Shown: one piece after another, positions 1 through 64,000 of the stretch
How positions within the stretch are numbered: the stretch's first letter is position 1
How the letters are laid out: every line of letters starts with the position of its first letter
From: Bradyrhizobium diazoefficiens
GTDB lineage: Bacteria; Pseudomonadota; Alphaproteobacteria; Rhizobiales; Xanthobacteraceae
Reading direction: 5' to 3'
DNA length: 64,000 bases
NCBI RefSeq assembly: GCF_016616235.1
Contig: NZ_CP067100.1
Location: 5,329,001 to 5,393,000, forward strand
Notes under the pieces: model-generated
Seen by the model: the letters and a program-made list of their open reading frames with translations, nothing else
Database searches by the model: none
What the model was told of the DNA's origin: nothing
Program-made: the position numbers and the translations under genes

Positions 1-441
1 CACCGTCTGCCCGGCGACACGCCGCATCTCGACACCAACCTGGCCGCGGGAGAGATCATCACCGCGATTGAGCTGCCGCCGCGCGGATTTGCGGAACGCT
101 ACAGCTATCTGAAGATCCGGGACCGGCTGTCCTATGCATTCGCGCTGGTCTCTGTCGCGGCCGCGCTGGAGCTGGATGGTCAGGATATCGCCGAGGCGCG
201 CCTTGCGCTCGGCGGCGTCGCCCACAAGCCGTGGCGCAAGCTGGAAGCCGAAGCCCTGCTGCGCGGACAGGCGGCGATGGAAGCCAATTTCGCGCGCGCC
301 GCGGATGCGCTGTTGCAGGGTGCCAAGGCCTACGCCCACAACGGTTTCAAGATCGCGCTTGCCCGCCGCGCTATCATTCGCACGCTTGCGCAAGCCGCAA
401 ATGCCACGCCGCAATCGCAATCCAACAAGAAGATCGCGTGA
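1..441 (+). CDS. FAD-binding subunit of xanthine dehydrogenase-family oxidoreductase (YagS/PaoB-like), 3' part
   Basis: The reading frame is open from the first base and stops at 439-441, so only the last 146 residues are present. Readable blocks include LSYAFALVSVAAALEL and LGGVAHKPWRK, typical of the C-terminal CO-dehydrogenase flavoprotein domain of FAD subunits in molybdenum hydroxylases. The stop lies 8 bp before the next ATG, so it is the upstream partner of the molybdopterin subunit in one operon. By family it passes electrons from the Mo centre through FeS clusters to FAD. The N-terminal FAD-binding part and any [2Fe-2S] subunit gene must lie to the left of the window. The substrate cannot be told from this fragment. 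Confidence 0.85.
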   Translation, partial: HRLPGDTPHLDTNLAAGEIITAIELPPRGFAERYSYLKIRDRLSYAFALVSVAAALELDGQDIAEARLALGGVAHKPWRKLEAEALLRGQAAMEANFARAADALLQGAKAYAHNGFKIALARRAIIRTLAQAANATPQSQSNKKIA

Positions 442-449
442 GGACACCG

Positions 450-2666
450 ATGAATGCCTATGTCGGAACACCTACGTCTCGCGTCGACGGTCGCGCCAAG
501 GTCACGGGCGCCGCAAAATATGCCGGCGAGTTCGCCGCCGAAGGACTTGTGCACGGCTTTGTGGTCGAAGCCACCATCCCACGTGGACGCATTTCGCGGC
601 TGGACACGGCCGACGCCCTGAAAGTGACGGGCGTGCTGGACATCCTCACGCACGCCCATCGCCCAGCTCTGGCCGAGAAGGACGACGCCTGGAAGGACGA
701 AGTCGCGCCGGAAAAAGGCTCGCCGTTCCGTCCGCTGTATGATGACAAGGTCAAGTTCAATGGCCAGCCCATCGCGCTGGTCCTTGCTGAGGATTCGGAG
801 ACGGCCCAATTCGCCGCGACCTTGCTCCATGTCGAGTATCAGCAGGACCCATCCTTCGCGACCGATCTCGAGCGCGAACGCGACAGGGCCTTCGAGGTCG
901 AAAAGCCGCACAAGCCGCGCGGCGACGCTTCGAGCGCCCTCGCTGCGGCCGCGGTTATGCATCAGGCGGATTACGTCATCCCGACCGAGCACCACAATCC
1001 AATGGAGCTGTTTGCCTCGACGGTCGTGTATGAGCCCGGCGGCATGCTCACCGTTTACGACAAGACGCAGGGTGTCCAGAACGTCCAGAAATATCTGTGC
1101 GGCGCCTTGATGAAGGGGCCGGACGAGATCCGTGTCATCTCGCCCTATGTCGGCGGCGCTTTCGGGTCCGGACTGCGGCCGCAATATCAAGTCGTGCTGG
1201 CAAGCCTCGGCGCACTGGCGCTGAAGCGGCCGGTGCGCGTGGTCCTGACGCGGCAACAGATGTACGGCCTCGGCTTTCGTCCGGCAACCATCGAGCGCGT
1301 CGGCCTTGGCGCAAGCCCTGAGGGAACGCTGGATGCGATCGCGCATGAGGCGGTCGCGATCACATCGCGCTATGAAGAGTTTTCCCGTAATGATGCCGGC
1401 TGGGCGGATCAGCTCTACAAGAGCCCGAACACCCTCCTCACGCACAAGCTGGTGCCGCTCGACGTCTCCACGCCCTGCGATATGCGCGCGCCGGGCGCGG
1501 CGACGGGTGTCTGCGGGCTGGAATGCGCCATGGACGAGTTGGCGGTGGCTCTCAGGCTCGATCCGGTCGAACTGCGTTTGCGCTGCTATTCCGATCGCGA
1601 TCAGAGCGGAGACCTTCCCTACACGAGCAAGCGGCTTCGCGAATGCTATCAACAGGGTGCCGACAGTTTTGGCTGGAGCAAACGTAATCCCGAGCCACGC
1701 GCCATGCGCGACGGCAACGAACTGGTCGGCTGGGGGATGGCCACGGGCGTGTGGGAAGCCCTCCAGATGCCGGTGGCGGCCCGTATCGTGCTGACCGCGA
1801 ACGGACACGCCGAAGTTGCCTGCGCGGCGTCGGACATCGGCACCGGCACCTATACCATCGTGGCGCAGGTCGCTGCCGATGCGCTTGGCTTGCCGATCGA
1901 GAACATCAGCGTGAAGCTGGCCGATTCCACGCTGCCGCAGGCTCCGGTCGAAGGTGGCTCCTGGATGGCCGCCTCCGCCGCCCATGCGGTGCTCGCCGCA
2001 GCCGAGGAGGTGCGCGGCGAACTCTTGCGCCTTGCAAAGACAATACCCGGATCGCCGCTCGGTGATGCCGACGTCATCGACACCGTCCTCGCCGACGGCA
2101 CCATCGCCAGTACCGGGGACAGGAGCCGTGCAGTCTCAATCACCGATGCGATGCGCTACGGCCATGTCGACCGTATCGAGAAGGAAAAACTGAATCAATT
2201 TACGGAGGACAAATCGCACGCTCGCAATGCGCATTCCGCGGTTTTCGCCGAGGTGAAGGTGGACGAACAGCTGGATGTCATCCGCGTGACCCGGATGGTC
2301 AATGCCGTCGCCGCAGGTCGGATATTGAACCCCAAGACCGCGCGCAGCCAGATCATGGGCGGTCTGGTCTGGGGCATCGGCATGGCGCTGCACGAAGAAA
2401 CGGTGATGGATCACCGCTTCGGTCGCATCATGAACGCGAACATCGCCGAATACCATATCCCTGTGAACGCCGATGTTCACGAGATCGAGGTGATCTTTGC
2501 CGAAGAGCCCGATGCCCACATCAACACCCTCGGCGTCAAGGGATTGGGCGAAATAGGCCTGGTCGGCGTTCCCGCCGCGATCGCCAACGCTGTCTACCAC
2601 GCCACCGGCAAGCGCATTCGCCGCTTCCCGATCACGCTGGACAAGCTGCTTGATGGAGCGGACTGA
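450..2666 (+). CDS. Molybdopterin-binding subunit of xanthine dehydrogenase/aldehyde oxidase family (YagR/PaoC-like)
   Basis: The product is 738 residues, close to E. coli YagR/PaoC. The chosen ATG follows GAGGACACCG, a few bases after the FAD-subunit stop; an upstream in-frame extension overlaps that gene and is rejected. The N-terminal hammerhead domain begins SRVDGRAKVTGAAKYAGE; FGSGLRPQYQ and APGAATG match Mo-cofactor contacts, and KGLGEIGLVG near the C-terminus carries the glutamate that acts as catalytic base in this family. The enzyme should hydroxylate an aldehyde or N-heterocycle using water as oxygen source. Adenine deaminase 10 kb away makes a purine substrate attractive, but the YagR-type sequence equally allows aldehydes. 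Confidence 0.88.
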   Translation: MNAYVGTPTSRVDGRAKVTGAAKYAGEFAAEGLVHGFVVEATIPRGRISRLDTADALKVTGVLDILTHAHRPALAEKDDAWKDEVAPEKGSPFRPLYDDKVKFNGQPIALVLAEDSETAQFAATLLHVEYQQDPSFATDLERERDRAFEVEKPHKPRGDASSALAAAAVMHQADYVIPTEHHNPMELFASTVVYEPGGMLTVYDKTQGVQNVQKYLCGALMKGPDEIRVISPYVGGAFGSGLRPQYQVVLASLGALALKRPVRVVLTRQQMYGLGFRPATIERVGLGASPEGTLDAIAHEAVAITSRYEEFSRNDAGWADQLYKSPNTLLTHKLVPLDVSTPCDMRAPGAATGVCGLECAMDELAVALRLDPVELRLRCYSDRDQSGDLPYTSKRLRECYQQGADSFGWSKRNPEPRAMRDGNELVGWGMATGVWEALQMPVAARIVLTANGHAEVACAASDIGTGTYTIVAQVAADALGLPIENISVKLADSTLPQAPVEGGSWMAASAAHAVLAAAEEVRGELLRLAKTIPGSPLGDADVIDTVLADGTIASTGDRSRAVSITDAMRYGHVDRIEKEKLNQFTEDKSHARNAHSAVFAEVKVDEQLDVIRVTRMVNAVAAGRILNPKTARSQIMGGLVWGIGMALHEETVMDHRFGRIMNANIAEYHIPVNADVHEIEVIFAEEPDAHINTLGVKGLGEIGLVGVPAAIANAVYHATGKRIRRFPITLDKLLDGAD

Positions 2667-2782
2667 ACCTGCGGCAACAAACCTCGGCTTTTTGCCGCAG
2701 ACCTCGCAGGCACCTCGTCGCTGTCGTAAAACTGTCATCGAATGTGCAGAGACCTGTCGGTCTCGCACATCCGGGACAAGCC

Positions 2783-5140
2783 ATGGACTATTTCAAGCGC
2801 TTCAACTTCCTGTTCGCCGCACCTGCGTTCGATGCCGACGACCTCGAAGGCCTCCGCTTCAACCAGATCATCGAGGAGATCCAGCGTTCCGGCTTCGAGG
2901 TGGTCCGGGCCCGCAAGCTGGAAGACGCCGAGATCGCGGTGCAGACCGATGCCGCGATCGGCTGCATGGTGGTGGACTGGGGCAAGAAAGGCCTGGAGGG
3001 CAAGACCTCGGCCCTGATCAACCTGATGCGGCGCCGCGGCCTCGACTTCCCGATGATCCTGTTGATCCGGCGCAAGCGCTTCGAGGACCTGCCGGTCGAG
3101 GTGCTCGACTTCATCGACGGCTATGTCTTCCTCTCCGAGGAGACGCCGACCTTCATTGCCAAGAACCTGATCAGCCGCCTCAAGCAATATGCCGAGACAC
3201 TGAAGACGCCGTTCTTCGGTGCCCTCGTCGACTATGCCGAGGAAGGCAACCAGCTCTGGACCTGCCCGGGCCACAACGGCGGCGTGTTCTACAACCGCAG
3301 CCCGATCGGCCGGGTCTTCGTCGAGCATCTCGGCGAATCCGTGTTCCGCGACGACCTCGACAATTCCGTGCTCGATCTCGGCGACCTCCTCACCCACGAG
3401 GGGCCGGCGCTGCGGGCCCAGAAGGAAGCCGCGCAGATTTTTGGTGCGGAGAAGACCTATTTCGTGCTCAACGGCACCTCGACCTCGAACAAGGTCGCGC
3501 TCGGCGCCCTCGTCACCGACGGCGACCTCGTGCTGTTCGATCGCAACAACCACAAGGCCGCCCATCACGGCGCGCTGATGATCAATGGCGGCATCCCGGT
3601 CTATGTCCCGACGGTCCGCAACGCCTGGGGCCTGATCGGTCCGATGCGCTGGGACATGCTCGACGAGAAGGCCCTGCGCGAAGCGATCCGCAACCACCCG
3701 CTGGTGACGGACAAGGACGCCTGGCGCAAGGAGCGGCCGTTCCGCGTCGCCGTGGTCGAGCAGTGCACCTATGACGGCTCGATCCACAGCGCCGAGATGA
3801 TCTTGAAGCGGATCGGCCATCTCTGCGAATATATCCTGTTCGACGAGGCCTGGGCCGGCTTTATGAAATTCCACCCGCTCTATGCCGGCCGCTTCGCCAT
3901 GGGTCTGGCGAACCTGCCCCCCGAGGCACCCGGCATCATCGCGACCCAGTCGACCCACAAGCAGCTCGCGAGTTTCTCGCAGGCCTCGCAAATCCACATC
4001 AAAGACCGTCACATTCGCGGCCAGAAGCGCCGCATCGAACACCGCCGCTTCAACGAAAGCTTTATGCAGCACGCCTCGACCTCGCCGTTCTATCCGCTGT
4101 TCGCCTCGCTCGATGTCGGCGCGCAGATGATGAAGGGTCGCTCCGGCGAAGTGCTGTGGGACGACACGATCCGTCTCGGCATCGAGCTGCGCAAGAAGAT
4201 CCGCGCGATGCGCCGGGAGTTCGAGGAAAAGGAGCAGAATCCGGACCGCCGCTGGTTCTTCGAGCCGTTCGTGCCCGATCGGGTCGCCATCCCCGACGTC
4301 AGCCGCCCTGGCGCCGCACATAACGTCGCCTGGGAATCGCTCTCCACCGACGAGCTCGCCACCAATCCCGCGCTCTGGCAGCTCTCTCCCGATACCAGCT
4401 GGCACGGCTTTCCCGATCTTGCGGAAGGCTTTGCCATGACCGACCCGAACAAGCTCACGTTGCTGACCCCCGGCTTCGACCGCGCTACCGGCGCCTATGC
4501 GGAGCACGGCATCCCAGCCCCGGTCGTCGCGCAATATTTGCGCGAGAACCGCATCGTTCCCGAGAAGAACGACCTCAACTCCCTGCTCTTCCTGCTCACG
4601 CCGGGCGTCGAGGCGAGTAAGGCCGGCACGTTGATTTCAGGTCTCGTCGCCTTCAAGAAGCTGCACGACGACAATGCGCCGCTCGCCGAGGTCATTCCGG
4701 AGTTCTACCAGCGGCGGCAGGCGCGCTATGCCGGCGTGCGGCTGCGCGATCTCTGCGGCGAGATGCACCGCTTCTTCCGCGCCGCCGATGTCAGCGCGCT
4801 CCAGGCGCGGCAGTTCATGCCGGAGCATATGCCGGAGATCGCGATGTCGCCCCGCGATGCCGCGCGGTACCTGTTCAAGAACGACGTCGACTATCTACCG
4901 ATCGAGGCGATCGCGGGCCGCATCGCCACCACGCCGTTCGTGGTCTACCCGCCCGGCATCGCCACCATCGTGCCTGGCGAGCGGCTGACGGAACGGGCCA
5001 AGCCCATGGTGGATTATCTCAAGATGTTCGAGACTTGCTTCAACACCTTCCCGGGCTTCGATGTGGAAATCCAGGGCGTTTACAAGGAGATCGATGCACA
5101 GGGGCGCATCGGGCTCTATACTTACGTCGTTGCCGAGTAG
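2783..5140 (+). CDS. Ornithine/lysine/arginine decarboxylase (PLP fold type I)
   Basis: This 785-residue protein has the size and order of the prokaryotic Orn/Lys/Arg decarboxylases: an N-terminal receiver-like wing domain (to about residue 130), the large PLP domain starting near TPFFGALVDYAEEG, and a C-terminal domain. TQSTHKQLASFSQ contains the lysine expected to bind PLP, and FDEAWAGFMKFHPLY contains the PLP-contacting Asp. The reaction is amino-acid decarboxylation to a diamine or agmatine plus CO2. The start is the ATG of MDYFKRFNF; in-frame codons upstream lack a ribosome site. The acetyltransferase gene begins directly after the stop codon. Which amino acid is used cannot be read from sequence alone. 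Confidence 0.9.
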   Translation: MDYFKRFNFLFAAPAFDADDLEGLRFNQIIEEIQRSGFEVVRARKLEDAEIAVQTDAAIGCMVVDWGKKGLEGKTSALINLMRRRGLDFPMILLIRRKRFEDLPVEVLDFIDGYVFLSEETPTFIAKNLISRLKQYAETLKTPFFGALVDYAEEGNQLWTCPGHNGGVFYNRSPIGRVFVEHLGESVFRDDLDNSVLDLGDLLTHEGPALRAQKEAAQIFGAEKTYFVLNGTSTSNKVALGALVTDGDLVLFDRNNHKAAHHGALMINGGIPVYVPTVRNAWGLIGPMRWDMLDEKALREAIRNHPLVTDKDAWRKERPFRVAVVEQCTYDGSIHSAEMILKRIGHLCEYILFDEAWAGFMKFHPLYAGRFAMGLANLPPEAPGIIATQSTHKQLASFSQASQIHIKDRHIRGQKRRIEHRRFNESFMQHASTSPFYPLFASLDVGAQMMKGRSGEVLWDDTIRLGIELRKKIRAMRREFEEKEQNPDRRWFFEPFVPDRVAIPDVSRPGAAHNVAWESLSTDELATNPALWQLSPDTSWHGFPDLAEGFAMTDPNKLTLLTPGFDRATGAYAEHGIPAPVVAQYLRENRIVPEKNDLNSLLFLLTPGVEASKAGTLISGLVAFKKLHDDNAPLAEVIPEFYQRRQARYAGVRLRDLCGEMHRFFRAADVSALQARQFMPEHMPEIAMSPRDAARYLFKNDVDYLPIEAIAGRIATTPFVVYPPGIATIVPGERLTERAKPMVDYLKMFETCFNTFPGFDVEIQGVYKEIDAQGRIGLYTYVVAE

Positions 5141-5146
5141 GTGCCG

Positions 5147-5722
5147 ATGAACGAAACGGCTGCGCGCGCAAGTGACGAACAGGTCTTGGTCAGGCCCTCG
5201 CGCGAGAGCGATGTCGAGGCGATGCTGGCGATCTATCGCCATCACGTCCGCAATGGCGTGCCGCGCGACGTCGAGGGAACCGGCGCACCCGAGCCGGACG
5301 ACCTGCGCGACCGCCGCAAGAACCTGAAACAGACCCGCCTGCCACACCTGGTCGCGACCTGGCGCGGCGAGGTCGTCGGCTATTGCTATGCGGTGCTGTT
5401 CCGCAAGCGCCCGGCCTATCGCTACACCGCCAAGCACTCGATCTATGTCCACCACGAGCATCTCGGCCGCGGCGTCGGGCGGCTCTTGCTCGGCGAATTG
5501 ATCGACGCCTGTGCCGCCGCCGGCTTCCGCCAGATGATCGGCTATATCGATGCCGACAATGCGCCCTCGCTGGCGCTGCACGAGAAGTTCGGCTTTGCGC
5601 GCGCCGGCCTGCTCTGCGGCGTCGCGTATCGCCACGGCCGCTGGTCCGATACCGTCATGGTGCAGCGCTCGCTCGGCGCAGGCGTCACCGCGCCGCCGCC
5701 CGTTGCGTCACCCGGACGCTAA
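5147..5722 (+). CDS. GNAT-family N-acetyltransferase
   Basis: The 191-residue product has the GNAT acetyl-CoA loop HLGRGVGRLLLGEL and the following MIGYIDADNAPSLALHEKFGF block, the pattern of phosphinothricin-type acetyltransferases. An in-frame GTG sits immediately after the decarboxylase stop; the ATG six bases later is the more likely start. The near-zero spacing suggests translational coupling with the decarboxylase. Acetylation of the amine made by that enzyme is an appealing but unproven role; detoxification of another amine is equally possible. Confidence 0.82.
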   Translation: MNETAARASDEQVLVRPSRESDVEAMLAIYRHHVRNGVPRDVEGTGAPEPDDLRDRRKNLKQTRLPHLVATWRGEVVGYCYAVLFRKRPAYRYTAKHSIYVHHEHLGRGVGRLLLGELIDACAAAGFRQMIGYIDADNAPSLALHEKFGFARAGLLCGVAYRHGRWSDTVMVQRSLGAGVTAPPPVASPGR

Positions 5723-5822
5723 AGCGCGATGAGATTTGGTTGAATCGTCCTCGCGCTTTAGATTGTTGTTTGCGCATGATCTTTCCGGAAAACCGCTTCG
5801 CACTTTTCCGGATCATGCTTTA
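5721..5822. repeat. Intergenic palindromic repeat, family A (double hairpin)
   Basis: Two inverted repeats in tandem: AAAGCGCGA pairs with TCGCGCTTT, then TGATCTTTCCGGAAAA pairs with TTTTCCGGATCATG. Related copies are seen at 30032-30152 and 40121-40170. The right-hand hairpin may also act as a terminator after the acetyltransferase gene. Confidence 0.75.
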
Positions 5823-5840
5823 GTTGGGCCTGCGCGGCCC

Positions 5841-6050
5841 TTACGACGGAAGGTCAGCCGAGTTCACCTGAATCCGGTCGGCATGCAGGGACCAATGATG
5901 CAAGGCCTGGTCCTTGCAGAATTTTGCTTTCGCCCGCTCTCTGGCTTCGTTCTCATCGCAGGCGTCGACCTCGAGGGTGCCCTGGCAAACCTCGATCTGC
6001 CGGCCGTGACCGAGCACGTCCTTCATGAACCTGACGACATAAGTGGACAT
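5841..6050 (-). CDS. Small conserved hypothetical protein (69 aa)
   Basis: This is a 69-residue soluble protein, MSTYVVRFMKDVLGHG at its start, with two cysteines and an acidic middle (LEVDACDENEARERAKAKF). It starts at ATG with an AGGAGGT-like sequence (CAGGAGGTCTC) just upstream, which supports translation. No transmembrane segment or known catalytic motif is visible. Proteins of this look are common small hypotheticals in Bradyrhizobium, but I cannot assign a function. Confidence 0.65.
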   Translation of the reverse strand: MSTYVVRFMKDVLGHGRQIEVCQGTLEVDACDENEARERAKAKFCKDQALHHWSLHADRIQVNSADLPS

Positions 6051-6154
6051 GAGACCTCCTGCTGCCCCGGCGGCACTCTAATCCCATTTAGCCCGCAGGG
6101 GGGAAGGAGATTTTACGCGGATCAAGGTCGGCGATGGTTCCCTTGCCCATTTTT

Positions 6155-6255
6155 GCCATTCCGGGGCGGCTCAAAGAGCCGAACTCAGGTGCACAATTGC
6201 GCACCTGAGAATCTCGGGATTCCGGTTCGATGCTACCCATCGGCCCGGAATGACA
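6155..6255. repeat. Intergenic inverted repeat (CCATTCCGGGGC ... CCCGGAATGAC)
   Basis: The outer arms CATTCCGGG and CCCGGAATG pair, and an inner palindrome CTCAGGTGCACAATTGCGCACCTGAG is nearly perfect. It sits just downstream of the dehydrogenase gene on the minus strand and could fold as a branched hairpin. Confidence 0.6.
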
Positions 6256-6262
6256 AAGAAAG

Positions 6263-7312
6263 CTACCCTGGCGCCACCCCGAACGCCTGCTTGAACCGCT
6301 CGGCATAGCGCGGCCAGACTTCGGGATTGATGATGCGCGGCGGGCGCTTGCCGTCGAGCGTCTCCAGCACCTGCTCGGCGGCGATACGGCCCATGTTCTG
6401 GCGCGCCTCGATGGTGACGCCGGCCGTGTGCGGGCTTGCCAGCACGTTGTCGAACTGGAGCAGCGGATGCTCCGGCGGCGGCGGCTCCTTGGACCAGACG
6501 TCGAGGCCGGCGCCCGCGATGCGTTTGTCGCGCAGCGCCTGGAGCAGCGCATCCTCGTCGTGGATGAAACCGCGCGCGGTGGTGATGAAGTAGGCGTGCG
6601 GCTGCATTAGCCCAAACTCGCGCACGCTGATCATGTTGCGGCTGCCCTTGTTGAGGGGACAGGAGATCGAGACGAAATCGGCGCGGCGCAACAGCTCGTC
6701 GAGCTCGACCTTCTCGCCGCCCCGCTCGGCCATCACGTCGGCCGACAAATACGGGTCATAGGCCAGCACCTTCATGCCGAGCAGGCCCTTGCACAGTGCG
6801 GCAATCCTCTTGCCGACATTGCCGAGGCCGATGATGCCGACAGTTTTGTGCTCGACCTCGTTGCCGACGAGTTCGTTCCGGTTGACATCGCGCTCGCGGC
6901 GCAAGCGGCGGTCGGACTGGATGATGCGCTTGGACAGCGTCAGCATCATCGCCAGCGCATGTTCCGCGACGGAATGGGCGTTGCCGCCGGACTGGTTGAC
7001 GACCACCACGCCCGCATCGGTGCAGGCCTCGACGTCGACAGGATCGAAGCCGGCGCCGTTGCTGGAGACCAGCAGCAGGTTCGGCGTGCGCTTCAGGAAG
7101 GCGGCATCGACATGGAAATGCGGGGCGAGCTCATCGCGGGCGGCGCCGATCTGGTAGACATGGGCCGCGCTCAGGATCGGCGCGTAAAAATCTTCGGGGC
7201 TCTCGTTCTCGATGCGATCGAGCCGGACGTCGGGGCGCGCCTTCAGGATGTCGATATAGATCGGGTTGGCGAGGTATTTGACATAGAAGATGCGCTTGCT
7301 GTTGACGGACAT
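6263..7312 (-). CDS. D-isomer-specific 2-hydroxyacid dehydrogenase (phosphoglycerate dehydrogenase-like)
   Basis: The 349-residue protein carries the NAD-binding motif GIIGLGNVGKRIA and the catalytic triad of the family: Arg in TTARGFIHDEDAL, Glu in WSKEPPPPEHPLL and His in ASPHTAGVT. It should interconvert a 2-hydroxy acid and a 2-oxo acid with NAD(P). MSVNSKRIFYVKYLANP is a natural N-terminus; the longer open frame upstream overlaps the divergent regulatory region and is not credible. The divergent neighbour is a two-subunit ThDP enzyme, so the two may handle the same 2-oxo acid. Glyoxylate or hydroxypyruvate reduction is possible given gcl nearby. Confidence 0.85.
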   Translation of the reverse strand: MSVNSKRIFYVKYLANPIYIDILKARPDVRLDRIENESPEDFYAPILSAAHVYQIGAARDELAPHFHVDAAFLKRTPNLLLVSSNGAGFDPVDVEACTDAGVVVVNQSGGNAHSVAEHALAMMLTLSKRIIQSDRRLRRERDVNRNELVGNEVEHKTVGIIGLGNVGKRIAALCKGLLGMKVLAYDPYLSADVMAERGGEKVELDELLRRADFVSISCPLNKGSRNMISVREFGLMQPHAYFITTARGFIHDEDALLQALRDKRIAGAGLDVWSKEPPPPEHPLLQFDNVLASPHTAGVTIEARQNMGRIAAEQVLETLDGKRPPRIINPEVWPRYAERFKQAFGVAPG

Positions 7313-7558
7313 CAGGACCCTTCCGGCTCTCTCAGGAAGACCCGCAAGGCCAGCGCGAGCTGCGCCCCGTCCATACGTCCCTCCCGTCTCCTCGTTATCG
7401 CCGCTTATGACATGGCGGTGCCGGCGACGGCAGGCCGTCTGGCGCAGATCACGGTGCCGGCCCGGACATGTTGACAATCCCGCCCGCTCCGTCAAGTTCG
7501 GTAGACGGCCACGACAATGGCACGACCAAAAAACATGTGCGGCTCGAGGGAGAACGCA

Positions 7559-8119
7559 ATGGCGACTGCGGAACAGCAGATCCAGGCGGCACAGGGGTCC
7601 AGCGAAAAAAGCTGGCACGGCATCGTCCTGCAGACGCTGAAGCGGAACGAGATCAGTCTCATCCCCTACGTGCCCGATCGCGTGCTGACGCCGCTGATCA
7701 AGAACCTGCACGCCGATCCCTACTTCACCACCTTTGCCACCGCCCGCGAGGAGGAAGCCGTCGGCATCGTCTCGGGTGCCTGGATGGGCGGGCGGCGCGG
7801 CGCGGTGCTGATGCAGACCTCGGGCTTTGCCACGCTCGCCAATGTGCTGGCCTCGCTGGCGGTGCCCTACCAGATCCCACTGATCATGTTCGTGTCCGAA
7901 CGCGGCACGCTCGGCGAGTTCAATTACGGCCAGTCGCTGGTCTGCCGCACCATGCGCCCCGTGCTGGACTCGCTCGCGCTCGAGCACCACACCATCACCC
8001 GGCTCGACGAGTTCGAATTCATCGCCGATCGCTCGATCAAGCAGGCCGTGACCACGCAGGCGCCGGTGGCGCTGATCCTCAACCCGCTGCTCACGGGCGG
8101 CAAGGTTTTCGACAAGTGA
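7559..8119 (+). CDS. ThDP-dependent decarboxylase, PYR-domain subunit (ComD/sulfopyruvate decarboxylase alpha-like)
   Basis: This 186-residue protein is a stand-alone pyrimidine-binding domain of a thiamine-diphosphate enzyme. FATAREEEAVGIVSGAWMGGRRG contains the glutamate expected to activate the cofactor, and LMQTSGFATLANVLASL follows as in ComD and phosphonopyruvate decarboxylase. The ATG at MATAEQQ follows GAGGGAGAACGCA; an earlier in-frame ATG lacks a ribosome site. The partner domain is encoded 8 bp downstream. The pair should decarboxylate a 2-oxo acid. Sulfopyruvate is the textbook substrate of this architecture, but there is no sulfonate gene nearby, so I leave the substrate open. 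Confidence 0.82.
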   Translation: MATAEQQIQAAQGSSEKSWHGIVLQTLKRNEISLIPYVPDRVLTPLIKNLHADPYFTTFATAREEEAVGIVSGAWMGGRRGAVLMQTSGFATLANVLASLAVPYQIPLIMFVSERGTLGEFNYGQSLVCRTMRPVLDSLALEHHTITRLDEFEFIADRSIKQAVTTQAPVALILNPLLTGGKVFDK

Positions 8120-8127
8120 GTCCGGCC

Positions 8128-8724
8128 ATGACTACACGCAACACCAAAGTGATGAACCGCTACGACGTCACGTCGCGCCTGATTGGAAAGCTCAAGCATG
8201 AAGAAGCCGTGATCGGCGGCATCGGCAACACCAATTTCGACCTCTGGGCCGCCGGCCACCGCCCGCAGAATTTTTACATGCTCGGCAGCATGGGTCTCGC
8301 CTTCCCGATCGCGCTGGGCGTTGCGCTGGCGCAGCCCGACCGCCGCATCTTCGCGCTCGAAGGCGACGGCTCGCTCCTGATGCAGCTCGGTGCCCTCTCG
8401 ACCATTGCGGCGTTGAAGCCGAAGAATCTGATCATGATCGTGATGGACAACGGCATCTACCAGATTACCGGCGCGCAGCCGACACCGGCTGCGAGTGTGG
8501 CCGACATCGTCGCCATCGCCATCGGCTCGGGGCTCGCCAACAGCGCCTGGGCCGCCGACGAGGAGGATTTCGAGCGCCTGGTCGACGAGGCGATGTCCCG
8601 CTCCGAGCCGAGCTTTATTGCGATCCGCATCGACGACAAGCCGGGCGTCGGCACCACGCGCCGGGATCCCGTGCAGATCCGGGAGCGCTTCATGCATGGC
8701 CTCGGCGTGCGCGAGCCACTCTGA
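8128..8724 (+). CDS. ThDP-dependent decarboxylase, PP-domain subunit (ComE/sulfopyruvate decarboxylase beta-like)
   Basis: The 198-residue product holds the diphosphate-binding half: EGDGSLLMQLGALSTI followed about 27 residues later by VMDNGIYQITG, the GDG...DN motif that binds Mg2+ and thiamine diphosphate. It is translated just after the PYR subunit (start 8 bp after its stop; a second ATG lies at 8152). The C-terminal residues ERFMHGLGVREPL close the domain normally. Both subunits are intact, so a functional heteromeric enzyme is expected in the cytoplasm. Confidence 0.82.
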   Translation: MTTRNTKVMNRYDVTSRLIGKLKHEEAVIGGIGNTNFDLWAAGHRPQNFYMLGSMGLAFPIALGVALAQPDRRIFALEGDGSLLMQLGALSTIAALKPKNLIMIVMDNGIYQITGAQPTPAASVADIVAIAIGSGLANSAWAADEEDFERLVDEAMSRSEPSFIAIRIDDKPGVGTTRRDPVQIRERFMHGLGVREPL

Positions 8725-8740
8725 CGTCCAGTCGTTGACA

Positions 8741-8767
8741 AAACCCCGCGGAGAGTCACTCCGCGGG
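8741..8767 (-). terminator. Hairpin terminator for the DUF1236 gene
   Basis: CCCGCGGAG and CTCCGCGGG form a perfect 9-bp stem around AGTCA. On the minus strand the stem is followed by GTTTTGT, fitting an intrinsic terminator 30 bp past the stop of the minus-strand gene. It may also stop transcription from the ThDP genes. Confidence 0.7.
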
Positions 8768-8796
8768 CCCGATATTCCGATCGCTGCCTTACGCGA

Positions 8797-9186
8797 TCAA
8801 TCGATGATCTTGACGACGCGGCGCGTGCGCGGCTCGACGATCACGCGGCGGTCGTTCACGACGGCATAACGATACTGGGTGTAATTTGGCACGGGGCGCA
8901 GCACCACGGTCGGCGGCAGCGGCTCGCCGACGACGACGCGCTCGTGCACCACCACAGAATCATCACGCGGGATACCGCCCAGAATAGCGTTCGGAATCTC
9001 TAGCCCAGCGCCGACGGCCGCACCGACGGTGCCGCCGACCGCGGCGCCAACAGGGCCGCCGATATCGCCGCCCGCACGCGCGCCGTTCGCGGCGCCCTCG
9101 ACGGTCGTCGACTGGGCAAAGGCTGCGCTCGACGCCAGCAGCGACGCGGCAGCCAACGAAATCGCAAGACGGGTTTTCATATCCAC
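8797..9186 (-). CDS. Secreted DUF1236-type protein, glycine-rich
   Basis: The 129-residue protein begins with a signal peptide (MDMKTRLAISLAAASLLASSAAFAQ), continues with a Gly/Ala-rich segment (GGDIGGPVGAAVGGTVGAAVGAG) and ends with a compact domain, PNYTQYRYAVVNDRRVIVEP, that resembles DUF1236. GGAGAGTGTGGAT upstream gives a good ribosome site. Such periplasmic proteins are frequent in Bradyrhizobium; their function is unknown. It is a single-gene unit with its own terminator. Confidence 0.8.
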   Translation of the reverse strand: MDMKTRLAISLAAASLLASSAAFAQSTTVEGAANGARAGGDIGGPVGAAVGGTVGAAVGAGLEIPNAILGGIPRDDSVVVHERVVVGEPLPPTVVLRPVPNYTQYRYAVVNDRRVIVEPRTRRVVKIID

Positions 9187-9292
9187 ACTCTCCAGTGTTG
9201 TTGTGCGGCTTCAACCGCGGGGCGGGATCATTGTTCCGGTTCCGCTGTGATGAAAGAAGCATCACGTCTAGAGAGTGTTACCGCGTAACAGT

Positions 9293-10180
9293 TCAAACCG
9301 CCGCGATCTCGTGCCCCGCCATCAGTTCCAGCGCCCGCACCATCGCCGAGTGATCCCAGCCCTTACCGCCGTGCGCGGTGCAGGACGAGAACAATTGCTG
9401 CGCCACCGCCGTGCTCGGCAGCGACAGGCCGAGCGCGCGAGCGCCTTCGAGCGCGAGGTTGAGATCCTTCTGATGCAGCTCGATGCGGAAGCCGGGTTCG
9501 AAATTGCGCTTCACCATGCGCTCGCCGTGCACCTCGAGAATCCGCGACGAGGCGAAGCCGCCCATCAGGGCCTTGCGCACCAGCGCGGGATCGGCACCGG
9601 CTTTCGATGCGAACAGCAGCGCCTCGCTCACCGCCTCGATCGTCAGTGCCACGATGATCTGGTTCGCGACCTTGGTGGTTTGGCCGTCGCCATTGGCGCC
9701 GACATGGGTGACGTTCTTGCCCATCTTGCTGAACACGCCCTTCATGGTGTTGAAGGCGCGCTCCGGGCCGCCGACCATGATGGTGAGACTCGCGGCTTTC
9801 GCGCCGACCTCACCGCCCGAGACCGGCGCGTCGAGATAGTCCGCGCCGAGCGCCTCGATCTTCCTGGCGAATTCCTTGGTCGCCAGCGGCGAGATCGAGC
9901 TCATGTCGACGACGATCTTACCCTTGGAGATGCCGCTCGCGACGCCGTCCTTGCCGAACAGCACGGCCTCCACATGCGGCGTATCCGGCACCATGATGAT
10001 GACGGCATCCGCCTCCTCCGCGACCTCCTTGGCCGACTTGCAGGCGACACCGCCGGACGCGATCAGCTCCGGCGCGACCGGTGCGACGTCATGCAGGAGC
10101 ACACGATGGCCCGCGGCCAGAAGATGGCCGGCCATCGGCCGTCCCATGGTGCCAAGTCCGATGAAGCCGATGTCGATCAT
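9293..10180 (-). CDS. glxR: Tartronate semialdehyde reductase (2-hydroxy-3-oxopropionate reductase)
   Basis: The 295-residue beta-hydroxyacid dehydrogenase starts with the Rossmann motif GFIGLGTMGRPMAGHLL, has DAPVSGGEVGA as substrate loop, and GQTTKVANQI with the catalytic lysine. The length fits GlxR/GarR. It reduces tartronate semialdehyde, the product of glyoxylate carboligase, to D-glycerate. It lies downstream of gcl and hyi on the same strand, separated from hyi by a 210-bp gap filled with a palindromic repeat. The neighbourhood makes the GlxR assignment firmer than sequence alone. Confidence 0.9.
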   Translation of the reverse strand: MIDIGFIGLGTMGRPMAGHLLAAGHRVLLHDVAPVAPELIASGGVACKSAKEVAEEADAVIIMVPDTPHVEAVLFGKDGVASGISKGKIVVDMSSISPLATKEFARKIEALGADYLDAPVSGGEVGAKAASLTIMVGGPERAFNTMKGVFSKMGKNVTHVGANGDGQTTKVANQIIVALTIEAVSEALLFASKAGADPALVRKALMGGFASSRILEVHGERMVKRNFEPGFRIELHQKDLNLALEGARALGLSLPSTAVAQQLFSSCTAHGGKGWDHSAMVRALELMAGHEIAAV

Positions 10181-10230
10181 GATGTGCTTTCCCAGATTAT
10201 GTTGGCTAAATCGATCCGCGGACTCGGTAC

Positions 10231-10370
10231 ACCTCTCCCCCTTGCGGGAGAGGTCGGCACGCAGTGCCGGGTGACGGTTTCTCTCCTCTTGGGGATTCTC
10301 GATGCATCTCGCGCGAGTCCCATCGCGGAGGCACCCTCACCCCAGCCCTCTCCCGCACAAGCGGGAGAGG
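10231..10370. repeat. REP-like inverted repeat element, family B
   Basis: CTCTCCCCCTTGCGGGAGAGG at the left and CTCTCCCGCACAAGCGGGAGAGG at the right are each palindromic, about 105 bp apart, with a conserved middle (GGGTGACGG..., CCCTCACCCC). Similar elements lie at 19001-19147, 28800-28968, 34459-34612, 52556-52677 and a half copy near 47269. This one sits between hyi and glxR and could affect the stability of their mRNA. Confidence 0.85.
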
Positions 10371-10390
10371 AAGCGCACCTCCGCTGTGTC

Positions 10391-11176
10391 TCACGTCTCA
10401 AACGACTGCGCGGCGTGCCAGGACAGGCCTTCCAGCGTCGTGGTGCGCGGCTTGTACTCGCAGCCGATCCAGCCGCGATAGCCGATCGCGTCGAGGTGAC
10501 GGAACAGGAAGGGATAGTTGATCTCGCCGGTGCCGGGCTCATGCCGGCCGGGATTGTCGGCAAGCTGGATGTGCGCGATCTCAGGCAGATATTCCTGCAT
10601 GGTGCGGGCGAGATCACCCTCCATGATCTGCATGTGATAGATGTCGTACTGGACGAACAGATTGTTCGACCGCACCTCGGAGATCAGCTGCACCGCCTGC
10701 TCGGTGCCGTTGAGGAAGAAGCCGGGGATGTCGAGCGTGTTGATCGGCTCGACCAGCAGCTTGATATTCTCGCGGGCCAGCGTCGAGGCCGCGAAGCGCA
10801 AATTCCCGACCAGCGTCTCGTTCAGCTCGCGCGGATCGGCATCATCAGGTGCGATGCCGACGAGACAGTTGAGCTGGTCGCAATCGAGCGCCTTGGCATA
10901 GTCGATGGCGCGGAACACGCCATCGCGGAATTCGGCAACGCGATCGGGCAGGATCGCAATGCCACGCTCGCCGCCGGCCCAGTTGCCTGCGGGCAGATTG
11001 TGCAGCACCTGGGTCAGGCCATGAGCCTCGAGCTGCTCGCGCAGCTGCGCCTTCTCGAAATCATAGGGAAAGAGATACTCGACCCCGGCAAAGCCTGCCG
11101 CCTTCGCCGCAGCGAAGCGGTCGGTGAACGGCATCTCGTTGAAGAGCATGGTGAGGTTGGCGGCAAATTTCGGCAT
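10391..11176 (-). CDS. hyi: Hydroxypyruvate isomerase
   Basis: The 261-residue TIM-barrel protein matches Hyi in length and in readable blocks: MPKFAANLTMLFNE at the start, GVEYLFPYDFEKAQL, VQYDIYHMQIMEGDL and GWIGCEYKPRTTTLEG near the end, with the metal-binding acidic and histidine residues of the xylose-isomerase-like fold. It interconverts hydroxypyruvate and tartronate semialdehyde. Its start is 11 bp after the gcl stop, so the two are one operon. Confidence 0.92.
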   Translation of the reverse strand: MPKFAANLTMLFNEMPFTDRFAAAKAAGFAGVEYLFPYDFEKAQLREQLEAHGLTQVLHNLPAGNWAGGERGIAILPDRVAEFRDGVFRAIDYAKALDCDQLNCLVGIAPDDADPRELNETLVGNLRFAASTLARENIKLLVEPINTLDIPGFFLNGTEQAVQLISEVRSNNLFVQYDIYHMQIMEGDLARTMQEYLPEIAHIQLADNPGRHEPGTGEINYPFLFRHLDAIGYRGWIGCEYKPRTTTLEGLSWHAAQSFET

Positions 11177-11187
11177 GATGCTCTCCC

Positions 11188-12978
11188 CTATTCCGCCGGC
11201 TGCAGCACGCCGGGCCTGACGGTCCCGACCTCGTCCAGCGGCAGGTCCAGCACCTCCTCGAACTCGACGATGTTGTCGATCTCGGTCCCCATCGCGATGT
11301 TGGTGACGCGTTCGAGGATGAACTCGACCACCACGGGCACGCGATGCTTGGCCATCAGCTCGCGCGCGGTGGCGAATGCCGCCTGCGCATCTTTGGGATC
11401 GGTGACGCGGATCGCCTTGCAGCCGAGGCCTTCGGCCACCGCCACATGGTCGACGCCGTAGCCACCGAGCTCGGGCGCGTTGATGTTCTCGAACGAGAGC
11501 TGGACCTGATAGTCCATATCAAAGCCGCGCTGGGCCTGGCGGATCAGGCCGAGATAGGAATTGTTCACGACGATGTGGATGTAGGGCAGATTGAACTGCG
11601 CCCCGACCGCGAGCTCCTCGATCAGGAACTGGAAGTCGTAGTCGCCCGACAGCGCGACGATCTCGCGATCCGGGCACGCCGCGCGTACGCCGAGCGCCGC
11701 CGGCAGGGTCCAGCCGAGCGGGCCCGCCTGCCCGGCATTGATCCAGTTGCGCGGCTTGTAGACGCCCAGGAACTGGGCGCCGGCGATCTGCGACAGGCCG
11801 ATCACGGTGACATAGGTGGTGTCGCGGCCGAACGCCTTGTTCATCTCCTCATAGACGCGCTGCGGCTTGATCGGGACGTTGTCGAAATGGCTTTTGCGCA
11901 GCATCGTCTTCTTGCGATCGCGGCAAGACGCGGGCCACGCCTGGCGCTCGCGAAGCCTGCCTGACCGGCGCCACTCCCTGGCGACGGTGACGAAGAGTTC
12001 GAGCGCGGCCTTGGCGTCCGAGACGATGCCAAGGTCGGGATTGAACACGCGCCCGATCTGGGTCGGCTCGATGTCAACATGCACGAAGGTGCGGCCCTTG
12101 GTGTAGGTCTCGACTGAGCCGGTGTGGCGGTTGGCCCAGCGGTTGCCGATGCCGAGCACGAAGTCGGATTCCAGCAGCGTGGCGTTGCCATAGCGGTGGC
12201 TAGTCTGGAGGCCGACCATGCCGGCCATCAGCACGTGGTCGTCGGGGATCGCGCCCCATCCCATCAGCGTCGGGACGACGGGCACATTCGCGATCTCGGC
12301 GAACTCCACCAGCAGATCGGAAGCATCGGCATTGATGATGCCGCCGCCCGCGACGATCAGCGGGCGCTCGGCGGCATTGAGCATCTCCAGCGCCTTCTCG
12401 ACCTGCTTGCGGGTCGCGGCCGGCTTGTAGACCGGCAGCGGCTCATAGGTCTCGTCATCGAACTCGATCTCGGCGAGTTGCACGTCGAGCGGCATGTCGA
12501 TCAGCACCGGCCCCGGCCGGCCCGAGCGCATGACGTGGAAGGCCTGGCTGAACACGCGCGGCACCAGCGCCGGCTCGCGCACCGTCACCGCCCACTTCGT
12601 CACCGGCTTGGCGATCGACTCGATGTCGACGGCCTGGAAATCCTCCTTGTAGAGCCGAGCGCGCGGCGCCTGCCCGGTGATGCAGAGGATCGGAATGGAA
12701 TCGGCGATCGCCGAATAGAGCCCGGTGATCATATCGGTGCCGGCCGGCCCGGAGGTGCCGATGCAGACGCCGATATTGCCGGTCTTGGCCCGCGTATAGC
12801 CCTCCGCCATGTGCGAGGCGCCCTCGACGTGGCGCGCGAGGATGTGTCGGATCGACCCCCGCTTCTTCAGCGCCGAGTAAAGCGGATTGATCGCGGCCCC
12901 GGGAACACCGAAGGCCGTCGAGATGCCTTCCTTCTCCAGGATACGCACGGCCGCATCGATTGCTCGCATCTTCGCCAT
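11188..12978 (-). CDS. gcl: Glyoxylate carboligase
   Basis: This 596-residue ThDP enzyme matches Gcl (593 residues in E. coli). The diagnostic feature is Val51 in [15 protein letters not shown] where other ThDP enzymes have a catalytic glutamate. The central FAD-binding domain and the C-terminal motif [20 protein letters not shown] with VVNNSYLGL are present. It condenses two glyoxylate molecules to tartronate semialdehyde with loss of CO2. It is first in the gcl-hyi-glxR order. The flanking adenine deaminase suggests purine-derived glyoxylate as one source, and the oxalate genes 9 kb away another. Confidence 0.95.
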
Positions 12979-13130
12979 ATCGGACCTCGCTTTGGCTTAA
13001 GTCAGCGAGCGAGATCATCGGGTGTGCAGAAGCCGATCTCAACGAGATCGATTTTATTTTCCACGATGCGGCAGCCGGGGAAAAATCCCGGATTTCTCAA
13101 GCAGTTATGTTGATAGACGCATGAAAGAAA

Positions 13131-14933
13131 TCACTCAAACAACGGCGCCAGCTCCATCTGCGGCACCAGCACGAGGCCCTTGTCGGTGATCCGGATTTCC
13201 GGAATGACCGATAGCGGAATCAAATTGAAACCCATGTAGGGGATGGTGCAACCGGCTTCGGTCCACTCTTTCTTCAGGGCCTTAACCTCTTCGGCTACTT
13301 CAGTGACGCGTTTGTCGGACAAGAGGCCCGCGATCGGTAGCGGCACCAGCGCCCTCACCTTGCCGTCGGCGACAACGCAGACGCCGCCCTGCTTTTCCTT
13401 GATGGCAGAGATCGCGACTTGCATGTCCGGTTCATTTGTTCCGGCCACGATGATGTTGTGGCTGTCGTGGCCGACGCTGGAGGCCACCGCCCCGCGTTTG
13501 AGACCGAAATTCTTGAGCAGGCCATGGGCGACGTTGCCGGACGACTTGCCGTGGCGCTCGACCACCGCGACGAAGCAGAGGCCGTAGCGCGCGAACAGCG
13601 ACGGCCAGTCGTTGGCCGGCTCGATCGCAACTTTCTCGTGGATCAGCGTGATGCCGGGCAGCGCGGTCTTGATGGCATTGACGGTGCAGGCCTTCGCCGG
13701 CAGCTCCGGCGTCAACTTCATCTTCTCCGGCAATTTGACTGTCGCATAAGCCGCCTTCGGATATTGATAGCGCTGCGACAGCGCCTGATCGAGAAGCGGC
13801 GTGATCTTGCGGTTCTCGACGACAAGCTCGCCGCCATACCAGGTGCATTGCGGCTTCAGCTGGTCGTCCATCAGCACGAGATCGGCGCGGCGGCCGCCGC
13901 CGAGCCCGCCGATGTCACCCTCCATGCCGAACCGCGTGGCGCCATGCAGCGAGCCCATCGACCAGGCCTGCTCCGGCGCCATCCCCGCTTTCACGGCTTC
14001 GCGCACCACCCAGTCGAGTCCGAACAGCAGCAAATCGTCGGCATCGCGATCGTCGGTGCAGACGGCCGCACGCTTGTGCGAGGCTCCGAGCTCGGTGATC
14101 GTCCGGATCGCCTGCGGCAGCGAATGCCAGGGCGTGGTCGGCGGGCCGCCGCGCAAAAACACCCAAACGCCGGCATCGAGCAGGTCGTCGGCAATGTCGC
14201 GGTCGATCGCTTCATGGGTGTCGGTGACGCCGCTCGCCGCGTAGGCCGCGACGAATTCGCGGCCATAAACATGGCCGGACACCGGACGACCGCGCTTCAG
14301 TGCGGCGGCAAGAATGGCGTGGCTACGCTCGTCGCCCATCGCTACCGGCACAAAATCCATCTTCTCGCCGAGCGCGACCGCTTCGGGCCAGCGATCGAAC
14401 AGGCCGGCGATCTTGTCCGGCGTGAGATCGCCGCCTGCGGTCTCGAGGTCGGCCGAGGTCGCCGGCACGGTGCTCGGCACCGTCAAAAAGATCGAGAGCG
14501 GCGCCTCGCGCGCATCTTCCAGCATCGCCTCGACGCCTGCGACGTCCATGACGTTGCCGATCTCGTGACTGTCGCAGAAGATCGTGGTGGTACCATTGAG
14601 CAGCGCGGCCTCGGCATAGGCGCAGGCTGTCACCATCGAGGATTCGATGTGGATGTGCGGATCGACCAGCCCCGGCGCGATGATGCCGCCGGCCGCGTCG
14701 TAAATGGCGACCTCGCTCCAGGCCTTCTTTGCAGTGCCTGCCGGTTTCACCGCCGCGATGCGGCCGCCAGTGCTCCAGACCTCGCGACCGGGACGGATGC
14801 GCTCCGAATAGGTGGAGAGCACCCGCGCGCCCGTGACGACGAGATCGGGCGCGGCGCGCGCCGAGGCAACATCGGCAAGGCGCCGCGTCATGCTGTGCAG
14901 CGGTGCGACGGCAAAACGGCTGAGCTTGGGCAT
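13131..14933 (-). CDS. ade: Adenine deaminase
   Basis: The 600-residue protein has the metal-binding motif [16 protein letters not shown], the ADE signature CDSHEIGNV and [12 protein letters not shown], and the C-terminal domain with [15 protein letters not shown]. It deaminates adenine to hypoxanthine with two bound metal ions. The start [13 protein letters not shown] is preferred; the open frame extends 53 codons upstream toward the transporter gene. It lies 115 bp downstream of tctA on the same strand, so the TTT transporter and deaminase may be co-transcribed. Confidence 0.92.
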
Positions 14934-15048
14934 GGGGCTCTCGCGAAGATGGGACAGCCCAGCGATGATTGCGCCCGCAGGCCGGCGGGGCAACTCAAAT
15001 AAAACGGCGCCTCTGCTTACGTAGTGGGCAGGCGCGCCGCATTGCGCG

Positions 15049-16547
<1,499 letters not shown>

Positions 16548-16548
<1 letters not shown>

Positions 16549-17033
16549 CACAGCAGTCGCTCCAGCGGGCCGCTCGGAAGGCTCAGCGTCAACAGGCGGT
16601 CGAACGCGAGATAGATGAGGGTCGACATCACGAGAGCGATGACGCTGTCGATGAGGATGGCACGGCGCCCGAAGGCGGCCGAGGTGGTAACGAACAGTGC
16701 CGACGTCGCCAGGATAAAGCCGCCGCCGAAGCCAATGATGGCGATCAGCAGCGCGAGGCCGATGAGGATCAAAACCACGGGCACGGGATCGGCGCTCTCC
16801 CGCGCCGGCAGATTGCCGCGCAGCGCATCGATGAAATTGCCGATCGCGAGCAGCGCAAGGCCGCTGGCGACCACGACCGGCATCGCCTCCGGCCCCATCC
16901 CGTACATCGCGGTGGATGGCAGGCCGTGCGCGTCCCAGACCAGCACTGCGGCGAGAGCTGTGAGCAATGCGGCGATGACGATACCGGCGCGATCGACGCG
17001 CCGCGGCGGCTGGACGGGATCGCCTGAGGTCAT
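16548..17033 (-). CDS. Tripartite tricarboxylate transporter, small permease (TctB family)
   Basis: The 161-residue protein has four hydrophobic segments (for example [21 protein letters not shown] and [26 protein letters not shown]), the layout of TctB. It overlaps the binding-protein gene by ATGA and the large permease by one base. The ATG at [12 protein letters not shown] is chosen because the upstream extension lies inside the binding-protein gene. Confidence 0.88.
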
Positions 17034-17998
17034 GACTTGACCAGACCGACCGATTTCAGGACGTCGGTGACGCGCACAATTTCCTTCTTCAGGAAGTCTG
17101 CAAAGGCGTCGCCGCCGAGATAGGCATCCTCCCAACCCTTCTGCTTAAGGATCTCCTTCCAGGCGTCCGACTTCACCATCTTCTCGACCGCATCGCTCAG
17201 CGTCTTTTTCTGCTCCGGCGTGATGCCGGGAGGCGCGACCACCGAACGCCAATTGGCGATGACCAGGTCGATGCCCTGTTCCTTGAAGGTCGGGATGTCG
17301 CTGCCTGCGATGCGCTGCTCGGAGGTCACGCCGATCGCGCGCAGCTTGCCGGACTTGATTTGCCCTTCATATTCACTCAGTCCCGAAATGCCCGCGGTGA
17401 CCTTGCCGCCGAGGATCGCGGCGAGCGACTCGCCGCCTCCGGAGAACGGGATGTAGTTGATCTTCTTGGCGTCGGCGCCGACGGCGGCGGCGAACAACGC
17501 CGCCATCACATGATCGACGCCGCCGGCCGAGCCGCCGGCAAAGGTCACCTTGGCGATATCGGTCTTCACCGCGGTGGCCAGATCCTGCGCGGTCTTGATC
17601 GGCGAATTCGCCGGCACCACGATCACCTGGATTTCCTCAGTGAGGCGCGCGATCGGCGTCACCTGCTCGAGCGTGACAGGCGACTTGTTCATGGCGAGCG
17701 CGCCCACCATGACGAAGCCGTTGACCATCAACTGGTTGCCGTCGCCCTTGGCGCCGTTGACGAACTGGGCGATGCCGACGCTGCCGCCGGCGCCGGGAAC
17801 GTTGGTGACCTGCACGCTGCGCGCCACGCCCGAGGCGACCAGCGCCTGCTGCATCGAGCGCGCGGTCTGGTCCCAGCCGCCGCCCGGGGCCGCCGGTGCC
17901 ATCAGCTTGAGTTCGAGCTGCTGGGCAAAGGCTGGCGTCGCCGCCGCAAGAGTCAGCGCGACGGCTGCGCCGGCAAGGCGCGCAGGAAATTGAAACAT
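17030..17998 (-). CDS. Tripartite tricarboxylate transporter, periplasmic binding protein (TctC/Bug family)
   Basis: The 322-residue product opens with a signal peptide, [25 protein letters not shown], followed by [24 protein letters not shown], the Bug-family start. [31 protein letters not shown] and [15 protein letters not shown] are the usual ligand-binding loops. It captures the substrate, probably a small carboxylate, and delivers it to the two permeases encoded downstream. An inverted repeat 56 bp upstream of the start is a plausible binding site for the IclR regulator encoded next. Confidence 0.92.
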
Positions 17999-18053
17999 GG
18001 GGACGGTCTCCAGGCTCGTGCGGACGTGTTGATCGGGTGCCGCATTGTCGTCG

Positions 18054-18074
18054 TTTGGTCGCATATCAACCAAA
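18054..18074 (-). promoter_or_regulatory. Inverted repeat TTTGGT-N9-ACCAAA, candidate IclR operator
   Basis: TTTGGT and ACCAAA are perfect arms separated by nine bases, in the 115-bp gap between the iclR stop and the tctC start and about 56 bp upstream of the tctC ATG. IclR-family proteins bind inverted repeats of this size. No other copy was noticed in the window. Confidence 0.5.
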
Positions 18075-18113
18075 ACGGCTGATGCTGTCCAGCGACGGAG
18101 CCCGGATTCCCAG

Positions 18114-18956
18114 TCAGCCGGGCTTCGGCATCACCCCGCCAAGCGCGAGCGTCAGCTCGCCGGCCACTTCGCGCACGATCTGCCCGATTTCCGTCAATCT
18201 GTCGTTGGTCAGGCGGCTGGTCATACCCGAAACCGAAATCGCCGCAAGCGGCTCGGCACAGTCGTTGTAGACGACTGCGGCAATACAGCGCAGGCCCATG
18301 CAGGCCTCCTCGTCGTCGAGCGCGAAACCTTGCTTGCGGATCTTTTCGAGCTCCTTGAACAGGTCGCTCGGCCGCACGATCGACTTCTCGGTCAGGCGGG
18401 GCATGCCGTGATGGCGGATCACGGCGCCGACGTCCTCGTCGGAATAGGTCGCGAGCACCGCCTTGCCGACACCCGACGTCACCATGGGGACGCGCCCGCC
18501 GACCTGGGTCAGAGAGCGCATGATCTCGCGGCTCTCCATGCGGGTCAGGACGATGATGAATTCGTCGTCCACGACGGCGAGGTTGGCGGTCTCACGGGTG
18601 AGATCGCGCAGCTTTCGGAGGTATGGAATCGCTTGGGTGGAGAAATTGCGGCGCCGGGCGAAGCTCGCCCCGACCGTGAAGCTGCGCACGCCGACATGCC
18701 ATTTGGATTCAGCGCGGTCGAACTGCACGAAGCGGCGGCTTTCCAGCGTCGCCAGCAGGCGATGCACGGTCGATGCCGACAGGCCGGTGCGGATTGCGAG
18801 ATCGCTGAGGCGATAGCCTTCGTCGTCCTCGGCCAGGGTTTCGAGGATTGACAGCGCGCGATCGACGGACTGCACGCCGCCGTCACGCGCCTCGTGCTCG
18901 GCCTCCGATGGCGACCGAGGTTCAAGCGATTTGTGCCGGATCACGTTCTTGCTCAT
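18114..18956 (-). CDS. IclR-family transcriptional regulator
   Basis: The 280-residue protein has an N-terminal winged helix-turn-helix (SVDRALSILETLAED, YRLSDLAIRTGLSASTVHRLLATLE) and an IclR effector domain (FTVGASFARRRNFSTQAIPYLRKL, GKAVLATYSDEDV, CIAAVVYNDCAEPLAAISVSG). The start at MSKNVIRHKSLEP has an AGGT just upstream; in-frame ATG and TTG codons lie 4 and 9 codons earlier. It is transcribed in the same direction as the transporter genes and is the likely regulator of the transporter-ade unit. Confidence 0.88.
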   Translation of the reverse strand: MSKNVIRHKSLEPRSPSEAEHEARDGGVQSVDRALSILETLAEDDEGYRLSDLAIRTGLSASTVHRLLATLESRRFVQFDRAESKWHVGVRSFTVGASFARRRNFSTQAIPYLRKLRDLTRETANLAVVDDEFIIVLTRMESREIMRSLTQVGGRVPMVTSGVGKAVLATYSDEDVGAVIRHHGMPRLTEKSIVRPSDLFKELEKIRKQGFALDDEEACMGLRCIAAVVYNDCAEPLAAISVSGMTSRLTNDRLTEIGQIVREVAGELTLALGGVMPKPG

Positions 18957-19000
18957 CGCGACCTGCATTTGCCCATCAGACAAGACGCGAACCGCCTCTT

Positions 19001-19147
19001 CTCCCTCGCCCCGTTCTTACGGGGAGAGGGTCGGGGTGAGGGGCTATCTCCACGAACACGGTGAGAATTGGACTCCTGGAGAGTCCCCCTCACCCGAATT
19101 CGATCTCCGATCGCATTCGCCTCTCCCCGCAAGCGGGGAGAGGCGAA
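19001..19147. repeat. REP-like inverted repeat element, family B
   Basis: The left arm CTCGCCCCGTTCTTACGGGGAGAG and right arm CTCTCCCCGCAAGCGGGGAGAGG, with GGTCGGGGTGAGGGG and CCCCTCACCCGAA between, match the layout of the copy at 10231-10370. It fills the gap between iclR and the end of the acyl-CoA synthetase gene. Confidence 0.82.
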
Positions 19148-19154
19148 GGCAGCG

Positions 19155-21284
19155 TCAGAGCAGCCCTGCCCCGCGCGCCCACTTGTACTTGGCGCCGAGC
19201 ACCTCGACCGGCAGCTCGGTCGAGTAGGCATAGGCCGGGATGCCGTTCTGATAGAGATATTCGGCGGCTTCCTCGACCTCGACGTCGCCGGCGAGCGAGG
19301 CGACCATCGGCTTCACAAAGCCCTTGGCCTCCATCTCCTTTTTCACCTCGACCATGTTGCGGGCGAACACCATCGGCGGGGTGACGATGGTGTGCCAGTA
19401 ACCGAGGATCAGCGCGTGGATGCGCTCATCTGACAGGCCGAGCTTGACCGTGTTGACATAGGTGATCGGGGGCTCGCCGCCGGTGATATCCACAGGATTT
19501 CCGGCCGCACCGAACGGCGGGATGAACTTGCGGAAGGCCGCGTCAAGATCCGGCGGCATCGACATCAGCGACAGACCGTTGTCGACGCAGGAGTCCGACA
19601 GCAGCACCCCCGAGCCGCCGGCACCGGTGATGATCAGGACGTTCTCGCCTTTCGGCGTCGGCAGCACCGGCACGCCGCGGGCGAATTCGAGCAGCTGCCG
19701 CAGCGAGCGCGCGCGGATCACGCCTGACTGCTTGAACACGTCCTCGTAGATGCGGTCGTTACCGGCGAGTGCGCCCGTGTGCGAGGATGCCGCCTTCGCG
19801 CCAGCCGAGGTGCGGCCGGCCTTGAGCACGACGACGGGCTTCTTCTTGGAGACGCGCTTGGCGGCTTCCGCAAAGGCGCGGCCGTCCTTGAGGTCCTCGC
19901 AGTGCTGCGCGATCAGATTGGTGTTCGGGTCCTGCTCGAAGAAGGCGAGCAGATCGTCCTCGTCGATGTCCGACTTGTTGCCGAGGCCGACGATCGCCGA
20001 CACGCCCATTTTCGCCGAGCGTGAGAAGCCGATGATGGCCATGCCGATGCCGCCCGACTGCGACGAAAGCGCCGCGTGGCCCTTCACGTCATAGGCCGTG
20101 CAGAAGGTCGCGCAGAGATTGGCGGGCGTATAGTAGAAGCCGTAGATGTTCGGCCCCATCAGGCGGATGTCGTACTTCTTGCCGACCTCGACGATTTCGG
20201 CCTGCAGCTCCGGCGCGCCGGCCTCCGCAAAGCCCGATGGAATCAGCACCGCGCCCGGAATCTTCTTCTCGCCGCATTCGGTGAGCGCCGCCGCCACGAA
20301 CTTCGCGGGGATCGCGAATACGGCCGTGTCGATCACTCCAGGCACGTCCTTGACGCTCTTGTAGGCCTTGTAGCCAAGGATCTCGGCAGCCTTGGGATGG
20401 ATCGGATAGATCTCGCCCTTGTAGCCGCCGTTGATGAGGTTCTTCATCACGGAATTGCCGATCTTGCCGTCCTCGGCGGAGGCGCCGACCACGGCGACCG
20501 CCTTCGGCTGCATGATGCGGTTCATCGCCGCGACGATCTCTTCGGTCGGACGCGGCTTCGGCTTCGGCACATAGGCGAAGTCGACGACGATGCGGACGTC
20601 CGCCGCAATCGCGTCCTTGGCGGTCGCGAACACCGGGTTGAGGTCGAGCTCGACGATTTCAGGGAAGTCGGTGACGAGCTGCGAGACCTTGACGATGACG
20701 TCGGCGAGAGCGTTGCGGTTCACCGGCTCGCCGCCGCGCACACCCTTCAGGATCTCATGCGCCTGGATGCCGTCGAGCATCGAGAGCGCATCCTCCTTGG
20801 TCGCGGGCGCGAGGCGGAAGGTGATGTCCTTCAGCACTTCGACCAGGACGCCGCCGAGGCCGAAGGCGACCAGCTTGCCGAACGAGCCGTCGGTGATCGA
20901 GCCGACGATGACTTCGGTGCCGCCGGCCAGCATCTGCTGCACCTGGACGCCCTCGATCTTGGCATCGGACTTATATTTCTTGGCGTTGGAGAGGATGGTC
21001 TCGTAAGCCTTCTCGGCGTCCTCGGCCGTCTTGAGGCCGACGATGACGCCGCCGGCTTCGGTCTTGTGGAGAATGTCCGGCGAGACGATCTTCATCACCA
21101 CCGGGAAGCCCATCGAGGAGGCCATCTTGCCGGCCTCGCCGGCCGACTTCGCCACGCCCTCCTTCGGCACCGGAATGCCGTAGGCGTCGCAGACCAGCTT
21201 GCCTTCCGGCGCCGTCAGGCTGGTGCGGTTGTCCGCCTTGACCTGGTCAAGCACCTTGCGGACGGCATCTTTGGAATTGGACAT
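19155..21284 (-). CDS. ADP-forming acyl-CoA synthetase (acetate-CoA ligase family), beta-alpha fusion
   Basis: This 709-residue protein fuses an ATP-grasp domain (about residues 15-235, GFPVVMKIVSPDILHKTEAGGV) to CoA-binding and ligase domains (about 250-600). VAVVGASAEDGKIGN is the CoA-binding Rossmann motif, SSQSGGIGMAII a nucleotide loop, and His502 in SSHTGALAG is the expected phosphohistidine. It should make an acyl-CoA from an acid, ATP and CoA, or run backwards. It is divergent from gntR-oxc-frc, and two copies of the 17-bp element shared with the oxalate transport genes lie in the gap. I infer a role with oxalate, formate or another C2 acid. Substrate specificity cannot be read directly. 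Confidence 0.88.
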   Translation of the reverse strand: MSNSKDAVRKVLDQVKADNRTSLTAPEGKLVCDAYGIPVPKEGVAKSAGEAGKMASSMGFPVVMKIVSPDILHKTEAGGVIVGLKTAEDAEKAYETILSNAKKYKSDAKIEGVQVQQMLAGGTEVIVGSITDGSFGKLVAFGLGGVLVEVLKDITFRLAPATKEDALSMLDGIQAHEILKGVRGGEPVNRNALADVIVKVSQLVTDFPEIVELDLNPVFATAKDAIAADVRIVVDFAYVPKPKPRPTEEIVAAMNRIMQPKAVAVVGASAEDGKIGNSVMKNLINGGYKGEIYPIHPKAAEILGYKAYKSVKDVPGVIDTAVFAIPAKFVAAALTECGEKKIPGAVLIPSGFAEAGAPELQAEIVEVGKKYDIRLMGPNIYGFYYTPANLCATFCTAYDVKGHAALSSQSGGIGMAIIGFSRSAKMGVSAIVGLGNKSDIDEDDLLAFFEQDPNTNLIAQHCEDLKDGRAFAEAAKRVSKKKPVVVLKAGRTSAGAKAASSHTGALAGNDRIYEDVFKQSGVIRARSLRQLLEFARGVPVLPTPKGENVLIITGAGGSGVLLSDSCVDNGLSLMSMPPDLDAAFRKFIPPFGAAGNPVDITGGEPPITYVNTVKLGLSDERIHALILGYWHTIVTPPMVFARNMVEVKKEMEAKGFVKPMVASLAGDVEVEEAAEYLYQNGIPAYAYSTELPVEVLGAKYKWARGAGLL

Positions 21285-21444
21285 GTGGCTTCTCCCTTGA
21301 CCTCAGTTCGTTCTTTGCAAAGCGCGCGCGTGGTTAGCGGCTGCCGGTGATGCTTGCCATTCGCCGCGCTCTGTTCCATGCGGCGGAACGGAGTGGCATA
21401 AAGCCGACATTACTCCGCCGTCTTGGATCAAAAATGGCTGGCGA

Positions 21445-21461
21445 TGGCATTTGGTATGCCA
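21445..21461. promoter_or_regulatory. Oxalate-regulon operator, site 1 (TGGCATTTGGTATGCCA)
   Basis: This 17-bp element differs from site 2 by only one base. It lies 160 bp upstream of the synthetase start and 138 bp upstream of gntR. The right part TGGTATGCCA is a near-palindrome of the type bound by FCD-subfamily GntR proteins. Confidence 0.7.
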
Positions 21462-21526
21462 GAAGCCAACTTGTCAAGCCGCCAGGTCACTTAGAACGCC
21501 GCAAAAAAATAGCCAGCTTGACATTC

Positions 21527-21543
21527 TGGCATGTGGTATGCCA
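21527..21543. promoter_or_regulatory. Oxalate-regulon operator, site 2 (TGGCATGTGGTATGCCA)
   Basis: The element lies 56 bp before the gntR start and eight bases after the start of a TTGACA that could be a -35 box, an arrangement repeated at three other sites. It implies autoregulation of gntR and control of oxc-frc. Confidence 0.72.
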
Positions 21544-21599
21544 AAAACTTTCCCGTCAATAATCCTGTAAAAGACGACTCCCACTGGAGGAGATTCGTC

Positions 21600-22331
21600 G
21601 TGTCATTACGGAAACCAACCAAGGCGTTGCCGAACATGGCCGAGGCAGACATCGCAATCGTTCGTATTGCCCCGGAGAGCAGCTTCAAGAACAAGGCGTA
21701 TGACGCCTTGAAGGAAGCCATCCTCAAGATGGACATCTATTCGACGCCCGAGCCGGTGATGCTCGACGAGCGCGCGTTGTCCGAGCGCCTGGGTGTCAGC
21801 CGCACCCCGATCCGCGAAGCCATCGCGATGCTGGAGCAGGATGGTTTCGTCAAGACCGTGCCGCGCCGCGGCATCATGGTGGTGCGAAGGACCAAGAGCG
21901 AGATCGTCGACATGATCCGCGCCTGGGCGGCGCTGGAGAGCATGGCGGCCCGGCTCATCACCACCACCGCGCGCAAGAAAGACATCACGGCGCTGCGCGA
22001 CTACTTCAAGGATTTTGGCAAGGACCGTCTGCCCGAGGATCATGTCGAGGAATATTCGCGCGCCAATATCGCCTTCCACCAGGCGCTGATCTCGTTGTCG
22101 GAATCTCCTGTTCTGGTCGACCTCACCAACGACCTGTTGCTGCACGTGCGCGGCTACCGCCAGCTCACCATCGGACGCAAGGACCGCACCGCGACCTCGC
22201 TGCCCGAGCATCTCGCCATGATCGAAGCGCTGGAGGCGCGCGACACCGAGCTCGCCGAGAAGCGCGCCCGCGATCACACCCTTGGCCTTGCCGCTTACGT
22301 CGAAGCGCACGGCCAGGAACTGTTCACATAA
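21600..22331 (+). CDS. GntR-family regulator (FCD subfamily), likely oxalate regulator
   Basis: The 243-residue protein has a winged helix (about 30-95: [56 protein letters not shown]) and a helical FCD effector domain with metal-ligand type residues in [17 protein letters not shown] and [14 protein letters not shown]. The GTG start has GGAGGAG nine bases upstream; an internal ATG (MAEADIAIV) lies 12 codons later. It is first in gntR-oxc-frc, with the oxc start 73 bp after its stop. FCD-GntR proteins typically bind TGGTATACCA-like sites, found here and before the transport genes, so it probably senses oxalate or oxalyl-CoA. Confidence 0.87.
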
Positions 22332-22404
22332 CTCTTCACCTAGCAACGTTCACCAGAAGGGCGAGAAACTCGCCCCGCTACTTGAGACCAGGGAGACAAG
22401 GCCC

Positions 22405-24138
22405 ATGCTGAATACCGCGACCAAGTCCGAGGCACCGGGCACCGAGCAGGAACTGACGGATGGTTTTCATCTCGTCATCGACGCGCTCAAGCTGAACGGC
22501 ATCAACACCATCTATAATGTGCCGGGCATCCCGATCACGGATTTGGGCCGCATGGCGCAGGCCGCCGGTATTCGCGTGATCTCCTTCCGCCACGAGCAGA
22601 ACGCCGGCTATGCCGCAGGCATCGCCGGCTATCTCACCAAGAAGCCCGGCGTCTGCCTCACGGTCTCGGCGCCCGGCTTCCTCAACGGTCTCACCGCGCT
22701 CGCCCACGCCACCACCAACTGCTATCCGATGATCCTGGTCTCAGGCTCCTCCGAGCGCGAGATCGTCGACCTCCAGCAGGGCGACTACGAGGAAATGGAC
22801 CAGCTCGCGATCGCAAAGCCGCTGTGCAAGGCGGCCTATCGCGTGCTGCACGCCCAGGACATCGGCATCGGTTTCGCCCGCGCCATCCGCGCTGCGGTCT
22901 CGGGCCGTCCGGGCGGCGTCTATCTCGATCTGCCGGCAAAACTGTTTGGCCAGGTGATGAACGCCGACGCCGGCCGGAAATCGCTGGTCAAGGTGATCGA
23001 CGCAGCTCCCGCGCAGCTCCCCTCGCCCGCTTCGGTCAAGCGTGCGCTCGACGTGCTCAAGAGCGCAAAGCGTCCGCTGATCATTCTCGGCAAGGGCGCG
23101 GCCTATGCGCAGGCCGACGAGGAGATCAAGAGCTTCGTCGAGAAGAGCGGCGTGCCGTTCCTGCCGATGAGCATGGCCAAGGGCCTGCTGCCCGACACGC
23201 ATCCGCAATGCGCCGGCGCGGCACGTTCGACCGTGCTGAAGGACTCCGACGTCGTCTTGCTGATCGGCGCGCGGCTGAACTGGCTGCTCTCGCACGGCAA
23301 GGGCAAGAGCTGGGGCGAGACGCCGAAGAAGTTCATCCAGGTCGACATCGAGCCGCGCGAGATGGACTCCAACGTCGAGATCGTCGCGCCCGTGGTCGGC
23401 GACATCGGTTCGGTCGTCTCCGCCTTCAACCAGGCGATGGGATCGAGCTGGGCTGCCCCGCCCGCCGAATGGACCAAGGCGATCTCGTCCAAGCGCGAAG
23501 AGAACGTCGCCAAGATGGCGCCGAAGCTGATGAACAACAAGTCGCCGATGGACTATCACGGCGCGCTCGGCGTGCTGAAGAACGTCATCAAGGATCATCC
23601 CGAGGCGATCCTTGTCAACGAGGGCGCCAACACGCTCGACCTCGCCCGCGGCGTCATCGACATGTACCGCCCGCGCAAGCGTCTCGACGTCGGCACCTGG
23701 GGCGTGATGGGCATCGGCATGGGCCAGGCGATCGCGGCTGCGCTCGAGACCGGCCACCCCGTGCTCGCGGTGGAAGGCGACTCGGCGTTCGGCTTCTCCG
23801 GCATGGAGGTCGAGACCATCTGCCGCTACAACCTGCCGATCTGCGTCATCATCTTCAACAATGACGGCATCTATCGCGGCACCGACGTCAACAGCGTCAA
23901 CGCCGATCCGGCGACGACCGTGTTCGTCAAGGGCGCGCGCTACGACAAGATGATGGAAGCCTTTGGCGGCGTCGGCGTGAATGCGACCTCGCCGGACGAG
24001 CTCAAGCGCGCCGTCAACGAGGCGATGGCTTCAGGCAAGCCGACGCTGATCAACGCGGTGATCGATCCGGCCGCGGGCTCGGAGAGCGGCCGCATCGGCA
24101 ACCTCAATCCGCAGAGCGTTCTGCAGAAGAAGAAGTAA
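22405..24138 (+). CDS. oxc: Oxalyl-CoA decarboxylase
   Basis: The 577-residue ThDP enzyme is close in length to Oxalobacter Oxc (568). Glu64 in [11 protein letters not shown] is the cofactor-activating glutamate, and [17 protein letters not shown] followed by [11 protein letters not shown] is the GDS...NN diphosphate and Mg2+ motif. It converts oxalyl-CoA to formyl-CoA and CO2. The ATG follows CCAGGGAGACAAGGCCC; the upstream open frame overlaps gntR. The frc gene begins 63 bp downstream, so formyl-CoA is immediately reused as CoA donor. Confidence 0.96.
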
Positions 24139-24201
24139 GTCCCCCCTCAACCCTAATTCCCTGCGGTTGGCAGGGGCAGACACTGAGTACGGAGCAACAC
24201 G

Positions 24202-25479
24202 ATGACCAAAGCGCTCGAGGGCGTTCGCATTCTCGATTTCACCCACGTCCAGTCCGGACCGACCTGCACGCAGCTGCTCGCCTGGTTCGGCGCCGACGTG
24301 ATCAAGGTGGAACGCCCGGGCGTGGGTGATATCACCCGCGGCCAGCTGCAGGACATCCCGAACGTGGACAGCCTGTATTTCACCATGCTCAACCACAACA
24401 AGCGCTCGATCACGCTCGACACCAAGAACCCCAAGGGCAAGGAAGTCCTCACCGAGCTGATCAAGAAGTGCGACGTGCTGGTCGAGAATTTCGGCCCCGG
24501 CGTGCTCGACCGCATGGGCTTCCCCTGGGAGAAGATCCAGGCGATCAACCCGAAGATGATCGTCGCCTCGATCAAGGGCTTTGGCCCCGGGCCCTACGAA
24601 GACTGCAAGGTCTATGAGAACGTCGCGCAGTGCACCGGCGGCGCCGCCTCGACCACCGGCTTCCGCGACGGCCTGCCGCTCGTCACCGGCGCGCAGATCG
24701 GCGATTCCGGCACCGGCCTGCATCTGGCGCTCGGCATCGTCACCGCGCTCTATCAGCGCACGCACTCCGGCAAGGGCCAGCGCGTCACCGCCGCGATGCA
24801 GGACGGCGTGCTCAACCTCTGCCGCGTCAAGCTGCGCGACCAGCAGCGCCTCGCCCACGGGCCGCTCAAGGAGTACAGCCAGTTCGGCGAAGGCATTCCG
24901 TTCGGCGATGCCGTGCCGCGCGCCGGTAACGACTCGGGCGGCGGCCAGCCCGGCCGCATCCTGAAGTGCAAGGGCTGGGAGACCGATCCCAACGCCTACA
25001 TCTACTTCATCACCCAGGCCCCGGTCTGGGAGAAGATCTGCGACGTGATCGGCGAGCCGACCTGGAAGACCGACCCGAACTACGCCAAGCCGGTGGCCCG
25101 CCTGCCGCGCCTCAACGAGATCTTCGCCCGCATCGAGCAGTGGACGATGACCAAAACAAAGTTCGAGGCGATGGAGATCCTCAACAAGGACGACATCCCC
25201 TGCGGCCCGATCCTGTCGATGAAGGAGATCGCGGAAGACCAGTCGCTGCGCGCGACCGGCACCGTGGTCGAGGTGGACCACCCCACCCGCGGCAAGTACG
25301 TCTCGGTCGGCAACCCGATCAAGCTGTCGGACTCACCGGCCGACGTGCAGCGCTCCCCGCTGCTCGGCGAGCACACCGACGAGATCCTGCGCTCGGTGCT
25401 CGGCTTCAGCGACCACCAGGTCGCCGAGATCCACAAGTCCGGCGCGCTCGACCCGCCGCAGAAGCAGGCCGCCGAGTAA
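24202..25479 (+). CDS. frc: Formyl-CoA:oxalate CoA-transferase
   Basis: The 425-residue class III CoA-transferase aligns by eye with Oxalobacter Frc (428): Gln17 in THVQSGP, the catalytic Asp168 in [10 protein letters not shown], and the glycine loop SGGGQPGRI. It moves CoA from formyl-CoA to oxalate, giving oxalyl-CoA and formate. Position 48 is Gln ([14 protein letters not shown]) where Oxalobacter has Trp; E. coli YfdW also has Gln, so YfdW-like kinetics are expected. A strong terminator follows the stop, ending the gntR-oxc-frc unit. Confidence 0.96.
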
Positions 25480-25502
25480 GCGGCACACATCGAGCAAGAC
25501 GA

Positions 25503-25533
25503 AAGGGCCGCCCTCGGGGCGGCCTTTTTGCAT
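25503..25533 (+). terminator. Intrinsic terminator after frc
   Basis: AGGGCCGCC and GGCGGCCTT form a GC-rich stem around CTCGG, followed by TTTTTGC. It lies about 25 bp after the frc stop. Confidence 0.88.
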
Positions 25534-25642
25534 GGAAAGAGCCGTGCGGTCGCGGGTCCAAACCAAAAAGCTGAAAAACAACCCCATGCACAGTAGCCAA
25601 CCTCTTGTTCGCAAAACGAACTTCGAATTTGGCGAAATTCGG

Positions 25643-25673
25643 TTGACGCGTCGGGCAAAACAGGGGTATTATG
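25643..25673 (+). promoter_or_regulatory. Strong sigma70-like promoter in a gene-poor gap
   Basis: TTGACG at 25643 is followed after 18 bp by TATTAT, close to consensus for a housekeeping promoter. The first credible start codon downstream is about 300 bp away (25982), so the transcript would have a long untranslated leader or be a small RNA. The stretch 25534-25981 holds no gene I can support; an ATG inside the -10 box opens a frame to 25985 but lacks a ribosome site. Confidence 0.5.
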
Positions 25674-25981
25674 TCCTCATCCAAAGAAGCGAGTTGTCCT
25701 GTCTCACACGGCACCGGACCCGCGGCGGCGGTTGCGCGTCCTCTTTGGCTGGCGCCGGATAAGGTGACACTGCGATCCCCGGCAGAACGATCGATTGCCG
25801 AATTAAGGTCGCCTCCAAGGAACGGACGGGATACGCCCCCGTTGTTCCCTGCATCGGCGCGCCCGTGGAATCGCAAGGCGCCATCCGGCAGCGACAATCC
25901 TTCGCCGCCGGTCCGCGAACGGGAAACGCCGGGTCCGGCGCGTTTCGAGACCGCGCCATCCATCCAATCGAGGTCAAGACG

Positions 25982-26158
25982 ATGAAAGATCACGGGTCCC
26001 GGGCTCTGCGGGAGGCCAACAGGGCATTCAAGCCGGTCGAACCGAAGAAGCCGATGACCGACTATGCGAAGGCGCAGCAATCCCTGCAGGAAAATCGCGA
26101 ACGCCTGAAGGCGGAGCGGCTCGCGCGCGAGGCCGCCCAGCGAAGTCACCCCAGATAA
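25982..26158 (+). CDS. Small charged hypothetical protein (58 aa)
   Basis: The 58-residue product, MKDHGSRALREANRAFKPVE at its start, is rich in Lys, Arg, Glu and Ala and is probably a single long helix at its C-terminus (SLQENRERLKAERLAREAAQ). Small proteins of this composition are common in Bradyrhizobium. The ribosome site is weak (GGTCAAGACG). It lies four bases before the next small gene, suggesting a dicistronic unit. Function unknown. Confidence 0.5.
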   Translation: MKDHGSRALREANRAFKPVEPKKPMTDYAKAQQSLQENRERLKAERLAREAAQRSHPR

Positions 26159-26162
26159 GGGA

Positions 26163-26324
26163 ATGCCGGTGCCGCATTATGACTTCGGCATCAGAGACGG
26201 ACGAGCCCTCTCCGTTGACGAAGAGGGATTGAGGGTGGCGAAGCAAACGGCCGCCGAGATCGATCCGCAGGGGCTGCAGACGCAACGCTTCCGGGCAGCC
26301 CTGGTCGGACGCTTACAGCGATAG
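26163..26324 (+). CDS. DUF6894-like small protein (53 aa)
   Basis: The 53-residue reading frame begins MPVPHYDFGIRDGRALSVDE and resembles the small DUF6894 family, whose members begin with a MPxYYFxxxDG motif followed by an acidic stretch (here GRALSVDEEG). It is shorter than usual family members at the C-terminus. AAGGGA lies just upstream. No function is known for the family. Confidence 0.5.
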   Translation: MPVPHYDFGIRDGRALSVDEEGLRVAKQTAAEIDPQGLQTQRFRAALVGRLQR

Positions 26325-26995
26325 AAGCGGACGTCAGCCAGCCGGCAATCTCCGCTGAAACCGTCGAAATGACCCGGAGCGGACACTCGATGGTCCGGAC
26401 GGCCCGCCTCCTCCCCGTCTGAAGTTCTTAGAATTCAGTAACCCAATTTCAGGTCAACAACGGCCAAAACTGCATCGGTTGCTTATATTGACGGGATGGA
26501 TCACAGTGTCATGTTGGCCACGATCACATTCACCGGTGAGAACCGCGATTTGAAGATCGCGCTGATTGCCGCCTGTAGCGACGGGCCTGCGATTCACTTC
26601 ACGTATTAGAAAGAGGGCACGGGAATCCGGACTTTCTGATTTGGACTCTAGGTCAGTCGTGGCGGCACTCAGGTTGTCCGAGATTGTGGCCTTCGCTTGC
26701 TGTTGGATCGTCGGCGCAGGCGCGCTTCTATGGTTGAAGGACCTGCAATAGCTCACGCTGCCCACTGCATGCCCGCTCGGCGATTTCCGGAAATGGCCCT
26801 TAACTGCCTTCGTCTTGAGCGCCCCGCGGTCGGCTTTCCGACCCCAAGCGGACGAGGGAGGACGATTGCCGGCAAGCCCGCTTGTGACCCGTTGCAGACG
26901 TTTGTCGGATTCGGCTTCGTGCCGCGTTAACACAACCCGGTTATACGAGCCACCACGCTCCGAACGGATCGCCTTTCTTGCGAGGCAGTGACGTA
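26325..26995. other. Gene-free stretch with degenerate repeat fragments
   Basis: Open frames here (for example on the minus strand 26454-26933) have random-looking composition and no ribosome sites. The stretch at 26790-26850, with TTCCGGAAATGGCCCTTAAC and a GCGGTCGGCTTTCCGACCCC inverted repeat, resembles worn intergenic repeats also seen near 28000 and 29750. I see nothing functional. Confidence 0.5.
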
Positions 26996-27376
26996 ATGAA
27001 ACGCATTTTTACGTTTCTCATAGTCGGGCCGCTGCTTATGGGCGGCGTGCTCGACTTTCTGTTTGGGTCGACGAGTGCCTTTGGTTGGTTGGTTGGGCTT
27101 CCGTTCTTGAGTGTTTTGGTTGCGTTTCCAAGTGCGGTTGTCGATTACTCTCTGGAAGGGCGGCGCTGGCAGCTCCCTCTCGTTACAGCGTCCGGCGTTG
27201 TTGGATCGTCTCTGGCGGGCTTCTCTTCCCAAAGCCATCTGCTTTCGATCGCCGCTGCTGGAGGTGTCTCGATGGCGTTCTGTTCTTGGATGACCAATCA
27301 GAGTTGGTCCCCGGAACAAAGGGCGTGTTCAGGGCCGCCTCTTTTGCGTTCACTTCCGCTTGTGGCCCTTAGCTGA
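26996..27376 (+). CDS. Small inner-membrane hypothetical protein
   Basis: The 126-residue protein starts MKRIFTFLIVGPLLMGGVLDF and has about four hydrophobic segments, including WLVGLPFLSVLVAFPSAVV and LPLVTASGVVGSSLAG. The ATG at 26996 is preferred over one six codons earlier, based on the clean hydrophobic N-terminus. Base composition is less GC-rich than the core genes, which fits an accessory region. No family is recognised. Confidence 0.5.
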   Translation: MKRIFTFLIVGPLLMGGVLDFLFGSTSAFGWLVGLPFLSVLVAFPSAVVDYSLEGRRWQLPLVTASGVVGSSLAGFSSQSHLLSIAAAGGVSMAFCSWMTNQSWSPEQRACSGPPLLRSLPLVALS

Positions 27377-27471
27377 CCTTGCCGCTGCCTGCCAACCGTC
27401 AGCTTGTGACGCAAGCCGTTCGGCGAGCCAGCGCGGATTGGACGCGCATCTGCGGCCCGGGGTTGCCTGGC

Positions 27472-27576
27472 TTATGCTGGTGGTTGAGCCGGCGGCGGCT
27501 TTGCGCCGACGATCTTCCCCTTATTCCAAGGAACGTGCTTCGAGACGGCGGGGATGGTGCTTGGGGTGACGGTCAT
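27472..27576 (-). pseudogene. N-terminal scrap of a site-specific integrase
   Basis: The 34-residue frame begins MTVTPSTIPAVSKHVPWNKG and continues KIVGAKPP, then hits a stop after PAQPPA. The KHVPWNKGKxxGAKPP start is recognisable from Bradyrhizobium tyrosine-type integrases, which continue for several hundred residues. It keeps a good ribosome site (TGAGGAGGTCAAC). The catalytic core is absent downstream, so this is a remnant. Confidence 0.6.
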
Positions 27577-27577
27577 G

Positions 27578-27606
27578 TTGACCTCCTCAGCTAGTGAGGT
27601 TGGCCA
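27578..27606. repeat. Leader palindrome CCTCAGCTAGTGAGG, copy 1
   Basis: CCTCA and TGAGG pair directly before the integrase scrap on the minus strand. A second copy at 29076-29104 (CCTCAGTTGCTGAGG, also followed by TGGCCATTTT) suggests both come from the same element. Confidence 0.5.
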
Positions 27607-27738
27607 TTTTTCAGCCCGGAGCCCTTCGCGCGTCCGCTTCTAGACGATTGGAGCCGTACTTGTGTCCAATTCGAGCTATGACAAGACCGATTTCTAACCC
27701 GTTGCTGACGTTCGCACGGGCGCGCAAAGGGCCCTGTT

Positions 27739-27936
27739 TCATCGACGAAAGAGCCGCACAGCCGCCATGAGGATTAGGCCAAGCACAGCAAACCCGCCGA
27801 TAGGCGACGTGAATAGCGGTAGATACCAAGCGATGGTCCCATCGCCGTGACAGCTTGGGAGTGCGCATTGATACTGGGCATAGCCGACCAAGCACAGCCA
27901 CAGTGCGGCGACGACAACGAAAATTCCGACAGGCAT
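27739..27936 (-). CDS. Small membrane hypothetical protein (65 aa)
   Basis: The 65-residue protein has two hydrophobic helices, VGIFVVVAALWLCLVGYAQY and PIGGFAVLGLILMAAVRLF, joined by a short loop with two cysteines (CALPSCHGDG). The C-terminus RLFRR is positively charged, placing it probably in the cytoplasm. No ribosome site is compelling, but composition and helix layout support a real protein. Family unknown. Confidence 0.5.
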   Translation of the reverse strand: MPVGIFVVVAALWLCLVGYAQYQCALPSCHGDGTIAWYLPLFTSPIGGFAVLGLILMAAVRLFRR

Positions 27937-28100
27937 GCTAGGTCCAATTCGGGCCAGCTCATCTTGGCGGCCTATTTCGTGCTACGTCAACCTGCGATGT
28001 CGCCTGTTGGCCCGTCAGCGACGTGGGGCCGCGTCTGATGGAGGTCCGATCATTGCGTCAGAGCGGACCACATTTGCTGAAAGTGAGTTCTTCGCATCTT
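27937..28100. repeat. Degenerate repeat, pair with 29720-29825
   Basis: The stretch TGTCGCCTGTTGGCCCGTCAG ... TCTGATGGAGGTC ... AGAGCGGACCACATTTGCTG is clearly related to 29715-29815 (TCTGGCCCGTTAG ... TCTGACGGAGGTG ... GAGCGGACCAGATTTACTC). The two copies flank the 28.1-29.7 kb accessory segment in direct orientation. Confidence 0.55.
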
Positions 28101-28231
28101 GACCCAAAACAGATTTCGCGGATGCGTAAAATTATGAAGTTCTGCTATGCGACAGGTTGATGTTTTACGGTTATGCAATCGGCGTGGTTGGGATCCGGCC
28201 ATCAAAAAAACCGGTTGTTTGGAGGGATGCT

Positions 28232-28537
28232 ATGGCCGTAGCGCGAACAGTCCGAGCATACTCCGAGCTGGTCAATCAATGGCGAGCAATCGTCGATCGA
28301 CCAATCTCGAAAGAGGCCAAGCATGCGGATTGCATGTCGCTGCTTCGCGAGTTTATCGACGGCGTTGCTTGCACCCGCATACGCGGACTTGATAGGCCTC
28401 TTCGTTTCTATGCTGACATGTTGGTGTTGCAAGATCTTCTTCGCCCACCATTGACGATAGACGAACTGGGCGAGGTCGCAATCAGGCCAGGCTATGATCT
28501 GGTAAAAGACTGGCTGGACGAGCATCGTAGGCGATAG
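28232..28537 (+). CDS. Hypothetical protein (101 aa)
   Basis: The 101-residue soluble protein starts MAVARTVRAYSELVNQWRAI and is mostly helical by composition. GGAGGG six bases before the ATG is a strong ribosome site and favours this start over one 25 codons upstream. It lies between two copies of a degenerate repeat, in the accessory region. No family is recognised. Confidence 0.5.
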   Translation: MAVARTVRAYSELVNQWRAIVDRPISKEAKHADCMSLLREFIDGVACTRIRGLDRPLRFYADMLVLQDLLRPPLTIDELGEVAIRPGYDLVKDWLDEHRRR

Positions 28538-28799
28538 GCTCGATTGGCGTCCGACCGCGAATGCTGGATGTCTGGAAAGGTACGGCTTTCAGCTCTGGAG
28601 CAACAATGCGCCTTTTTGACTGTTGCGTTTGTATTCAGTTTTGCACCGCTTGGCGGCACAAGCCGATGATCTACTGACCCGCCCGCACCCGGCGCTCGCC
28701 CGCATTCAGGCCAATCTCGATCGCTTCGCGCCAATGATCTTCCCTATTCCTGCAGGGCAATCATATGGCCCGTACGATGCGGCGGCATCGGCGCTGGGC
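28538..28799. other. Gap with a possible truncated reading frame
   Basis: A frame beginning at a TTG (28623), LRLYSVLHRLAAQADDLL through RIQANLDRFAPMIFPIPAG, has coding-like composition but runs into the palindromic repeat at 28800. It may be the tail of a disrupted gene. I do not call it a gene. Confidence 0.3.
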
Positions 28800-28968
28800 T
28801 CCCTCTCCCGCTTGCGGGAAGGGTTGGGGTTGGGGTCTCTCCGCGTCGGAATTCCAATGGATTGCGGAGGACGTCCCTGCGTGGCGAGAACCCTCACCCG
28901 CCGCGCGCGGGACGATGCTTCGCATCGCCCGGGGCGCGTCGGCCTCTCCCGCAAGCGGGAGAGGCGGA
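28800..28968. repeat. REP-like inverted repeat element, family B
   Basis: The left arm CCTCTCCCGCTTGCGGGAAGGG and right arm CCTCTCCCGCAAGCGGGAGAGG flank a middle with CCCTCACCCGCCGCGCGCGGG. The layout matches the other family B copies. Confidence 0.82.
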
Positions 28969-29075
28969 GCAAGCCCGCGGACAATCCTCCTGAAATCCAT
29001 ATGCGATCGCCCTACCTATTTCAGGGAGTCCGCTTGGATAAAACTGTGGGAGCGCCTTCCAGTTCAGCCATATTG

Positions 29076-29104
29076 GCCTCCTCAGTTGCTGAGGCTGGCC
29101 ATTT
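29076..29104. repeat. Leader palindrome CCTCAGTTGCTGAGG, copy 2
   Basis: Same palindrome and flank (TGGCCATTTT) as at 27578-27606. Read on the minus strand it precedes GGAGGCCAAT-ATG and a 16-codon frame (MAELEGAPTVLSKRTP), so a second worn leader of the same kind is likely. Confidence 0.45.
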
Positions 29105-29244
29105 TGCTCTTCAAGCGCCGTCGGCTTTTAGACCATTTCAGACCTAAGCGGGATCGATACGACGGGAAAAGCGGCGCTTGTGACCCATAAGAGACATCCG
29201 TTTCTCGAAGTACTATGTAAGCTGACACCATCGGAGCCAGCTGC

Positions 29245-29708
29245 TTGCCGCGTATTCTCAGGGCACCAACAGTCGAAGAGCTGCCAGCACTCTCGGCATT
29301 GTGCTTCCGGTCGAAAGCCGTATGGGGCTACGACGACGCCTTCATGGAAGCGTGTCGCAGAGAACTCACCATTGAATCAGATGACTTGCGAACGAGCTCG
29401 ATTGCGGTTGCAGAAGAGGATGGCAAGATCGTTGGCGTTGCGCAAATCAAGGTAATCGGAAGCGAAGCAGATTTGCTGAAGCTGTTTGTTGAACCGACCA
29501 CGCTGCGTAGCGGTGTCGGGAGAAGCCTATTCCTTTGGGCGATCAACCAAGCAACAAGCGAGGGTGCCGATCGTCTAGTGATCGAAGCCGACCCGGATGC
29601 CGCGCCATTCTACAGGCGAATGGGCGCTGAGGATTGTGGGCCGCTCCGTCCGGCTCAATACCAGGAAGGATGCTGCCAAAGCTTATGAAGGGGCTACGAT
29701 CGACTTGA
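29245..29708 (+). pseudogene. GNAT acetyltransferase with a late frameshift
   Basis: The main frame (29245-29688, TTG start) encodes a GNAT domain: LPALSALCFRSKAVWGYDDAFMEACR, the acetyl-CoA loop LRSGVGRSLFLWAI, and EADPDAAPFYRRMGAE. The expected C-terminus APSGSIPGRMLPKL is found in the next frame, ending at 29708, so a 1-base indel near 29628-29640 replaces the last 20 or so residues with an unrelated tail. The enzyme might keep some activity, because the catalytic core is intact. A sequencing error would look the same. Confidence 0.7.
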
Positions 29709-30031
29709 GTGTGTGTGTCGCCTTCTGGCCCGTTAGCGAGGTTGTGCCTCGTCTGACGGAGGTGAGCTCATCCAGGCCGAGCGGACCAGATTTACTCAGC
29801 GTCAGTTCCGCGCCATTTGATTTGAACGGGAGCGGCAGAAGTCGCTTTCGAGATAGTGACAATCCGTTCGAGCCTCATTCGGAATGCGCGGCCAAGGTGG
29901 CCTTCCAAGCATGTCCGAAGCCAGAGGCTTCGACGTCGGCAATGGCCCATCGCGACATTTACTAGGCTTGCACAGAGGCGGTCGATGTCGGGACGAAGCG
30001 GACATCAGCGACGATCTATGAGTACGCCGCC
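29709..30031. other. Gene-free stretch, degenerate repeat
   Basis: Contains the second copy (about 29715-29825) of the degenerate repeat seen at 27990-28090, and nothing else I can support. Open frames here lack ribosome sites. Confidence 0.45.
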
Positions 30032-30152
30032 TAAATCGCGATGATATTTGGACCAATCGTCCTCGCGCTTCCGGTTGTTTGGGCAGATGTTCTCGGAAAA
30101 CCGCTGCGCAGTTTGCGCTCACGCGGCCCTCCGGGTCCGGATCATGCTTAGA
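30032..30152. repeat. Intergenic palindromic repeat, family A
   Basis: AAATCGCGATGATATTTGGA ... AATCGTCCTCGCGCTT is followed by GTTCTCGGAAAACCGCTGCGCAG and CCGGATCATGCTT, the same order as at 5721-5822 but with a short insertion (about 20 bp, TGCGCTCACGCGGCCCTCCG) in the second hairpin. Confidence 0.7.
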
Positions 30153-30363
30153 GCATCGAGAGGACGACGACCCCGTCTTCGAGCTCGCCTGACGCCAGAC
30201 GCGCCCGCGCGATGCGCTCGAACTCCGTCCGGTACTTCTGGAGATAGCTGAAGGCCTGCTTCTGGGTCTGAAAATTGGTCGCGAGCCGGCACATCTGTCG
30301 CCCGGCGCCGAGCGCGAGAAAGAACGTGATGGTGCCGCCGCCGTCCGGCTTGATCCTAGGCAC
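30148..30363 (-). CDS. Small hypothetical protein (71 aa)
   Basis: The frame starts at a GTG giving MPRIKPDGGGTITFFLALGA; a second GTG three codons upstream is possible. The protein is basic and soluble, with SYLQKYRTEFERIARARL as a likely helix. It resembles small conserved hypotheticals of Bradyrhizobium. The stop lies at the edge of the family A repeat. Function unknown. Confidence 0.6.
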   Translation of the reverse strand: MPRIKPDGGGTITFFLALGAGRQMCRLATNFQTQKQAFSYLQKYRTEFERIARARLASGELEDGVVVLSML

Positions 30364-30419
30364 GACCCGCACTCTTCTGCATGTGACCGGCCTTTCCAGA
30401 TGTTCTCGGCGCTCTTGAA

Positions 30420-30662
30420 CTATCGCGGCAGCTTCCTCGCGCGCTTCTTCGGCGCGGGCGCCGGCTGCGAGGCCCGAACCGTCGCGTCGGCCGCTTCCTT
30501 GGCCTCGCGCAGTTCGCGAAGCCTTGCCATGTTCTTGCGAAGTTCGATGGATCGCCGTTCGGCATCCGCCATCGCCCGCGCGCCTTCTTCAGCGGCGAGA
30601 CGCTGACGGGTCAAACGCGCGATGCCTTCGGGTGTCGGTTCTGCCGATTTCTTGGCGCTCAT
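30420..30662 (-). CDS. Small coiled-coil hypothetical protein (80 aa)
   Basis: The 80-residue protein is highly charged; residues 15-60 (LTRQRLAAEEGARAMADAER onwards) look like one long amphipathic helix, ending in a basic tail PKKRARKLPR. GGTGAGGG before the ATG is a good ribosome site. It lies downstream of the cold-shock gene but beyond its terminator. No function known. Confidence 0.62.
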   Translation of the reverse strand: MSAKKSAEPTPEGIARLTRQRLAAEEGARAMADAERRSIELRKNMARLRELREAKEAADATVRASQPAPAPKKRARKLPR

Positions 30663-30684
30663 CCCTCACCCTGTGCTGCAACAG

Positions 30685-30719
30685 ACAAAACCCGCTCAAT
30701 CCAGGGATCGAGCGGGTCG
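30685..30719 (-). terminator. Intrinsic terminator after the cold-shock gene
   Basis: On the minus strand ACCCGCTCGATCC pairs with GGATTGAGCGGGT and is followed by TTTTGT. It lies about 42 bp past the cspA-like stop. Confidence 0.85.
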
Positions 30720-30760
30720 CATGGCCGTTTCAGTACATCCGTGAAACGGCACTGGAGAGC

Positions 30761-30970
30761 TTAGGCCAGCGAGAGATTCTCAGCGCTGACCTTGCCCCGC
30801 ATCTTGTCGGTCTTGGCCTCGAAATTGACCTTTTGGCCCTCGGCGAGACCCGCAAGACCAGCCCGCTCGACCGCGCTGATGTGAACGAACACATCGTTGC
30901 CGCCGTCGTCGGGTTGAATGAATCCAAAGCCCTTCTGGCCGTTGAACCACTTCACAGTACCTGTCGTCAT
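30761..30970 (-). CDS. cspA: Cold-shock protein (CspA family)
   Basis: The 69-residue protein is a single cold-shock domain with both RNA-binding motifs, KGFGFIQP (RNP1) and DVFVHIS (RNP2), plus [10 protein letters not shown] at the start. It binds single-stranded RNA or DNA and acts as an RNA chaperone in the cytoplasm. GGAGAAGAA precedes the ATG. A long upstream gap to 31266 may hold a leader, as is usual for cold-shock genes. Several paralogues are expected in the genome, so the symbol names the family. Confidence 0.95.
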
Positions 30971-31266
30971 TCTTCTTCTCCAAAGCGCACAAGCGCGCGT
31001 TCCGCGTGACGCTCACGCAGAACCAATTCAATTCGTCGATGTCTCTGGAAAAGGAGCCCGCGGGCGCATTCAACAAGGCACAGCGGCTGAACGAACAACT
31101 CTAAGCTATACCACACTACCGGGAATAGCAAGGCTTCAGCGGGATTTAATCGCGCCTGCGACTCCCGCGGACCATTTGCAGGTTTGAGGGGCCGAACCTC
31201 AGATATTCCAGCGCAAGGCGCAAGAGCCTTCGCGAGCTCAATTCGACACTAAGTTCAGCTGAGTGT
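30971..31266. other. Gap between cold-shock gene and hydrolase gene
   Basis: No gene is supported. It contains the promoter and probable 5' leader of the minus-strand cold-shock gene; no convincing -10/-35 pair or riboswitch was identified by eye. Confidence 0.4.
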
Positions 31267-32400
31267 TCAGTCCGGCGCCAGCGCCTGGCCGGCCGCATAG
31301 AGCGAGCATTCCTTCCAGGCGGCGACGCATTGACGCATCGCTTCGTTCTTCGCCTCGCCGACGGTTCGCTGTGCAGCAGTGACCGAAGAACAATGACCGT
31401 CGCGATTCCAGGCATACGCCTTCGCGTCAGTCCACGCCTTTACATAAGAATCGAAATAGTCCGCGCACGCAGCGTTGAGCGGCATCGGCGCCGGGATGGG
31501 TGCAGGCGGAGGTAGTTCGACAAGCACTGACGTCGGCAGACGCAGCTGATTCAGGAAACTCTCGACGGCCGGCCACCAAAAGCCGGCGGGGCCCATCGGC
31601 ACCATGGCATGCCCTTCGACGCCATAGGGCGGCAGAACCTGCAGCTGCGCCGGCGCACCAGAGGCAACGTAGGCGTCAAACATGCGATGGCCCAAAGCCA
31701 ACGGCATATGATGGTCGTTCTCTGAATAGACCCACAGTGCCGGAATTCGCGCAGTGCTGCCAAAGACGCCGGCGTCGGCCACGAGATGATCCGGGCTGCA
31801 AACCCGATCCGGTCCGGCCGAACCGTGACCGCCTTCGAAATTCAGAACGCCGACGACGCCTTCAGGATTAGTCGATGCCACGGCTGTCACCGCCAAGCCA
31901 CCGGTCGAATGCCCGAAGAGCAGCACACGATCTGAGTCTGCCCAAGGCTCGCCGCGGAGCGCGGTGAGCGCGCCCGTGACATCCTCGGCCGCGATCCGCA
32001 CCACAGCAAGATAGTCCCGATCATCGCAAGATCCGGAAAGGGTCTCGGCAAATCGTCCTTCGGAACGGCCAAATCCCCTGCGCATGATCGACGCGACGGC
32101 GTAACCACGCTGTGCAAAGGCGACAGCCGGATTGAGGAGACTGGCCGGCGTTTCTCGCGCCATTGCGGAGCGAAGGGCTTCTCCAGTCGCGCGAATTGTA
32201 CCGTGAACCAGCAGGACCAGCGGAAAGCGCCCGGGCCGATCTGGGCGCACGATCATGGTCTCGAGCTTGACCTGGCTGCCATCGGCGAGCGTGATCGGTA
32301 GCATTCGATCCTGCCGAACGAGACCGGGCAGCACGGGATCGGCCGCGGCCGGCGAAAGCAGAAGCACAAGTAGCGCGATCGCACAGCCAAGTCGTCGCAT
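31267..32400 (-). CDS. Secreted alpha/beta hydrolase (dienelactone-hydrolase-like)
   Basis: The 377-residue protein starts with a signal peptide (MRRLGCAIALLVLLLSPAAA). LLVHGTIRATGE is the oxyanion-hole region and LFGHSTGGLAV the nucleophile elbow with Ser, followed by a plausible Asp (VYSENDHHMPL) and His (GVEGHAMVPMG). An extra C-terminal segment with several cysteines (CADYFDSYVKAW ... GHCSSV ... CVAAWKEC) is unusual. It should hydrolyse an ester or amide in the periplasm. A second hydrolase gene lies 24 bp upstream on the same strand, so the two are probably co-expressed. Confidence 0.82.
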   Translation of the reverse strand: MRRLGCAIALLVLLLSPAAADPVLPGLVRQDRMLPITLADGSQVKLETMIVRPDRPGRFPLVLLVHGTIRATGEALRSAMARETPASLLNPAVAFAQRGYAVASIMRRGFGRSEGRFAETLSGSCDDRDYLAVVRIAAEDVTGALTALRGEPWADSDRVLLFGHSTGGLAVTAVASTNPEGVVGVLNFEGGHGSAGPDRVCSPDHLVADAGVFGSTARIPALWVYSENDHHMPLALGHRMFDAYVASGAPAQLQVLPPYGVEGHAMVPMGPAGFWWPAVESFLNQLRLPTSVLVELPPPAPIPAPMPLNAACADYFDSYVKAWTDAKAYAWNRDGHCSSVTAAQRTVGEAKNEAMRQCVAAWKECSLYAAGQALAPD

Positions 32401-32424
32401 CTTTGCCTCCCCGAACTCCGATGC

Positions 32425-33393
32425 TCAGTGATTTCCGCCAGCAAGTTGGTCGCGAAAAAACTTCGCCACTGCTGCGTCGAACTCGCGGTGAAAGGCCGCC
32501 CGGTCAAAGCCTTCGGGATCGGTGCAAACCTGCGGCCTTAATGCTGCGAGCTCCGGGGTGCAGGGCGGCAGAAATGCGTAATGGCCGGCCCGCACGACAT
32601 GAACGTCGAGCTTACCCGGCAGGCTGCTGGTCACGGATGCGACACCGGCCGCGTTGACGCCCCCGCCCCCCAATTCGGATCGCCAGACCATCAGCGGAAT
32701 TTTGATGCCCGCCAGATTTTCCCGCGTGAATGCAAAACTCACCGCAGGGTCCACGATCACCGCGGCCTTGATCCGAGCATCATGCGGCGGATCGGGAGGC
32801 AGATCGCCGGCGCGCAGCTGCTCGCAGACCATCGACTTCTCCTCTGGCTTGCAAGCCAACCTGCGAAAATCGGGCTGACCACCGACCAGAACCAGTCCGG
32901 TAAAGCCGCCCAACGAAAAGCCAAAGAGACCGACGCTGGCCCGGTCGATCACGGCCCTGTCCTTCCATTCGTTCAGCATGAAATCGAGCAGGCGAACCAT
33001 CTGCACCGGGCGCGACGCCCAGACAGACATCCCCCGTCCTGACATGTCGTTGGTGTTGTTGCCGGGGTGGTTGATTGCCGCCACGACAAAACCCGCGCTC
33101 ACCAGTGCTTCGATGATGTCGAGATGAAGCGCGAAGTAGCCGCTATTGCCATGGGAGATAACGACCAGTGGTAACTTGCTCCCCGTGACGGGACAGTCTT
33201 TCGTTCCCTCCAACCAGTCGACTGTTGGCACCCCAAGACTGCCAAGCGCCACATGCGTCGGCTCGATTGCGCAAGGATACCAGATCGCGCCCGACAGGGT
33301 CGGATCGGATTGGAGGAGCTGAATGCCGGCCGCCCTGGCAAATGAGCCAAGACAACAGAGCGCGATGGCGAAAGCCCAGAGTGTCTTACGCAA
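32425..33393 (-). CDS. Secreted alpha/beta hydrolase (platelet-activating-factor-acetylhydrolase-like)
   Basis: The 322-residue frame starts at a TTG that gives MRKTLWAFAIALCCLGSFARA, a clear signal peptide, with GGGGGGC just upstream; a longer start 13 codons earlier is less likely. LFGFSLGGFTGLVL is the nucleophile elbow, LVVISHGNSGYFALH the oxyanion loop, and AGHYAFLPPC supplies the histidine. It is a lipase/esterase-like periplasmic enzyme of unknown substrate, in tandem with a second secreted hydrolase. Confidence 0.78.
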   Translation of the reverse strand: MRKTLWAFAIALCCLGSFARAAGIQLLQSDPTLSGAIWYPCAIEPTHVALGSLGVPTVDWLEGTKDCPVTGSKLPLVVISHGNSGYFALHLDIIEALVSAGFVVAAINHPGNNTNDMSGRGMSVWASRPVQMVRLLDFMLNEWKDRAVIDRASVGLFGFSLGGFTGLVLVGGQPDFRRLACKPEEKSMVCEQLRAGDLPPDPPHDARIKAAVIVDPAVSFAFTRENLAGIKIPLMVWRSELGGGGVNAAGVASVTSSLPGKLDVHVVRAGHYAFLPPCTPELAALRPQVCTDPEGFDRAAFHREFDAAVAKFFRDQLAGGNH

Positions 33394-33527
33394 CGGAAGC
33401 CCCCCGATTTCGCGCAGGAGTTGAGCGGGCAACGATAGCGGAATTGTGGCTGGCGTCCGCTGGCACTTCGGGCGCGTGCCGAAAATCCGGCCACCGGCCG
33501 CGACGCCACCTCGTCGAGAGCGTGAGC

Positions 33528-33765
33528 TCAGCTCCCCTCGCCCGTATCACCGTCGCTTTCCTCGCCCGCGACATATTCGAGAATGTCGCCGGGCTGACAG
33601 TCGAGCTCGCGGCAGATCGCAGCCGGGGTGGAGAAGCGCATCGCCCTCGCCTTGCCCGTCTTCAGGACCGAGAGGTTCTGGATGGAGATGCCGATGGCGT
33701 CGGCGAGCACGGTGACCTTGCTGCCGTCGGGCCATCTCAACGTCCAGGGCTGTATCGGAACGCTG
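33528..33765 (-). pseudogene. Frameshifted XRE-type helix-turn-helix regulator
   Basis: The C-terminal part VLADAIGISIQNLSVLKTGKARAMRF continues STPAAICRELDCQPGDILEY, a well-known compact Cro/CI-type HTH. The expected N-terminal strand ALDVEMARRQ lies in a different frame, so about two bases are missing near 33718-33728. The frame that carries the HTH has no start of its own nearby and reads unrelated sequence upstream. The gene is probably dead unless the frameshift is a sequencing error. Confidence 0.7.
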
Positions 33766-33963
33766 TGCGCGGGTGAAGACTGGACCCGATGAGCAGCAGA
33801 TCGGCCAGGCGACATCAAAAGCCGCCGGCTGCGGCGGCTTTTGATCTGCGATGGCCCTAAATCTGCGATGGCATGTCGGATCGGCAGCACCTCGTTCGTC
33901 ATCTGAACATGAATGGGTCGTAGACGCCAACGTCGGCCCATCAATTCACGAGGAATGACGAAC

Positions 33964-34407
33964 ATGCCCAGCACCGTAAAACTGCACCGCGTCCTGGCCA
34001 CCAGCCCGCAGAAAGTCTATCGCGCCTTTCTTGAGGCGGACGCGCTGGCAAAGTGGCTGCCGCCGAACGGCTTCACCTGCACCGTCCACCACCTCGAACC
34101 CAAGGTCGGCGGCACATTCAAGATGTCGTTCCGCAACTTCACCACGGGCAACGGCCACTCATTCGGCGGCGAATATCTCGAGCTCGTGCCCGGCGAGCGG
34201 CTCCGCTACACCGACAAGTTCGACGATCCCAATCTGCCCGGCGTGATCGAGGTGACCGTGATGCTGAAGAAAGTATCTGTCGGCACCGAGGTCGATATCA
34301 CGCAGGCCGGCATTCCCGACGCGATCCCGCCGGAGGCCTGTTATCTCGGCTGGCAGGAATCGCTGCGGAATCTGGCGCGGCTCGTCGAGCCCGAGATCAA
34401 TCAGTAA
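33964..34407 (+). CDS. SRPBCC/AHSA1-like protein
   Basis: The 147-residue protein begins MPSTVKLHRVLATSPQKVYRAF and shows the START-like fold: EADALAKWLPPNGFTC, KVGGTFKMSFRNF, and GWQESLRNLARLVEPE as the C-terminal helix. The ATG at 33964 has GAGGA about ten bases upstream; an ATG three codons earlier is too close to it. Members bind hydrophobic ligands or help chaperones; no specific role can be given. It is a single gene, divergent from the broken HTH gene. Confidence 0.85.
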   Translation: MPSTVKLHRVLATSPQKVYRAFLEADALAKWLPPNGFTCTVHHLEPKVGGTFKMSFRNFTTGNGHSFGGEYLELVPGERLRYTDKFDDPNLPGVIEVTVMLKKVSVGTEVDITQAGIPDAIPPEACYLGWQESLRNLARLVEPEINQ

Positions 34408-34458
34408 GGGCAAAGCCAAGTAGCATCAAATTGGATCGATGCGGCTGCGGGCTTGCTC

Positions 34459-34612
34459 CGCCTCTCCCGCTCGCGGGAGAGGCCGACGCGCCCGCAGGGC
34501 GCGGCGGGTGAGGGCTCTCACCACGCAGGGACATTCTCTGCAATCCTCGATAATCCCTTTGCGGAGACACCCCCACCCCAGCCCTCCCCCGCACGCGGGA
34601 GAGGGGGCGCAC
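34459..34612. repeat. REP-like inverted repeat element, family B
   Basis: CCTCTCCCGCTCGCGGGAGAGG at the left and CCCTCCCCCGCACGCGGGAGAGGG at the right, with GGCGGGTGAGGGCTCTCACC and CACCCCCACCCC between. It fills the gap between the SRPBCC gene and the end of the Hsp70-like gene. Confidence 0.85.
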
Positions 34613-34639
34613 CTCCTCCTTGGCACTCATACCGCCGCT

Positions 34640-35971
34640 CTATGCACCCGCCTTCGACTCGCGACCGCCGCTCGCCGTCCAGCGATCCGGATCGGGACTG
34701 TGTCCGATCAGCGCGAGTCCGTAGGCGATCGACTCGAACTGGTCGCCTGACATCAGTCGCTCGTTGCCAAAGCGGTCGGCGAACAGTTTTCGAACGGCGG
34801 GAACGAAGGACGTGCCGCCGGTCAAAAACACCTTTTCCACCTCACGTGCGGTGATGCGGGCCTCAGTCAGCACCTTGTCGACGGTGGCGCCCAGCCGGGC
34901 GATATCGTCGGCAATCCAGGCTTCGAAATTCTTCCGCGTGATGGTCGAGCCGATGTCGACCCCACCGCCCCTGAAGCGGAAGTCGACCTGATCCTGCGCC
35001 GAGAGCGCGACCTTGGCGTCGGAGACCGCGCAGTACAGCGAGAAGCCGAGGTCGAGATCGACGATGGTGATGAAATCCTCGAGCAGCTCTGGCTTCAGCG
35101 CGGTACGCGCAAGCTCGCGGAGCTCGCGCAGATCGCCGTTGCTCTTCATCATCGCGAGCTGATGCCAGCGCGCCAGGTTGGTGTAGTGACCGCTCGGGAC
35201 CGGCAGCACCTTGTCGAACGAGCGGAAGCTCGAGCCCTTGCCGAGCCGCGGCGAGACGACGTGGTCGACGATGCGGTAGTCGAAGGTGTCGCCCGCGATG
35301 CCGATGCCGGCATGGCCGAGCGGCTCGGCGCGAAGCGTGCCGCCGGAGCGCGAGAAGCGCATCACCGAGAAATCGCTGGTGCCGCCGCCGAAATCCGCAA
35401 CCAGCACGGTGGCATCGCGCTCCAGCCGGCGCGCAAAGGAGAACGCGGCGCCGACCGGCTCGTAGACATAGCGCGCGTGGCCGGCCCCCAGGCGCTCGAA
35501 CGCGGCGCGGTAGCGCTGCATCGCCAGCGCCTCGTCCGGATTGCCGCCGGCAAAGCGCACCGGGCGGCCGACTGTGATGTTGGACGTTTCGAAGCCGAAC
35601 TTGTCGCCGCCATGCCGCGCCAGGGTGCGCAGGAACGCCGCGAGAATGTCCTCGAACTTGAAGCGCTGCCGGAACACTTGCGTGGTGTTGAAGCTCGAAC
35701 TGGCCGCAAAGGTCTTGAACGACTGCAGGAAGCGGTAGACGTGGCGGCCTTCGAGGAACGTCTCGATCGCCCACGGCCCGCCCTCGGCCTGGGCGCCGGC
35801 GCCCGGCCGGTCCTCCCAGAAGCACAGCGCCGAGACATAGACGCTGTGGCGCTGCCCGCCATGATCGAAGCGGATCGCCTCGACCCGGCGGTCGTCCGCC
35901 GCAAGGGCGACGACCGTGTTGCTGGTCCCAAAATCGATGCCGATCGAGACGGCGGCCGAGGCGCTCGACAT
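34640..35971 (-). CDS. Hsp70-family protein (YegD-like)
   Basis: The 443-residue protein covers only the actin-like ATPase fold: SIGIDFGTSNTVVALA (phosphate 1), LVADFGGGTSDFSVMRF (phosphate 2) and VFLTGGTSFVPAVRKLF (adenosine). There is no substrate-binding domain, so it is shorter than DnaK and resembles YegD. It should bind and hydrolyse ATP; the partner is unknown. The ATG of MSSASAAVS is chosen; 21 in-frame codons upstream look unlike coding sequence. Confidence 0.88.
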   Translation of the reverse strand: MSSASAAVSIGIDFGTSNTVVALAADDRRVEAIRFDHGGQRHSVYVSALCFWEDRPGAGAQAEGGPWAIETFLEGRHVYRFLQSFKTFAASSSFNTTQVFRQRFKFEDILAAFLRTLARHGGDKFGFETSNITVGRPVRFAGGNPDEALAMQRYRAAFERLGAGHARYVYEPVGAAFSFARRLERDATVLVADFGGGTSDFSVMRFSRSGGTLRAEPLGHAGIGIAGDTFDYRIVDHVVSPRLGKGSSFRSFDKVLPVPSGHYTNLARWHQLAMMKSNGDLRELRELARTALKPELLEDFITIVDLDLGFSLYCAVSDAKVALSAQDQVDFRFRGGGVDIGSTITRKNFEAWIADDIARLGATVDKVLTEARITAREVEKVFLTGGTSFVPAVRKLFADRFGNERLMSGDQFESIAYGLALIGHSPDPDRWTASGGRESKAGA

Positions 35972-36188
35972 GAACCACTCTGACAGTTGATTGGAAGGGG
36001 GCAGAGCACTAACGGCTTTGGCCAGCCCTGCCAAGGCCCAGATCGGCTGCGATTCCGCTCAAATCCGCGCCCATGCGTCGCTTCGGCCGCCACTTTTGCA
36101 ATTTTAAGCCCGGAACGGCCTCTTTAACGCAGTGTTATGCTGCAATGCGAGAGGCTGCATGCTGCTATGCAAACACGCGCATGGACAC

Positions 36189-36205
36189 TGGCATCTGGTA
36201 TACAT
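36189..36205. promoter_or_regulatory. Oxalate-regulon operator, site 3 (TGGCATCTGGTATACAT)
   Basis: This copy lies 56 bp before the start of the 45-residue protein, the same distance as site 2 from gntR. The match to the consensus fails only in the last two bases. Confidence 0.65.
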
Positions 36206-36261
36206 AGATTGCCTTTCGAAATGAGACAGCGATGCTGACTGTCTCAAGAAAGGAACTTCCG

Positions 36262-36399
36262 ATGTCCAAGACTGCTTCCGTCGCTCTCGCCCCCTCCGCC
36301 TCGCTGTTCGCGCGCTTCATGGCCGTGGTTGACCGCTTCCTGATGGCGAGCGCCGAGATCTCGAATCATAACGGCGACCTGCCGCGTTTCGGCCTGTAA
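36262..36399 (+). CDS. Small conserved protein (45 aa) in the oxalate regulon
   Basis: A 45-residue frame starts MSKTASVALAPSASLFARFM and ends NGDLPRFGL, preceded by AAGGAACTTCCG as ribosome site and followed by a terminator 65 bp later. The middle (FARFMAVVDRFLMASAEI) can form an amphipathic helix. It has its own oxalate-type operator and terminator, so it is a separately controlled gene. I recognise it as a Bradyrhizobium-type small protein but know no function. A membrane-associated or regulatory role is speculation. Confidence 0.7.
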   Translation: MSKTASVALAPSASLFARFMAVVDRFLMASAEISNHNGDLPRFGL

Positions 36400-36464
36400 G
36401 CCGGCATTTTCCCGCGCCGCCACGCAGCGCCGCGGTTTCAGACCGATCCATATGCTACTTTTGA

Positions 36465-36493
36465 TGAATGGCCCCGCAGGACGGGGCCATTTC
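36465..36493 (+). terminator. Intrinsic terminator after the 45-aa gene
   Basis: ATGGCCCCG and CGGGGCCAT form a perfect 9-bp stem around CAGGA, followed by TTCT. It separates the small gene from the transporter. Confidence 0.82.
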
Positions 36494-36578
36494 TACTTGT
36501 GCTGTCCCTGAGTCACTGCCGAAGCCGGACAAACAGCTGCGGCATTTGCGCACGGTGGCCGGACCAGCGCTTGAACCT

Positions 36579-36595
36579 TGGCATAATGAATACAA
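36579..36595. promoter_or_regulatory. Oxalate-regulon operator, site 4 (TGGCATAATGAATACAA)
   Basis: The weakest copy, 51 bp before the first transporter gene, eight bases after the start of TTGAAC at 36571 as at sites 2, 5 and 6. Confidence 0.55.
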
Positions 36596-36646
36596 GAATG
36601 CCGCTCCAGCGCTCGCAGAAAAATGAGAGGCGCCACGGGAGGCTTT

Positions 36647-37933
36647 ATGACGGACATGGTGCAGGCAACGGCCCCTACAGCCGCGCGCGTTAGCGACACG
36701 TATCGCTGGGCGCAATTGGCGATCGGTGTAGCGGCGATGGTGATGATCGCCAATTATCAGTACGGCTGGACGTTCTTCGTCCCCGACATCCAGAAAAAGT
36801 TCGGCTGGGATCGCGCTTCGATCCAATGGGCCTTTACGCTCTTTGTCTTGTTCGAGACCTGGCTGGTGCCGGTCGAAGGCTGGTTCGTGGACAAATACGG
36901 TCCACGCTTGGTCGTGCTGGTCGGCGGCGTGCTCTGCGCCCTCGGCTGGGCGATCAACGCAGAGGCCACCACGCTCAACGGCTATTATCTCGGCATGATC
37001 ATCGCCGGCATCGGCGCCGGCGGCGTCTACGGCACCTGCGTCGGCAACGCGCTGAAATGGTTTCCGGACAAGCGCGGTCTTGCTGCCGGCATCACGGCCG
37101 CAGGCTTCGGTGCAGGCTCGGCACTGACCGTCGCGCCGATCCAGGCGATGATCAAGGACACCGGATTCCAGGCGACGTTCCTTTATTTCGGCCTGGGCCA
37201 GGGCATCATTGTCGCCATCCTTGCCTTCTTCCTGATTGCACCGAAAGCGGGACAGGTGCCTGCCGCCGTGCAGAACGCGACGCTGCAGCAGACTCGCCGC
37301 AACTACCAGCCGACCGAGGTGCTGCGTCAGCCGATCTTCTGGTTGATGTACTTCATGTTCGTGATCGTCGGCGCCGGCGGCCTGATGGTGACGGCGAACC
37401 TGAAGCCGATCGCGGTGGACTGGAAGGTCGATGCCATCCCGGTCACGCTGATCGGCATGACCATGACCGCGGTGACGTTCGCAGCGACCATCGACCGGGT
37501 GCTGAACGGCCTGACACGCCCGTTCTTCGGCTGGATCTCCGACATGATCGGCCGCGAGAATACGATGTTCATCGCCTTCGGCATGGAAGGCATCGGCATC
37601 TGGATGCTCTACCTCTGGGGCCACGATCCGATCTGGTTCGTGCTGCTCTCGGGTTTCGTGTTCTTCGCCTGGGGCGAGATCTACTCGCTGTTCCCCTCGA
37701 CCTGCACCGACACGTTCGGCGCCAAGTTCGCGACCACCAATGCCGGCCTGCTCTACACCGCAAAGGGCACCGCCGCGCTGCTGGTCCCGATCGGCAACTA
37801 CATGCAGCAGTCGTCGGGCCATTGGGACAACGTGTTCATCATCGCGGCCGGCGCCAACATCCTGGCTTCGCTGCTGGCGATCGCGGTGCTCAAACCCTGG
37901 CGCAAGGTCGTGGTTGCGGAGTCGACCGCCTGA
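36647..37933 (+). CDS. MFS transporter, oxalate/formate antiporter-like (OxlT family), copy 1
   Basis: The 428-residue protein has twelve hydrophobic segments and the features of OxlT-type carriers: ANYQYGWTFFVPDIQKKFGW in TM1-2, FETWLVPVEGWFVDKYGPR with the MFS loop 2-3 motif, and GAGGVYGTCVGNALKWFPDKRG. GGGAGG before the second in-frame ATG fixes the start. It is a cytoplasmic-membrane carrier probably exchanging oxalate with formate or another monovalent or divalent acid. It has its own operator and terminator, so it is a single-gene transcript. Copy 2 follows. Confidence 0.88.
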   Translation: MTDMVQATAPTAARVSDTYRWAQLAIGVAAMVMIANYQYGWTFFVPDIQKKFGWDRASIQWAFTLFVLFETWLVPVEGWFVDKYGPRLVVLVGGVLCALGWAINAEATTLNGYYLGMIIAGIGAGGVYGTCVGNALKWFPDKRGLAAGITAAGFGAGSALTVAPIQAMIKDTGFQATFLYFGLGQGIIVAILAFFLIAPKAGQVPAAVQNATLQQTRRNYQPTEVLRQPIFWLMYFMFVIVGAGGLMVTANLKPIAVDWKVDAIPVTLIGMTMTAVTFAATIDRVLNGLTRPFFGWISDMIGRENTMFIAFGMEGIGIWMLYLWGHDPIWFVLLSGFVFFAWGEIYSLFPSTCTDTFGAKFATTNAGLLYTAKGTAALLVPIGNYMQQSSGHWDNVFIIAAGANILASLLAIAVLKPWRKVVVAESTA

Positions 37934-37961
37934 CGCGCTTCATCACGGTTCGTTGGAGCAT

Positions 37962-37994
37962 GACGCCCGGCCTCACGGCCGGGCGTTTTCGTTT
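37962..37994 (+). terminator. Intrinsic terminator after transporter copy 1
   Basis: ACGCCCGGCC pairs with GGCCGGGCGT around TCAC and is followed by TTTCGTTTG. Confidence 0.88.
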
Positions 37995-38073
37995 GTCCGA
38001 ACGGTCTAATTCCGACGATCCGAATGGAACCGGGCATTTTCCTGATCCTCGGCGTGAGATAGGGCTTGCAATC

Positions 38074-38090
38074 TGGAATATGGTATACCA
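38074..38090. promoter_or_regulatory. Oxalate-regulon operator, site 5 (TGGAATATGGTATACCA)
   Basis: This copy contains the full palindrome TGGTATACCA. It lies 101 bp before the second transporter gene, eight bases after the start of TTGCAA at 38066. Confidence 0.7.
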
Positions 38091-38191
38091 AGCTGCGCGC
38101 TGCGCTTGCGACGATAAGCCACAACATTTGCGACATCAGGTCATCTTGGCAATCTGATGCGCGACCAGACAGGCGCGTTGGGAGGTTCTAG

Positions 38192-39514
38192 ATGATTTCC
38201 AGCACGGACGGCGCCGTCACAGCTGCGCCTCTTCGCACCGGTTTCCGTTGGCTTCAACTCGTCATGGGCATCGTCTGCATGGCGATGATCGCCAATCTGC
38301 AATACGGCTGGACGCTGTTCGTCGATCCGATCGACGCGGCCCACCATTGGGGCCGCGCTGCGATCCAGCTCGCCTTCACCATCTTCGTCGTCACCGAGAC
38401 CTGGCTGGTGCCGATCGAGGCCTGGTTCGTCGACAAATACGGCCCGCGCATCGTCATCATGTTCGGCGGCGTGATGATCGCGCTGTCCTGGGTGCTCAAC
38501 TCCTACGCCGATAGCCTTCCCCTGCTCTACACGGCGGCGGTGATCGGCGGCATGGGCGCGGGTGCGGTGTACGGCACCTGCGTCGGCAACGCGCTGAAAT
38601 GGTTTCCCGACCGACGCGGCCTTGCCGCCGGCGCGACCGCGGCCGGCTTCGGCGCCGGCGCCGCGATCACCGTGGTGCCGATCGCAACCATGATCGCAGC
38701 GAGCGGCTACCAGCACGCCTTCCTCACCTTCGGCATCGGCCAGGGCCTGATCGTGTTCGTGCTCGCCTTCTTCATCCAGCCGCCGCGGGTCTCGATCCCG
38801 CCGAAGAAGAAGCAGCTCAATCTGCCGCAGACCAAGATCGACTTCACGCCGCCGCAGGTGCTGCGCAGCCCTATTTTCTGGGTGATGTATCTCGTTTTCG
38901 TCATGGTCGCCTCCGGCGGCCTGATGACCGCGGCGCAGATCGCGCCGATCGCGCACGACTTCAAGATCGCAAGCACGCCGGTCACGCTCGCCGGCTTCCA
39001 GATGGCGGCCCTGACGTTTGCGATCTCGCTCGACCGCATCTTCGACGGCTTCGGCCGGCCGTTCTTCGGCTTCGTCTCTGACACCATCGGCCGCGAGCAC
39101 ACCATGTTCATCGCCTTCGGCACGGCGGCGCTGATGCTGTTGACGCTGTCGGCCTATGGTCACATCCCGGTCGTGTTCGTGCTGGCGACCGCGGTTTACT
39201 TCGGCGTGTTCGGCGAGATCTACTCGCTGTTTCCGGCGACCTGCGGCGACACCTTCGGCGCGAAATACGCGACCACCAACAACGGCATGCTCTACACCGC
39301 GAAGGGCACCGCCTCGCTGCTGGTGCCGCTCGCGAGCGTGATCTCGGCAACGTACGGCTGGAAGGCCGTGTTCGTGGTCGCGGTGGCGCTGAACGCGACG
39401 GCAGCGCTGATGGCGCTGTTCGTGATCAAGCCGCTGCGCCGCTCCTTCATCCTCGGCAAGGAAGCCGAGAGCGCGAGCGCCGCAACCGCCAGTGCCAAGA
39501 CCGAGACGGCGTAG
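38192..39514 (+). CDS. MFS transporter, oxalate/formate antiporter-like (OxlT family), copy 2
   Basis: The 440-residue carrier is clearly paralogous to copy 1, sharing ANLQYGWTLFVDPIDAAHHW, TETWLVPIEAWFVDKYGPR, AVYGTCVGNALKWFPDRRG and GEIYSLFPATCGDTFGAK. Twelve membrane segments are expected, with an Ala/Ser-rich cytoplasmic tail. GGGAGG precedes the ATG. It has its own operator and terminator. The pair may differ in substrate or direction (oxalate in, formate or bicarbonate out), which sequence cannot decide. Confidence 0.88.
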   Translation: MISSTDGAVTAAPLRTGFRWLQLVMGIVCMAMIANLQYGWTLFVDPIDAAHHWGRAAIQLAFTIFVVTETWLVPIEAWFVDKYGPRIVIMFGGVMIALSWVLNSYADSLPLLYTAAVIGGMGAGAVYGTCVGNALKWFPDRRGLAAGATAAGFGAGAAITVVPIATMIAASGYQHAFLTFGIGQGLIVFVLAFFIQPPRVSIPPKKKQLNLPQTKIDFTPPQVLRSPIFWVMYLVFVMVASGGLMTAAQIAPIAHDFKIASTPVTLAGFQMAALTFAISLDRIFDGFGRPFFGFVSDTIGREHTMFIAFGTAALMLLTLSAYGHIPVVFVLATAVYFGVFGEIYSLFPATCGDTFGAKYATTNNGMLYTAKGTASLLVPLASVISATYGWKAVFVVAVALNATAALMALFVIKPLRRSFILGKEAESASAATASAKTETA

Positions 39515-39540
39515 CGACCACACGCCAACATAACGGTCGG

Positions 39541-39574
39541 AAAGGGGCGCAGCGATGCGCCCCTTTTCTTTTTT
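39541..39574 (+). terminator. Intrinsic terminator after transporter copy 2
   Basis: GGGGCGCA and TGCGCCCC form a perfect stem around GCGA, followed by TTTTCTTTTTT. Confidence 0.92.
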
Positions 39575-39643
39575 GGCGCACGATAAACGTCAGTATTGCT
39601 GCCGCAAGATTTTTCGGATCAGCCAAATCCAACGCTTGACGAT

Positions 39644-39660
39644 TGGCATTATGTATACCA
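39644..39660. promoter_or_regulatory. Oxalate-regulon operator, site 6 (TGGCATTATGTATACCA)
   Basis: The element lies 34 bp before the CBS-protein start, the closest of all six sites, again eight bases after the start of a TTGACG at 39636. Confidence 0.7.
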
Positions 39661-39694
39661 CACTTCCTCTGTCATTCACGCGAGGGAGGTTGCA

Positions 39695-40120
39695 ATGCTG
39701 GTCGGAGACATTCTGCGCAAGAAGACGCCGCGCGTTGTCACGGTGCGAATGAACGAAACGGTGGGTATCGCCGCCAAGCTGATGCGCGCCAACAACATCA
39801 GCGCGCTGGTGGTCAAGGACGTCGTCCGCTCGGAAGGCAACACCGCGGTCGGCATGTTCACCGAGCGCGACGTGGTGCGCGCTGTTGCCGAGCACGGCGC
39901 CAACGCCATCAACGTCAAGGTTTCGCAGCTCGTCTCGGTCCAGCAGCTGGTCTCCTGCTCGTCGAGGGACACGATCGAGCACGTGCGGCACCTGATGAAC
40001 CGTCATCACATCCGCCATCTGCCCGTGATCGACGATTACAGCCTCGTCTCCGTCATCAGCATGCGCGACATCGCCGCGGCCGTTGACGAGGCGACCAACA
40101 AGACGCCGCAAGCCGCCTAG
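39695..40120 (+). CDS. CBS-domain-pair protein in the oxalate regulon
   Basis: The 141-residue protein is just two CBS domains: about residues 8-70 (VTVRMNETVGIAAKLMRANN, ISALVVKDVV, GMFTERDVVRAVAEHG) and 75-137 (SVQQLVSCSSRDTIEHVRHLMNRHHIRHLPVIDD, ISMRDIAAAVDEA). Such pairs bind adenine nucleotides and sense energy state. GAGGGAGGT gives a strong ribosome site for the ATG of MLVGDILRKK. It has its own operator, so the cell makes it when oxalate genes are on. A partner could be Oxc, which is ADP-activated in Oxalobacter, or a carrier; both are guesses. Confidence 0.88.
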   Translation: MLVGDILRKKTPRVVTVRMNETVGIAAKLMRANNISALVVKDVVRSEGNTAVGMFTERDVVRAVAEHGANAINVKVSQLVSVQQLVSCSSRDTIEHVRHLMNRHHIRHLPVIDDYSLVSVISMRDIAAAVDEATNKTPQAA

Positions 40121-40170
40121 AGCTTGATCCGGAAAAGTGCGTAGCGGTTTTCCGAAAAGATCAAGCTCAA
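40121..40170. repeat. Intergenic palindromic repeat, family A (single hairpin)
   Basis: AGAGCTTGATCCGGAAAAGTGC pairs with GCGGTTTTCCGAAAAGATCAAGCTC. It matches the second hairpin of the copy at 5721-5822 in the opposite orientation, directly after the CBS gene, where it may help end the transcript. Confidence 0.72.
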
Positions 40171-40281
40171 CAAAATAACCTGGGGCGACTACCCCTCCCC
40201 TGCGACTGCCGGCCCCGGCTCGGATCCATCCGCGCCGGACCGGGTCCTTCGTCCCAAATTCCGGTCTCCCGCGAGGATTTC

Positions 40282-41301
40282 ATGAAGATCTGCATCTACG
40301 GCGCCGGCGCAATCGGCGGCTATCTCGGGGTTCAGCTGGCGCGCGCTGGCGCCGACGTCAGCCTCATCGCGCGCGGCGCGCACCTTGCCGCGATGCGCGA
40401 GCGCGGCCTGACGCTGCTCGCGGGCGAGGAGCAGCACACCGTGCATCCGCGCTGCACCGACGATCCTGCCGAGCTCGGCGTGCAGGATTACATCATCATC
40501 ACGCTGAAGGCGCATTCGATCACCGGCGTGATCGAGAAGATGCAGCCGCTGCTCGGACCGCACACCCGCATCGTCACCGCCGTCAACGGCATCCCCTATT
40601 GGTATTTCTACAAGCATGGCGGTCAGTACGAGAACGCGACGCTGGAGAGCATCGATCCCGGCGGACGGCAGTGGCGCGAGTTGGGAGCCGAGCGCGCCAT
40701 CGGCTGCATCGTGTATCCCGCCACCGAGATCGAGGCACCCGGCGTGATCCGCCACGTCTACGGCAACAATTTTCCGCTCGGCGAGCCCTCAGGGGAGATC
40801 ACTGGCGACGTGCAGCGCCTCGCCGACCTCTTCGTCGCCGCCGGGCTGAAGGCGCCGGTGCTCGACCGCATCCGCGACGAGATCTGGCTCAAGCTGTGGG
40901 GCAATGTCTGCTTCAACCCGATCAGCGCGCTGACCCATGCGACGCTCGACGTGATCTGCACCGATCCGTCCACGCGTGCGCTGTCGCGCGCGATCATGAT
41001 GGAGACGCAGGCGATCGCCGAGAGCTTTGGCGTCAAATTCCGCGTCGACGTCGAGCGCCGCATCGAGGGCGCCCGCAAGGTCGGCGCGCACAAGACCTCG
41101 ATGCTGCAGGATCTCGAGCGCGGCCGTCCGATGGAGATCGACCCGCTCGTCACCGTGGTGCAGGAGATGGGCCGCCTCACCGGCATCGCCACGCCCGCAC
41201 TCGACTCGGTGCTGGCGATGGTGACCCAGCGCGCCCGCATCGCCGGTCTCTATGACGGCGTCTCGTCGCCATCCGATCCGCGCGCACTGGCGGTGGCGTG
41301 A
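40282..41301 (+). CDS. PanE/ketopantoate-reductase-family protein, candidate oxalyl-CoA reductase
   Basis: The 339-residue protein opens with the NADP-binding motif MKICIYGAGAIGGYLGVQLA and has LKAHSITGVIEKMQPLL and the catalytic-lysine region of the C-terminal helical domain (EIWLKLWGNVCFNPISALTH). The family type enzyme reduces ketopantoate in pantothenate synthesis. In Methylobacterium extorquens a paralogue, PanE2, was assigned the reduction of oxalyl-CoA to glyoxylate. The location here, directly after the oxalate transport genes and with gcl in the same region, makes that role attractive. It overlaps the next gene by one base. Neither sequence nor context excludes another 2-oxo acid reductase. 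Confidence 0.8.
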   Translation: MKICIYGAGAIGGYLGVQLARAGADVSLIARGAHLAAMRERGLTLLAGEEQHTVHPRCTDDPAELGVQDYIIITLKAHSITGVIEKMQPLLGPHTRIVTAVNGIPYWYFYKHGGQYENATLESIDPGGRQWRELGAERAIGCIVYPATEIEAPGVIRHVYGNNFPLGEPSGEITGDVQRLADLFVAAGLKAPVLDRIRDEIWLKLWGNVCFNPISALTHATLDVICTDPSTRALSRAIMMETQAIAESFGVKFRVDVERRIEGARKVGAHKTSMLQDLERGRPMEIDPLVTVVQEMGRLTGIATPALDSVLAMVTQRARIAGLYDGVSSPSDPRALAVA

Positions 41302-42086
41302 TGGCTGGCGAGATGAAACAGTGGCTGCGCTTCCGCTATGCCGGCACCACCGGCTTCGGCACCCTGACGCCGTCAGGTATCAGCGTGCATGAGGGCGAGA
41401 TGTTCGGGCGCAATACGCCAACCGGCAAGACGCTCGCGCTGTCCGAGGTCGAGTTGCTCGCGCCTTGCGCGCCCAGCAAGATCGTCGCGCTCTGGAATAA
41501 TTTCCACGCGCTCGCGGCCAAGCTCAACCAGCCCGAGCCGCCGGAGCCGCTCTATCTGCTCAAGGCCACCACCACCATCGCCGCGCCCGGCGCCGTGATC
41601 CGCCGGCCTTCTTATTATGATGGCAAGACGACCTACGAGGGCGAGCTCGGCATCGTCATCGGCAAGACCTGCGCCCGCGTCTCGCCCGCGGAAGCCGACA
41701 ACTTCATCTTCGGCTACACCTGCGTCAACGACATCACCGCCAACGACATCCTGACCCGCGACCCCACCTTCCCGCAATGGGCCCGTGCCAAGGGCATCGA
41801 CGATTACGGCCCGTTCGGCCCCGTCATTGCCACCGGCCTCGATCCGGCCCAGCTTGTGGTCCGCACCATCCTCAACGGCGCCGAGCGGCAGAATTACCCG
41901 ATCTCGGACATGATCTTCAGCGCGCAGGAGCTGGTCAGCAGGATCTCCCACGACATGACCCTGCTCCCCGGCGATCTCATCGCCGTCGGGACATCAGTGG
42001 GCGTCGGCGTGATGAAGGAGCCGGTGAATATTGTGACCGTCGCGATCGACGGCATCGGCGATTTGACCAACGAGTTTCGGTTGTAG
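41301..42086 (+). CDS. Fumarylacetoacetate hydrolase-family protein
   Basis: The 261-residue protein has the FAH core: APSKIVALWNNFHALAAKL, the metal ligands in YEGELGIVIGKTC (Glu-x-Glu type), DITANDILTRDPTFPQWARAKG and FGPVIATGLDP, and the closing GDLIAVGTSVGVGVMKEP. It should act on a 2-oxo or 1,3-dicarbonyl acid by hydrolysis, decarboxylation or isomerisation with Mg2+. The ATG overlaps the TGA of the PanE-like gene, so the two are translated together and probably serve one pathway. I cannot name the substrate. Confidence 0.86.
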   Translation: MAGEMKQWLRFRYAGTTGFGTLTPSGISVHEGEMFGRNTPTGKTLALSEVELLAPCAPSKIVALWNNFHALAAKLNQPEPPEPLYLLKATTTIAAPGAVIRRPSYYDGKTTYEGELGIVIGKTCARVSPAEADNFIFGYTCVNDITANDILTRDPTFPQWARAKGIDDYGPFGPVIATGLDPAQLVVRTILNGAERQNYPISDMIFSAQELVSRISHDMTLLPGDLIAVGTSVGVGVMKEPVNIVTVAIDGIGDLTNEFRL

Positions 42087-42101
42087 CCACAGACTCGGCA
42101 C

Positions 42102-42190
42102 CGTAGCCCGGATCGAGCGAAGCAAATCCGGGGCGGCCGCCGCGACGCTCGCAGAACCCGGATTGCGCTTCGCTCCCTCCGGGCTACGAG
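42102..42190. repeat. Intergenic inverted repeat (GTAGCCCGGAT type)
   Basis: GTAGCCCGGATCGAGCGAAGC at the left pairs with GCTTCGCTCCCTCCGGGCTAC at the right, with AATCCGGG and CCCGGATT as inner arms. It lies directly after the FAH-family gene. Confidence 0.75.
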
Positions 42191-42374
42191 GCACGCCCTC
42201 AGGCCTCGGGAAAACCCGGCAAGCTCCGCACCGCCCCCTCCACCGATCGGCTGACGTATTCAGCCGTGGATCGCGCTACCGAACCCACCCGGTAGCCCCG
42301 TCCGCCCCTTGATCTCGGTTCCGCTCTCCAATAGCAACTATGGCGATATTGTGTGCCGGCGTGAGGAATTCACG

Positions 42375-43668
42375 ATGTGGCTGTTTTTCCTGGTTGCCTG
42401 GTTCGTCCTGCTGGCTGCCGTCGCGTTTCTCGCCCAGCAGGCGTTCGGTTACGATGTCGGCCACCTGCCCGCCTGGTTCGCGGGCCTGCCGATGCCGCAA
42501 CGCATCGCGACCGGCACGATCCTGATCGGCGCGCTGGCGCTGATCGGCGCAACCGCTTGGCGGCTGTCGCGCCAGGACCGGCGCCTCGGCACGCTGCGCG
42601 ACCGCCTCAGGAAGACCCGCGAGGACGCGGTCGTGGCCCATGCGCTGCAAAACCATCTCGACGCCACCGTCCAGCACCTGATCGAGAGCGATCCCCGCGA
42701 GGCCGTCTCCGCCCTGCATGACAAGCTGGCTGAAACCGAGCAGCGCGCTTTGCTCCAGCAGGGCCGCAACGAATCCGCCGACATGCACGACCAGCTCGCC
42801 GAGATCCGACGCCGCCAGCAGGCGCTGCGCGAGATGGTCGGCAAGGTCGCCGATCAGCGCCGCGCGGTCGAGCCGGTCTTCACCGAAATCCGCGACCGTC
42901 AGAATCAGCTCGAGCGCTCGCTGCACGACCTCGAGACCGACGGAAGATTTGGCGAAATCCCATGCCGAGCTGGTGCCGCTGCGCTCGACGGACGCCGGTG
43001 TCGATGCCCTGATCGGCGAGCTCGGCCTCAGCCATGACCGCCTCGCCAAAAGCATCGACGAGCTGGAGACCGGCGGCGGCGCACCTCTGGGCAGCCGTGT
43101 GGAGACATTGTCGAAGAACAAGATCGACATCGAGCAGCGCCTCGCCCGCATCGACGACAGTTTCAACATCCTCAAAGCCATCCGGCTCGACTTCGAGGAG
43201 CTCGGCCAGCGCCAGGCCCAGCTCGAGCGCTCGCTTGCCGAGGTCGAGACCGACACCGACGGCAAGAGCCTTGCCGACCGCCAGAACGCACTGAACGACT
43301 TCGTCCTCCAGTCGCGCCAGCGCATCAGTGCCTTGCAGGAGACGCTGGCGACGCTCAGCGCCTTCAAGGCCGAACTGTCGAAATCGCAGGCCGACCTCGT
43401 CCCGCTCAAAGCCCCGGTGTTCGGCATCGAGGCGATGATTGCGGAAGTCGGCACCACCCGCGATCTGCTCGCGAAAACCGTCGGCGAGATCGAGGCGAAC
43501 GGCGATGTCACCCTCGCCTCGCGCGTCGACGCACTCACCAAGAGCAAGCGCGAGGCCGAAGACCGCCTCGCCCGCATCTTCGACAATTTCAACGCGCTTG
43601 ATGCCTTGCGCAAGGACATCGGCGGCGTCTTCTCGACCATCAGGAACAGCCTGAACCGGATCGGGTGA
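42375..43668 (+). pseudogene. Membrane-anchored coiled-coil protein interrupted by a frameshift
   Basis: The 5' part (to about 42942) encodes MWLFFLVAWFVLLAAVAFLA and a second hydrophobic helix near residue 45, then long charged helices (RLRKTREDAVVAHALQNHLD). The expected continuation EDLAKSHAELVPLRSTDAG is found in another frame and runs to 43668, still coiled coil with repeated blocks (LARIDDSFNILKAIRLDFEE; LARIFDNFNALDALRKDIGG). One extra G at 42942-42943 would explain the shift. Together they would make a protein of about 430 residues. Repeats of about 125 residues suggest internal duplication. Whether the allele is real or a base-call error is open. Confidence 0.75.
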
Positions 43669-43683
43669 CGGCGCTGCTTGCGG

Positions 43684-43775
43684 AAGTGCGTAGGATGGGT
43701 AGAGCGAAAGCGAAACCCATCCCCTCTCTTCGCGCAACTGGCCAATGGGTTTCGCTGCGCTCTACCTCGAAACAT
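43684..43775. repeat. Intergenic inverted repeat (GGGTAGAGCGAAAGCGAAACCCAT type)
   Basis: GGTAGAGCGAAAGCGAAACCCAT at the left pairs with ATGGGTTTCGCTGCGCTCTACC at the right (one bulged mismatch). It is a third type of long inverted repeat, distinct from families A and B. Confidence 0.75.
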
Positions 43776-43920
43776 CCAGACACATCAAATCTCCGTACGC
43801 CCGACAGATGCCGCCAACATGTCCCGCGCGCGCCGCAACTTGGACGCATTCGGCCGCCCTTTTGTGAGGGGTGTCTGGGGGGCACGGCACCGCCGTGTTT
43901 GGACCAAACCTTCTAGGGGT

Positions 43921-44124
43921 ATGACTGTGAAGAAGATTGTATTTGTTCTGGGTGCCACGCTTGCTCTGGTGACGGCTGCAAACGCTGCGGATCTGCCACG
44001 CCGCCAGCCGGTGCCGGTCTATCCGGCCGAGCAGGCCCCGATCGGCAAGATGCCGATTGGCAAGAGCCCGGTTGGAAAAGCCCCGATCGGCAAGGCGCCC
44101 GGTCCGGTCGCGGCGCGCTACTGA
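43921..44124 (+). CDS. Secreted small protein with PIGK-type pentapeptide repeats
   Basis: The 67-residue protein has a signal peptide (MTVKKIVFVLGATLALVTAANA) and a mature part of about 45 residues made of ADLPRRQPVPVYPAEQ and four copies of P(I/V)GKx followed by GPVAARY. The DNA repeats with a 15-bp period at about 44038-44097. Lys/Pro-rich repeats suggest a cell-envelope protein that binds an acidic polymer, which is only a guess. A longer open frame upstream covers a palindromic repeat and is rejected. It is followed 57 bp later by another secreted protein. Confidence 0.7.
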   Translation: MTVKKIVFVLGATLALVTAANAADLPRRQPVPVYPAEQAPIGKMPIGKSPVGKAPIGKAPGPVAARY

Positions 44125-44181
44125 CGCGCAGCGGATTTCGCGCAGAACTGGCGTAAGCGGCCGACAGTCGAGGGGCACAGC

Positions 44182-44829
44182 GTGACGAACAAACCTGATC
44201 GATCGGGGTCCTGCATCCTTGCAGGATTTGCCCTGGCGGCGATGCTCGCATGCACGATGCCCCCGGCTTCGGCCCATGAAGCGAACAAGCGCGTTGCCGA
44301 TGCCAATGCGCTTGCCACGACCGACACCGCCTCGCGACCTCAGCCGCAATCGCGGCGCCCCGTCGCGCGCGCCGAGAAAGGCCCCTACTACGTCGACTTC
44401 CGTGCCCGCACGGCGGCGAGCTGGGGCCATGCCTTCGTCTGGTACGGCAAGACCAGCGAGCGCGCCGTCGAGGTCGCAGGGCTCACACCCGCCGGCGACA
44501 CGCTTGCCTACGTGCTCGGCCACCTCACCTTTGTGCCGTCCGAGACCGGCGCGAGCTACGGCGATCTCGATCCGGAATATCTGACCGCGAGCTACCGTGT
44601 GTACCTCAACGAGGCCGACGCCAAACGCGTCTTCGCCTACATCAAGAAGCTGCAGGCGAGCTCGCCGGTCTGGAACGCCGAGACCGCCAACTGCACCGGC
44701 TTCATCGGCGACATCGCCGAGTTCATGGGGCTGCAGGTGCCCTATCGCTGGCAGCGCCCGGAAAACTTCGTCAACCGCCTCAAGGAAATGAACGGCGGCC
44801 GGCAAACGGTGCGGCTGTCGGCGGAGTAG
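44182..44829 (+). CDS. Secreted protein with a DUF4105/NlpC-like Cys-His arrangement
   Basis: The 215-residue protein begins at GTG and has a signal peptide (SCILAGFALAAMLACTMPPASA). The mature domain contains TAASWGHAFVWYGK with a histidine and AETANCTGFIGDIAEFMGL with a cysteine, an order seen in circularly permuted papain-like (DUF4105, Lnb-type) domains. That would make it a periplasmic peptidase or amidase, but the assignment rests on two short motifs. It lies just downstream of the PIGK-repeat protein and may form an envelope-related pair with it. Confidence 0.65.
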   Translation: MTNKPDRSGSCILAGFALAAMLACTMPPASAHEANKRVADANALATTDTASRPQPQSRRPVARAEKGPYYVDFRARTAASWGHAFVWYGKTSERAVEVAGLTPAGDTLAYVLGHLTFVPSETGASYGDLDPEYLTASYRVYLNEADAKRVFAYIKKLQASSPVWNAETANCTGFIGDIAEFMGLQVPYRWQRPENFVNRLKEMNGGRQTVRLSAE

Positions 44830-44996
44830 CTGTTCGCTCCATACTCGGTGTCATTGCCCGCCTTGTGCGCGCTTGCGCACTGGAGCAGGCAATCCGGTGT
44901 TCCAGAGACAGCCAGGCTAGAGCCGAGAAGCCGCGGCGTACTGGATACCCCTTCGGTTCACGAAACAAGTGCAACACCTGCTAAGGTGTTGTTGCG

Positions 44997-45998
44997 ATGG
45001 GACGATGTTATGGCCAGCTCAGCCTTGAGGAGCGCGTTGAGATATACCGCCTGCATGCAGGCGGTATATCTCAAAACCAAATTGCGGCGGCCCTGGGCCG
45101 GTCGCCTTCCACGATCAATCGGGAACTTAGGCGCAATTCCAAGCGGACGAAGGCTTGGGCCGGCGGGTATGAGCCGGTCCGCGCCCAGCAATTGGCCGAG
45201 CGACGGAGGCGATGGGATTGTCGCTTCAAGCTGGCGCGCCAGTCAGACCTGCGAAGATGCGTCGGCAAAAGCCTTGCGATGGGACATTCGCCGGAGCAGA
45301 TCGCCGGCCGACTGGCGCTGAAGCATGGTCGCGTCATCATTAGCCATGAGTCAATCTATCGTTTCATCTATCATCGGACGGCCCAGAAGGATTACTGGTA
45401 TCGTCTGCTGCCCCGTCACAAGAAAATGCGAGGGCGCCGGCGACGGGGCGGCAGCTCCGCCAGCCTCATAAAACAGCGGCGCTCGATCACAGAACGGCCC
45501 ATTGAGGTCGAAGGCCGCCAGGTGCCGGGCCATTGGGAGGCCGACTTCATGATGTTCTCCCGATCCGGTCAGGGGCTGATGGTTCTCCATGAACGACACA
45601 GCCGCTTCAACCTGGTTCACCGCCCCGTTGACCGAAAAGCTATTCCCACCGCTCGAGCCATCGCCCGCCAGCTCGGCAAACTGCCACCAGCGATGCGCCA
45701 AACCATCAGCTTCGACAATGGCAACGAGTTTGCCGAGCACCATCGGCTTCACGATATCCTCGGCGTTCAGACTTTCTTCTGTGATCCTCACAGCCCTTGG
45801 CAAAAAGGCGGCGTTGAAAACTCGATCGGCCGCTTGCGACGCTCGCTGCCTCGCAAGACGGATCTCGATCTCCTCACGGCTGCCGATCTCAGACGATATG
45901 TTCAGCGCCTCAACAACACCCCACGCAAATGCCTGGACTTCAAGACACCCGCCGAGGCATTCTCCGACCTTAGATCAACCGTTGCACTTCAAACGTGA
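44997..45998 (+). CDS. IS30-family transposase
   Basis: The 333-residue protein starts MGRCYGQLSLEERVEIYRL with an N-terminal HTH (GGISQNQIAAALGRSPSTINREL). The catalytic domain shows the DDE residues: Asp in GHWEADFMMF, Asp in TISFDNGNEF and Glu in KGGVENSIGRLRR, the usual IS30 spacing. The stop is inside the right terminal repeat. The frame is intact, so the element may be active. Confidence 0.95.
   Translation: MGRCYGQLSLEERVEIYRLHAGGISQNQIAAALGRSPSTINRELRRNSKRTKAWAGGYEPVRAQQLAERRRRWDCRFKLARQSDLRRCVGKSLAMGHSPEQIAGRLALKHGRVIISHESIYRFIYHRTAQKDYWYRLLPRHKKMRGRRRRGGSSASLIKQRRSITERPIEVEGRQVPGHWEADFMMFSRSGQGLMVLHERHSRFNLVHRPVDRKAIPTARAIARQLGKLPPAMRQTISFDNGNEFAEHHRLHDILGVQTFFCDPHSPWQKGGVENSIGRLRRSLPRKTDLDLLTAADLRRYVQRLNNTPRKCLDFKTPAEAFSDLRSTVALQT
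45037..45074. repeat. Perfect 38-bp palindrome inside the IS30 transposase gene
   Basis: Every base pairs around the centre at 45055/45056, with arms TTGAGATATACCGCCTGCA and its exact complement. It overlaps the codons just before the HTH. It could extrude as a cruciform or fold in the mRNA near the start codon and limit transposase synthesis. Confidence 0.9.
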
Positions 45999-45999
45999 A

Positions 46000-47219
<1,220 letters not shown>

Positions 47220-47261
47220 TCGCTGAAGTGATTGAACACCGCGCGCGCCGCGCCGAAAGTA

Positions 47262-47296
47262 TGTCCCCTCGCCCCGCTTGCGGGGAGAGGCGAAGC
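47262..47296. repeat. Half copy of family B palindrome
   Basis: CCTCGCCCCGCTTGCGGGGAGAGGCGAAG is a single palindromic unit like the arms of the full family B elements. It lies between the two oxidoreductase genes. Confidence 0.7.
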
Positions 47297-47343
47297 GACA
47301 CCGCCCGCACCTCAACCAACGTGCACGACACCAGAGGCAACGC

Positions 47344-48315
47344 ATGAAGGCTTACGTCTACGGCCCTGAGGGCGCTCGGATTTCCGACGTTCCTCAACCA
47401 ACACCTAAGGGCACGCAGGTGCTCGTACGCGTGCGCGCCTGCGGCCTCAATCGCGCCGACACCGGCATGCGTAGGGGTCACGCCCATGGCGCGGCCGGCG
47501 GCGTCGGCACCGTGCTCGGGATGGAATGGGCCGGCGAAGTCGCCGCGCTCGGACCGGATGCCAAGGGCGTCAAGATCGGCGACCGCATCATGGGCTCGGG
47601 CAGCGCGGCTTTCGCCGAATATGCCCTCGCCGATCACGGCCGCCTGTTCCACGCCCCCTCGAACATGAATTTCGAGGAGGCCGCCAGCCTCCCCGTCGCG
47701 CTCGCGACCATGCACAACGCCGTCGTCACCGTCGGCGGCGTGCAGCCGGGACAGGCCGTGCTGATCCAGGGCGCCAGCTCCGGCGTCGGCCTGATGGCGA
47801 TGCAGATTGCCAAGCTCAAGGGCGCCAGGATCGTGATCGGCTCCTCGACCGATGCCTACCGCCGCGGCCGGCTGAGGGAATACGGCGCCGACCTCGCGGT
47901 CGACTCCTCCGACCCCAAATGGGTCGAGGAGGTGCTGAAGGCGACGAACGGCGAAGGCGTCGACCTCATCGTCGACCAGGTCTCCGGCAAGGTGGCCAAC
48001 CAGAACCTCGCCGCGACCAAGGTTTTGGGCCGCATCGTCAATGTCGGCCGGCTCGGCGGCACCCATGCCGACTTCAACTTCGACCTGCATGCGGCGCGCC
48101 GCATCAGCTACATCGGCGTCACCTTCCGCACCCGCACCATCGAGGAGGTCCGTCAGATCTTCGAGGAGGTCAGGAACGACATCTGGGGCGCGGTGGAATC
48201 GCGAAAACTCCAGCTGCCGATCGACAAGGTCTATGGGTTCGACGACATCGACAGGGCGTTCGAGCACATGGAGGCGAACAGGCATCTCGGGAAGATCGTG
48301 GTGACGCTGCCATAG
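47344..48315 (+). CDS. Zinc-type alcohol dehydrogenase family, quinone-oxidoreductase-like
   Basis: The 323-residue MDR protein starts MKAYVYGPEGARISDVPQP, has GLNRADTGMRRGHAHG and GMEWAGEVAALGPDAKG in the catalytic domain, and LIQGASSGVGLMAMQIAKLKGA as NADPH site. The zinc-ligand cysteines of alcohol dehydrogenases are absent, so it is the zinc-free quinone oxidoreductase/crotonase-type branch. It probably reduces quinones or enones with NADPH. An upstream open frame covers the half palindrome and is rejected. Confidence 0.88.
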   Translation: MKAYVYGPEGARISDVPQPTPKGTQVLVRVRACGLNRADTGMRRGHAHGAAGGVGTVLGMEWAGEVAALGPDAKGVKIGDRIMGSGSAAFAEYALADHGRLFHAPSNMNFEEAASLPVALATMHNAVVTVGGVQPGQAVLIQGASSGVGLMAMQIAKLKGARIVIGSSTDAYRRGRLREYGADLAVDSSDPKWVEEVLKATNGEGVDLIVDQVSGKVANQNLAATKVLGRIVNVGRLGGTHADFNFDLHAARRISYIGVTFRTRTIEEVRQIFEEVRNDIWGAVESRKLQLPIDKVYGFDDIDRAFEHMEANRHLGKIVVTLP

Positions 48316-48339
48316 CCGCCGCTCGGGTCTCGGTCTCGT

Positions 48340-48424
48340 AGGGTGGCAAAGGCGCGCAGCGCCGTGCCCACGCTTCTTCCCCGATCGCTGACGCTTGGTG
48401 GGCACGCTGCGCTTTGCCCACCCG
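48340..48424. repeat. Intergenic inverted repeat (GTAGGGTGGCAAAGGCGCGCAGC type)
   Basis: GGGTGGCAAAGGCGCGCAGCGCCGTGCCCACGC at the left pairs with GGTGGGCACGCTGCGCTTTGCCCACCC at the right. It lies between the oxidoreductase and the CDF transporter gene. Confidence 0.75.
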
Positions 48425-48558
48425 ACGAGACCGAACGAGTGGCGCAAGCCACCATTCAATTCGGAAGCATTCGCAACAGCTTCGCTCCTGCAACTCACTT
48501 GCGACTACAATTGTGGATCGTCGCTTGATGTTCAGCCTTAGGCTGCTACATCCCGGCC

Positions 48559-49950
48559 ATGACATCCCAGCACAACAAGACATCGGTCGCGGCGATCTCG
48601 ATCTTCGCCAGCGGCGGCATGGCGGCGGCGAAATTCGCGGTCGGGATCGCGATCGGTTCGCTGGCGCTGATCTCCGAAGCGCTGCACTCCTCGATCGACC
48701 TCATCGCGACCATCATCACCTGGGCCGTGGTGCGGGTCTCCGACAAGCCGGCGGACGAGGAGCACCATTACGGCCACGGCAAGCTGGAAAGCATTTCCGC
48801 GCTCGGCGTCACTGCCCTGCTCTACGTGCTCGCCGGCGGCATTCTGGTCGAGGCCTATGGCCGCTTACGCGAGGGAACCCCGCCGCCAACCATCTCGGCG
48901 GTGCCCTTCGTCGTGTTGGTGATCGACATCGCCGTCAATCTCTGGCGCGCCCGCGCGCTGCACAGGGCGGCGCGGGAGACCAGAAGCCAGGCGCTCGCCG
49001 CCGATGCGCTGCATTTCGCCTCCGACGTGATGGGCTCGTTCGCCGTGATCGTGGGCCTGATCCTCGCCGCCCTCGGCTTCTGGTGGGGCGATGCCGCGGC
49101 GGCCGCCGCGGTCGCCGTGATGATCGCTTTGCTCGGCCTGCGCATGGCCGGCTCGACCGTGCAGACGCTGGTCGACCGTGCCCCGGAAGGCGCGCAGGAG
49201 AAGGCCACGGCCGCGATCCGCGGTGTGCCCGGCGTGATCGACGTCGAGCGGCTGCGCGTGCGCATGGTCGGGGCGACCACCTTCATCGACACCATCGCCA
49301 AGGTGCCGCGGACCTACCCGATCGACCGGATCGAGGAGATCAAGCGCGCGGCGCAGGCCGCCGTCGACAAGGCGTTCGGCGATGCCGACCTCACCTTCAC
49401 CCCGGTCCCCGTCGCCCGCGACAATGAGACCGTGCGCGACCGCATTATGGTGATCGCGCACAATTCGGGCCTCGCCATCCACCACGTCACGGTGCACGAC
49501 CTGGGCAAGATTCAGGATTCGGGCGCCAAGCTGATCGTCGGCATCGATCTCGAGGTCGATGCCGAGATGCAGCTCGAGGCCGCCCATGACATCGCCAACA
49601 GGTTAGAACGCAGCATCCAGGAGGAGTTCGGCGAGGACGTCGAGGTCGACGTCCATATCGAGCCGCTGGAGCCGGAGCTGCCGCTCGGCGTCGACGCCGC
49701 GCCGGAGCGGGTGCAGACCATCGCCGCCGCGCTCACGGACTATGCCGCCGGCGGCGAGATCCATGACATCCACAATGTGCGCGTCCGCAACACCGATGCC
49801 GGCGAGATCGTCAACTTCCACTGCCGTGCCGCGCCGTCGATGAGCGTGATCAAGGTGCACGAGCATGTCGACGCGATCGAGCGTGCGCTGCGCCGCGCGT
49901 TCCCGAGCGTGAAGCGCATCATCAGCCACGCCGAGCCGCCGCGCGCGTGA
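48559..49950 (+). CDS. Cation diffusion facilitator (CDF family) transporter
   Basis: The 463-residue protein has six membrane helices in the first 200 residues, with the two metal-site motifs HSSIDLIATII (HxxxD) and HFASDVMGSF (HxxxD), followed by VDRAPEGAQEKATAAIRG. The C-terminal cytoplasmic part is unusually long (about 260 residues) and seems to hold two or three ferredoxin-like domains rather than one (GVIDVERLRVRMVG, LAIHHVTVHDLGKIQD, GEIHDIHNVRVRN). By family it exports Zn2+, Fe2+, Co2+ or Mn2+ in exchange for protons. The extra domains may be additional metal sensors. Confidence 0.9.
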   Translation: MTSQHNKTSVAAISIFASGGMAAAKFAVGIAIGSLALISEALHSSIDLIATIITWAVVRVSDKPADEEHHYGHGKLESISALGVTALLYVLAGGILVEAYGRLREGTPPPTISAVPFVVLVIDIAVNLWRARALHRAARETRSQALAADALHFASDVMGSFAVIVGLILAALGFWWGDAAAAAAVAVMIALLGLRMAGSTVQTLVDRAPEGAQEKATAAIRGVPGVIDVERLRVRMVGATTFIDTIAKVPRTYPIDRIEEIKRAAQAAVDKAFGDADLTFTPVPVARDNETVRDRIMVIAHNSGLAIHHVTVHDLGKIQDSGAKLIVGIDLEVDAEMQLEAAHDIANRLERSIQEEFGEDVEVDVHIEPLEPELPLGVDAAPERVQTIAAALTDYAAGGEIHDIHNVRVRNTDAGEIVNFHCRAAPSMSVIKVHEHVDAIERALRRAFPSVKRIISHAEPPRA

Positions 49951-50002
49951 TGTCGATGGCTGGGAGTCACACGTTCTCGTTTCGGACTCCTCGCCCCCGT
50001 GA

Positions 50003-50029
50003 GTTTGCGGACGCGCGATGCGCAAACTG
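50003..50029. promoter_or_regulatory. Inverted repeat AGTTTGCG-N11-CGCAAACT upstream of sensor kinase
   Basis: Perfect 8-bp arms. The right arm sequence GCGCAAACTG occurs again at 50083-50092, giving a direct repeat 62 bp apart. Between them, TTAACGTTTCGTTGA (50055-50069) differs by one base from the TTAA-N7-TTAA box of CtrA. The whole region lies upstream of the PleC-like kinase gene. Confidence 0.4.
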
Positions 50030-50173
50030 CGCGTTGGATAAGAATTATTTCGCGTTAACGTTTCGTTGACTCTCGACAGCCTGCGCAAACTGGATTCAAA
50101 TCGGTTTGATTCGGAAGCGACGTGGGGCCGCTTCCGCACTGTGTAGCAAGCAGGTTTTCAGGGGGCCGAAGGC

Positions 50174-52504
<2,331 letters not shown>

Positions 52505-52555
52505 AGCTCGGTCTGGAGCGAAATCGCTTGACGTTCGGTCGATACTGCGGCCCGG

Positions 52556-52677
52556 ACACCTCTCCCGCTTGCGGGAGAGGTCGCGCCGAAGGCGCGGGTG
52601 AGGGCTTTCTCCTCTAGGGGAATCCCATCGCGGAAACACCCTCTCCCCAACCCTCTCCCGCAAGCGGGCGAGGGAGC
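52556..52677. repeat. REP-like inverted repeat element, family B
   Basis: ACCTCTCCCGCTTGCGGGAGAGGT is a perfect palindrome; CCCTCTCCCGCAAGCGGGCGAGGG is the right arm; GGCGCGGGTGAGGG and CACCCTCTCCCCAACC lie between. It fills the gap between the kinase and the LysR gene. Confidence 0.85.
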
Positions 52678-52725
52678 GCACCTCCGTTGCAGCAATCAAG
52701 CCTGATCTCGTCGCGCAGCAGATCT

Positions 52726-53619
52726 CTAAAGCTGCAGCGACGGCGCGACCTCGCGCGCGACGTTGACCAGTGCCGCGATCAGCGGCGTCATCGGATCGCG
52801 CTGCGGGATCACCATGCCGATGCTGTAATTGACCTCGGGGTCCACGATCGGGATCGAACGCACCGTGTCGGAGAGACCGAGCGTCTCGGCGAGCTTGGCC
52901 GGCATCACGCTCGCCCAGCGTCCCGTCTTGACGTGCGTGAACAGCACCAGCAGCGAGTTCGAGGTCAAGGTCGGCGTCGCCTCCGCGCTGACCGAGCGGA
53001 GCGCGCGATCGATGATGCGGCGGTTCTGCATGTCGGGCGTGAGCAAGCACAGCGGCACCTGCCCGACCTCGGTCCAGGTCACCGTCTCGCGGTCGCCGAA
53101 CATTCCGTCCGGCGCGGTCAACAGGCGATAGCTCTCATTGTAGAGCGGAATGGTGCGGACCTTGCCGATCGGCTCGTTCTCGATATAGGTCAGCCCCGCA
53201 TCGACCTCGAGATTTTCGAGCAGCCCCAGCACCTCCGATGACGTGGTGGACTGGATGCGGAAACGCACCTCGGGATGCCGGGCGCGGAACGGCGTCGTCA
53301 GCGCGGCGACCATGCCGAGCACGGTCGGGATCGCGGCGATGCGGATCTCGCCGGAGAGCTGGTGCTTCAGCCCGTTGATCTCGTCGCGCATGGCCCGGGC
53401 ATCGCCGACGATCCGCCGCGCCCAGTCGAGCGCGCGCTCGCCTTCGGGCGTGAACCCCTGGAAGCGCGAGCCGCGCTGGACCAGCATCACGCCGAGGATC
53501 TCCTCGAGCTGCTTCAGCCCCGTCGACATCGTCGGTTGCGTCACGCCGCAGGCTTCCGCCGCGCGACCAAAATGCCGCTCCTTCGCCAGCGCCAGCAACA
53601 GTTCAAGCTTGTCGATCAA
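52726..53619 (-). CDS. LysR-type regulator, likely of the formate dehydrogenase operon
   Basis: The 297-residue protein has an N-terminal HTH (FGRAAEACGVTQPTMSTGLKQLEEILGVMLVQRG) and a periplasmic-binding-type effector domain (IAAIPTVLGMVAALTTPFRAR, YSIGMVIPQRDPMTPLIAALV). It is divergent from fdsG, with a 224-bp shared gap that holds a 21-bp direct repeat. LysR proteins usually control the adjacent divergent operon, so it probably activates fds in response to formate or a redox signal. This mirrors the known arrangement in other formate dehydrogenase loci. Confidence 0.88.
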   Translation of the reverse strand: MIDKLELLLALAKERHFGRAAEACGVTQPTMSTGLKQLEEILGVMLVQRGSRFQGFTPEGERALDWARRIVGDARAMRDEINGLKHQLSGEIRIAAIPTVLGMVAALTTPFRARHPEVRFRIQSTTSSEVLGLLENLEVDAGLTYIENEPIGKVRTIPLYNESYRLLTAPDGMFGDRETVTWTEVGQVPLCLLTPDMQNRRIIDRALRSVSAEATPTLTSNSLLVLFTHVKTGRWASVMPAKLAETLGLSDTVRSIPIVDPEVNYSIGMVIPQRDPMTPLIAALVNVAREVAPSLQL

Positions 53620-53709
53620 CCGGTCGTCCCTTCGAATTCTGTCGTGGCATGCAAGCTAGCACGGCAGGTCGTTACCAACACGGAAAAACCAGCAAGCGGA
53701 ACGCGATTA

Positions 53710-53750
53710 ATTGCATTCCCGTATCGATCGATTGCACTTCCAGATCGATC
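53710..53750 (+). promoter_or_regulatory. Tandem direct repeat, candidate LysR binding site for fds
   Basis: ATTGCATTCCCGTATCGATC (53710-53729) is repeated as ATTGCACTTCCAGATCGATC (53731-53750) with a 21-bp period, two helical turns. Each unit also contains the palindrome GATCGATC or part of it. The pair lies 94 bp before the fdsG start. Confidence 0.6.
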
Positions 53751-53843
53751 TGAATTCGCAATCGCAGCATGAGACAGCTTTATTGATCTTCGAACGATTC
53801 CAAATAGTTTGCGAGGGAGAAACGCTCAGGTTGAGAACGAAGA

Positions 53844-54344
53844 ATGACAACGCTTCACGAGCCTTGCTACGAGCCTTGTTACGAGCCTTGGGACGAAACG
53901 CACGGCGCCGAGATCATCGCCGAACATGCAAAGCAAGAAGGCGGGACGCTCGTCATCTTGCACGCGCTGCAGGAGGCATTCGGCTACGTGCCGGAGGCCG
54001 CCATTCCCATGGTGGCGCAGGCGCTCAATCTGTCGCGCGCCGAGGTGCACGGTGTGTTCACCTTCTACCATGATTTCCGCCACAAGCCGGCTGGCCGGCA
54101 CGTGCTGAAGCTGTGCCGCGCCGAGGCCTGCCAGGCCGCGGGCGGCGATGCGCTGGCTGCGCGTGCCGAGTCGAAGCTTGGCGTCTCTCTTGGCAACACG
54201 ACGCCCGATGATCGCGTCACGTTGGAGCCGATCTACTGCCTCGGCCTGTGCGCGACCGCGCCGTCCGCGATGCTCGACGGCCGCCTGATTGGCCGGCTCA
54301 ATGAGAAGCGTCTCGATGCACTGCTTGCGGAGGCGCAGCGATGA
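53844..54344 (+). CDS. fdsG: NAD-dependent formate dehydrogenase, gamma subunit (NuoE-like)
   Basis: The 166-residue protein matches the thioredoxin-like [2Fe-2S] subunit: EGGTLVILHALQEAFGYVPE, CRAEACQAAGG and EPIYCLGLCATAPSAML, the four cysteines for the cluster. It shuttles electrons within the soluble formate dehydrogenase. The N-terminus carries a short repeated tract (PCYEPCYEPWDE) encoded by three near-identical 12-bp units. It overlaps fdsB by ATGA. Confidence 0.94.
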   Translation: MTTLHEPCYEPCYEPWDETHGAEIIAEHAKQEGGTLVILHALQEAFGYVPEAAIPMVAQALNLSRAEVHGVFTFYHDFRHKPAGRHVLKLCRAEACQAAGGDALAARAESKLGVSLGNTTPDDRVTLEPIYCLGLCATAPSAMLDGRLIGRLNEKRLDALLAEAQR

Positions 54345-55897
54345 GCATGCGTCTCTTCGTCTCGCGCGATGCGGGTGCCATCGCCGTCGGCGCCGATGAG
54401 GTCGCGCTGGCGCTGGAACAGGCCGCCGCCAAGCGCGGCGTCGCCGTCGAGATCGTCAGGACCGGCTCGCGCGGAATGTACTGGCTGGAGCCGCTGGTCG
54501 AGGTCGCAACGCCGCAGGGTCGGATCGCCTTCGGCCCGGTCACCGAGACCGACGTACCCTCCCTGCTTGACGCGCTCGCCAGCAACACACCGCATCTGCT
54601 GCGGCTCGGCGCGACCGACGAGATCCCCTGGCTGAAGCGCCAGACCCGCCTCACCTTCGCCCGCTGCGGCGTGATCGATCCGCGTTCGCTCGACGACTAC
54701 CGCGCCCATGGCGGCTACAAGGGTTTTGAGCGCGCACTCTCGCTCGGACCTGATGCGACCTTGAACGACGTCACGGCGTCCGGCCTGCGCGGCCGCGGCG
54801 GCGCGGGCTTTCCGACCGGCATCAAGTGGAAGACCGTCGCGCAGGCAAAAGCGGACCGCAAGTTCATCGTCTGCAACGCCGACGAAGGCGACAGCGGCAC
54901 CTTCGCCGACCGCATGATCATGGAAGGCGATCCATTCCTCGTCATCGAGGGCATGACCATCGCCGGCATCACCGTTGGCGCCACTAAAGGCTACGTCTAC
55001 ATCCGCAGCGAATATCCGCATGCGGTCGAGGCGATGAACGCCGCCATCGTGGCGGCCAGGCGCGGCGGCTATCTCGGCGACAGGATCGGCGGCTCCACCA
55101 GCAGCTTCGACATGGAAGTGCGCGTCGGCGCCGGCGCCTATGTCTGCGGCGAGGAGACCGCGCTGCTGGAGAGCCTCGAAGGCCGCCGCGGCCTCGTGCG
55201 CGCAAAACCACCGCTGCCGGCGCATCACGGCCTGTTCGGCAAGCCGACCGTCATCAACAACGTGCTGTCGTTCGCGGCGATCCCCTTCATCCTCGCCGAA
55301 GGCGCCAAGGCCTATGCCGATTTCGGCATGGGCCGCTCGCGCGGCACGATGCCGATCCAGCTCGCCGGCAACATCCGCCACGGCGGGCTGTTCGAGACCG
55401 CGTTCGGCGTGACGCTCGGCGAGCTCGTCGACGACATCGGCGGCGGCACGTTGACGGGACGCCCGGTCCGCGCGGTGCAGGTCGGCGGCCCGCTCGGCGC
55501 CTATTTCCCCCGCGCGCTGTTCGACACCCCGTTCGATTACGAGGCGTTCGCGGCGCGCGACGGCCTGATCGGTCATGGCGGCATCGTCGTGTTCGACGAC
55601 AGCGTCGACATGCGCAGGCAAGCGCGGTTTGCGATGGAATTCTGCGCCGTCGAATCCTGCGGCAAGTGCACGCCGTGCCGGATCGGCTCGACCCGCGGCG
55701 TCGAGACCATCGAGAAGATCATGCGCGGCGAGCGCGTGGCCGAAAACCTCGCGCTGGTCGAAGACCTCTGCAACACCATGAAATTCGGCTCGCTCTGCGC
55801 GCTCGGCGGCTTCACGCCCTACCCGGTGCTCAGCGCATTGAAGCACTTCCGGGAGGATTTCGCACCCATCCCGACCACGCTTCAAGCCGCGGAATAG
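54341..55897 (+). CDS. fdsB: NAD-dependent formate dehydrogenase, beta subunit (NuoF-like)
   Basis: The 518-residue protein has an N-terminal thioredoxin-like part (to about 120) and the NuoF core: GLRGRGGAGFPTGIKWKTV (NADH/FMN loop), NADEGDSGTFADR and GAGAYVCGEETALLESLEG, and the cysteines CAVESCGKCTPCRIG for a [4Fe-4S] cluster. It accepts electrons and reduces NAD+. Its ATG overlaps the fdsG stop, and fdsA begins 10 bp after its stop. Confidence 0.95.
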   Translation: MSMRLFVSRDAGAIAVGADEVALALEQAAAKRGVAVEIVRTGSRGMYWLEPLVEVATPQGRIAFGPVTETDVPSLLDALASNTPHLLRLGATDEIPWLKRQTRLTFARCGVIDPRSLDDYRAHGGYKGFERALSLGPDATLNDVTASGLRGRGGAGFPTGIKWKTVAQAKADRKFIVCNADEGDSGTFADRMIMEGDPFLVIEGMTIAGITVGATKGYVYIRSEYPHAVEAMNAAIVAARRGGYLGDRIGGSTSSFDMEVRVGAGAYVCGEETALLESLEGRRGLVRAKPPLPAHHGLFGKPTVINNVLSFAAIPFILAEGAKAYADFGMGRSRGTMPIQLAGNIRHGGLFETAFGVTLGELVDDIGGGTLTGRPVRAVQVGGPLGAYFPRALFDTPFDYEAFAARDGLIGHGGIVVFDDSVDMRRQARFAMEFCAVESCGKCTPCRIGSTRGVETIEKIMRGERVAENLALVEDLCNTMKFGSLCALGGFTPYPVLSALKHFREDFAPIPTTLQAAE

Positions 55898-55907
55898 GAG
55901 AACGACA

Positions 55908-58781
55908 ATGTCTCTGATCGAAGAAATCGACTTCGGCACGCCGGCTTCCAAATCGGAAACGATGGTGACGCTGACCATCGACGGCAAAGAGGTCATGGTG
56001 CCGGAGGGCACGTCGATCATGCGCGCCGCGATGGAGGCAGGCCACCAGATCCCGAAGCTGTGCGCGACCGACATGGTCGACGCCTTCGGCTCCTGCCGGC
56101 TCTGCGTCGTCGAGATCGAGGGCCGCGCCGGTACGCCGGCGTCCTGCACCACGCCTGTCATGAACGGCCTTGTCGTGCACACCCAGAGCGAACGGCTGAA
56201 GCAGCTGCGCAAGGGCGTGATGGAGCTCTACATCTCCGACCATCCGCTCGACTGCCTCACCTGCGGCGCCAACGGCGATTGCGAATTGCAGGACATGGCC
56301 GGTGCGGTGGGCCTGCGCGAGGTGCGCTACGGCTATGAGGGCGAGAATCACGTCTTTGCAAAATCGAATGGCGAGGTGAACCCCGCCTGGATGCCAAAGG
56401 ACGAGTCCAATCCCTATTTCACCTATGATCCGTCCAAGTGCATCGTCTGCTCGCGCTGCGTCCGCGCCTGCGAGGAGGTGCAAGGCACCTTCGCGCTGAC
56501 CATCTCCGGCCGCGGCTTCGGCAGCCGCATCTCGCCGGGCATGAGCGAGAGTTTTCTGGGCTCCGAATGCGTCTCCTGCGGCGCCTGCGTGCAGGCCTGC
56601 CCGACCGCGACGCTGACGGAAAAGTCGGTGATCGAGATCGGTCAGCCCGAGCACTCGGTCGTCACCACCTGCGCCTATTGCGGCGTCGGTTGCGCCTTCA
56701 AGGCCGAGATGCGCGGCGAGGAAGTGGTGCGCATGGTGCCGTACAAGGACGGCAAGGCCAATCGCGGCCATTCCTGCGTCAAGGGGCGCTTCGCCTGGGG
56801 CTACACCAACCACAAGGAACGCATTCTTAAACCCATGATCCGCGAGCGGATCGAGGATCCCTGGCGCGAAGTGCCCTGGGACGAGGCGTTCTCGTTTGCC
56901 GCCGCCAGGATGCGCGGCATCCAGAAGAAGTACGGCCGCGACGCCATCGGCGGCATCACCTCGTCCCGCTGCACCAATGAAGAGACCTATCTGGTGCAGA
57001 AGCTGATCCGCGCCGGCTTCGGCAACAACAATGTCGACACCTGCGCCCGCGTCTGCCACTCGCCGACCGGCTATGGCCTCGCTACCACCTTCGGCACCTC
57101 GGCGGGCACGCAGGATTTCGACTCGGTCGAGGACACCGACGTCGTCGTGATCATCGGTGCCAACCCGGCCTCCGCCCACCCGGTGTTCGCCTCGCGGCTG
57201 AAGAAGCGGCTGCGGCAGGGTGCAAAACTGATCGTGATCGATCCGCGCCGCACCGAGATGGTGGAATCGCCGCATGTGAAGGCGCTGCACCTGCCGCTGA
57301 TGCCCGGCACCAACGTCGCGGTGATGACCGGGATCGCGCATGTCATCGTCACCGAAGGCCTCGTCAACGAAGCCTTTGTACGCGAGCGCTGCGACTGGGC
57401 CGAGTTCGAGGAATGGGCCGCCTTCGTCGCCCAGCCGAACAACAGCCCGGAAGCGACCGCCATCCTCACCGGCGTCGACCCGAAGGATCTGCGCGAGGCG
57501 GCCCGCATCTACGCCACCGGCGGCAATGGCGCAATCTATTACGGCCTGGGCGTCACCGAGCATAGCCAGGGCTCGACCACGGTGATCGCGATCGCGAACC
57601 TTGCGATGGCAACCGGCAATATCGGCCGCCCCGGCGTCGGCGTGAACCCGCTGCGGGGCCAGAACAACGTGCAGGGCTCCTGCGACATGGGCTCGTTCCC
57701 GCATGAACTGCCCGGTTACCGTCACATCTCGGGCGACGCCGTGCGCGACCAGTTCGAGGCGCTCTGGAACGTCAAGCTCAACCCGGAGCCGGGCCTGCGC
57801 ATTCCCAACATGTTCGACGCCGCGGTCGAAGGCACGTTCATGGGCCTCTACGTGCAGGGCGAGGACATCCTGCAGTCCGACCCCAACACCAAGCACGTGG
57901 TGGCGGCGCTGTCGGCGATGGAATGCGTCATCGTCCACGACCTGTTCCTGAATGAGACCGCCAACTACGCCCACGTCTTCCTGCCCGGCTCCAGCTTCCT
58001 CGAGAAGGACGGCACCTTCACCAATGCCGAGCGCCGCATCCAGCGCGTGCGCAAGGTGATGTCGCCGAAGAACGGCATGGCCGACTGGGAGGTCACCATC
58101 GGCCTCGCCCGGGCGATGGGCTTCGAGATGAACTACAGCCACCCGTCCGAGATCATGGACGAGATCGCGGCGCTGACCCCGACCTTTGCCGGCGTCTCCT
58201 ACGCCAAGCTCGACGAGCTCGGCTCGGTGCAGTGGCCCTGCAACGAGAAGGCGCCGGAGGGCACGCCGGTGATGCATATCGACGGCTTCGTGCGCGGCAA
58301 GGGCAAGTTCGTCGTCACAGAATACGTCGCGACCGACGAACGCACCGGCCCGCGCTATCCGCTGCTGCTGACCACGGGCCGCATCCTCAGCCAGTACAAT
58401 GTCGGCGCGCAGACGCGGCGCACCGACAACGTGGTCTGGCATGCCGAGGACCGGCTCGAGATCCATCCACACGATGCCGAGCAGCGCGGCGTGCGCGACG
58501 GCGACTGGGTGCGGCTGAAGAGCCGCGCCGGCGAGACCACGCTGCGCGCGGAGATCACCGACCGCGTCGCGCCGGGCGTCGTCTACACCACCTTCCACCA
58601 CCCCGATACGCAGGCCAACGTCATCACCACGGACTATTCGGACTGGGCGACCAACTGCCCCGAATACAAGGTCACGGCGGTGCAGGTGTCCCCGTCGAAC
58701 GGCCCGTCCGACTGGCAGAAGGCCTATGACGCGCAGGCGCGGCACTCCCGCCGCATCGCGCCCGCCGAGGCCGCGGAGTAA
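55908..58781 (+). CDS. fdsA: NAD-dependent formate dehydrogenase, alpha subunit (Mo-bis-MGD)
   Basis: The 957-residue protein carries an N-terminal [2Fe-2S] domain (CGSCRLCVVE-type cysteines), a His-Cys cluster region (DCLTCGANGDCELQ), two 4Fe-4S motifs (CIVCSRCVRACEEVQG and CVSCGACVQACPTATL), then the Mo domain starting CAYCGVGCAFKAE. Cys383, in DTCARVCHSPTGYG followed by His384, is the expected molybdenum ligand; no in-frame UGA for selenocysteine is present. It oxidises formate to CO2. AGGAGAACGACA precedes the ATG. In the cell it would remove formate made by frc and oxc. Confidence 0.97.
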   Translation: MSLIEEIDFGTPASKSETMVTLTIDGKEVMVPEGTSIMRAAMEAGHQIPKLCATDMVDAFGSCRLCVVEIEGRAGTPASCTTPVMNGLVVHTQSERLKQLRKGVMELYISDHPLDCLTCGANGDCELQDMAGAVGLREVRYGYEGENHVFAKSNGEVNPAWMPKDESNPYFTYDPSKCIVCSRCVRACEEVQGTFALTISGRGFGSRISPGMSESFLGSECVSCGACVQACPTATLTEKSVIEIGQPEHSVVTTCAYCGVGCAFKAEMRGEEVVRMVPYKDGKANRGHSCVKGRFAWGYTNHKERILKPMIRERIEDPWREVPWDEAFSFAAARMRGIQKKYGRDAIGGITSSRCTNEETYLVQKLIRAGFGNNNVDTCARVCHSPTGYGLATTFGTSAGTQDFDSVEDTDVVVIIGANPASAHPVFASRLKKRLRQGAKLIVIDPRRTEMVESPHVKALHLPLMPGTNVAVMTGIAHVIVTEGLVNEAFVRERCDWAEFEEWAAFVAQPNNSPEATAILTGVDPKDLREAARIYATGGNGAIYYGLGVTEHSQGSTTVIAIANLAMATGNIGRPGVGVNPLRGQNNVQGSCDMGSFPHELPGYRHISGDAVRDQFEALWNVKLNPEPGLRIPNMFDAAVEGTFMGLYVQGEDILQSDPNTKHVVAALSAMECVIVHDLFLNETANYAHVFLPGSSFLEKDGTFTNAERRIQRVRKVMSPKNGMADWEVTIGLARAMGFEMNYSHPSEIMDEIAALTPTFAGVSYAKLDELGSVQWPCNEKAPEGTPVMHIDGFVRGKGKFVVTEYVATDERTGPRYPLLLTTGRILSQYNVGAQTRRTDNVVWHAEDRLEIHPHDAEQRGVRDGDWVRLKSRAGETTLRAEITDRVAPGVVYTTFHHPDTQANVITTDYSDWATNCPEYKVTAVQVSPSNGPSDWQKAYDAQARHSRRIAPAEAAE

Positions 58782-58785
58782 CGGC

Positions 58786-59616
58786 ATGCACGTGCCGGTC
58801 CAGGCCATCGACCGCGAGATCTGGCGCGACGGTGCCGCGTCCGAGGGGGCACGGCTGATCCCGGAGGAGACGCCGCTGGCGCTGACCTACAATGGCGGCA
58901 CCTACGCCGTCATGATGGGCACGCCGCAGAACCTCGAGGATTTCGCCGTCGGCTTCAGCCTTGACGAAGGCATCATCAAATCGGTCGACGACATCAAGTC
59001 GCTCGACGTGGTCCGGCTCGACGACGGCATCGAGCTGCGGATGTGGCTCGCCTCGGACGAGGCCGCGCGCATCAGCGAGCGCCGCCGCCATATCGCCGGC
59101 CCGACCGGCTGCGGCATCTGCGGCATCGATTCCATTGCCGAAGCGGTGCGCCCCGCCGCCGTCGTGCCACGGGGGACCAGCTTCACGCCACAGCAGATCA
59201 TGGCCGCGATGCAGGCGATCGCGCCCCTGCAAGCGATCAACATGCAGACCCGTGCGGTCCACGCCGCGGCGTTCTGGTCGCCGGCGAACGGCCTTGCGGC
59301 CCTACGTGAGGACGTCGGCCGTCACAACGCGCTCGACAAGCTCGCTGGCGCCCTGGCGCGCAGCCGGACGGACGCAAGCGCCGGCATGGTGCTGCTGACG
59401 AGCCGCGTCTCGGTCGAGATGGTGCAGAAGACGGCCGCGATCGGCGCGCCGGTGATGGTTGCCGTCTCCGCCCCGACCGCGCTCGCGGTCCGCACCGCCA
59501 CTGCTGCCGGCATCACGCTGATCGCGATTGCCCGCAGCGACGGGTTTGAAGTGTTCACGCACCAGGCCCGCGTCACGGCTCTTCGTGCCCAGGAGATCAT
59601 CGATGTCGTCGCCTGA
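58786..59616 (+). CDS. fdhD: Formate dehydrogenase accessory sulfurtransferase FdhD
   Basis: The 276-residue protein has Cys109 and Cys112 in PTGCGICGIDSI, the CxxC pair that accepts sulfur, then EDVGRHNALDKLAGALARS and the C-terminal nucleotide-binding region SVSAPTALAVRTATAAGI. It passes sulfur from a desulfurase to the molybdenum cofactor of FdsA. The start five bases after the fdsA stop is preferred over one inside fdsA. It sits between fdsA and fdsD, the usual fds order. Confidence 0.95.
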   Translation: MHVPVQAIDREIWRDGAASEGARLIPEETPLALTYNGGTYAVMMGTPQNLEDFAVGFSLDEGIIKSVDDIKSLDVVRLDDGIELRMWLASDEAARISERRRHIAGPTGCGICGIDSIAEAVRPAAVVPRGTSFTPQQIMAAMQAIAPLQAINMQTRAVHAAAFWSPANGLAALREDVGRHNALDKLAGALARSRTDASAGMVLLTSRVSVEMVQKTAAIGAPVMVAVSAPTALAVRTATAAGITLIAIARSDGFEVFTHQARVTALRAQEIIDVVA

Positions 59617-59839
59617 CCGCCTCGTCTACATGGCCAACCAGATCGGCACGTTCTTCCGCAGCCAGGGCCACGACAAGGCCGTGCCGGGGATTGCCGAGCA
59701 CATCAAGAAGTTCTGGGATCCCCGGATGAAGCGCGCGATCTTCGCCCATCTCGATGCCGGCGGCGCGGGCCTCGAGCCTGACGTCCGTGAGGCCCTCACC
59801 TCGCTGAAGCAGGCGACGACCCTTGCAGCAGCGCCGTAA
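59603..59839 (+). CDS. fdsD: NAD-dependent formate dehydrogenase, delta subunit
   Basis: The 78-residue protein, MSSPDRLVYMANQIGTFFRS at its start and IAEHIKKFWDPRMKRAIFAHLD in the middle, is the FdsD small subunit associated with assembly of the complex. Its start overlaps the fdhD stop by 14 bases. Its last 44 bases overlap the convergent glnE gene, so the two stops lie inside each other's frame. Confidence 0.9.
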   Translation: MSSPDRLVYMANQIGTFFRSQGHDKAVPGIAEHIKKFWDPRMKRAIFAHLDAGGAGLEPDVREALTSLKQATTLAAAP

Positions 59840-62783
59840 ACACGCGCCGCACCTCGCCCTGCGTTTCCTTCACGCGGGCCTCCAGCGCGGAGAAATCCGG
59901 CGCATCGCCGGCGCGCGCCATCACGCGTTGAAGGTCGGTGCCGGCGGTTTCCGGGTTGAAGCGATCGCTGACGCAGAGCCGCAGGATCTGCGTCAAATCG
60001 TGGTAGAGCCGCGCCGCGGCGCGCAGGACCTCGGTTTCCGATTGTGAGAGCACGCCGAGCCTGCATGCATTTTCCAGCACCTGCATCGTGCTGACGTCGA
60101 GTATCCCGGGCTTGTCGTGGGCGTGCACGAGCTGGAGATATTGCGCGATGAAGTCGATGTCGATCATGCCGCCGGCGGCATATTTGAGATCCCAATGGTC
60201 GCTCTCGCCCTTTTCCTGCGCGATCGCGTGCCGCATGTCGGCGACGTCGTTGGCGATGATCACCCTGTCCCGGCGGCGCGTCAGCACGTCGCGGATCACG
60301 CGCTCGATCCGCTCCCGGAATTCGCTCGAAGCCGACACCACGCGCGCGCGCGTCAGCGCCATGTGCTCCCAGGTCCAGGCCTCGTTGGCCTGATAATCGG
60401 CGAAGGAGGTAAGGCTCGAGGCGACGGGGCCGGCGCGCCCGGACGGGCGCAGCCGCATGTCGATCTCGTAAAGCACGCCGTAATTGGTGCGCGTCGTGAA
60501 CGCGCTGATCAGGCGCTGGGTGAAACGGGCGAAATAATGCGCACCCTGCAGCGACTTCGGTCCGTCCGAGTCCGGCTCGTCGCTGTCGAAATCGTAGAGC
60601 AGGATCAGGTCGAGATCTGACGAGGCCGTCATTTCGCGGCTGCCGAGCCGGCCCATCGCGATGATCGCGGTCTGCTGATCCCTAATGCGGCCGTGCTGGG
60701 CGGCGAAGCGGTCGGCGACGAGACCATGCACGGTGTGGACGATGCCTTCGGCGACGTCGGCGAAGGCGGTGCTCGCCTGCTGCGCCGAGACGGTACCGGA
60801 CAGGATGCGCGTGCCGATCAGGAACAGGCTCTCCTGTCCGAACAGGCGCAGGCGATCGAGGAATTCCTCGTATGAACCGGCGTCCTGCACGGTCGCCGCC
60901 AGGCGCCCCGACAATTCCTGCCTGTCCGGCATGGCGCCGAAGAAGCGCGGATCGATCAGTCCGTCCATGAGCTGCGGCTGCCGCGCCAGCATCTCGCCGA
61001 GCCGCGGCGCGGCGCCCAGCACCAGCGCCACCAGCGCGACCAGATCGCGGTTCTGCCCGAGCAGCGTGATCAGCCGCCCGCCGCGCTGGAGCGCCCCAAG
61101 GAAATGGTCGAACGCAACGACGGCGCGATCCGGCTCCTCGGCACGGGCGAGACCATCGATCAGGGCTGGCACGAAATCGAGGAAGGCGCCGCGCGTCTGG
61201 TCGTTCCGGAACACGCGATAGTCGCCGGTGATCCAATCGCGCACGGTCTGCGCGAGCGCGGCCGGCTTCTTGAAGCCGAGCGTGGTCAGATATTGCAGCA
61301 GGCGCGGATCGTTGGGGCCCGCGCTGTAGTCGAGCGCGGGCAGCTTGGCCGTGCCGGTCGGATCGTCGCCCTCGAACAATTTTTCATAATGACCTTGCAC
61401 GATCTTGAGTTGGCGCAACAGATCTCGCGCGAAGGCCTCACGATCCGGATAGCCGAAGAACCAGGCGAAGCGCTCGACCGCGTCCTTGTCCTCGGGCAGC
61501 GTGTGGGTCTGCTCGTCGGCGATCATCTGAAGACGATGCTCGACGCGGCGCAGGAACTCGTAGGCGGCGGTGAGTTCGTCGCGCGCGGCGAAGGTGATCC
61601 AATTGCTGGAGGCGAGAATGTCGAGCGCGGCGAGCGTCGGCCGCACCCGCAATTCGGGATGGCGGCCGCCCGCGATCAGCTGCTGCGTCTGCGCGAAAAA
61701 CTCGATCTCGCGGATGCCGCCGCGGCCGACCTTGACATTGTGCCCCTCGACCGCGATCTCGCTCTGGCCGCGATAGGTCTGCATCTGCCGCTTCATGTCG
61801 TGGACGTCGGCGAGCGCGGCAAAGTCGAGATGCTTGCGCCAGACGAACGGCGCGATTTCGGCCAGCAGCGCTTCGCCTGCTTTGGCATCGCCGGCACAGG
61901 CGCGCGCCTTGATCATTGCGGCGCGCTCCCAGGTGCGCCCTTCCCGCTCGTAGTAGTTCAGCGCGGCGTCGCGCGAGATCGCCACCTGCGTCGAGGACGG
62001 ATCCGGACGCAGGCGCAGATCGACGCGGAACACATAGCCATCATAGGTGCGCTGTTGAAGGATGCGCGCCATGCCCTGCGTCACGCGGACGAAGAACGGC
62101 TGCGGCTCGATATCGGGCGCGAGCGTTGTGGCATCAGGGTCGAAGAACACGATGAGATCGATGTCGCTGGAATAGTTCAGCTCGCCCGCGCCCATCTTGC
62201 CCATCGCGAGCACGATCAGGCCGCAGCCTTCCTCGGGAGCCTCCGGATTGGGCGGCGAGAGCTTGCCACGTGCGGCTTCCTGCCGCAGCAGGTACTGGAG
62301 CGCCGCCTGCACCGAGGACACCGCAACATCGGTCAGCGCCGCCGTCACCCGCATCACCGGCCAGACCCCCCCGATGTCGCACAGCGCAGTCAGCAGCGCG
62401 GCCTCCGCCTTCATGCGGCGGAGCAGACGCATCACCTCGGCTTCGTCGCCCGCCGCGAGCACCGCGCCCCACGCCTCTGCGATCAGCGTGGGAAGATACG
62501 CGTCCGGATCGCACTCGAGCAGGCGGATCAGACGCGGCGCGTCAGTGCGCACCAGATCGAACAGATAGGGCGAGAATTCCGCGATGCCGGCCAGGATGTT
62601 CCGCGCGAAGGGATGGCTCAGCAAGCCCTCGATACGGGCCGATTGTGCCGGCTCAAGCTCGGCCAGCCAGCTCTCGATACGTCGTTCGTCAGTTGCGGAA
62701 GCGGCAATATGGGGAGCTTCCGCGAAGCGCGCGGCGAGACTCGCTCCATGCTTGTCCGCGTTTCCCGGCGCGGAGTGGTTCAT
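59796..62783 (-). CDS. glnE: Bifunctional glutamine synthetase adenylyltransferase/adenylyl-removing enzyme
   Basis: The 995-residue protein contains two nucleotidyltransferase domains: MGKMGAGELNYSSDIDLIVFFD in the N-terminal (removing) half and MGRLGSREMTASSDLDLILLYD in the C-terminal (adenylylating) half, with a helical linker between (about residues 480-680). It controls glutamine synthetase in response to PII. Start and stop overlap neighbours: the ATG overlaps the stop of the upstream kinase gene by ATGA, and the stop lies inside fdsD. Confidence 0.96.
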   Translation of the reverse strand: MNHSAPGNADKHGASLAARFAEAPHIAASATDERRIESWLAELEPAQSARIEGLLSHPFARNILAGIAEFSPYLFDLVRTDAPRLIRLLECDPDAYLPTLIAEAWGAVLAAGDEAEVMRLLRRMKAEAALLTALCDIGGVWPVMRVTAALTDVAVSSVQAALQYLLRQEAARGKLSPPNPEAPEEGCGLIVLAMGKMGAGELNYSSDIDLIVFFDPDATTLAPDIEPQPFFVRVTQGMARILQQRTYDGYVFRVDLRLRPDPSSTQVAISRDAALNYYEREGRTWERAAMIKARACAGDAKAGEALLAEIAPFVWRKHLDFAALADVHDMKRQMQTYRGQSEIAVEGHNVKVGRGGIREIEFFAQTQQLIAGGRHPELRVRPTLAALDILASSNWITFAARDELTAAYEFLRRVEHRLQMIADEQTHTLPEDKDAVERFAWFFGYPDREAFARDLLRQLKIVQGHYEKLFEGDDPTGTAKLPALDYSAGPNDPRLLQYLTTLGFKKPAALAQTVRDWITGDYRVFRNDQTRGAFLDFVPALIDGLARAEEPDRAVVAFDHFLGALQRGGRLITLLGQNRDLVALVALVLGAAPRLGEMLARQPQLMDGLIDPRFFGAMPDRQELSGRLAATVQDAGSYEEFLDRLRLFGQESLFLIGTRILSGTVSAQQASTAFADVAEGIVHTVHGLVADRFAAQHGRIRDQQTAIIAMGRLGSREMTASSDLDLILLYDFDSDEPDSDGPKSLQGAHYFARFTQRLISAFTTRTNYGVLYEIDMRLRPSGRAGPVASSLTSFADYQANEAWTWEHMALTRARVVSASSEFRERIERVIRDVLTRRRDRVIIANDVADMRHAIAQEKGESDHWDLKYAAGGMIDIDFIAQYLQLVHAHDKPGILDVSTMQVLENACRLGVLSQSETEVLRAAARLYHDLTQILRLCVSDRFNPETAGTDLQRVMARAGDAPDFSALEARVKETQGEVRRVFTALLQGSSPASAR

Positions 62784-64000
62784 GCCACCTTCTGTGGCAC
62801 ATCCTGCATTGGAGGAGCAACCCTGTCGCCTGCACCCGCGCGCGCCGGCAGCACCAGCGTGGCGATGAGGCCGGGCTGGGCATCGCCCAGCCGCAATTCG
62901 CCGCCATGAAGCGTCGCAACCGCGGCGGCGAGGCTGAGGCCGAGGCCGGACCCCGGCAGCGTGCGGCTGGCCTCGAGCCGCACGAATCGCTCGACGACGT
63001 GCTTGCGGTCGGCCTCGGGAATGCCGGGGCCGCGATCGATGACGCTGAGCAGCACTTGGTCGCCCTCTCGCTTCGCCTCGATCGTGATCTGCCGCGCGTC
63101 CATGCTGACCACGGTTCCGCCGGTCTGTGCGACCGGCTTGCCATATTTGATCGCATTCTCGACGAGGTTGGCGAGCGCCTGGCTGATCAGTTCGCGGTTG
63201 GCGTGAACGGGTGTGGGCTCGGCCCTGACCTTGAGCGTCATGCCGTCGTCCTCGGCGAGCGGCTCGTAGAGCTCGTGGATACCGCCCGCGACTTCGGCCG
63301 CGTCGAAATCATCCATGTTGCCGCGCGCCTGCCCGGACTCGGCGCGCGCGATCATCAGCAGCGCGTTGAAGGTGCGGATCAGGCCGTCGGATTCCTCGAT
63401 GGTCCGTTCCAGCGCGGCGCGGTAGTCGGCCTCGCAGCCCGATCTCGCCAGCGCCTCCTCGGCGCGGTTGCGCATACGCGTCAGCGGCGTCTTGAGGTCG
63501 TGGGCGATGTTGTCGGAGACTTCTTTCAGCCCCGCCATCAGCGCTTCGATCCGCTCCAGCATGGCGTTGAGATTTTCGGCGAGGCGATCGAGCTCGTCGC
63601 CGCTGCGCCCGACGGGCAAGCGCCCGCTGAGATCGCCGGTCATGATGCGCTGGGCGGTGCCGGTCATGGCATCGATGCGGGTAAGCACACGGCGGGCGAC
63701 GAAGACGCCGCCGCCGAGGCCGAGCACCACCACGATCAGGACCGACCATTGCGCCGCCTTGGCGACGATGCTGAACAGGCGCCGCCGCTCGGCGAGATCG
63801 CGGCCGATCAGCAGCCGGAAGCCGTTTTCGAGCTCGGTGACGCGCACCAGCGCGCGATGGTCGCGGTCGTCGGCATCCTCGATCCGCCGATAGGCCGTCT
63901 CCGACCAGCCGCGCGTCGCCATCACGCCGGGCGCGAGCGAGCCGACATTGCCGGCGATCGCCTGCCCGGTCGGTGTGGTCACGAGGTAGAGGTTGGCGCC
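62780..64000 (-). CDS. HAMP-domain sensor histidine kinase, N-terminus beyond the window
   Basis: The frame is open to the window end, giving about 406 C-terminal residues. A membrane helix (WSVLIVVVLGLGGGVFVARRVL) is followed by HAMP (RIDAMTGTAQRIMTGDLSGRLPV), the HisKA motif VSDNIAHDLKTPLTRMRNRAEE, and ATPase boxes NLVENAIKYGK, VIDRGPGIPEADR and GSGLGLSLAAAVA. The short N-terminal sensory part is periplasmic and incomplete. The HDLKTPLTRMR pattern is that of the QseC/CusS group. Its stop overlaps the glnE start, so kinase and GlnE are co-translated; a response regulator is expected to the right. Confidence 0.9.
   Translation of the reverse strand, partial: GANLYLVTTPTGQAIAGNVGSLAPGVMATRGWSETAYRRIEDADDRDHRALVRVTELENGFRLLIGRDLAERRRLFSIVAKAAQWSVLIVVVLGLGGGVFVARRVLTRIDAMTGTAQRIMTGDLSGRLPVGRSGDELDRLAENLNAMLERIEALMAGLKEVSDNIAHDLKTPLTRMRNRAEEALARSGCEADYRAALERTIEESDGLIRTFNALLMIARAESGQARGNMDDFDAAEVAGGIHELYEPLAEDDGMTLKVRAEPTPVHANRELISQALANLVENAIKYGKPVAQTGGTVVSMDARQITIEAKREGDQVLLSVIDRGPGIPEADRKHVVERFVRLEASRTLPGSGLGLSLAAAVATLHGGELRLGDAQPGLIATLVLPARAGAGDRVAPPMQDVPQKVA

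Follow-up and report, generated by a model that had tools for sequence, protein, structure and literature searches.

Among the described systems with which the present locus can be compared, Atu1419 of Agrobacterium fabrum, a VanR-group FCD GntR repressor, resembles the GntR protein considered here in its FCD fold (Foldseek rank 4), in possessing the same Asn and three His residues, and in operators that lie over the -10 and between the -10 and -35 of a self-regulated gene set, as is proposed here (PMC7797058). It differs in its operator, ATGTATACAT (10 bp), which is not the palindrome found here, in the spacing of its two sites (190 bp, against about 82 bp here), and in controlling hydroxycinnamate genes, with methylenetetrahydrofolate as the proposed effector, rather than an oxalate set (PMC7797058). 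The GGTATA repeat of Escherichia coli NanR is close to the half-site TGGTATA, but NanR binds direct repeats and controls sialic acid genes (PMC8012715), whereas the halves here are inverted; the NCBIfam model of NanR is the second-best match of our GntR, at 64 bits against a 260-bit cut-off. The best NCBIfam match, the phosphonate regulator PhnR_burk (TIGR03338), reaches 95 bits, far below its 271.5-bit cut-off, and belongs to a different pathway. Operators of the FadR subfamily are palindromic with GT and AC boxes, as here, but the gap from GT to AC is mostly 3 nt (PMC4494728), whereas the boxes of the conserved outer halves here stand 9 nt apart and the inner TGGTATRCCA is lost before two of the genes discussed below (carrier 1 and the CBS gene); the word stem "oxal" is absent from the portion of that article's text consulted (PMC4494728).

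Oxalate is a common acid of plants and soil. Its breakdown has been tied to arabinose use in Bradyrhizobium (PMC5996035), and the oxalate catabolism described for this bacterial group (Koch 2014, via citations; PMC5996035) involves the same frc-oxc genes, with no regulator or operator named in the passages concerned. The titles and abstract openings of the open-access literature searched, a body outside which most subscription journals fall, name no oxalate regulator of this kind, and open-access searches for an oxalate GntR regulator or for a link to sucC likewise gave none.

The window, by which we mean the whole 64,000-nucleotide stretch of Bradyrhizobium diazoefficiens DNA that was analysed, had been proposed in an initial annotation to hold a scattered oxalate regulon marked by six copies of a 17-mer, TGGCATnnGGTATACCA. 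Judged from sequence, the sites make up a real regulon, most likely that of the neighbouring VanR-type FCD GntR repressor. Regulons of this kind are already known; what stands out is an unexpected branch that reaches an enzyme of the TCA cycle. The features of the divergent synthetase/gntR region are as follows.

19155..21284, minus strand: ADP-forming acyl-CoA synthetase, 709 aa, divergent from gntR; matches acetate- and hydroxyacid-CoA ligase models, all below their cut-offs
21445..21461, no strand: operator 1, TGGCATTTGGTATGCCA; 12 of 12 defined bases in 59/59 genus genomes with gntR
21454-21449, minus strand: candidate -10 of the synthetase, CCAAAT, 17 bases on from the -35; a poor match
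21472..21477, minus strand: putative -35 of the synthetase promoter, TTGACA, in the same place in 55/59 genus genomes
21518..21523, plus strand: putative -35 of the gntR-oxc-frc promoter, TTGACA; TTG at -9 from the site in 59/59
21527..21543, no strand: operator 2, TGGCATGTGGTATGCCA, 82 bp from operator 1 and downstream of the gntR -35
21600..22331, plus strand: FCD-type GntR regulator, 243 aa, GTG start (Pfam, alignment, predicted structure)
22405..24138, plus strand: oxc, oxalyl-CoA decarboxylase (TIGR03254, 1058 bits, cut-off 739)
24202..25479, plus strand: frc, formyl-CoA:oxalate CoA-transferase (TIGR03253, 763 bits, cut-off 504)

Operator 1 and an overlapping minus-strand match at 21452-21468 together cover the synthetase promoter, and the candidate -10 of the gntR-oxc-frc promoter, CCAAAA, is again a poor match. 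Both operators are intact in all 59 genus genomes possessing this gntR and are present at 80/80 loci (the best 80 of 210, a set that overlaps the 59 genomes); 24 of 28 further gntR loci, from a family-wide genome sample, have two perfect sites. An alignment of the gntR intergenic regions of the 59 genomes shows strong conservation mainly in the two sites and in a CTTGACA on each strand. The operators are spaced 79-83 bp apart in 56 of these genomes, 71 bp in one and 90 bp in two, with a spacing of 105 in one of 15 loci from other genera; a DNA loop between them was considered. The 709-residue synthetase is a candidate oxalate-CoA ligase, oxalate being its presumed substrate.

For the regulator itself, the GTG at 21600 is the fitting start, the longer frame (from 21531) beginning within operator 2. 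Its matches to PF00392 (47.1 bits, cut-off 27) and PF07729 (78 bits, cut-off 24.3) are those of the FCD type. The predicted model (mean pLDDT 81) has six effector-domain helices, at 99-123, 126-136, 149-166, 170-190, 194-212 and 216-242, which would place the protein in the VanR group rather than in the FadR group with its seven. Residues N156, H160, H204 and H226, invariant in 15 aligned sequences (that of the window and 14 others), form the expected Asp/Asn plus three His set of a predicted metal site and align with the residues reported to bind zinc in Atu1419 (PMC7797058).

A motif scan recovered the six copies at 21445, 21527, 36189, 36579, 38074 and 39644, where they had been placed, with 1, 1, 2, 3, 1 and 1 mismatches to the 17-mer, respectively, and none matching it exactly; a seventh match, on the minus strand at 21452, is the one overlapping operator 1. 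Shuffled versions of the window gave a mean of 0.34 such matches and at most 2 (100 shuffles). The palindrome TGGYATA-N3-TATRCCA is a better description of the six sites than the 17-mer: scored on the 12 defined bases of TGGYAT-N5-ATRCCA they reach 12, 12, 10, 11, 11 and 12 in order, against a simulated expectation per 64 kb of 0.26 places scoring at least 11 and 3.3 scoring at least 10 (these figures refer to simulated sequence with the window's composition, from which intergenic DNA may differ). With the set thus far above both the shuffled and the simulated expectation, a chance origin is rejected. Seven other places in the window also score 10, and the site at 36189, at 10/12, is for this reason not above chance by palindrome score alone; its support is its conservation, given below. 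Across 60 genomes the exact palindrome occurs 226 times and its reversed control not once. Once two mismatches are tolerated, the pattern is hardly distinguishable from noise, with 58 matches as against 42 for the control. A genome-wide motif model, which scored 150 of 904 first-look candidates, gave seven hits, five of them sites of the window (the site at 36579 is not among the seven), rather than many unrelated promoters; by this measure the motif is rare in the genome and lies mostly on the pathway.

The remaining sites of the window stand before the genes at 36-42 kb.

36189..36205, no strand: operator 3, between TGGACA (36182-36187) and TAGATT (36205-36210)
36262..36399, plus strand: 45-residue protein without a Pfam family, conserved in 98 relatives
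36579..36595, no strand: operator 4, between TTGAAC (36571-36576) and AAGAAT (36594-36599)
36647..37933, plus strand: OxlT-type oxalate/formate antiporter 1 (TIGR04259, 643 bits, cut-off 335)
38074..38090, no strand: operator 5, between TTGCAA (38066-38071) and CAAGCT (38089-38094)
38192..39514, plus strand: OxlT-type oxalate/formate antiporter 2 (TIGR04259, 642 bits, cut-off 335)
39644..39660, no strand: operator 6, between TTGACG (39636-39641) and CACACT (39659-39664)
39695..40120, plus strand: CBS-domain protein, 141 aa (PF00571, two matched stretches)
40282..41301, plus strand: PanE-like reductase (NCBIfam profile search)
41298..42086, plus strand: FAA-hydrolase family protein (profile matches), overlapping the end of panE

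The gene identities first proposed (the synthetase/gntR pair, the 45-residue protein, two OxlT-like carriers and the CBS protein) hold against NCBIfam and Pfam profiles, and cross-genome conservation of the sites supports the regulon. Besides the 59/59 genomes at gntR, a site is present in 26/26 fetched relatives where the 45-aa gene was detected, and upstream of carrier 1 in 48/48 fetched regions, of carrier 2 in 32/32 fetched regions having a second carrier, and of the CBS gene in 47/47 fetched regions where that gene was located (L090, where it was not located, is left out of the 47). In the 45-aa gene 331 of 539 substitutions fall at third codon positions. Eight genomes lacking a detected 45-aa gene have the palindrome TGGAATAnAGrATTCCA upstream of carrier 1. 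The PanE-like reductase is a candidate oxalyl-CoA reductase (PanE2-like), the role of PanE2 being taken from PMC12686821; its gene is perhaps co-transcribed with that of the CBS protein, and the FAA-hydrolase gene again adjoins panE in L327 and L330.

A TTGnnn had been placed exactly eight bases before four copies, which holds for 36579, 38074 and 39644 but not for 21527, where the interval is nine. Across genomes, TTG lies at -8 in 48/48 regions for carrier 1, 32/32 for carrier 2 and 47/47 for CBS, and the last -10 position is T in 47/48, 32/32 and 47/47, respectively. For B. japonicum USDA 110 a map of transcription starts has been published (PMC4842269). A TTG at a fixed distance, common to three promoters, is what a promoter element of an alternative sigma factor (e.g., sigma-54, GG-N10-GC) might show, and GG-N10-GC happens to fit 117/118 gntR sites; yet none of the 153 sites upstream of the 45-aa gene, the carriers and CBS fits it, and the motif is palindromic with a separate -35-like element ahead of it, so that we reject this reading as extremely improbable. 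It is distinctly unlikely, too, that the GntR protein activates, or acts in both directions, in response to oxalyl-CoA or another CoA ester: the FCD regulator CitO has been described as an activator, and the GntR ligand is not readable from sequence, but the operators lie between -35 and -10 or over -10, the arrangement of the repressor Atu1419 (PMC7797058). We consider it highly probable that the GntR encoded at 21600-22331 has TGGYATA-N3-TATRCCA as its operator, and that the repression it would exert, extending to sucCD, is lifted by an oxalate-derived signal. Without inducer, GntR would block RNA polymerase by occupying DNA just downstream of each target -35, either within the spacer or over the -10, the two operators about 82 bp apart covering both the gntR-oxc-frc promoter (autoregulation) and the divergent synthetase promoter. 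Its release by the signal, perhaps oxalate itself at the FCD metal site, would permit uptake (two OxlT carriers), activation (synthetase, frc), decarboxylation (oxc), reduction (CBS-panE), formate oxidation (fds) and the synthesis of succinyl-CoA synthetase (sucCD). On arabinose, B. diazoefficiens has raised levels of Frc, Oxc and a NuoF-like protein, according to a proteome table that covers part of the set (PMC5996035).

The regulon extends further than first proposed: sucC and the formate dehydrogenase (fds) operon, elsewhere in the chromosome, also carry the site. It precedes sucC, for succinyl-CoA synthetase, in 47/51 genus loci read and the fds operon in 30/30 genus loci (28 of the 30 fetched were read, the other two having been counted already; 36 further matches are outside the count).

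FCD regulators have similar recognition helices, and with 17 matches to the GntR protein in the genome (E up to 0.001) another regulator could share the motif. One such candidate, an FCD paralogue 34-36% identical, is encoded some 4 kb away from the formate dehydrogenase genes; several Bradyrhizobium genomes show this linkage to fds, and were the paralogue the owner of the sites, the neighbouring GntR would be a bystander. No 11/12 site, however, lies within the 5.5-6.5 kb around this paralogue in three genomes, and genomes of two other genera have a perfect site before fds yet no GntR match in the 8-10 kb around it; moreover, the fds site is absent from the one genome with close FdsGB and no GntR match (G133). 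Ownership by a different FCD GntR is very unlikely, and the fds-linked paralogue was rejected in that role.

The sucC branch can be read in two ways. The site could be a real GntR site unrelated to oxalate, tuning the TCA cycle for another reason, and in this genome mdh, a TCA gene, is followed by sucC (a neighbourhood seen directly only for this genome, G000, and for G015 from the sequence just upstream). We regard this as rather unlikely, for wherever this gntR occurs together with two close sucC copies the operator stands on the second copy and not on the other (11/11 genomes), the copies being distinguished by their identity and by how far they lie from the oxalate cluster; the second copy is on the gntR contig in 8/9 family genomes (nine examined of 19 with two copies, those with gntR of at least 79% identity). 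The sucC site occurs in 0/20 family genomes without this gntR (20 of 28 examined). Single-copy genomes of other genera with gntR of at least 79% identity (20 of 21 examined) have a promoter-proximal sucC site in only 6/20, with a 10/12 match 267 bp upstream of sucC in one more, and the site is also missing from two Bradyrhizobium genomes (G041, G048) in which gntR is accompanied by a single sucC. On balance we lean slightly towards the other reading, that succinyl-CoA synthetase works in oxalate breakdown, e.g., as the source of the CoA ester needed to prime the formation of oxalyl-CoA, and that the repressor controls a spare sucCD or else, as in most Bradyrhizobium examined, the TCA copy. Given an oxalate operator on TCA-cycle sucCD, one repressor would then tie oxalate use to formate oxidation and the TCA cycle. 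With succinyl-CoA and oxalate as substrates, no product was obtained from either YfdE or UctC (PMC3720670). The two-copy pattern makes this odd TCA link a testable claim.

Since in Bradyrhizobium and soil bacteria related to it the same site stands at oxalate-degradation, formate-oxidation and core energy-cycle genes, the whole oxalate pathway is probably under one repressor, whose operator yields a pathway gene list: the 45-residue protein, the CBS protein, the candidate oxalate-CoA ligase, the candidate oxalyl-CoA reductase, formate dehydrogenase and sucCD. Of 15 distant gntR genes only 7 have a site of at least 11/12, and there is none anywhere in the L329 oxalate cluster (GntR 55% identical); in L328, from another genus, a TctCBA transporter, a cluster sucCD and CBS-panE each have this operator upstream. 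An 11/12 site before a porin gene, at genome position 4855253, was set aside as accessory at best: the porin is found in 6/40 genomes (E up to 1e-100), and four of these six have a site of at least 10/12 at about the same place.

We draw on comparisons across genomes, rather than on experiment, in supporting the proposal of the initial annotation that six copies of a 17-bp word are operators of one oxalate regulon. The observation of the sites is sound: each copy lies at the claimed start, 21445 and 21527 (between gntR and the divergent gene for a 709-residue synthetase), 36189 (45-residue gene), 36579 and 38074 (first and second carriers) and 39644 (CBS gene), differing from the quoted word at 1, 1, 2, 3, 1 and 1 bases, respectively (shuffled-window expectation: mean 0.34 matches, maximum 2). 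The palindrome TGGYATA-N3-TATRCCA is a better description of the motif; the outer halves of the quoted word are kept, but its stressed inner TGGTATACCA is gone before the first carrier and CBS. Positions T1, G2, G3, A5, T6, A12, T13 and C15 are invariant among 21 site variants, and sites are scored below on the 12 defined bases of TGGYAT-N5-ATRCCA (perfect, 12/12).

The proposed genome-wide scan, run with a sequence model of the sites (E up to 10) on the 7.67 Mb single-contig genome, returned seven matches: five window sites out of six, a site upstream of the succinyl-CoA synthetase gene sucC and another upstream of a porin gene. Across 60 Bradyrhizobium genomes there are 226 occurrences of the exact form TGGYATNNNGTATRCCA (1 to 5 each), and its reversed control is absent from all 60. 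With two mismatches allowed, this genome gives 58 matches versus 42 for the control, so weak matches are mostly noise. The porin site (L138 754-770, genome position 4855253) scores 11/12, and the porin gene is found in few Bradyrhizobium genomes.

Curated models name oxc, frc and the two oxalate/formate antiporters (the carriers) with scores above cut-off. The GntR protein carries both FCD-kind Pfam domains; its counterparts at 80 loci, the best of 210 related ones and almost all Bradyrhizobium, are 96-100% identical to it. The 709-residue protein is an ADP-forming acyl-CoA synthetase with no substrate assigned. CBS is followed by a gene for a PanE-like reductase and then by an FAA-hydrolase gene; panE2 is said to code for oxalyl-CoA reductase (PMC12686821), making the PanE-like protein a candidate for the same activity. 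The 45-residue gene looks real because its protein has 98 relatives and, against 24 full-length ones, third codon positions hold 331 of 539 substitutions; by codon, 234 synonymous changes stand against 184 nonsynonymous ones. The protein (36262-36399) ends in GDLPRFGL, has no match to any Pfam family, and its named relatives are nearly all Bradyrhizobium. Adjoining the oxalate genes, 11188-18983 holds genes for glyoxylate carboligase, an adenine-deaminase-like protein, a TctA-TctB-TctC transporter and an IclR regulator, without a site of 11/12 or better.

The sites are conserved throughout the genus. gntR is present at at least 89% identity in 59 of 60 genomes (the sixtieth, G035, is 80% complete), with two perfect sites upstream in all 59, and in the aligned gntR/synthetase intergenic regions strong conservation falls chiefly on these two sites and on CTTGACA on each strand. 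Among 48 fetched carrier regions, a site precedes the first carrier in 48/48 and, where the gene was found, the second carrier in 32/32, CBS in 47/47 and the 45-residue gene in 26/26. In a draw of 28 gntR loci from the wider family (5 from the genus; two loci already counted left out), 24 have two perfect sites, 3 have one and 1 has an 11/12 site; of 15 gntR genes at lower identity (49-58%), 7 carry a site scoring at least 11/12. A palindrome of the form TGGAATAnAGrATTCCA lies some 260-290 bp upstream of the site of the first carrier in L070, L079, L081, L091, L097, L140, L141 and L145, in genomes where the 45-residue gene was not detected.

The proposed regulon belongs to an already known type of system. 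What is unexpected is how far its operator extends: it also stands before genes for formate dehydrogenase and for a TCA enzyme, succinyl-CoA synthetase, and it accompanies the second sucCD copy in genomes having two. The single sucC match in this genome (574 bits, cut-off 370, succinate-CoA ligase beta model) has its site 75 bp upstream, in the mdh-sucC gap. Across the genus, a site scoring at least 11/12 stands at 47 of 51 sucC loci (29/30 + 18/20 + 0/1); the remaining eight genomes with sucC have an exact site just upstream by coordinates, for a total that would be 55/59. Among the four exceptions, G015 and G053 bear a site at an additional sucC copy (L326, L327); G041 and G048 have no second site-bearing sucC and count against sucC as a target. 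Among family two-copy genomes with gntR at at least 79% identity, the second copy has a site of 10/12 or better in 9/9 (five reach 11/12; chance frequency of a 10/12 site within 400 bp about 0.02) and the other copy in 0/9. In 8/9 the second copy lies on the gntR contig, at a distance of about 6 to 43 kb. The 11 two-copy genomes, from five genera, are related and not 11 independent events. A sucC site occurs in 0/20 family genomes without a gntR match and, promoter-proximally, in 6/20 single-copy genomes of other genera having gntR. A DUF1579 gene lies between sucC and sucD here (L137 2179-2658); in L326-L328 only 12-14 bases separate the second copies of sucC and sucD.

A FdsGB-like gene, which with its neighbouring molybdopterin subunit gene probably encodes an NAD-linked formate dehydrogenase (NuoF models score under cut-off), has a site of 10/12 or better upstream in 30/30 genus loci, with at least 11/12 in 26; of the remaining four, two match in shifted register only. 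In the family draw the site is present in 15/16 loci at at least 79% FdsGB identity (the one without it, G133, has no gntR match), and in only 2/12 at 70% or less.

Two further gene clusters bear on whether the operator serves one function. L328, from another genus, runs gcl, synthetase, two sites, gntR-oxc-frc, two sites, TctC-TctB-TctA, site, sucC-sucD, site, CBS-panE; the same operator before another transporter type and a private sucCD is good circumstantial evidence for one function. Cluster L329 (GntR 55% identical), without a site of 11/12 or better, is evidence against it. In published data, Frc (bll3156), Oxc (bll3157), NuoF-like blr2316 and Gcl (blr3166) of B. diazoefficiens were reported as higher or exclusive on arabinose, Oxc being unchanged in one of two fractions (PMC5996035); blr2316 is probably the fds gene of the window genome. 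The excerpts of PMC5996035 consulted hold no relevant mention of sucC, succinyl-CoA, MFS or antiporter.

A TTG exactly eight bases before four copies had been described; this is true for three and not for the fourth. It recurs at the first carrier in 48/48 regions, the second in 32/32 and CBS in 47/47, and a 17-base spacer then places a T at the last -10 position in 47/48, 32/32 and 47/47, respectively. The window promoter of the 45-residue gene reads:
45-residue gene promoter: TGGACA-N17-TAGATT
At gntR the TTG lies at -9 from the site in 59/59 and the synthetase-strand TTGACA has one fixed place in 55/59, both promoters being without a good -10. From these positions, the operator occupies the spacer or extends to the -10; GntR bound there would block polymerase. 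The predicted GntR structure (pLDDT 81) has six effector-domain helices, reported as the VanR pattern (PMC7797058), and matches Brucella GntR 7u5q, PmiR and the Agrobacterium fabrum VanR-group repressor Atu1419. Residues N156, H160, H204 and H226, invariant among 15 sequences, follow the order reported for the Atu1419 zinc ligands. By analogy, oxalate itself is a fair guess for the ligand, since at the corresponding FCD site CitO is reported to bind citrate with metal and TM0439 to hold acetate.
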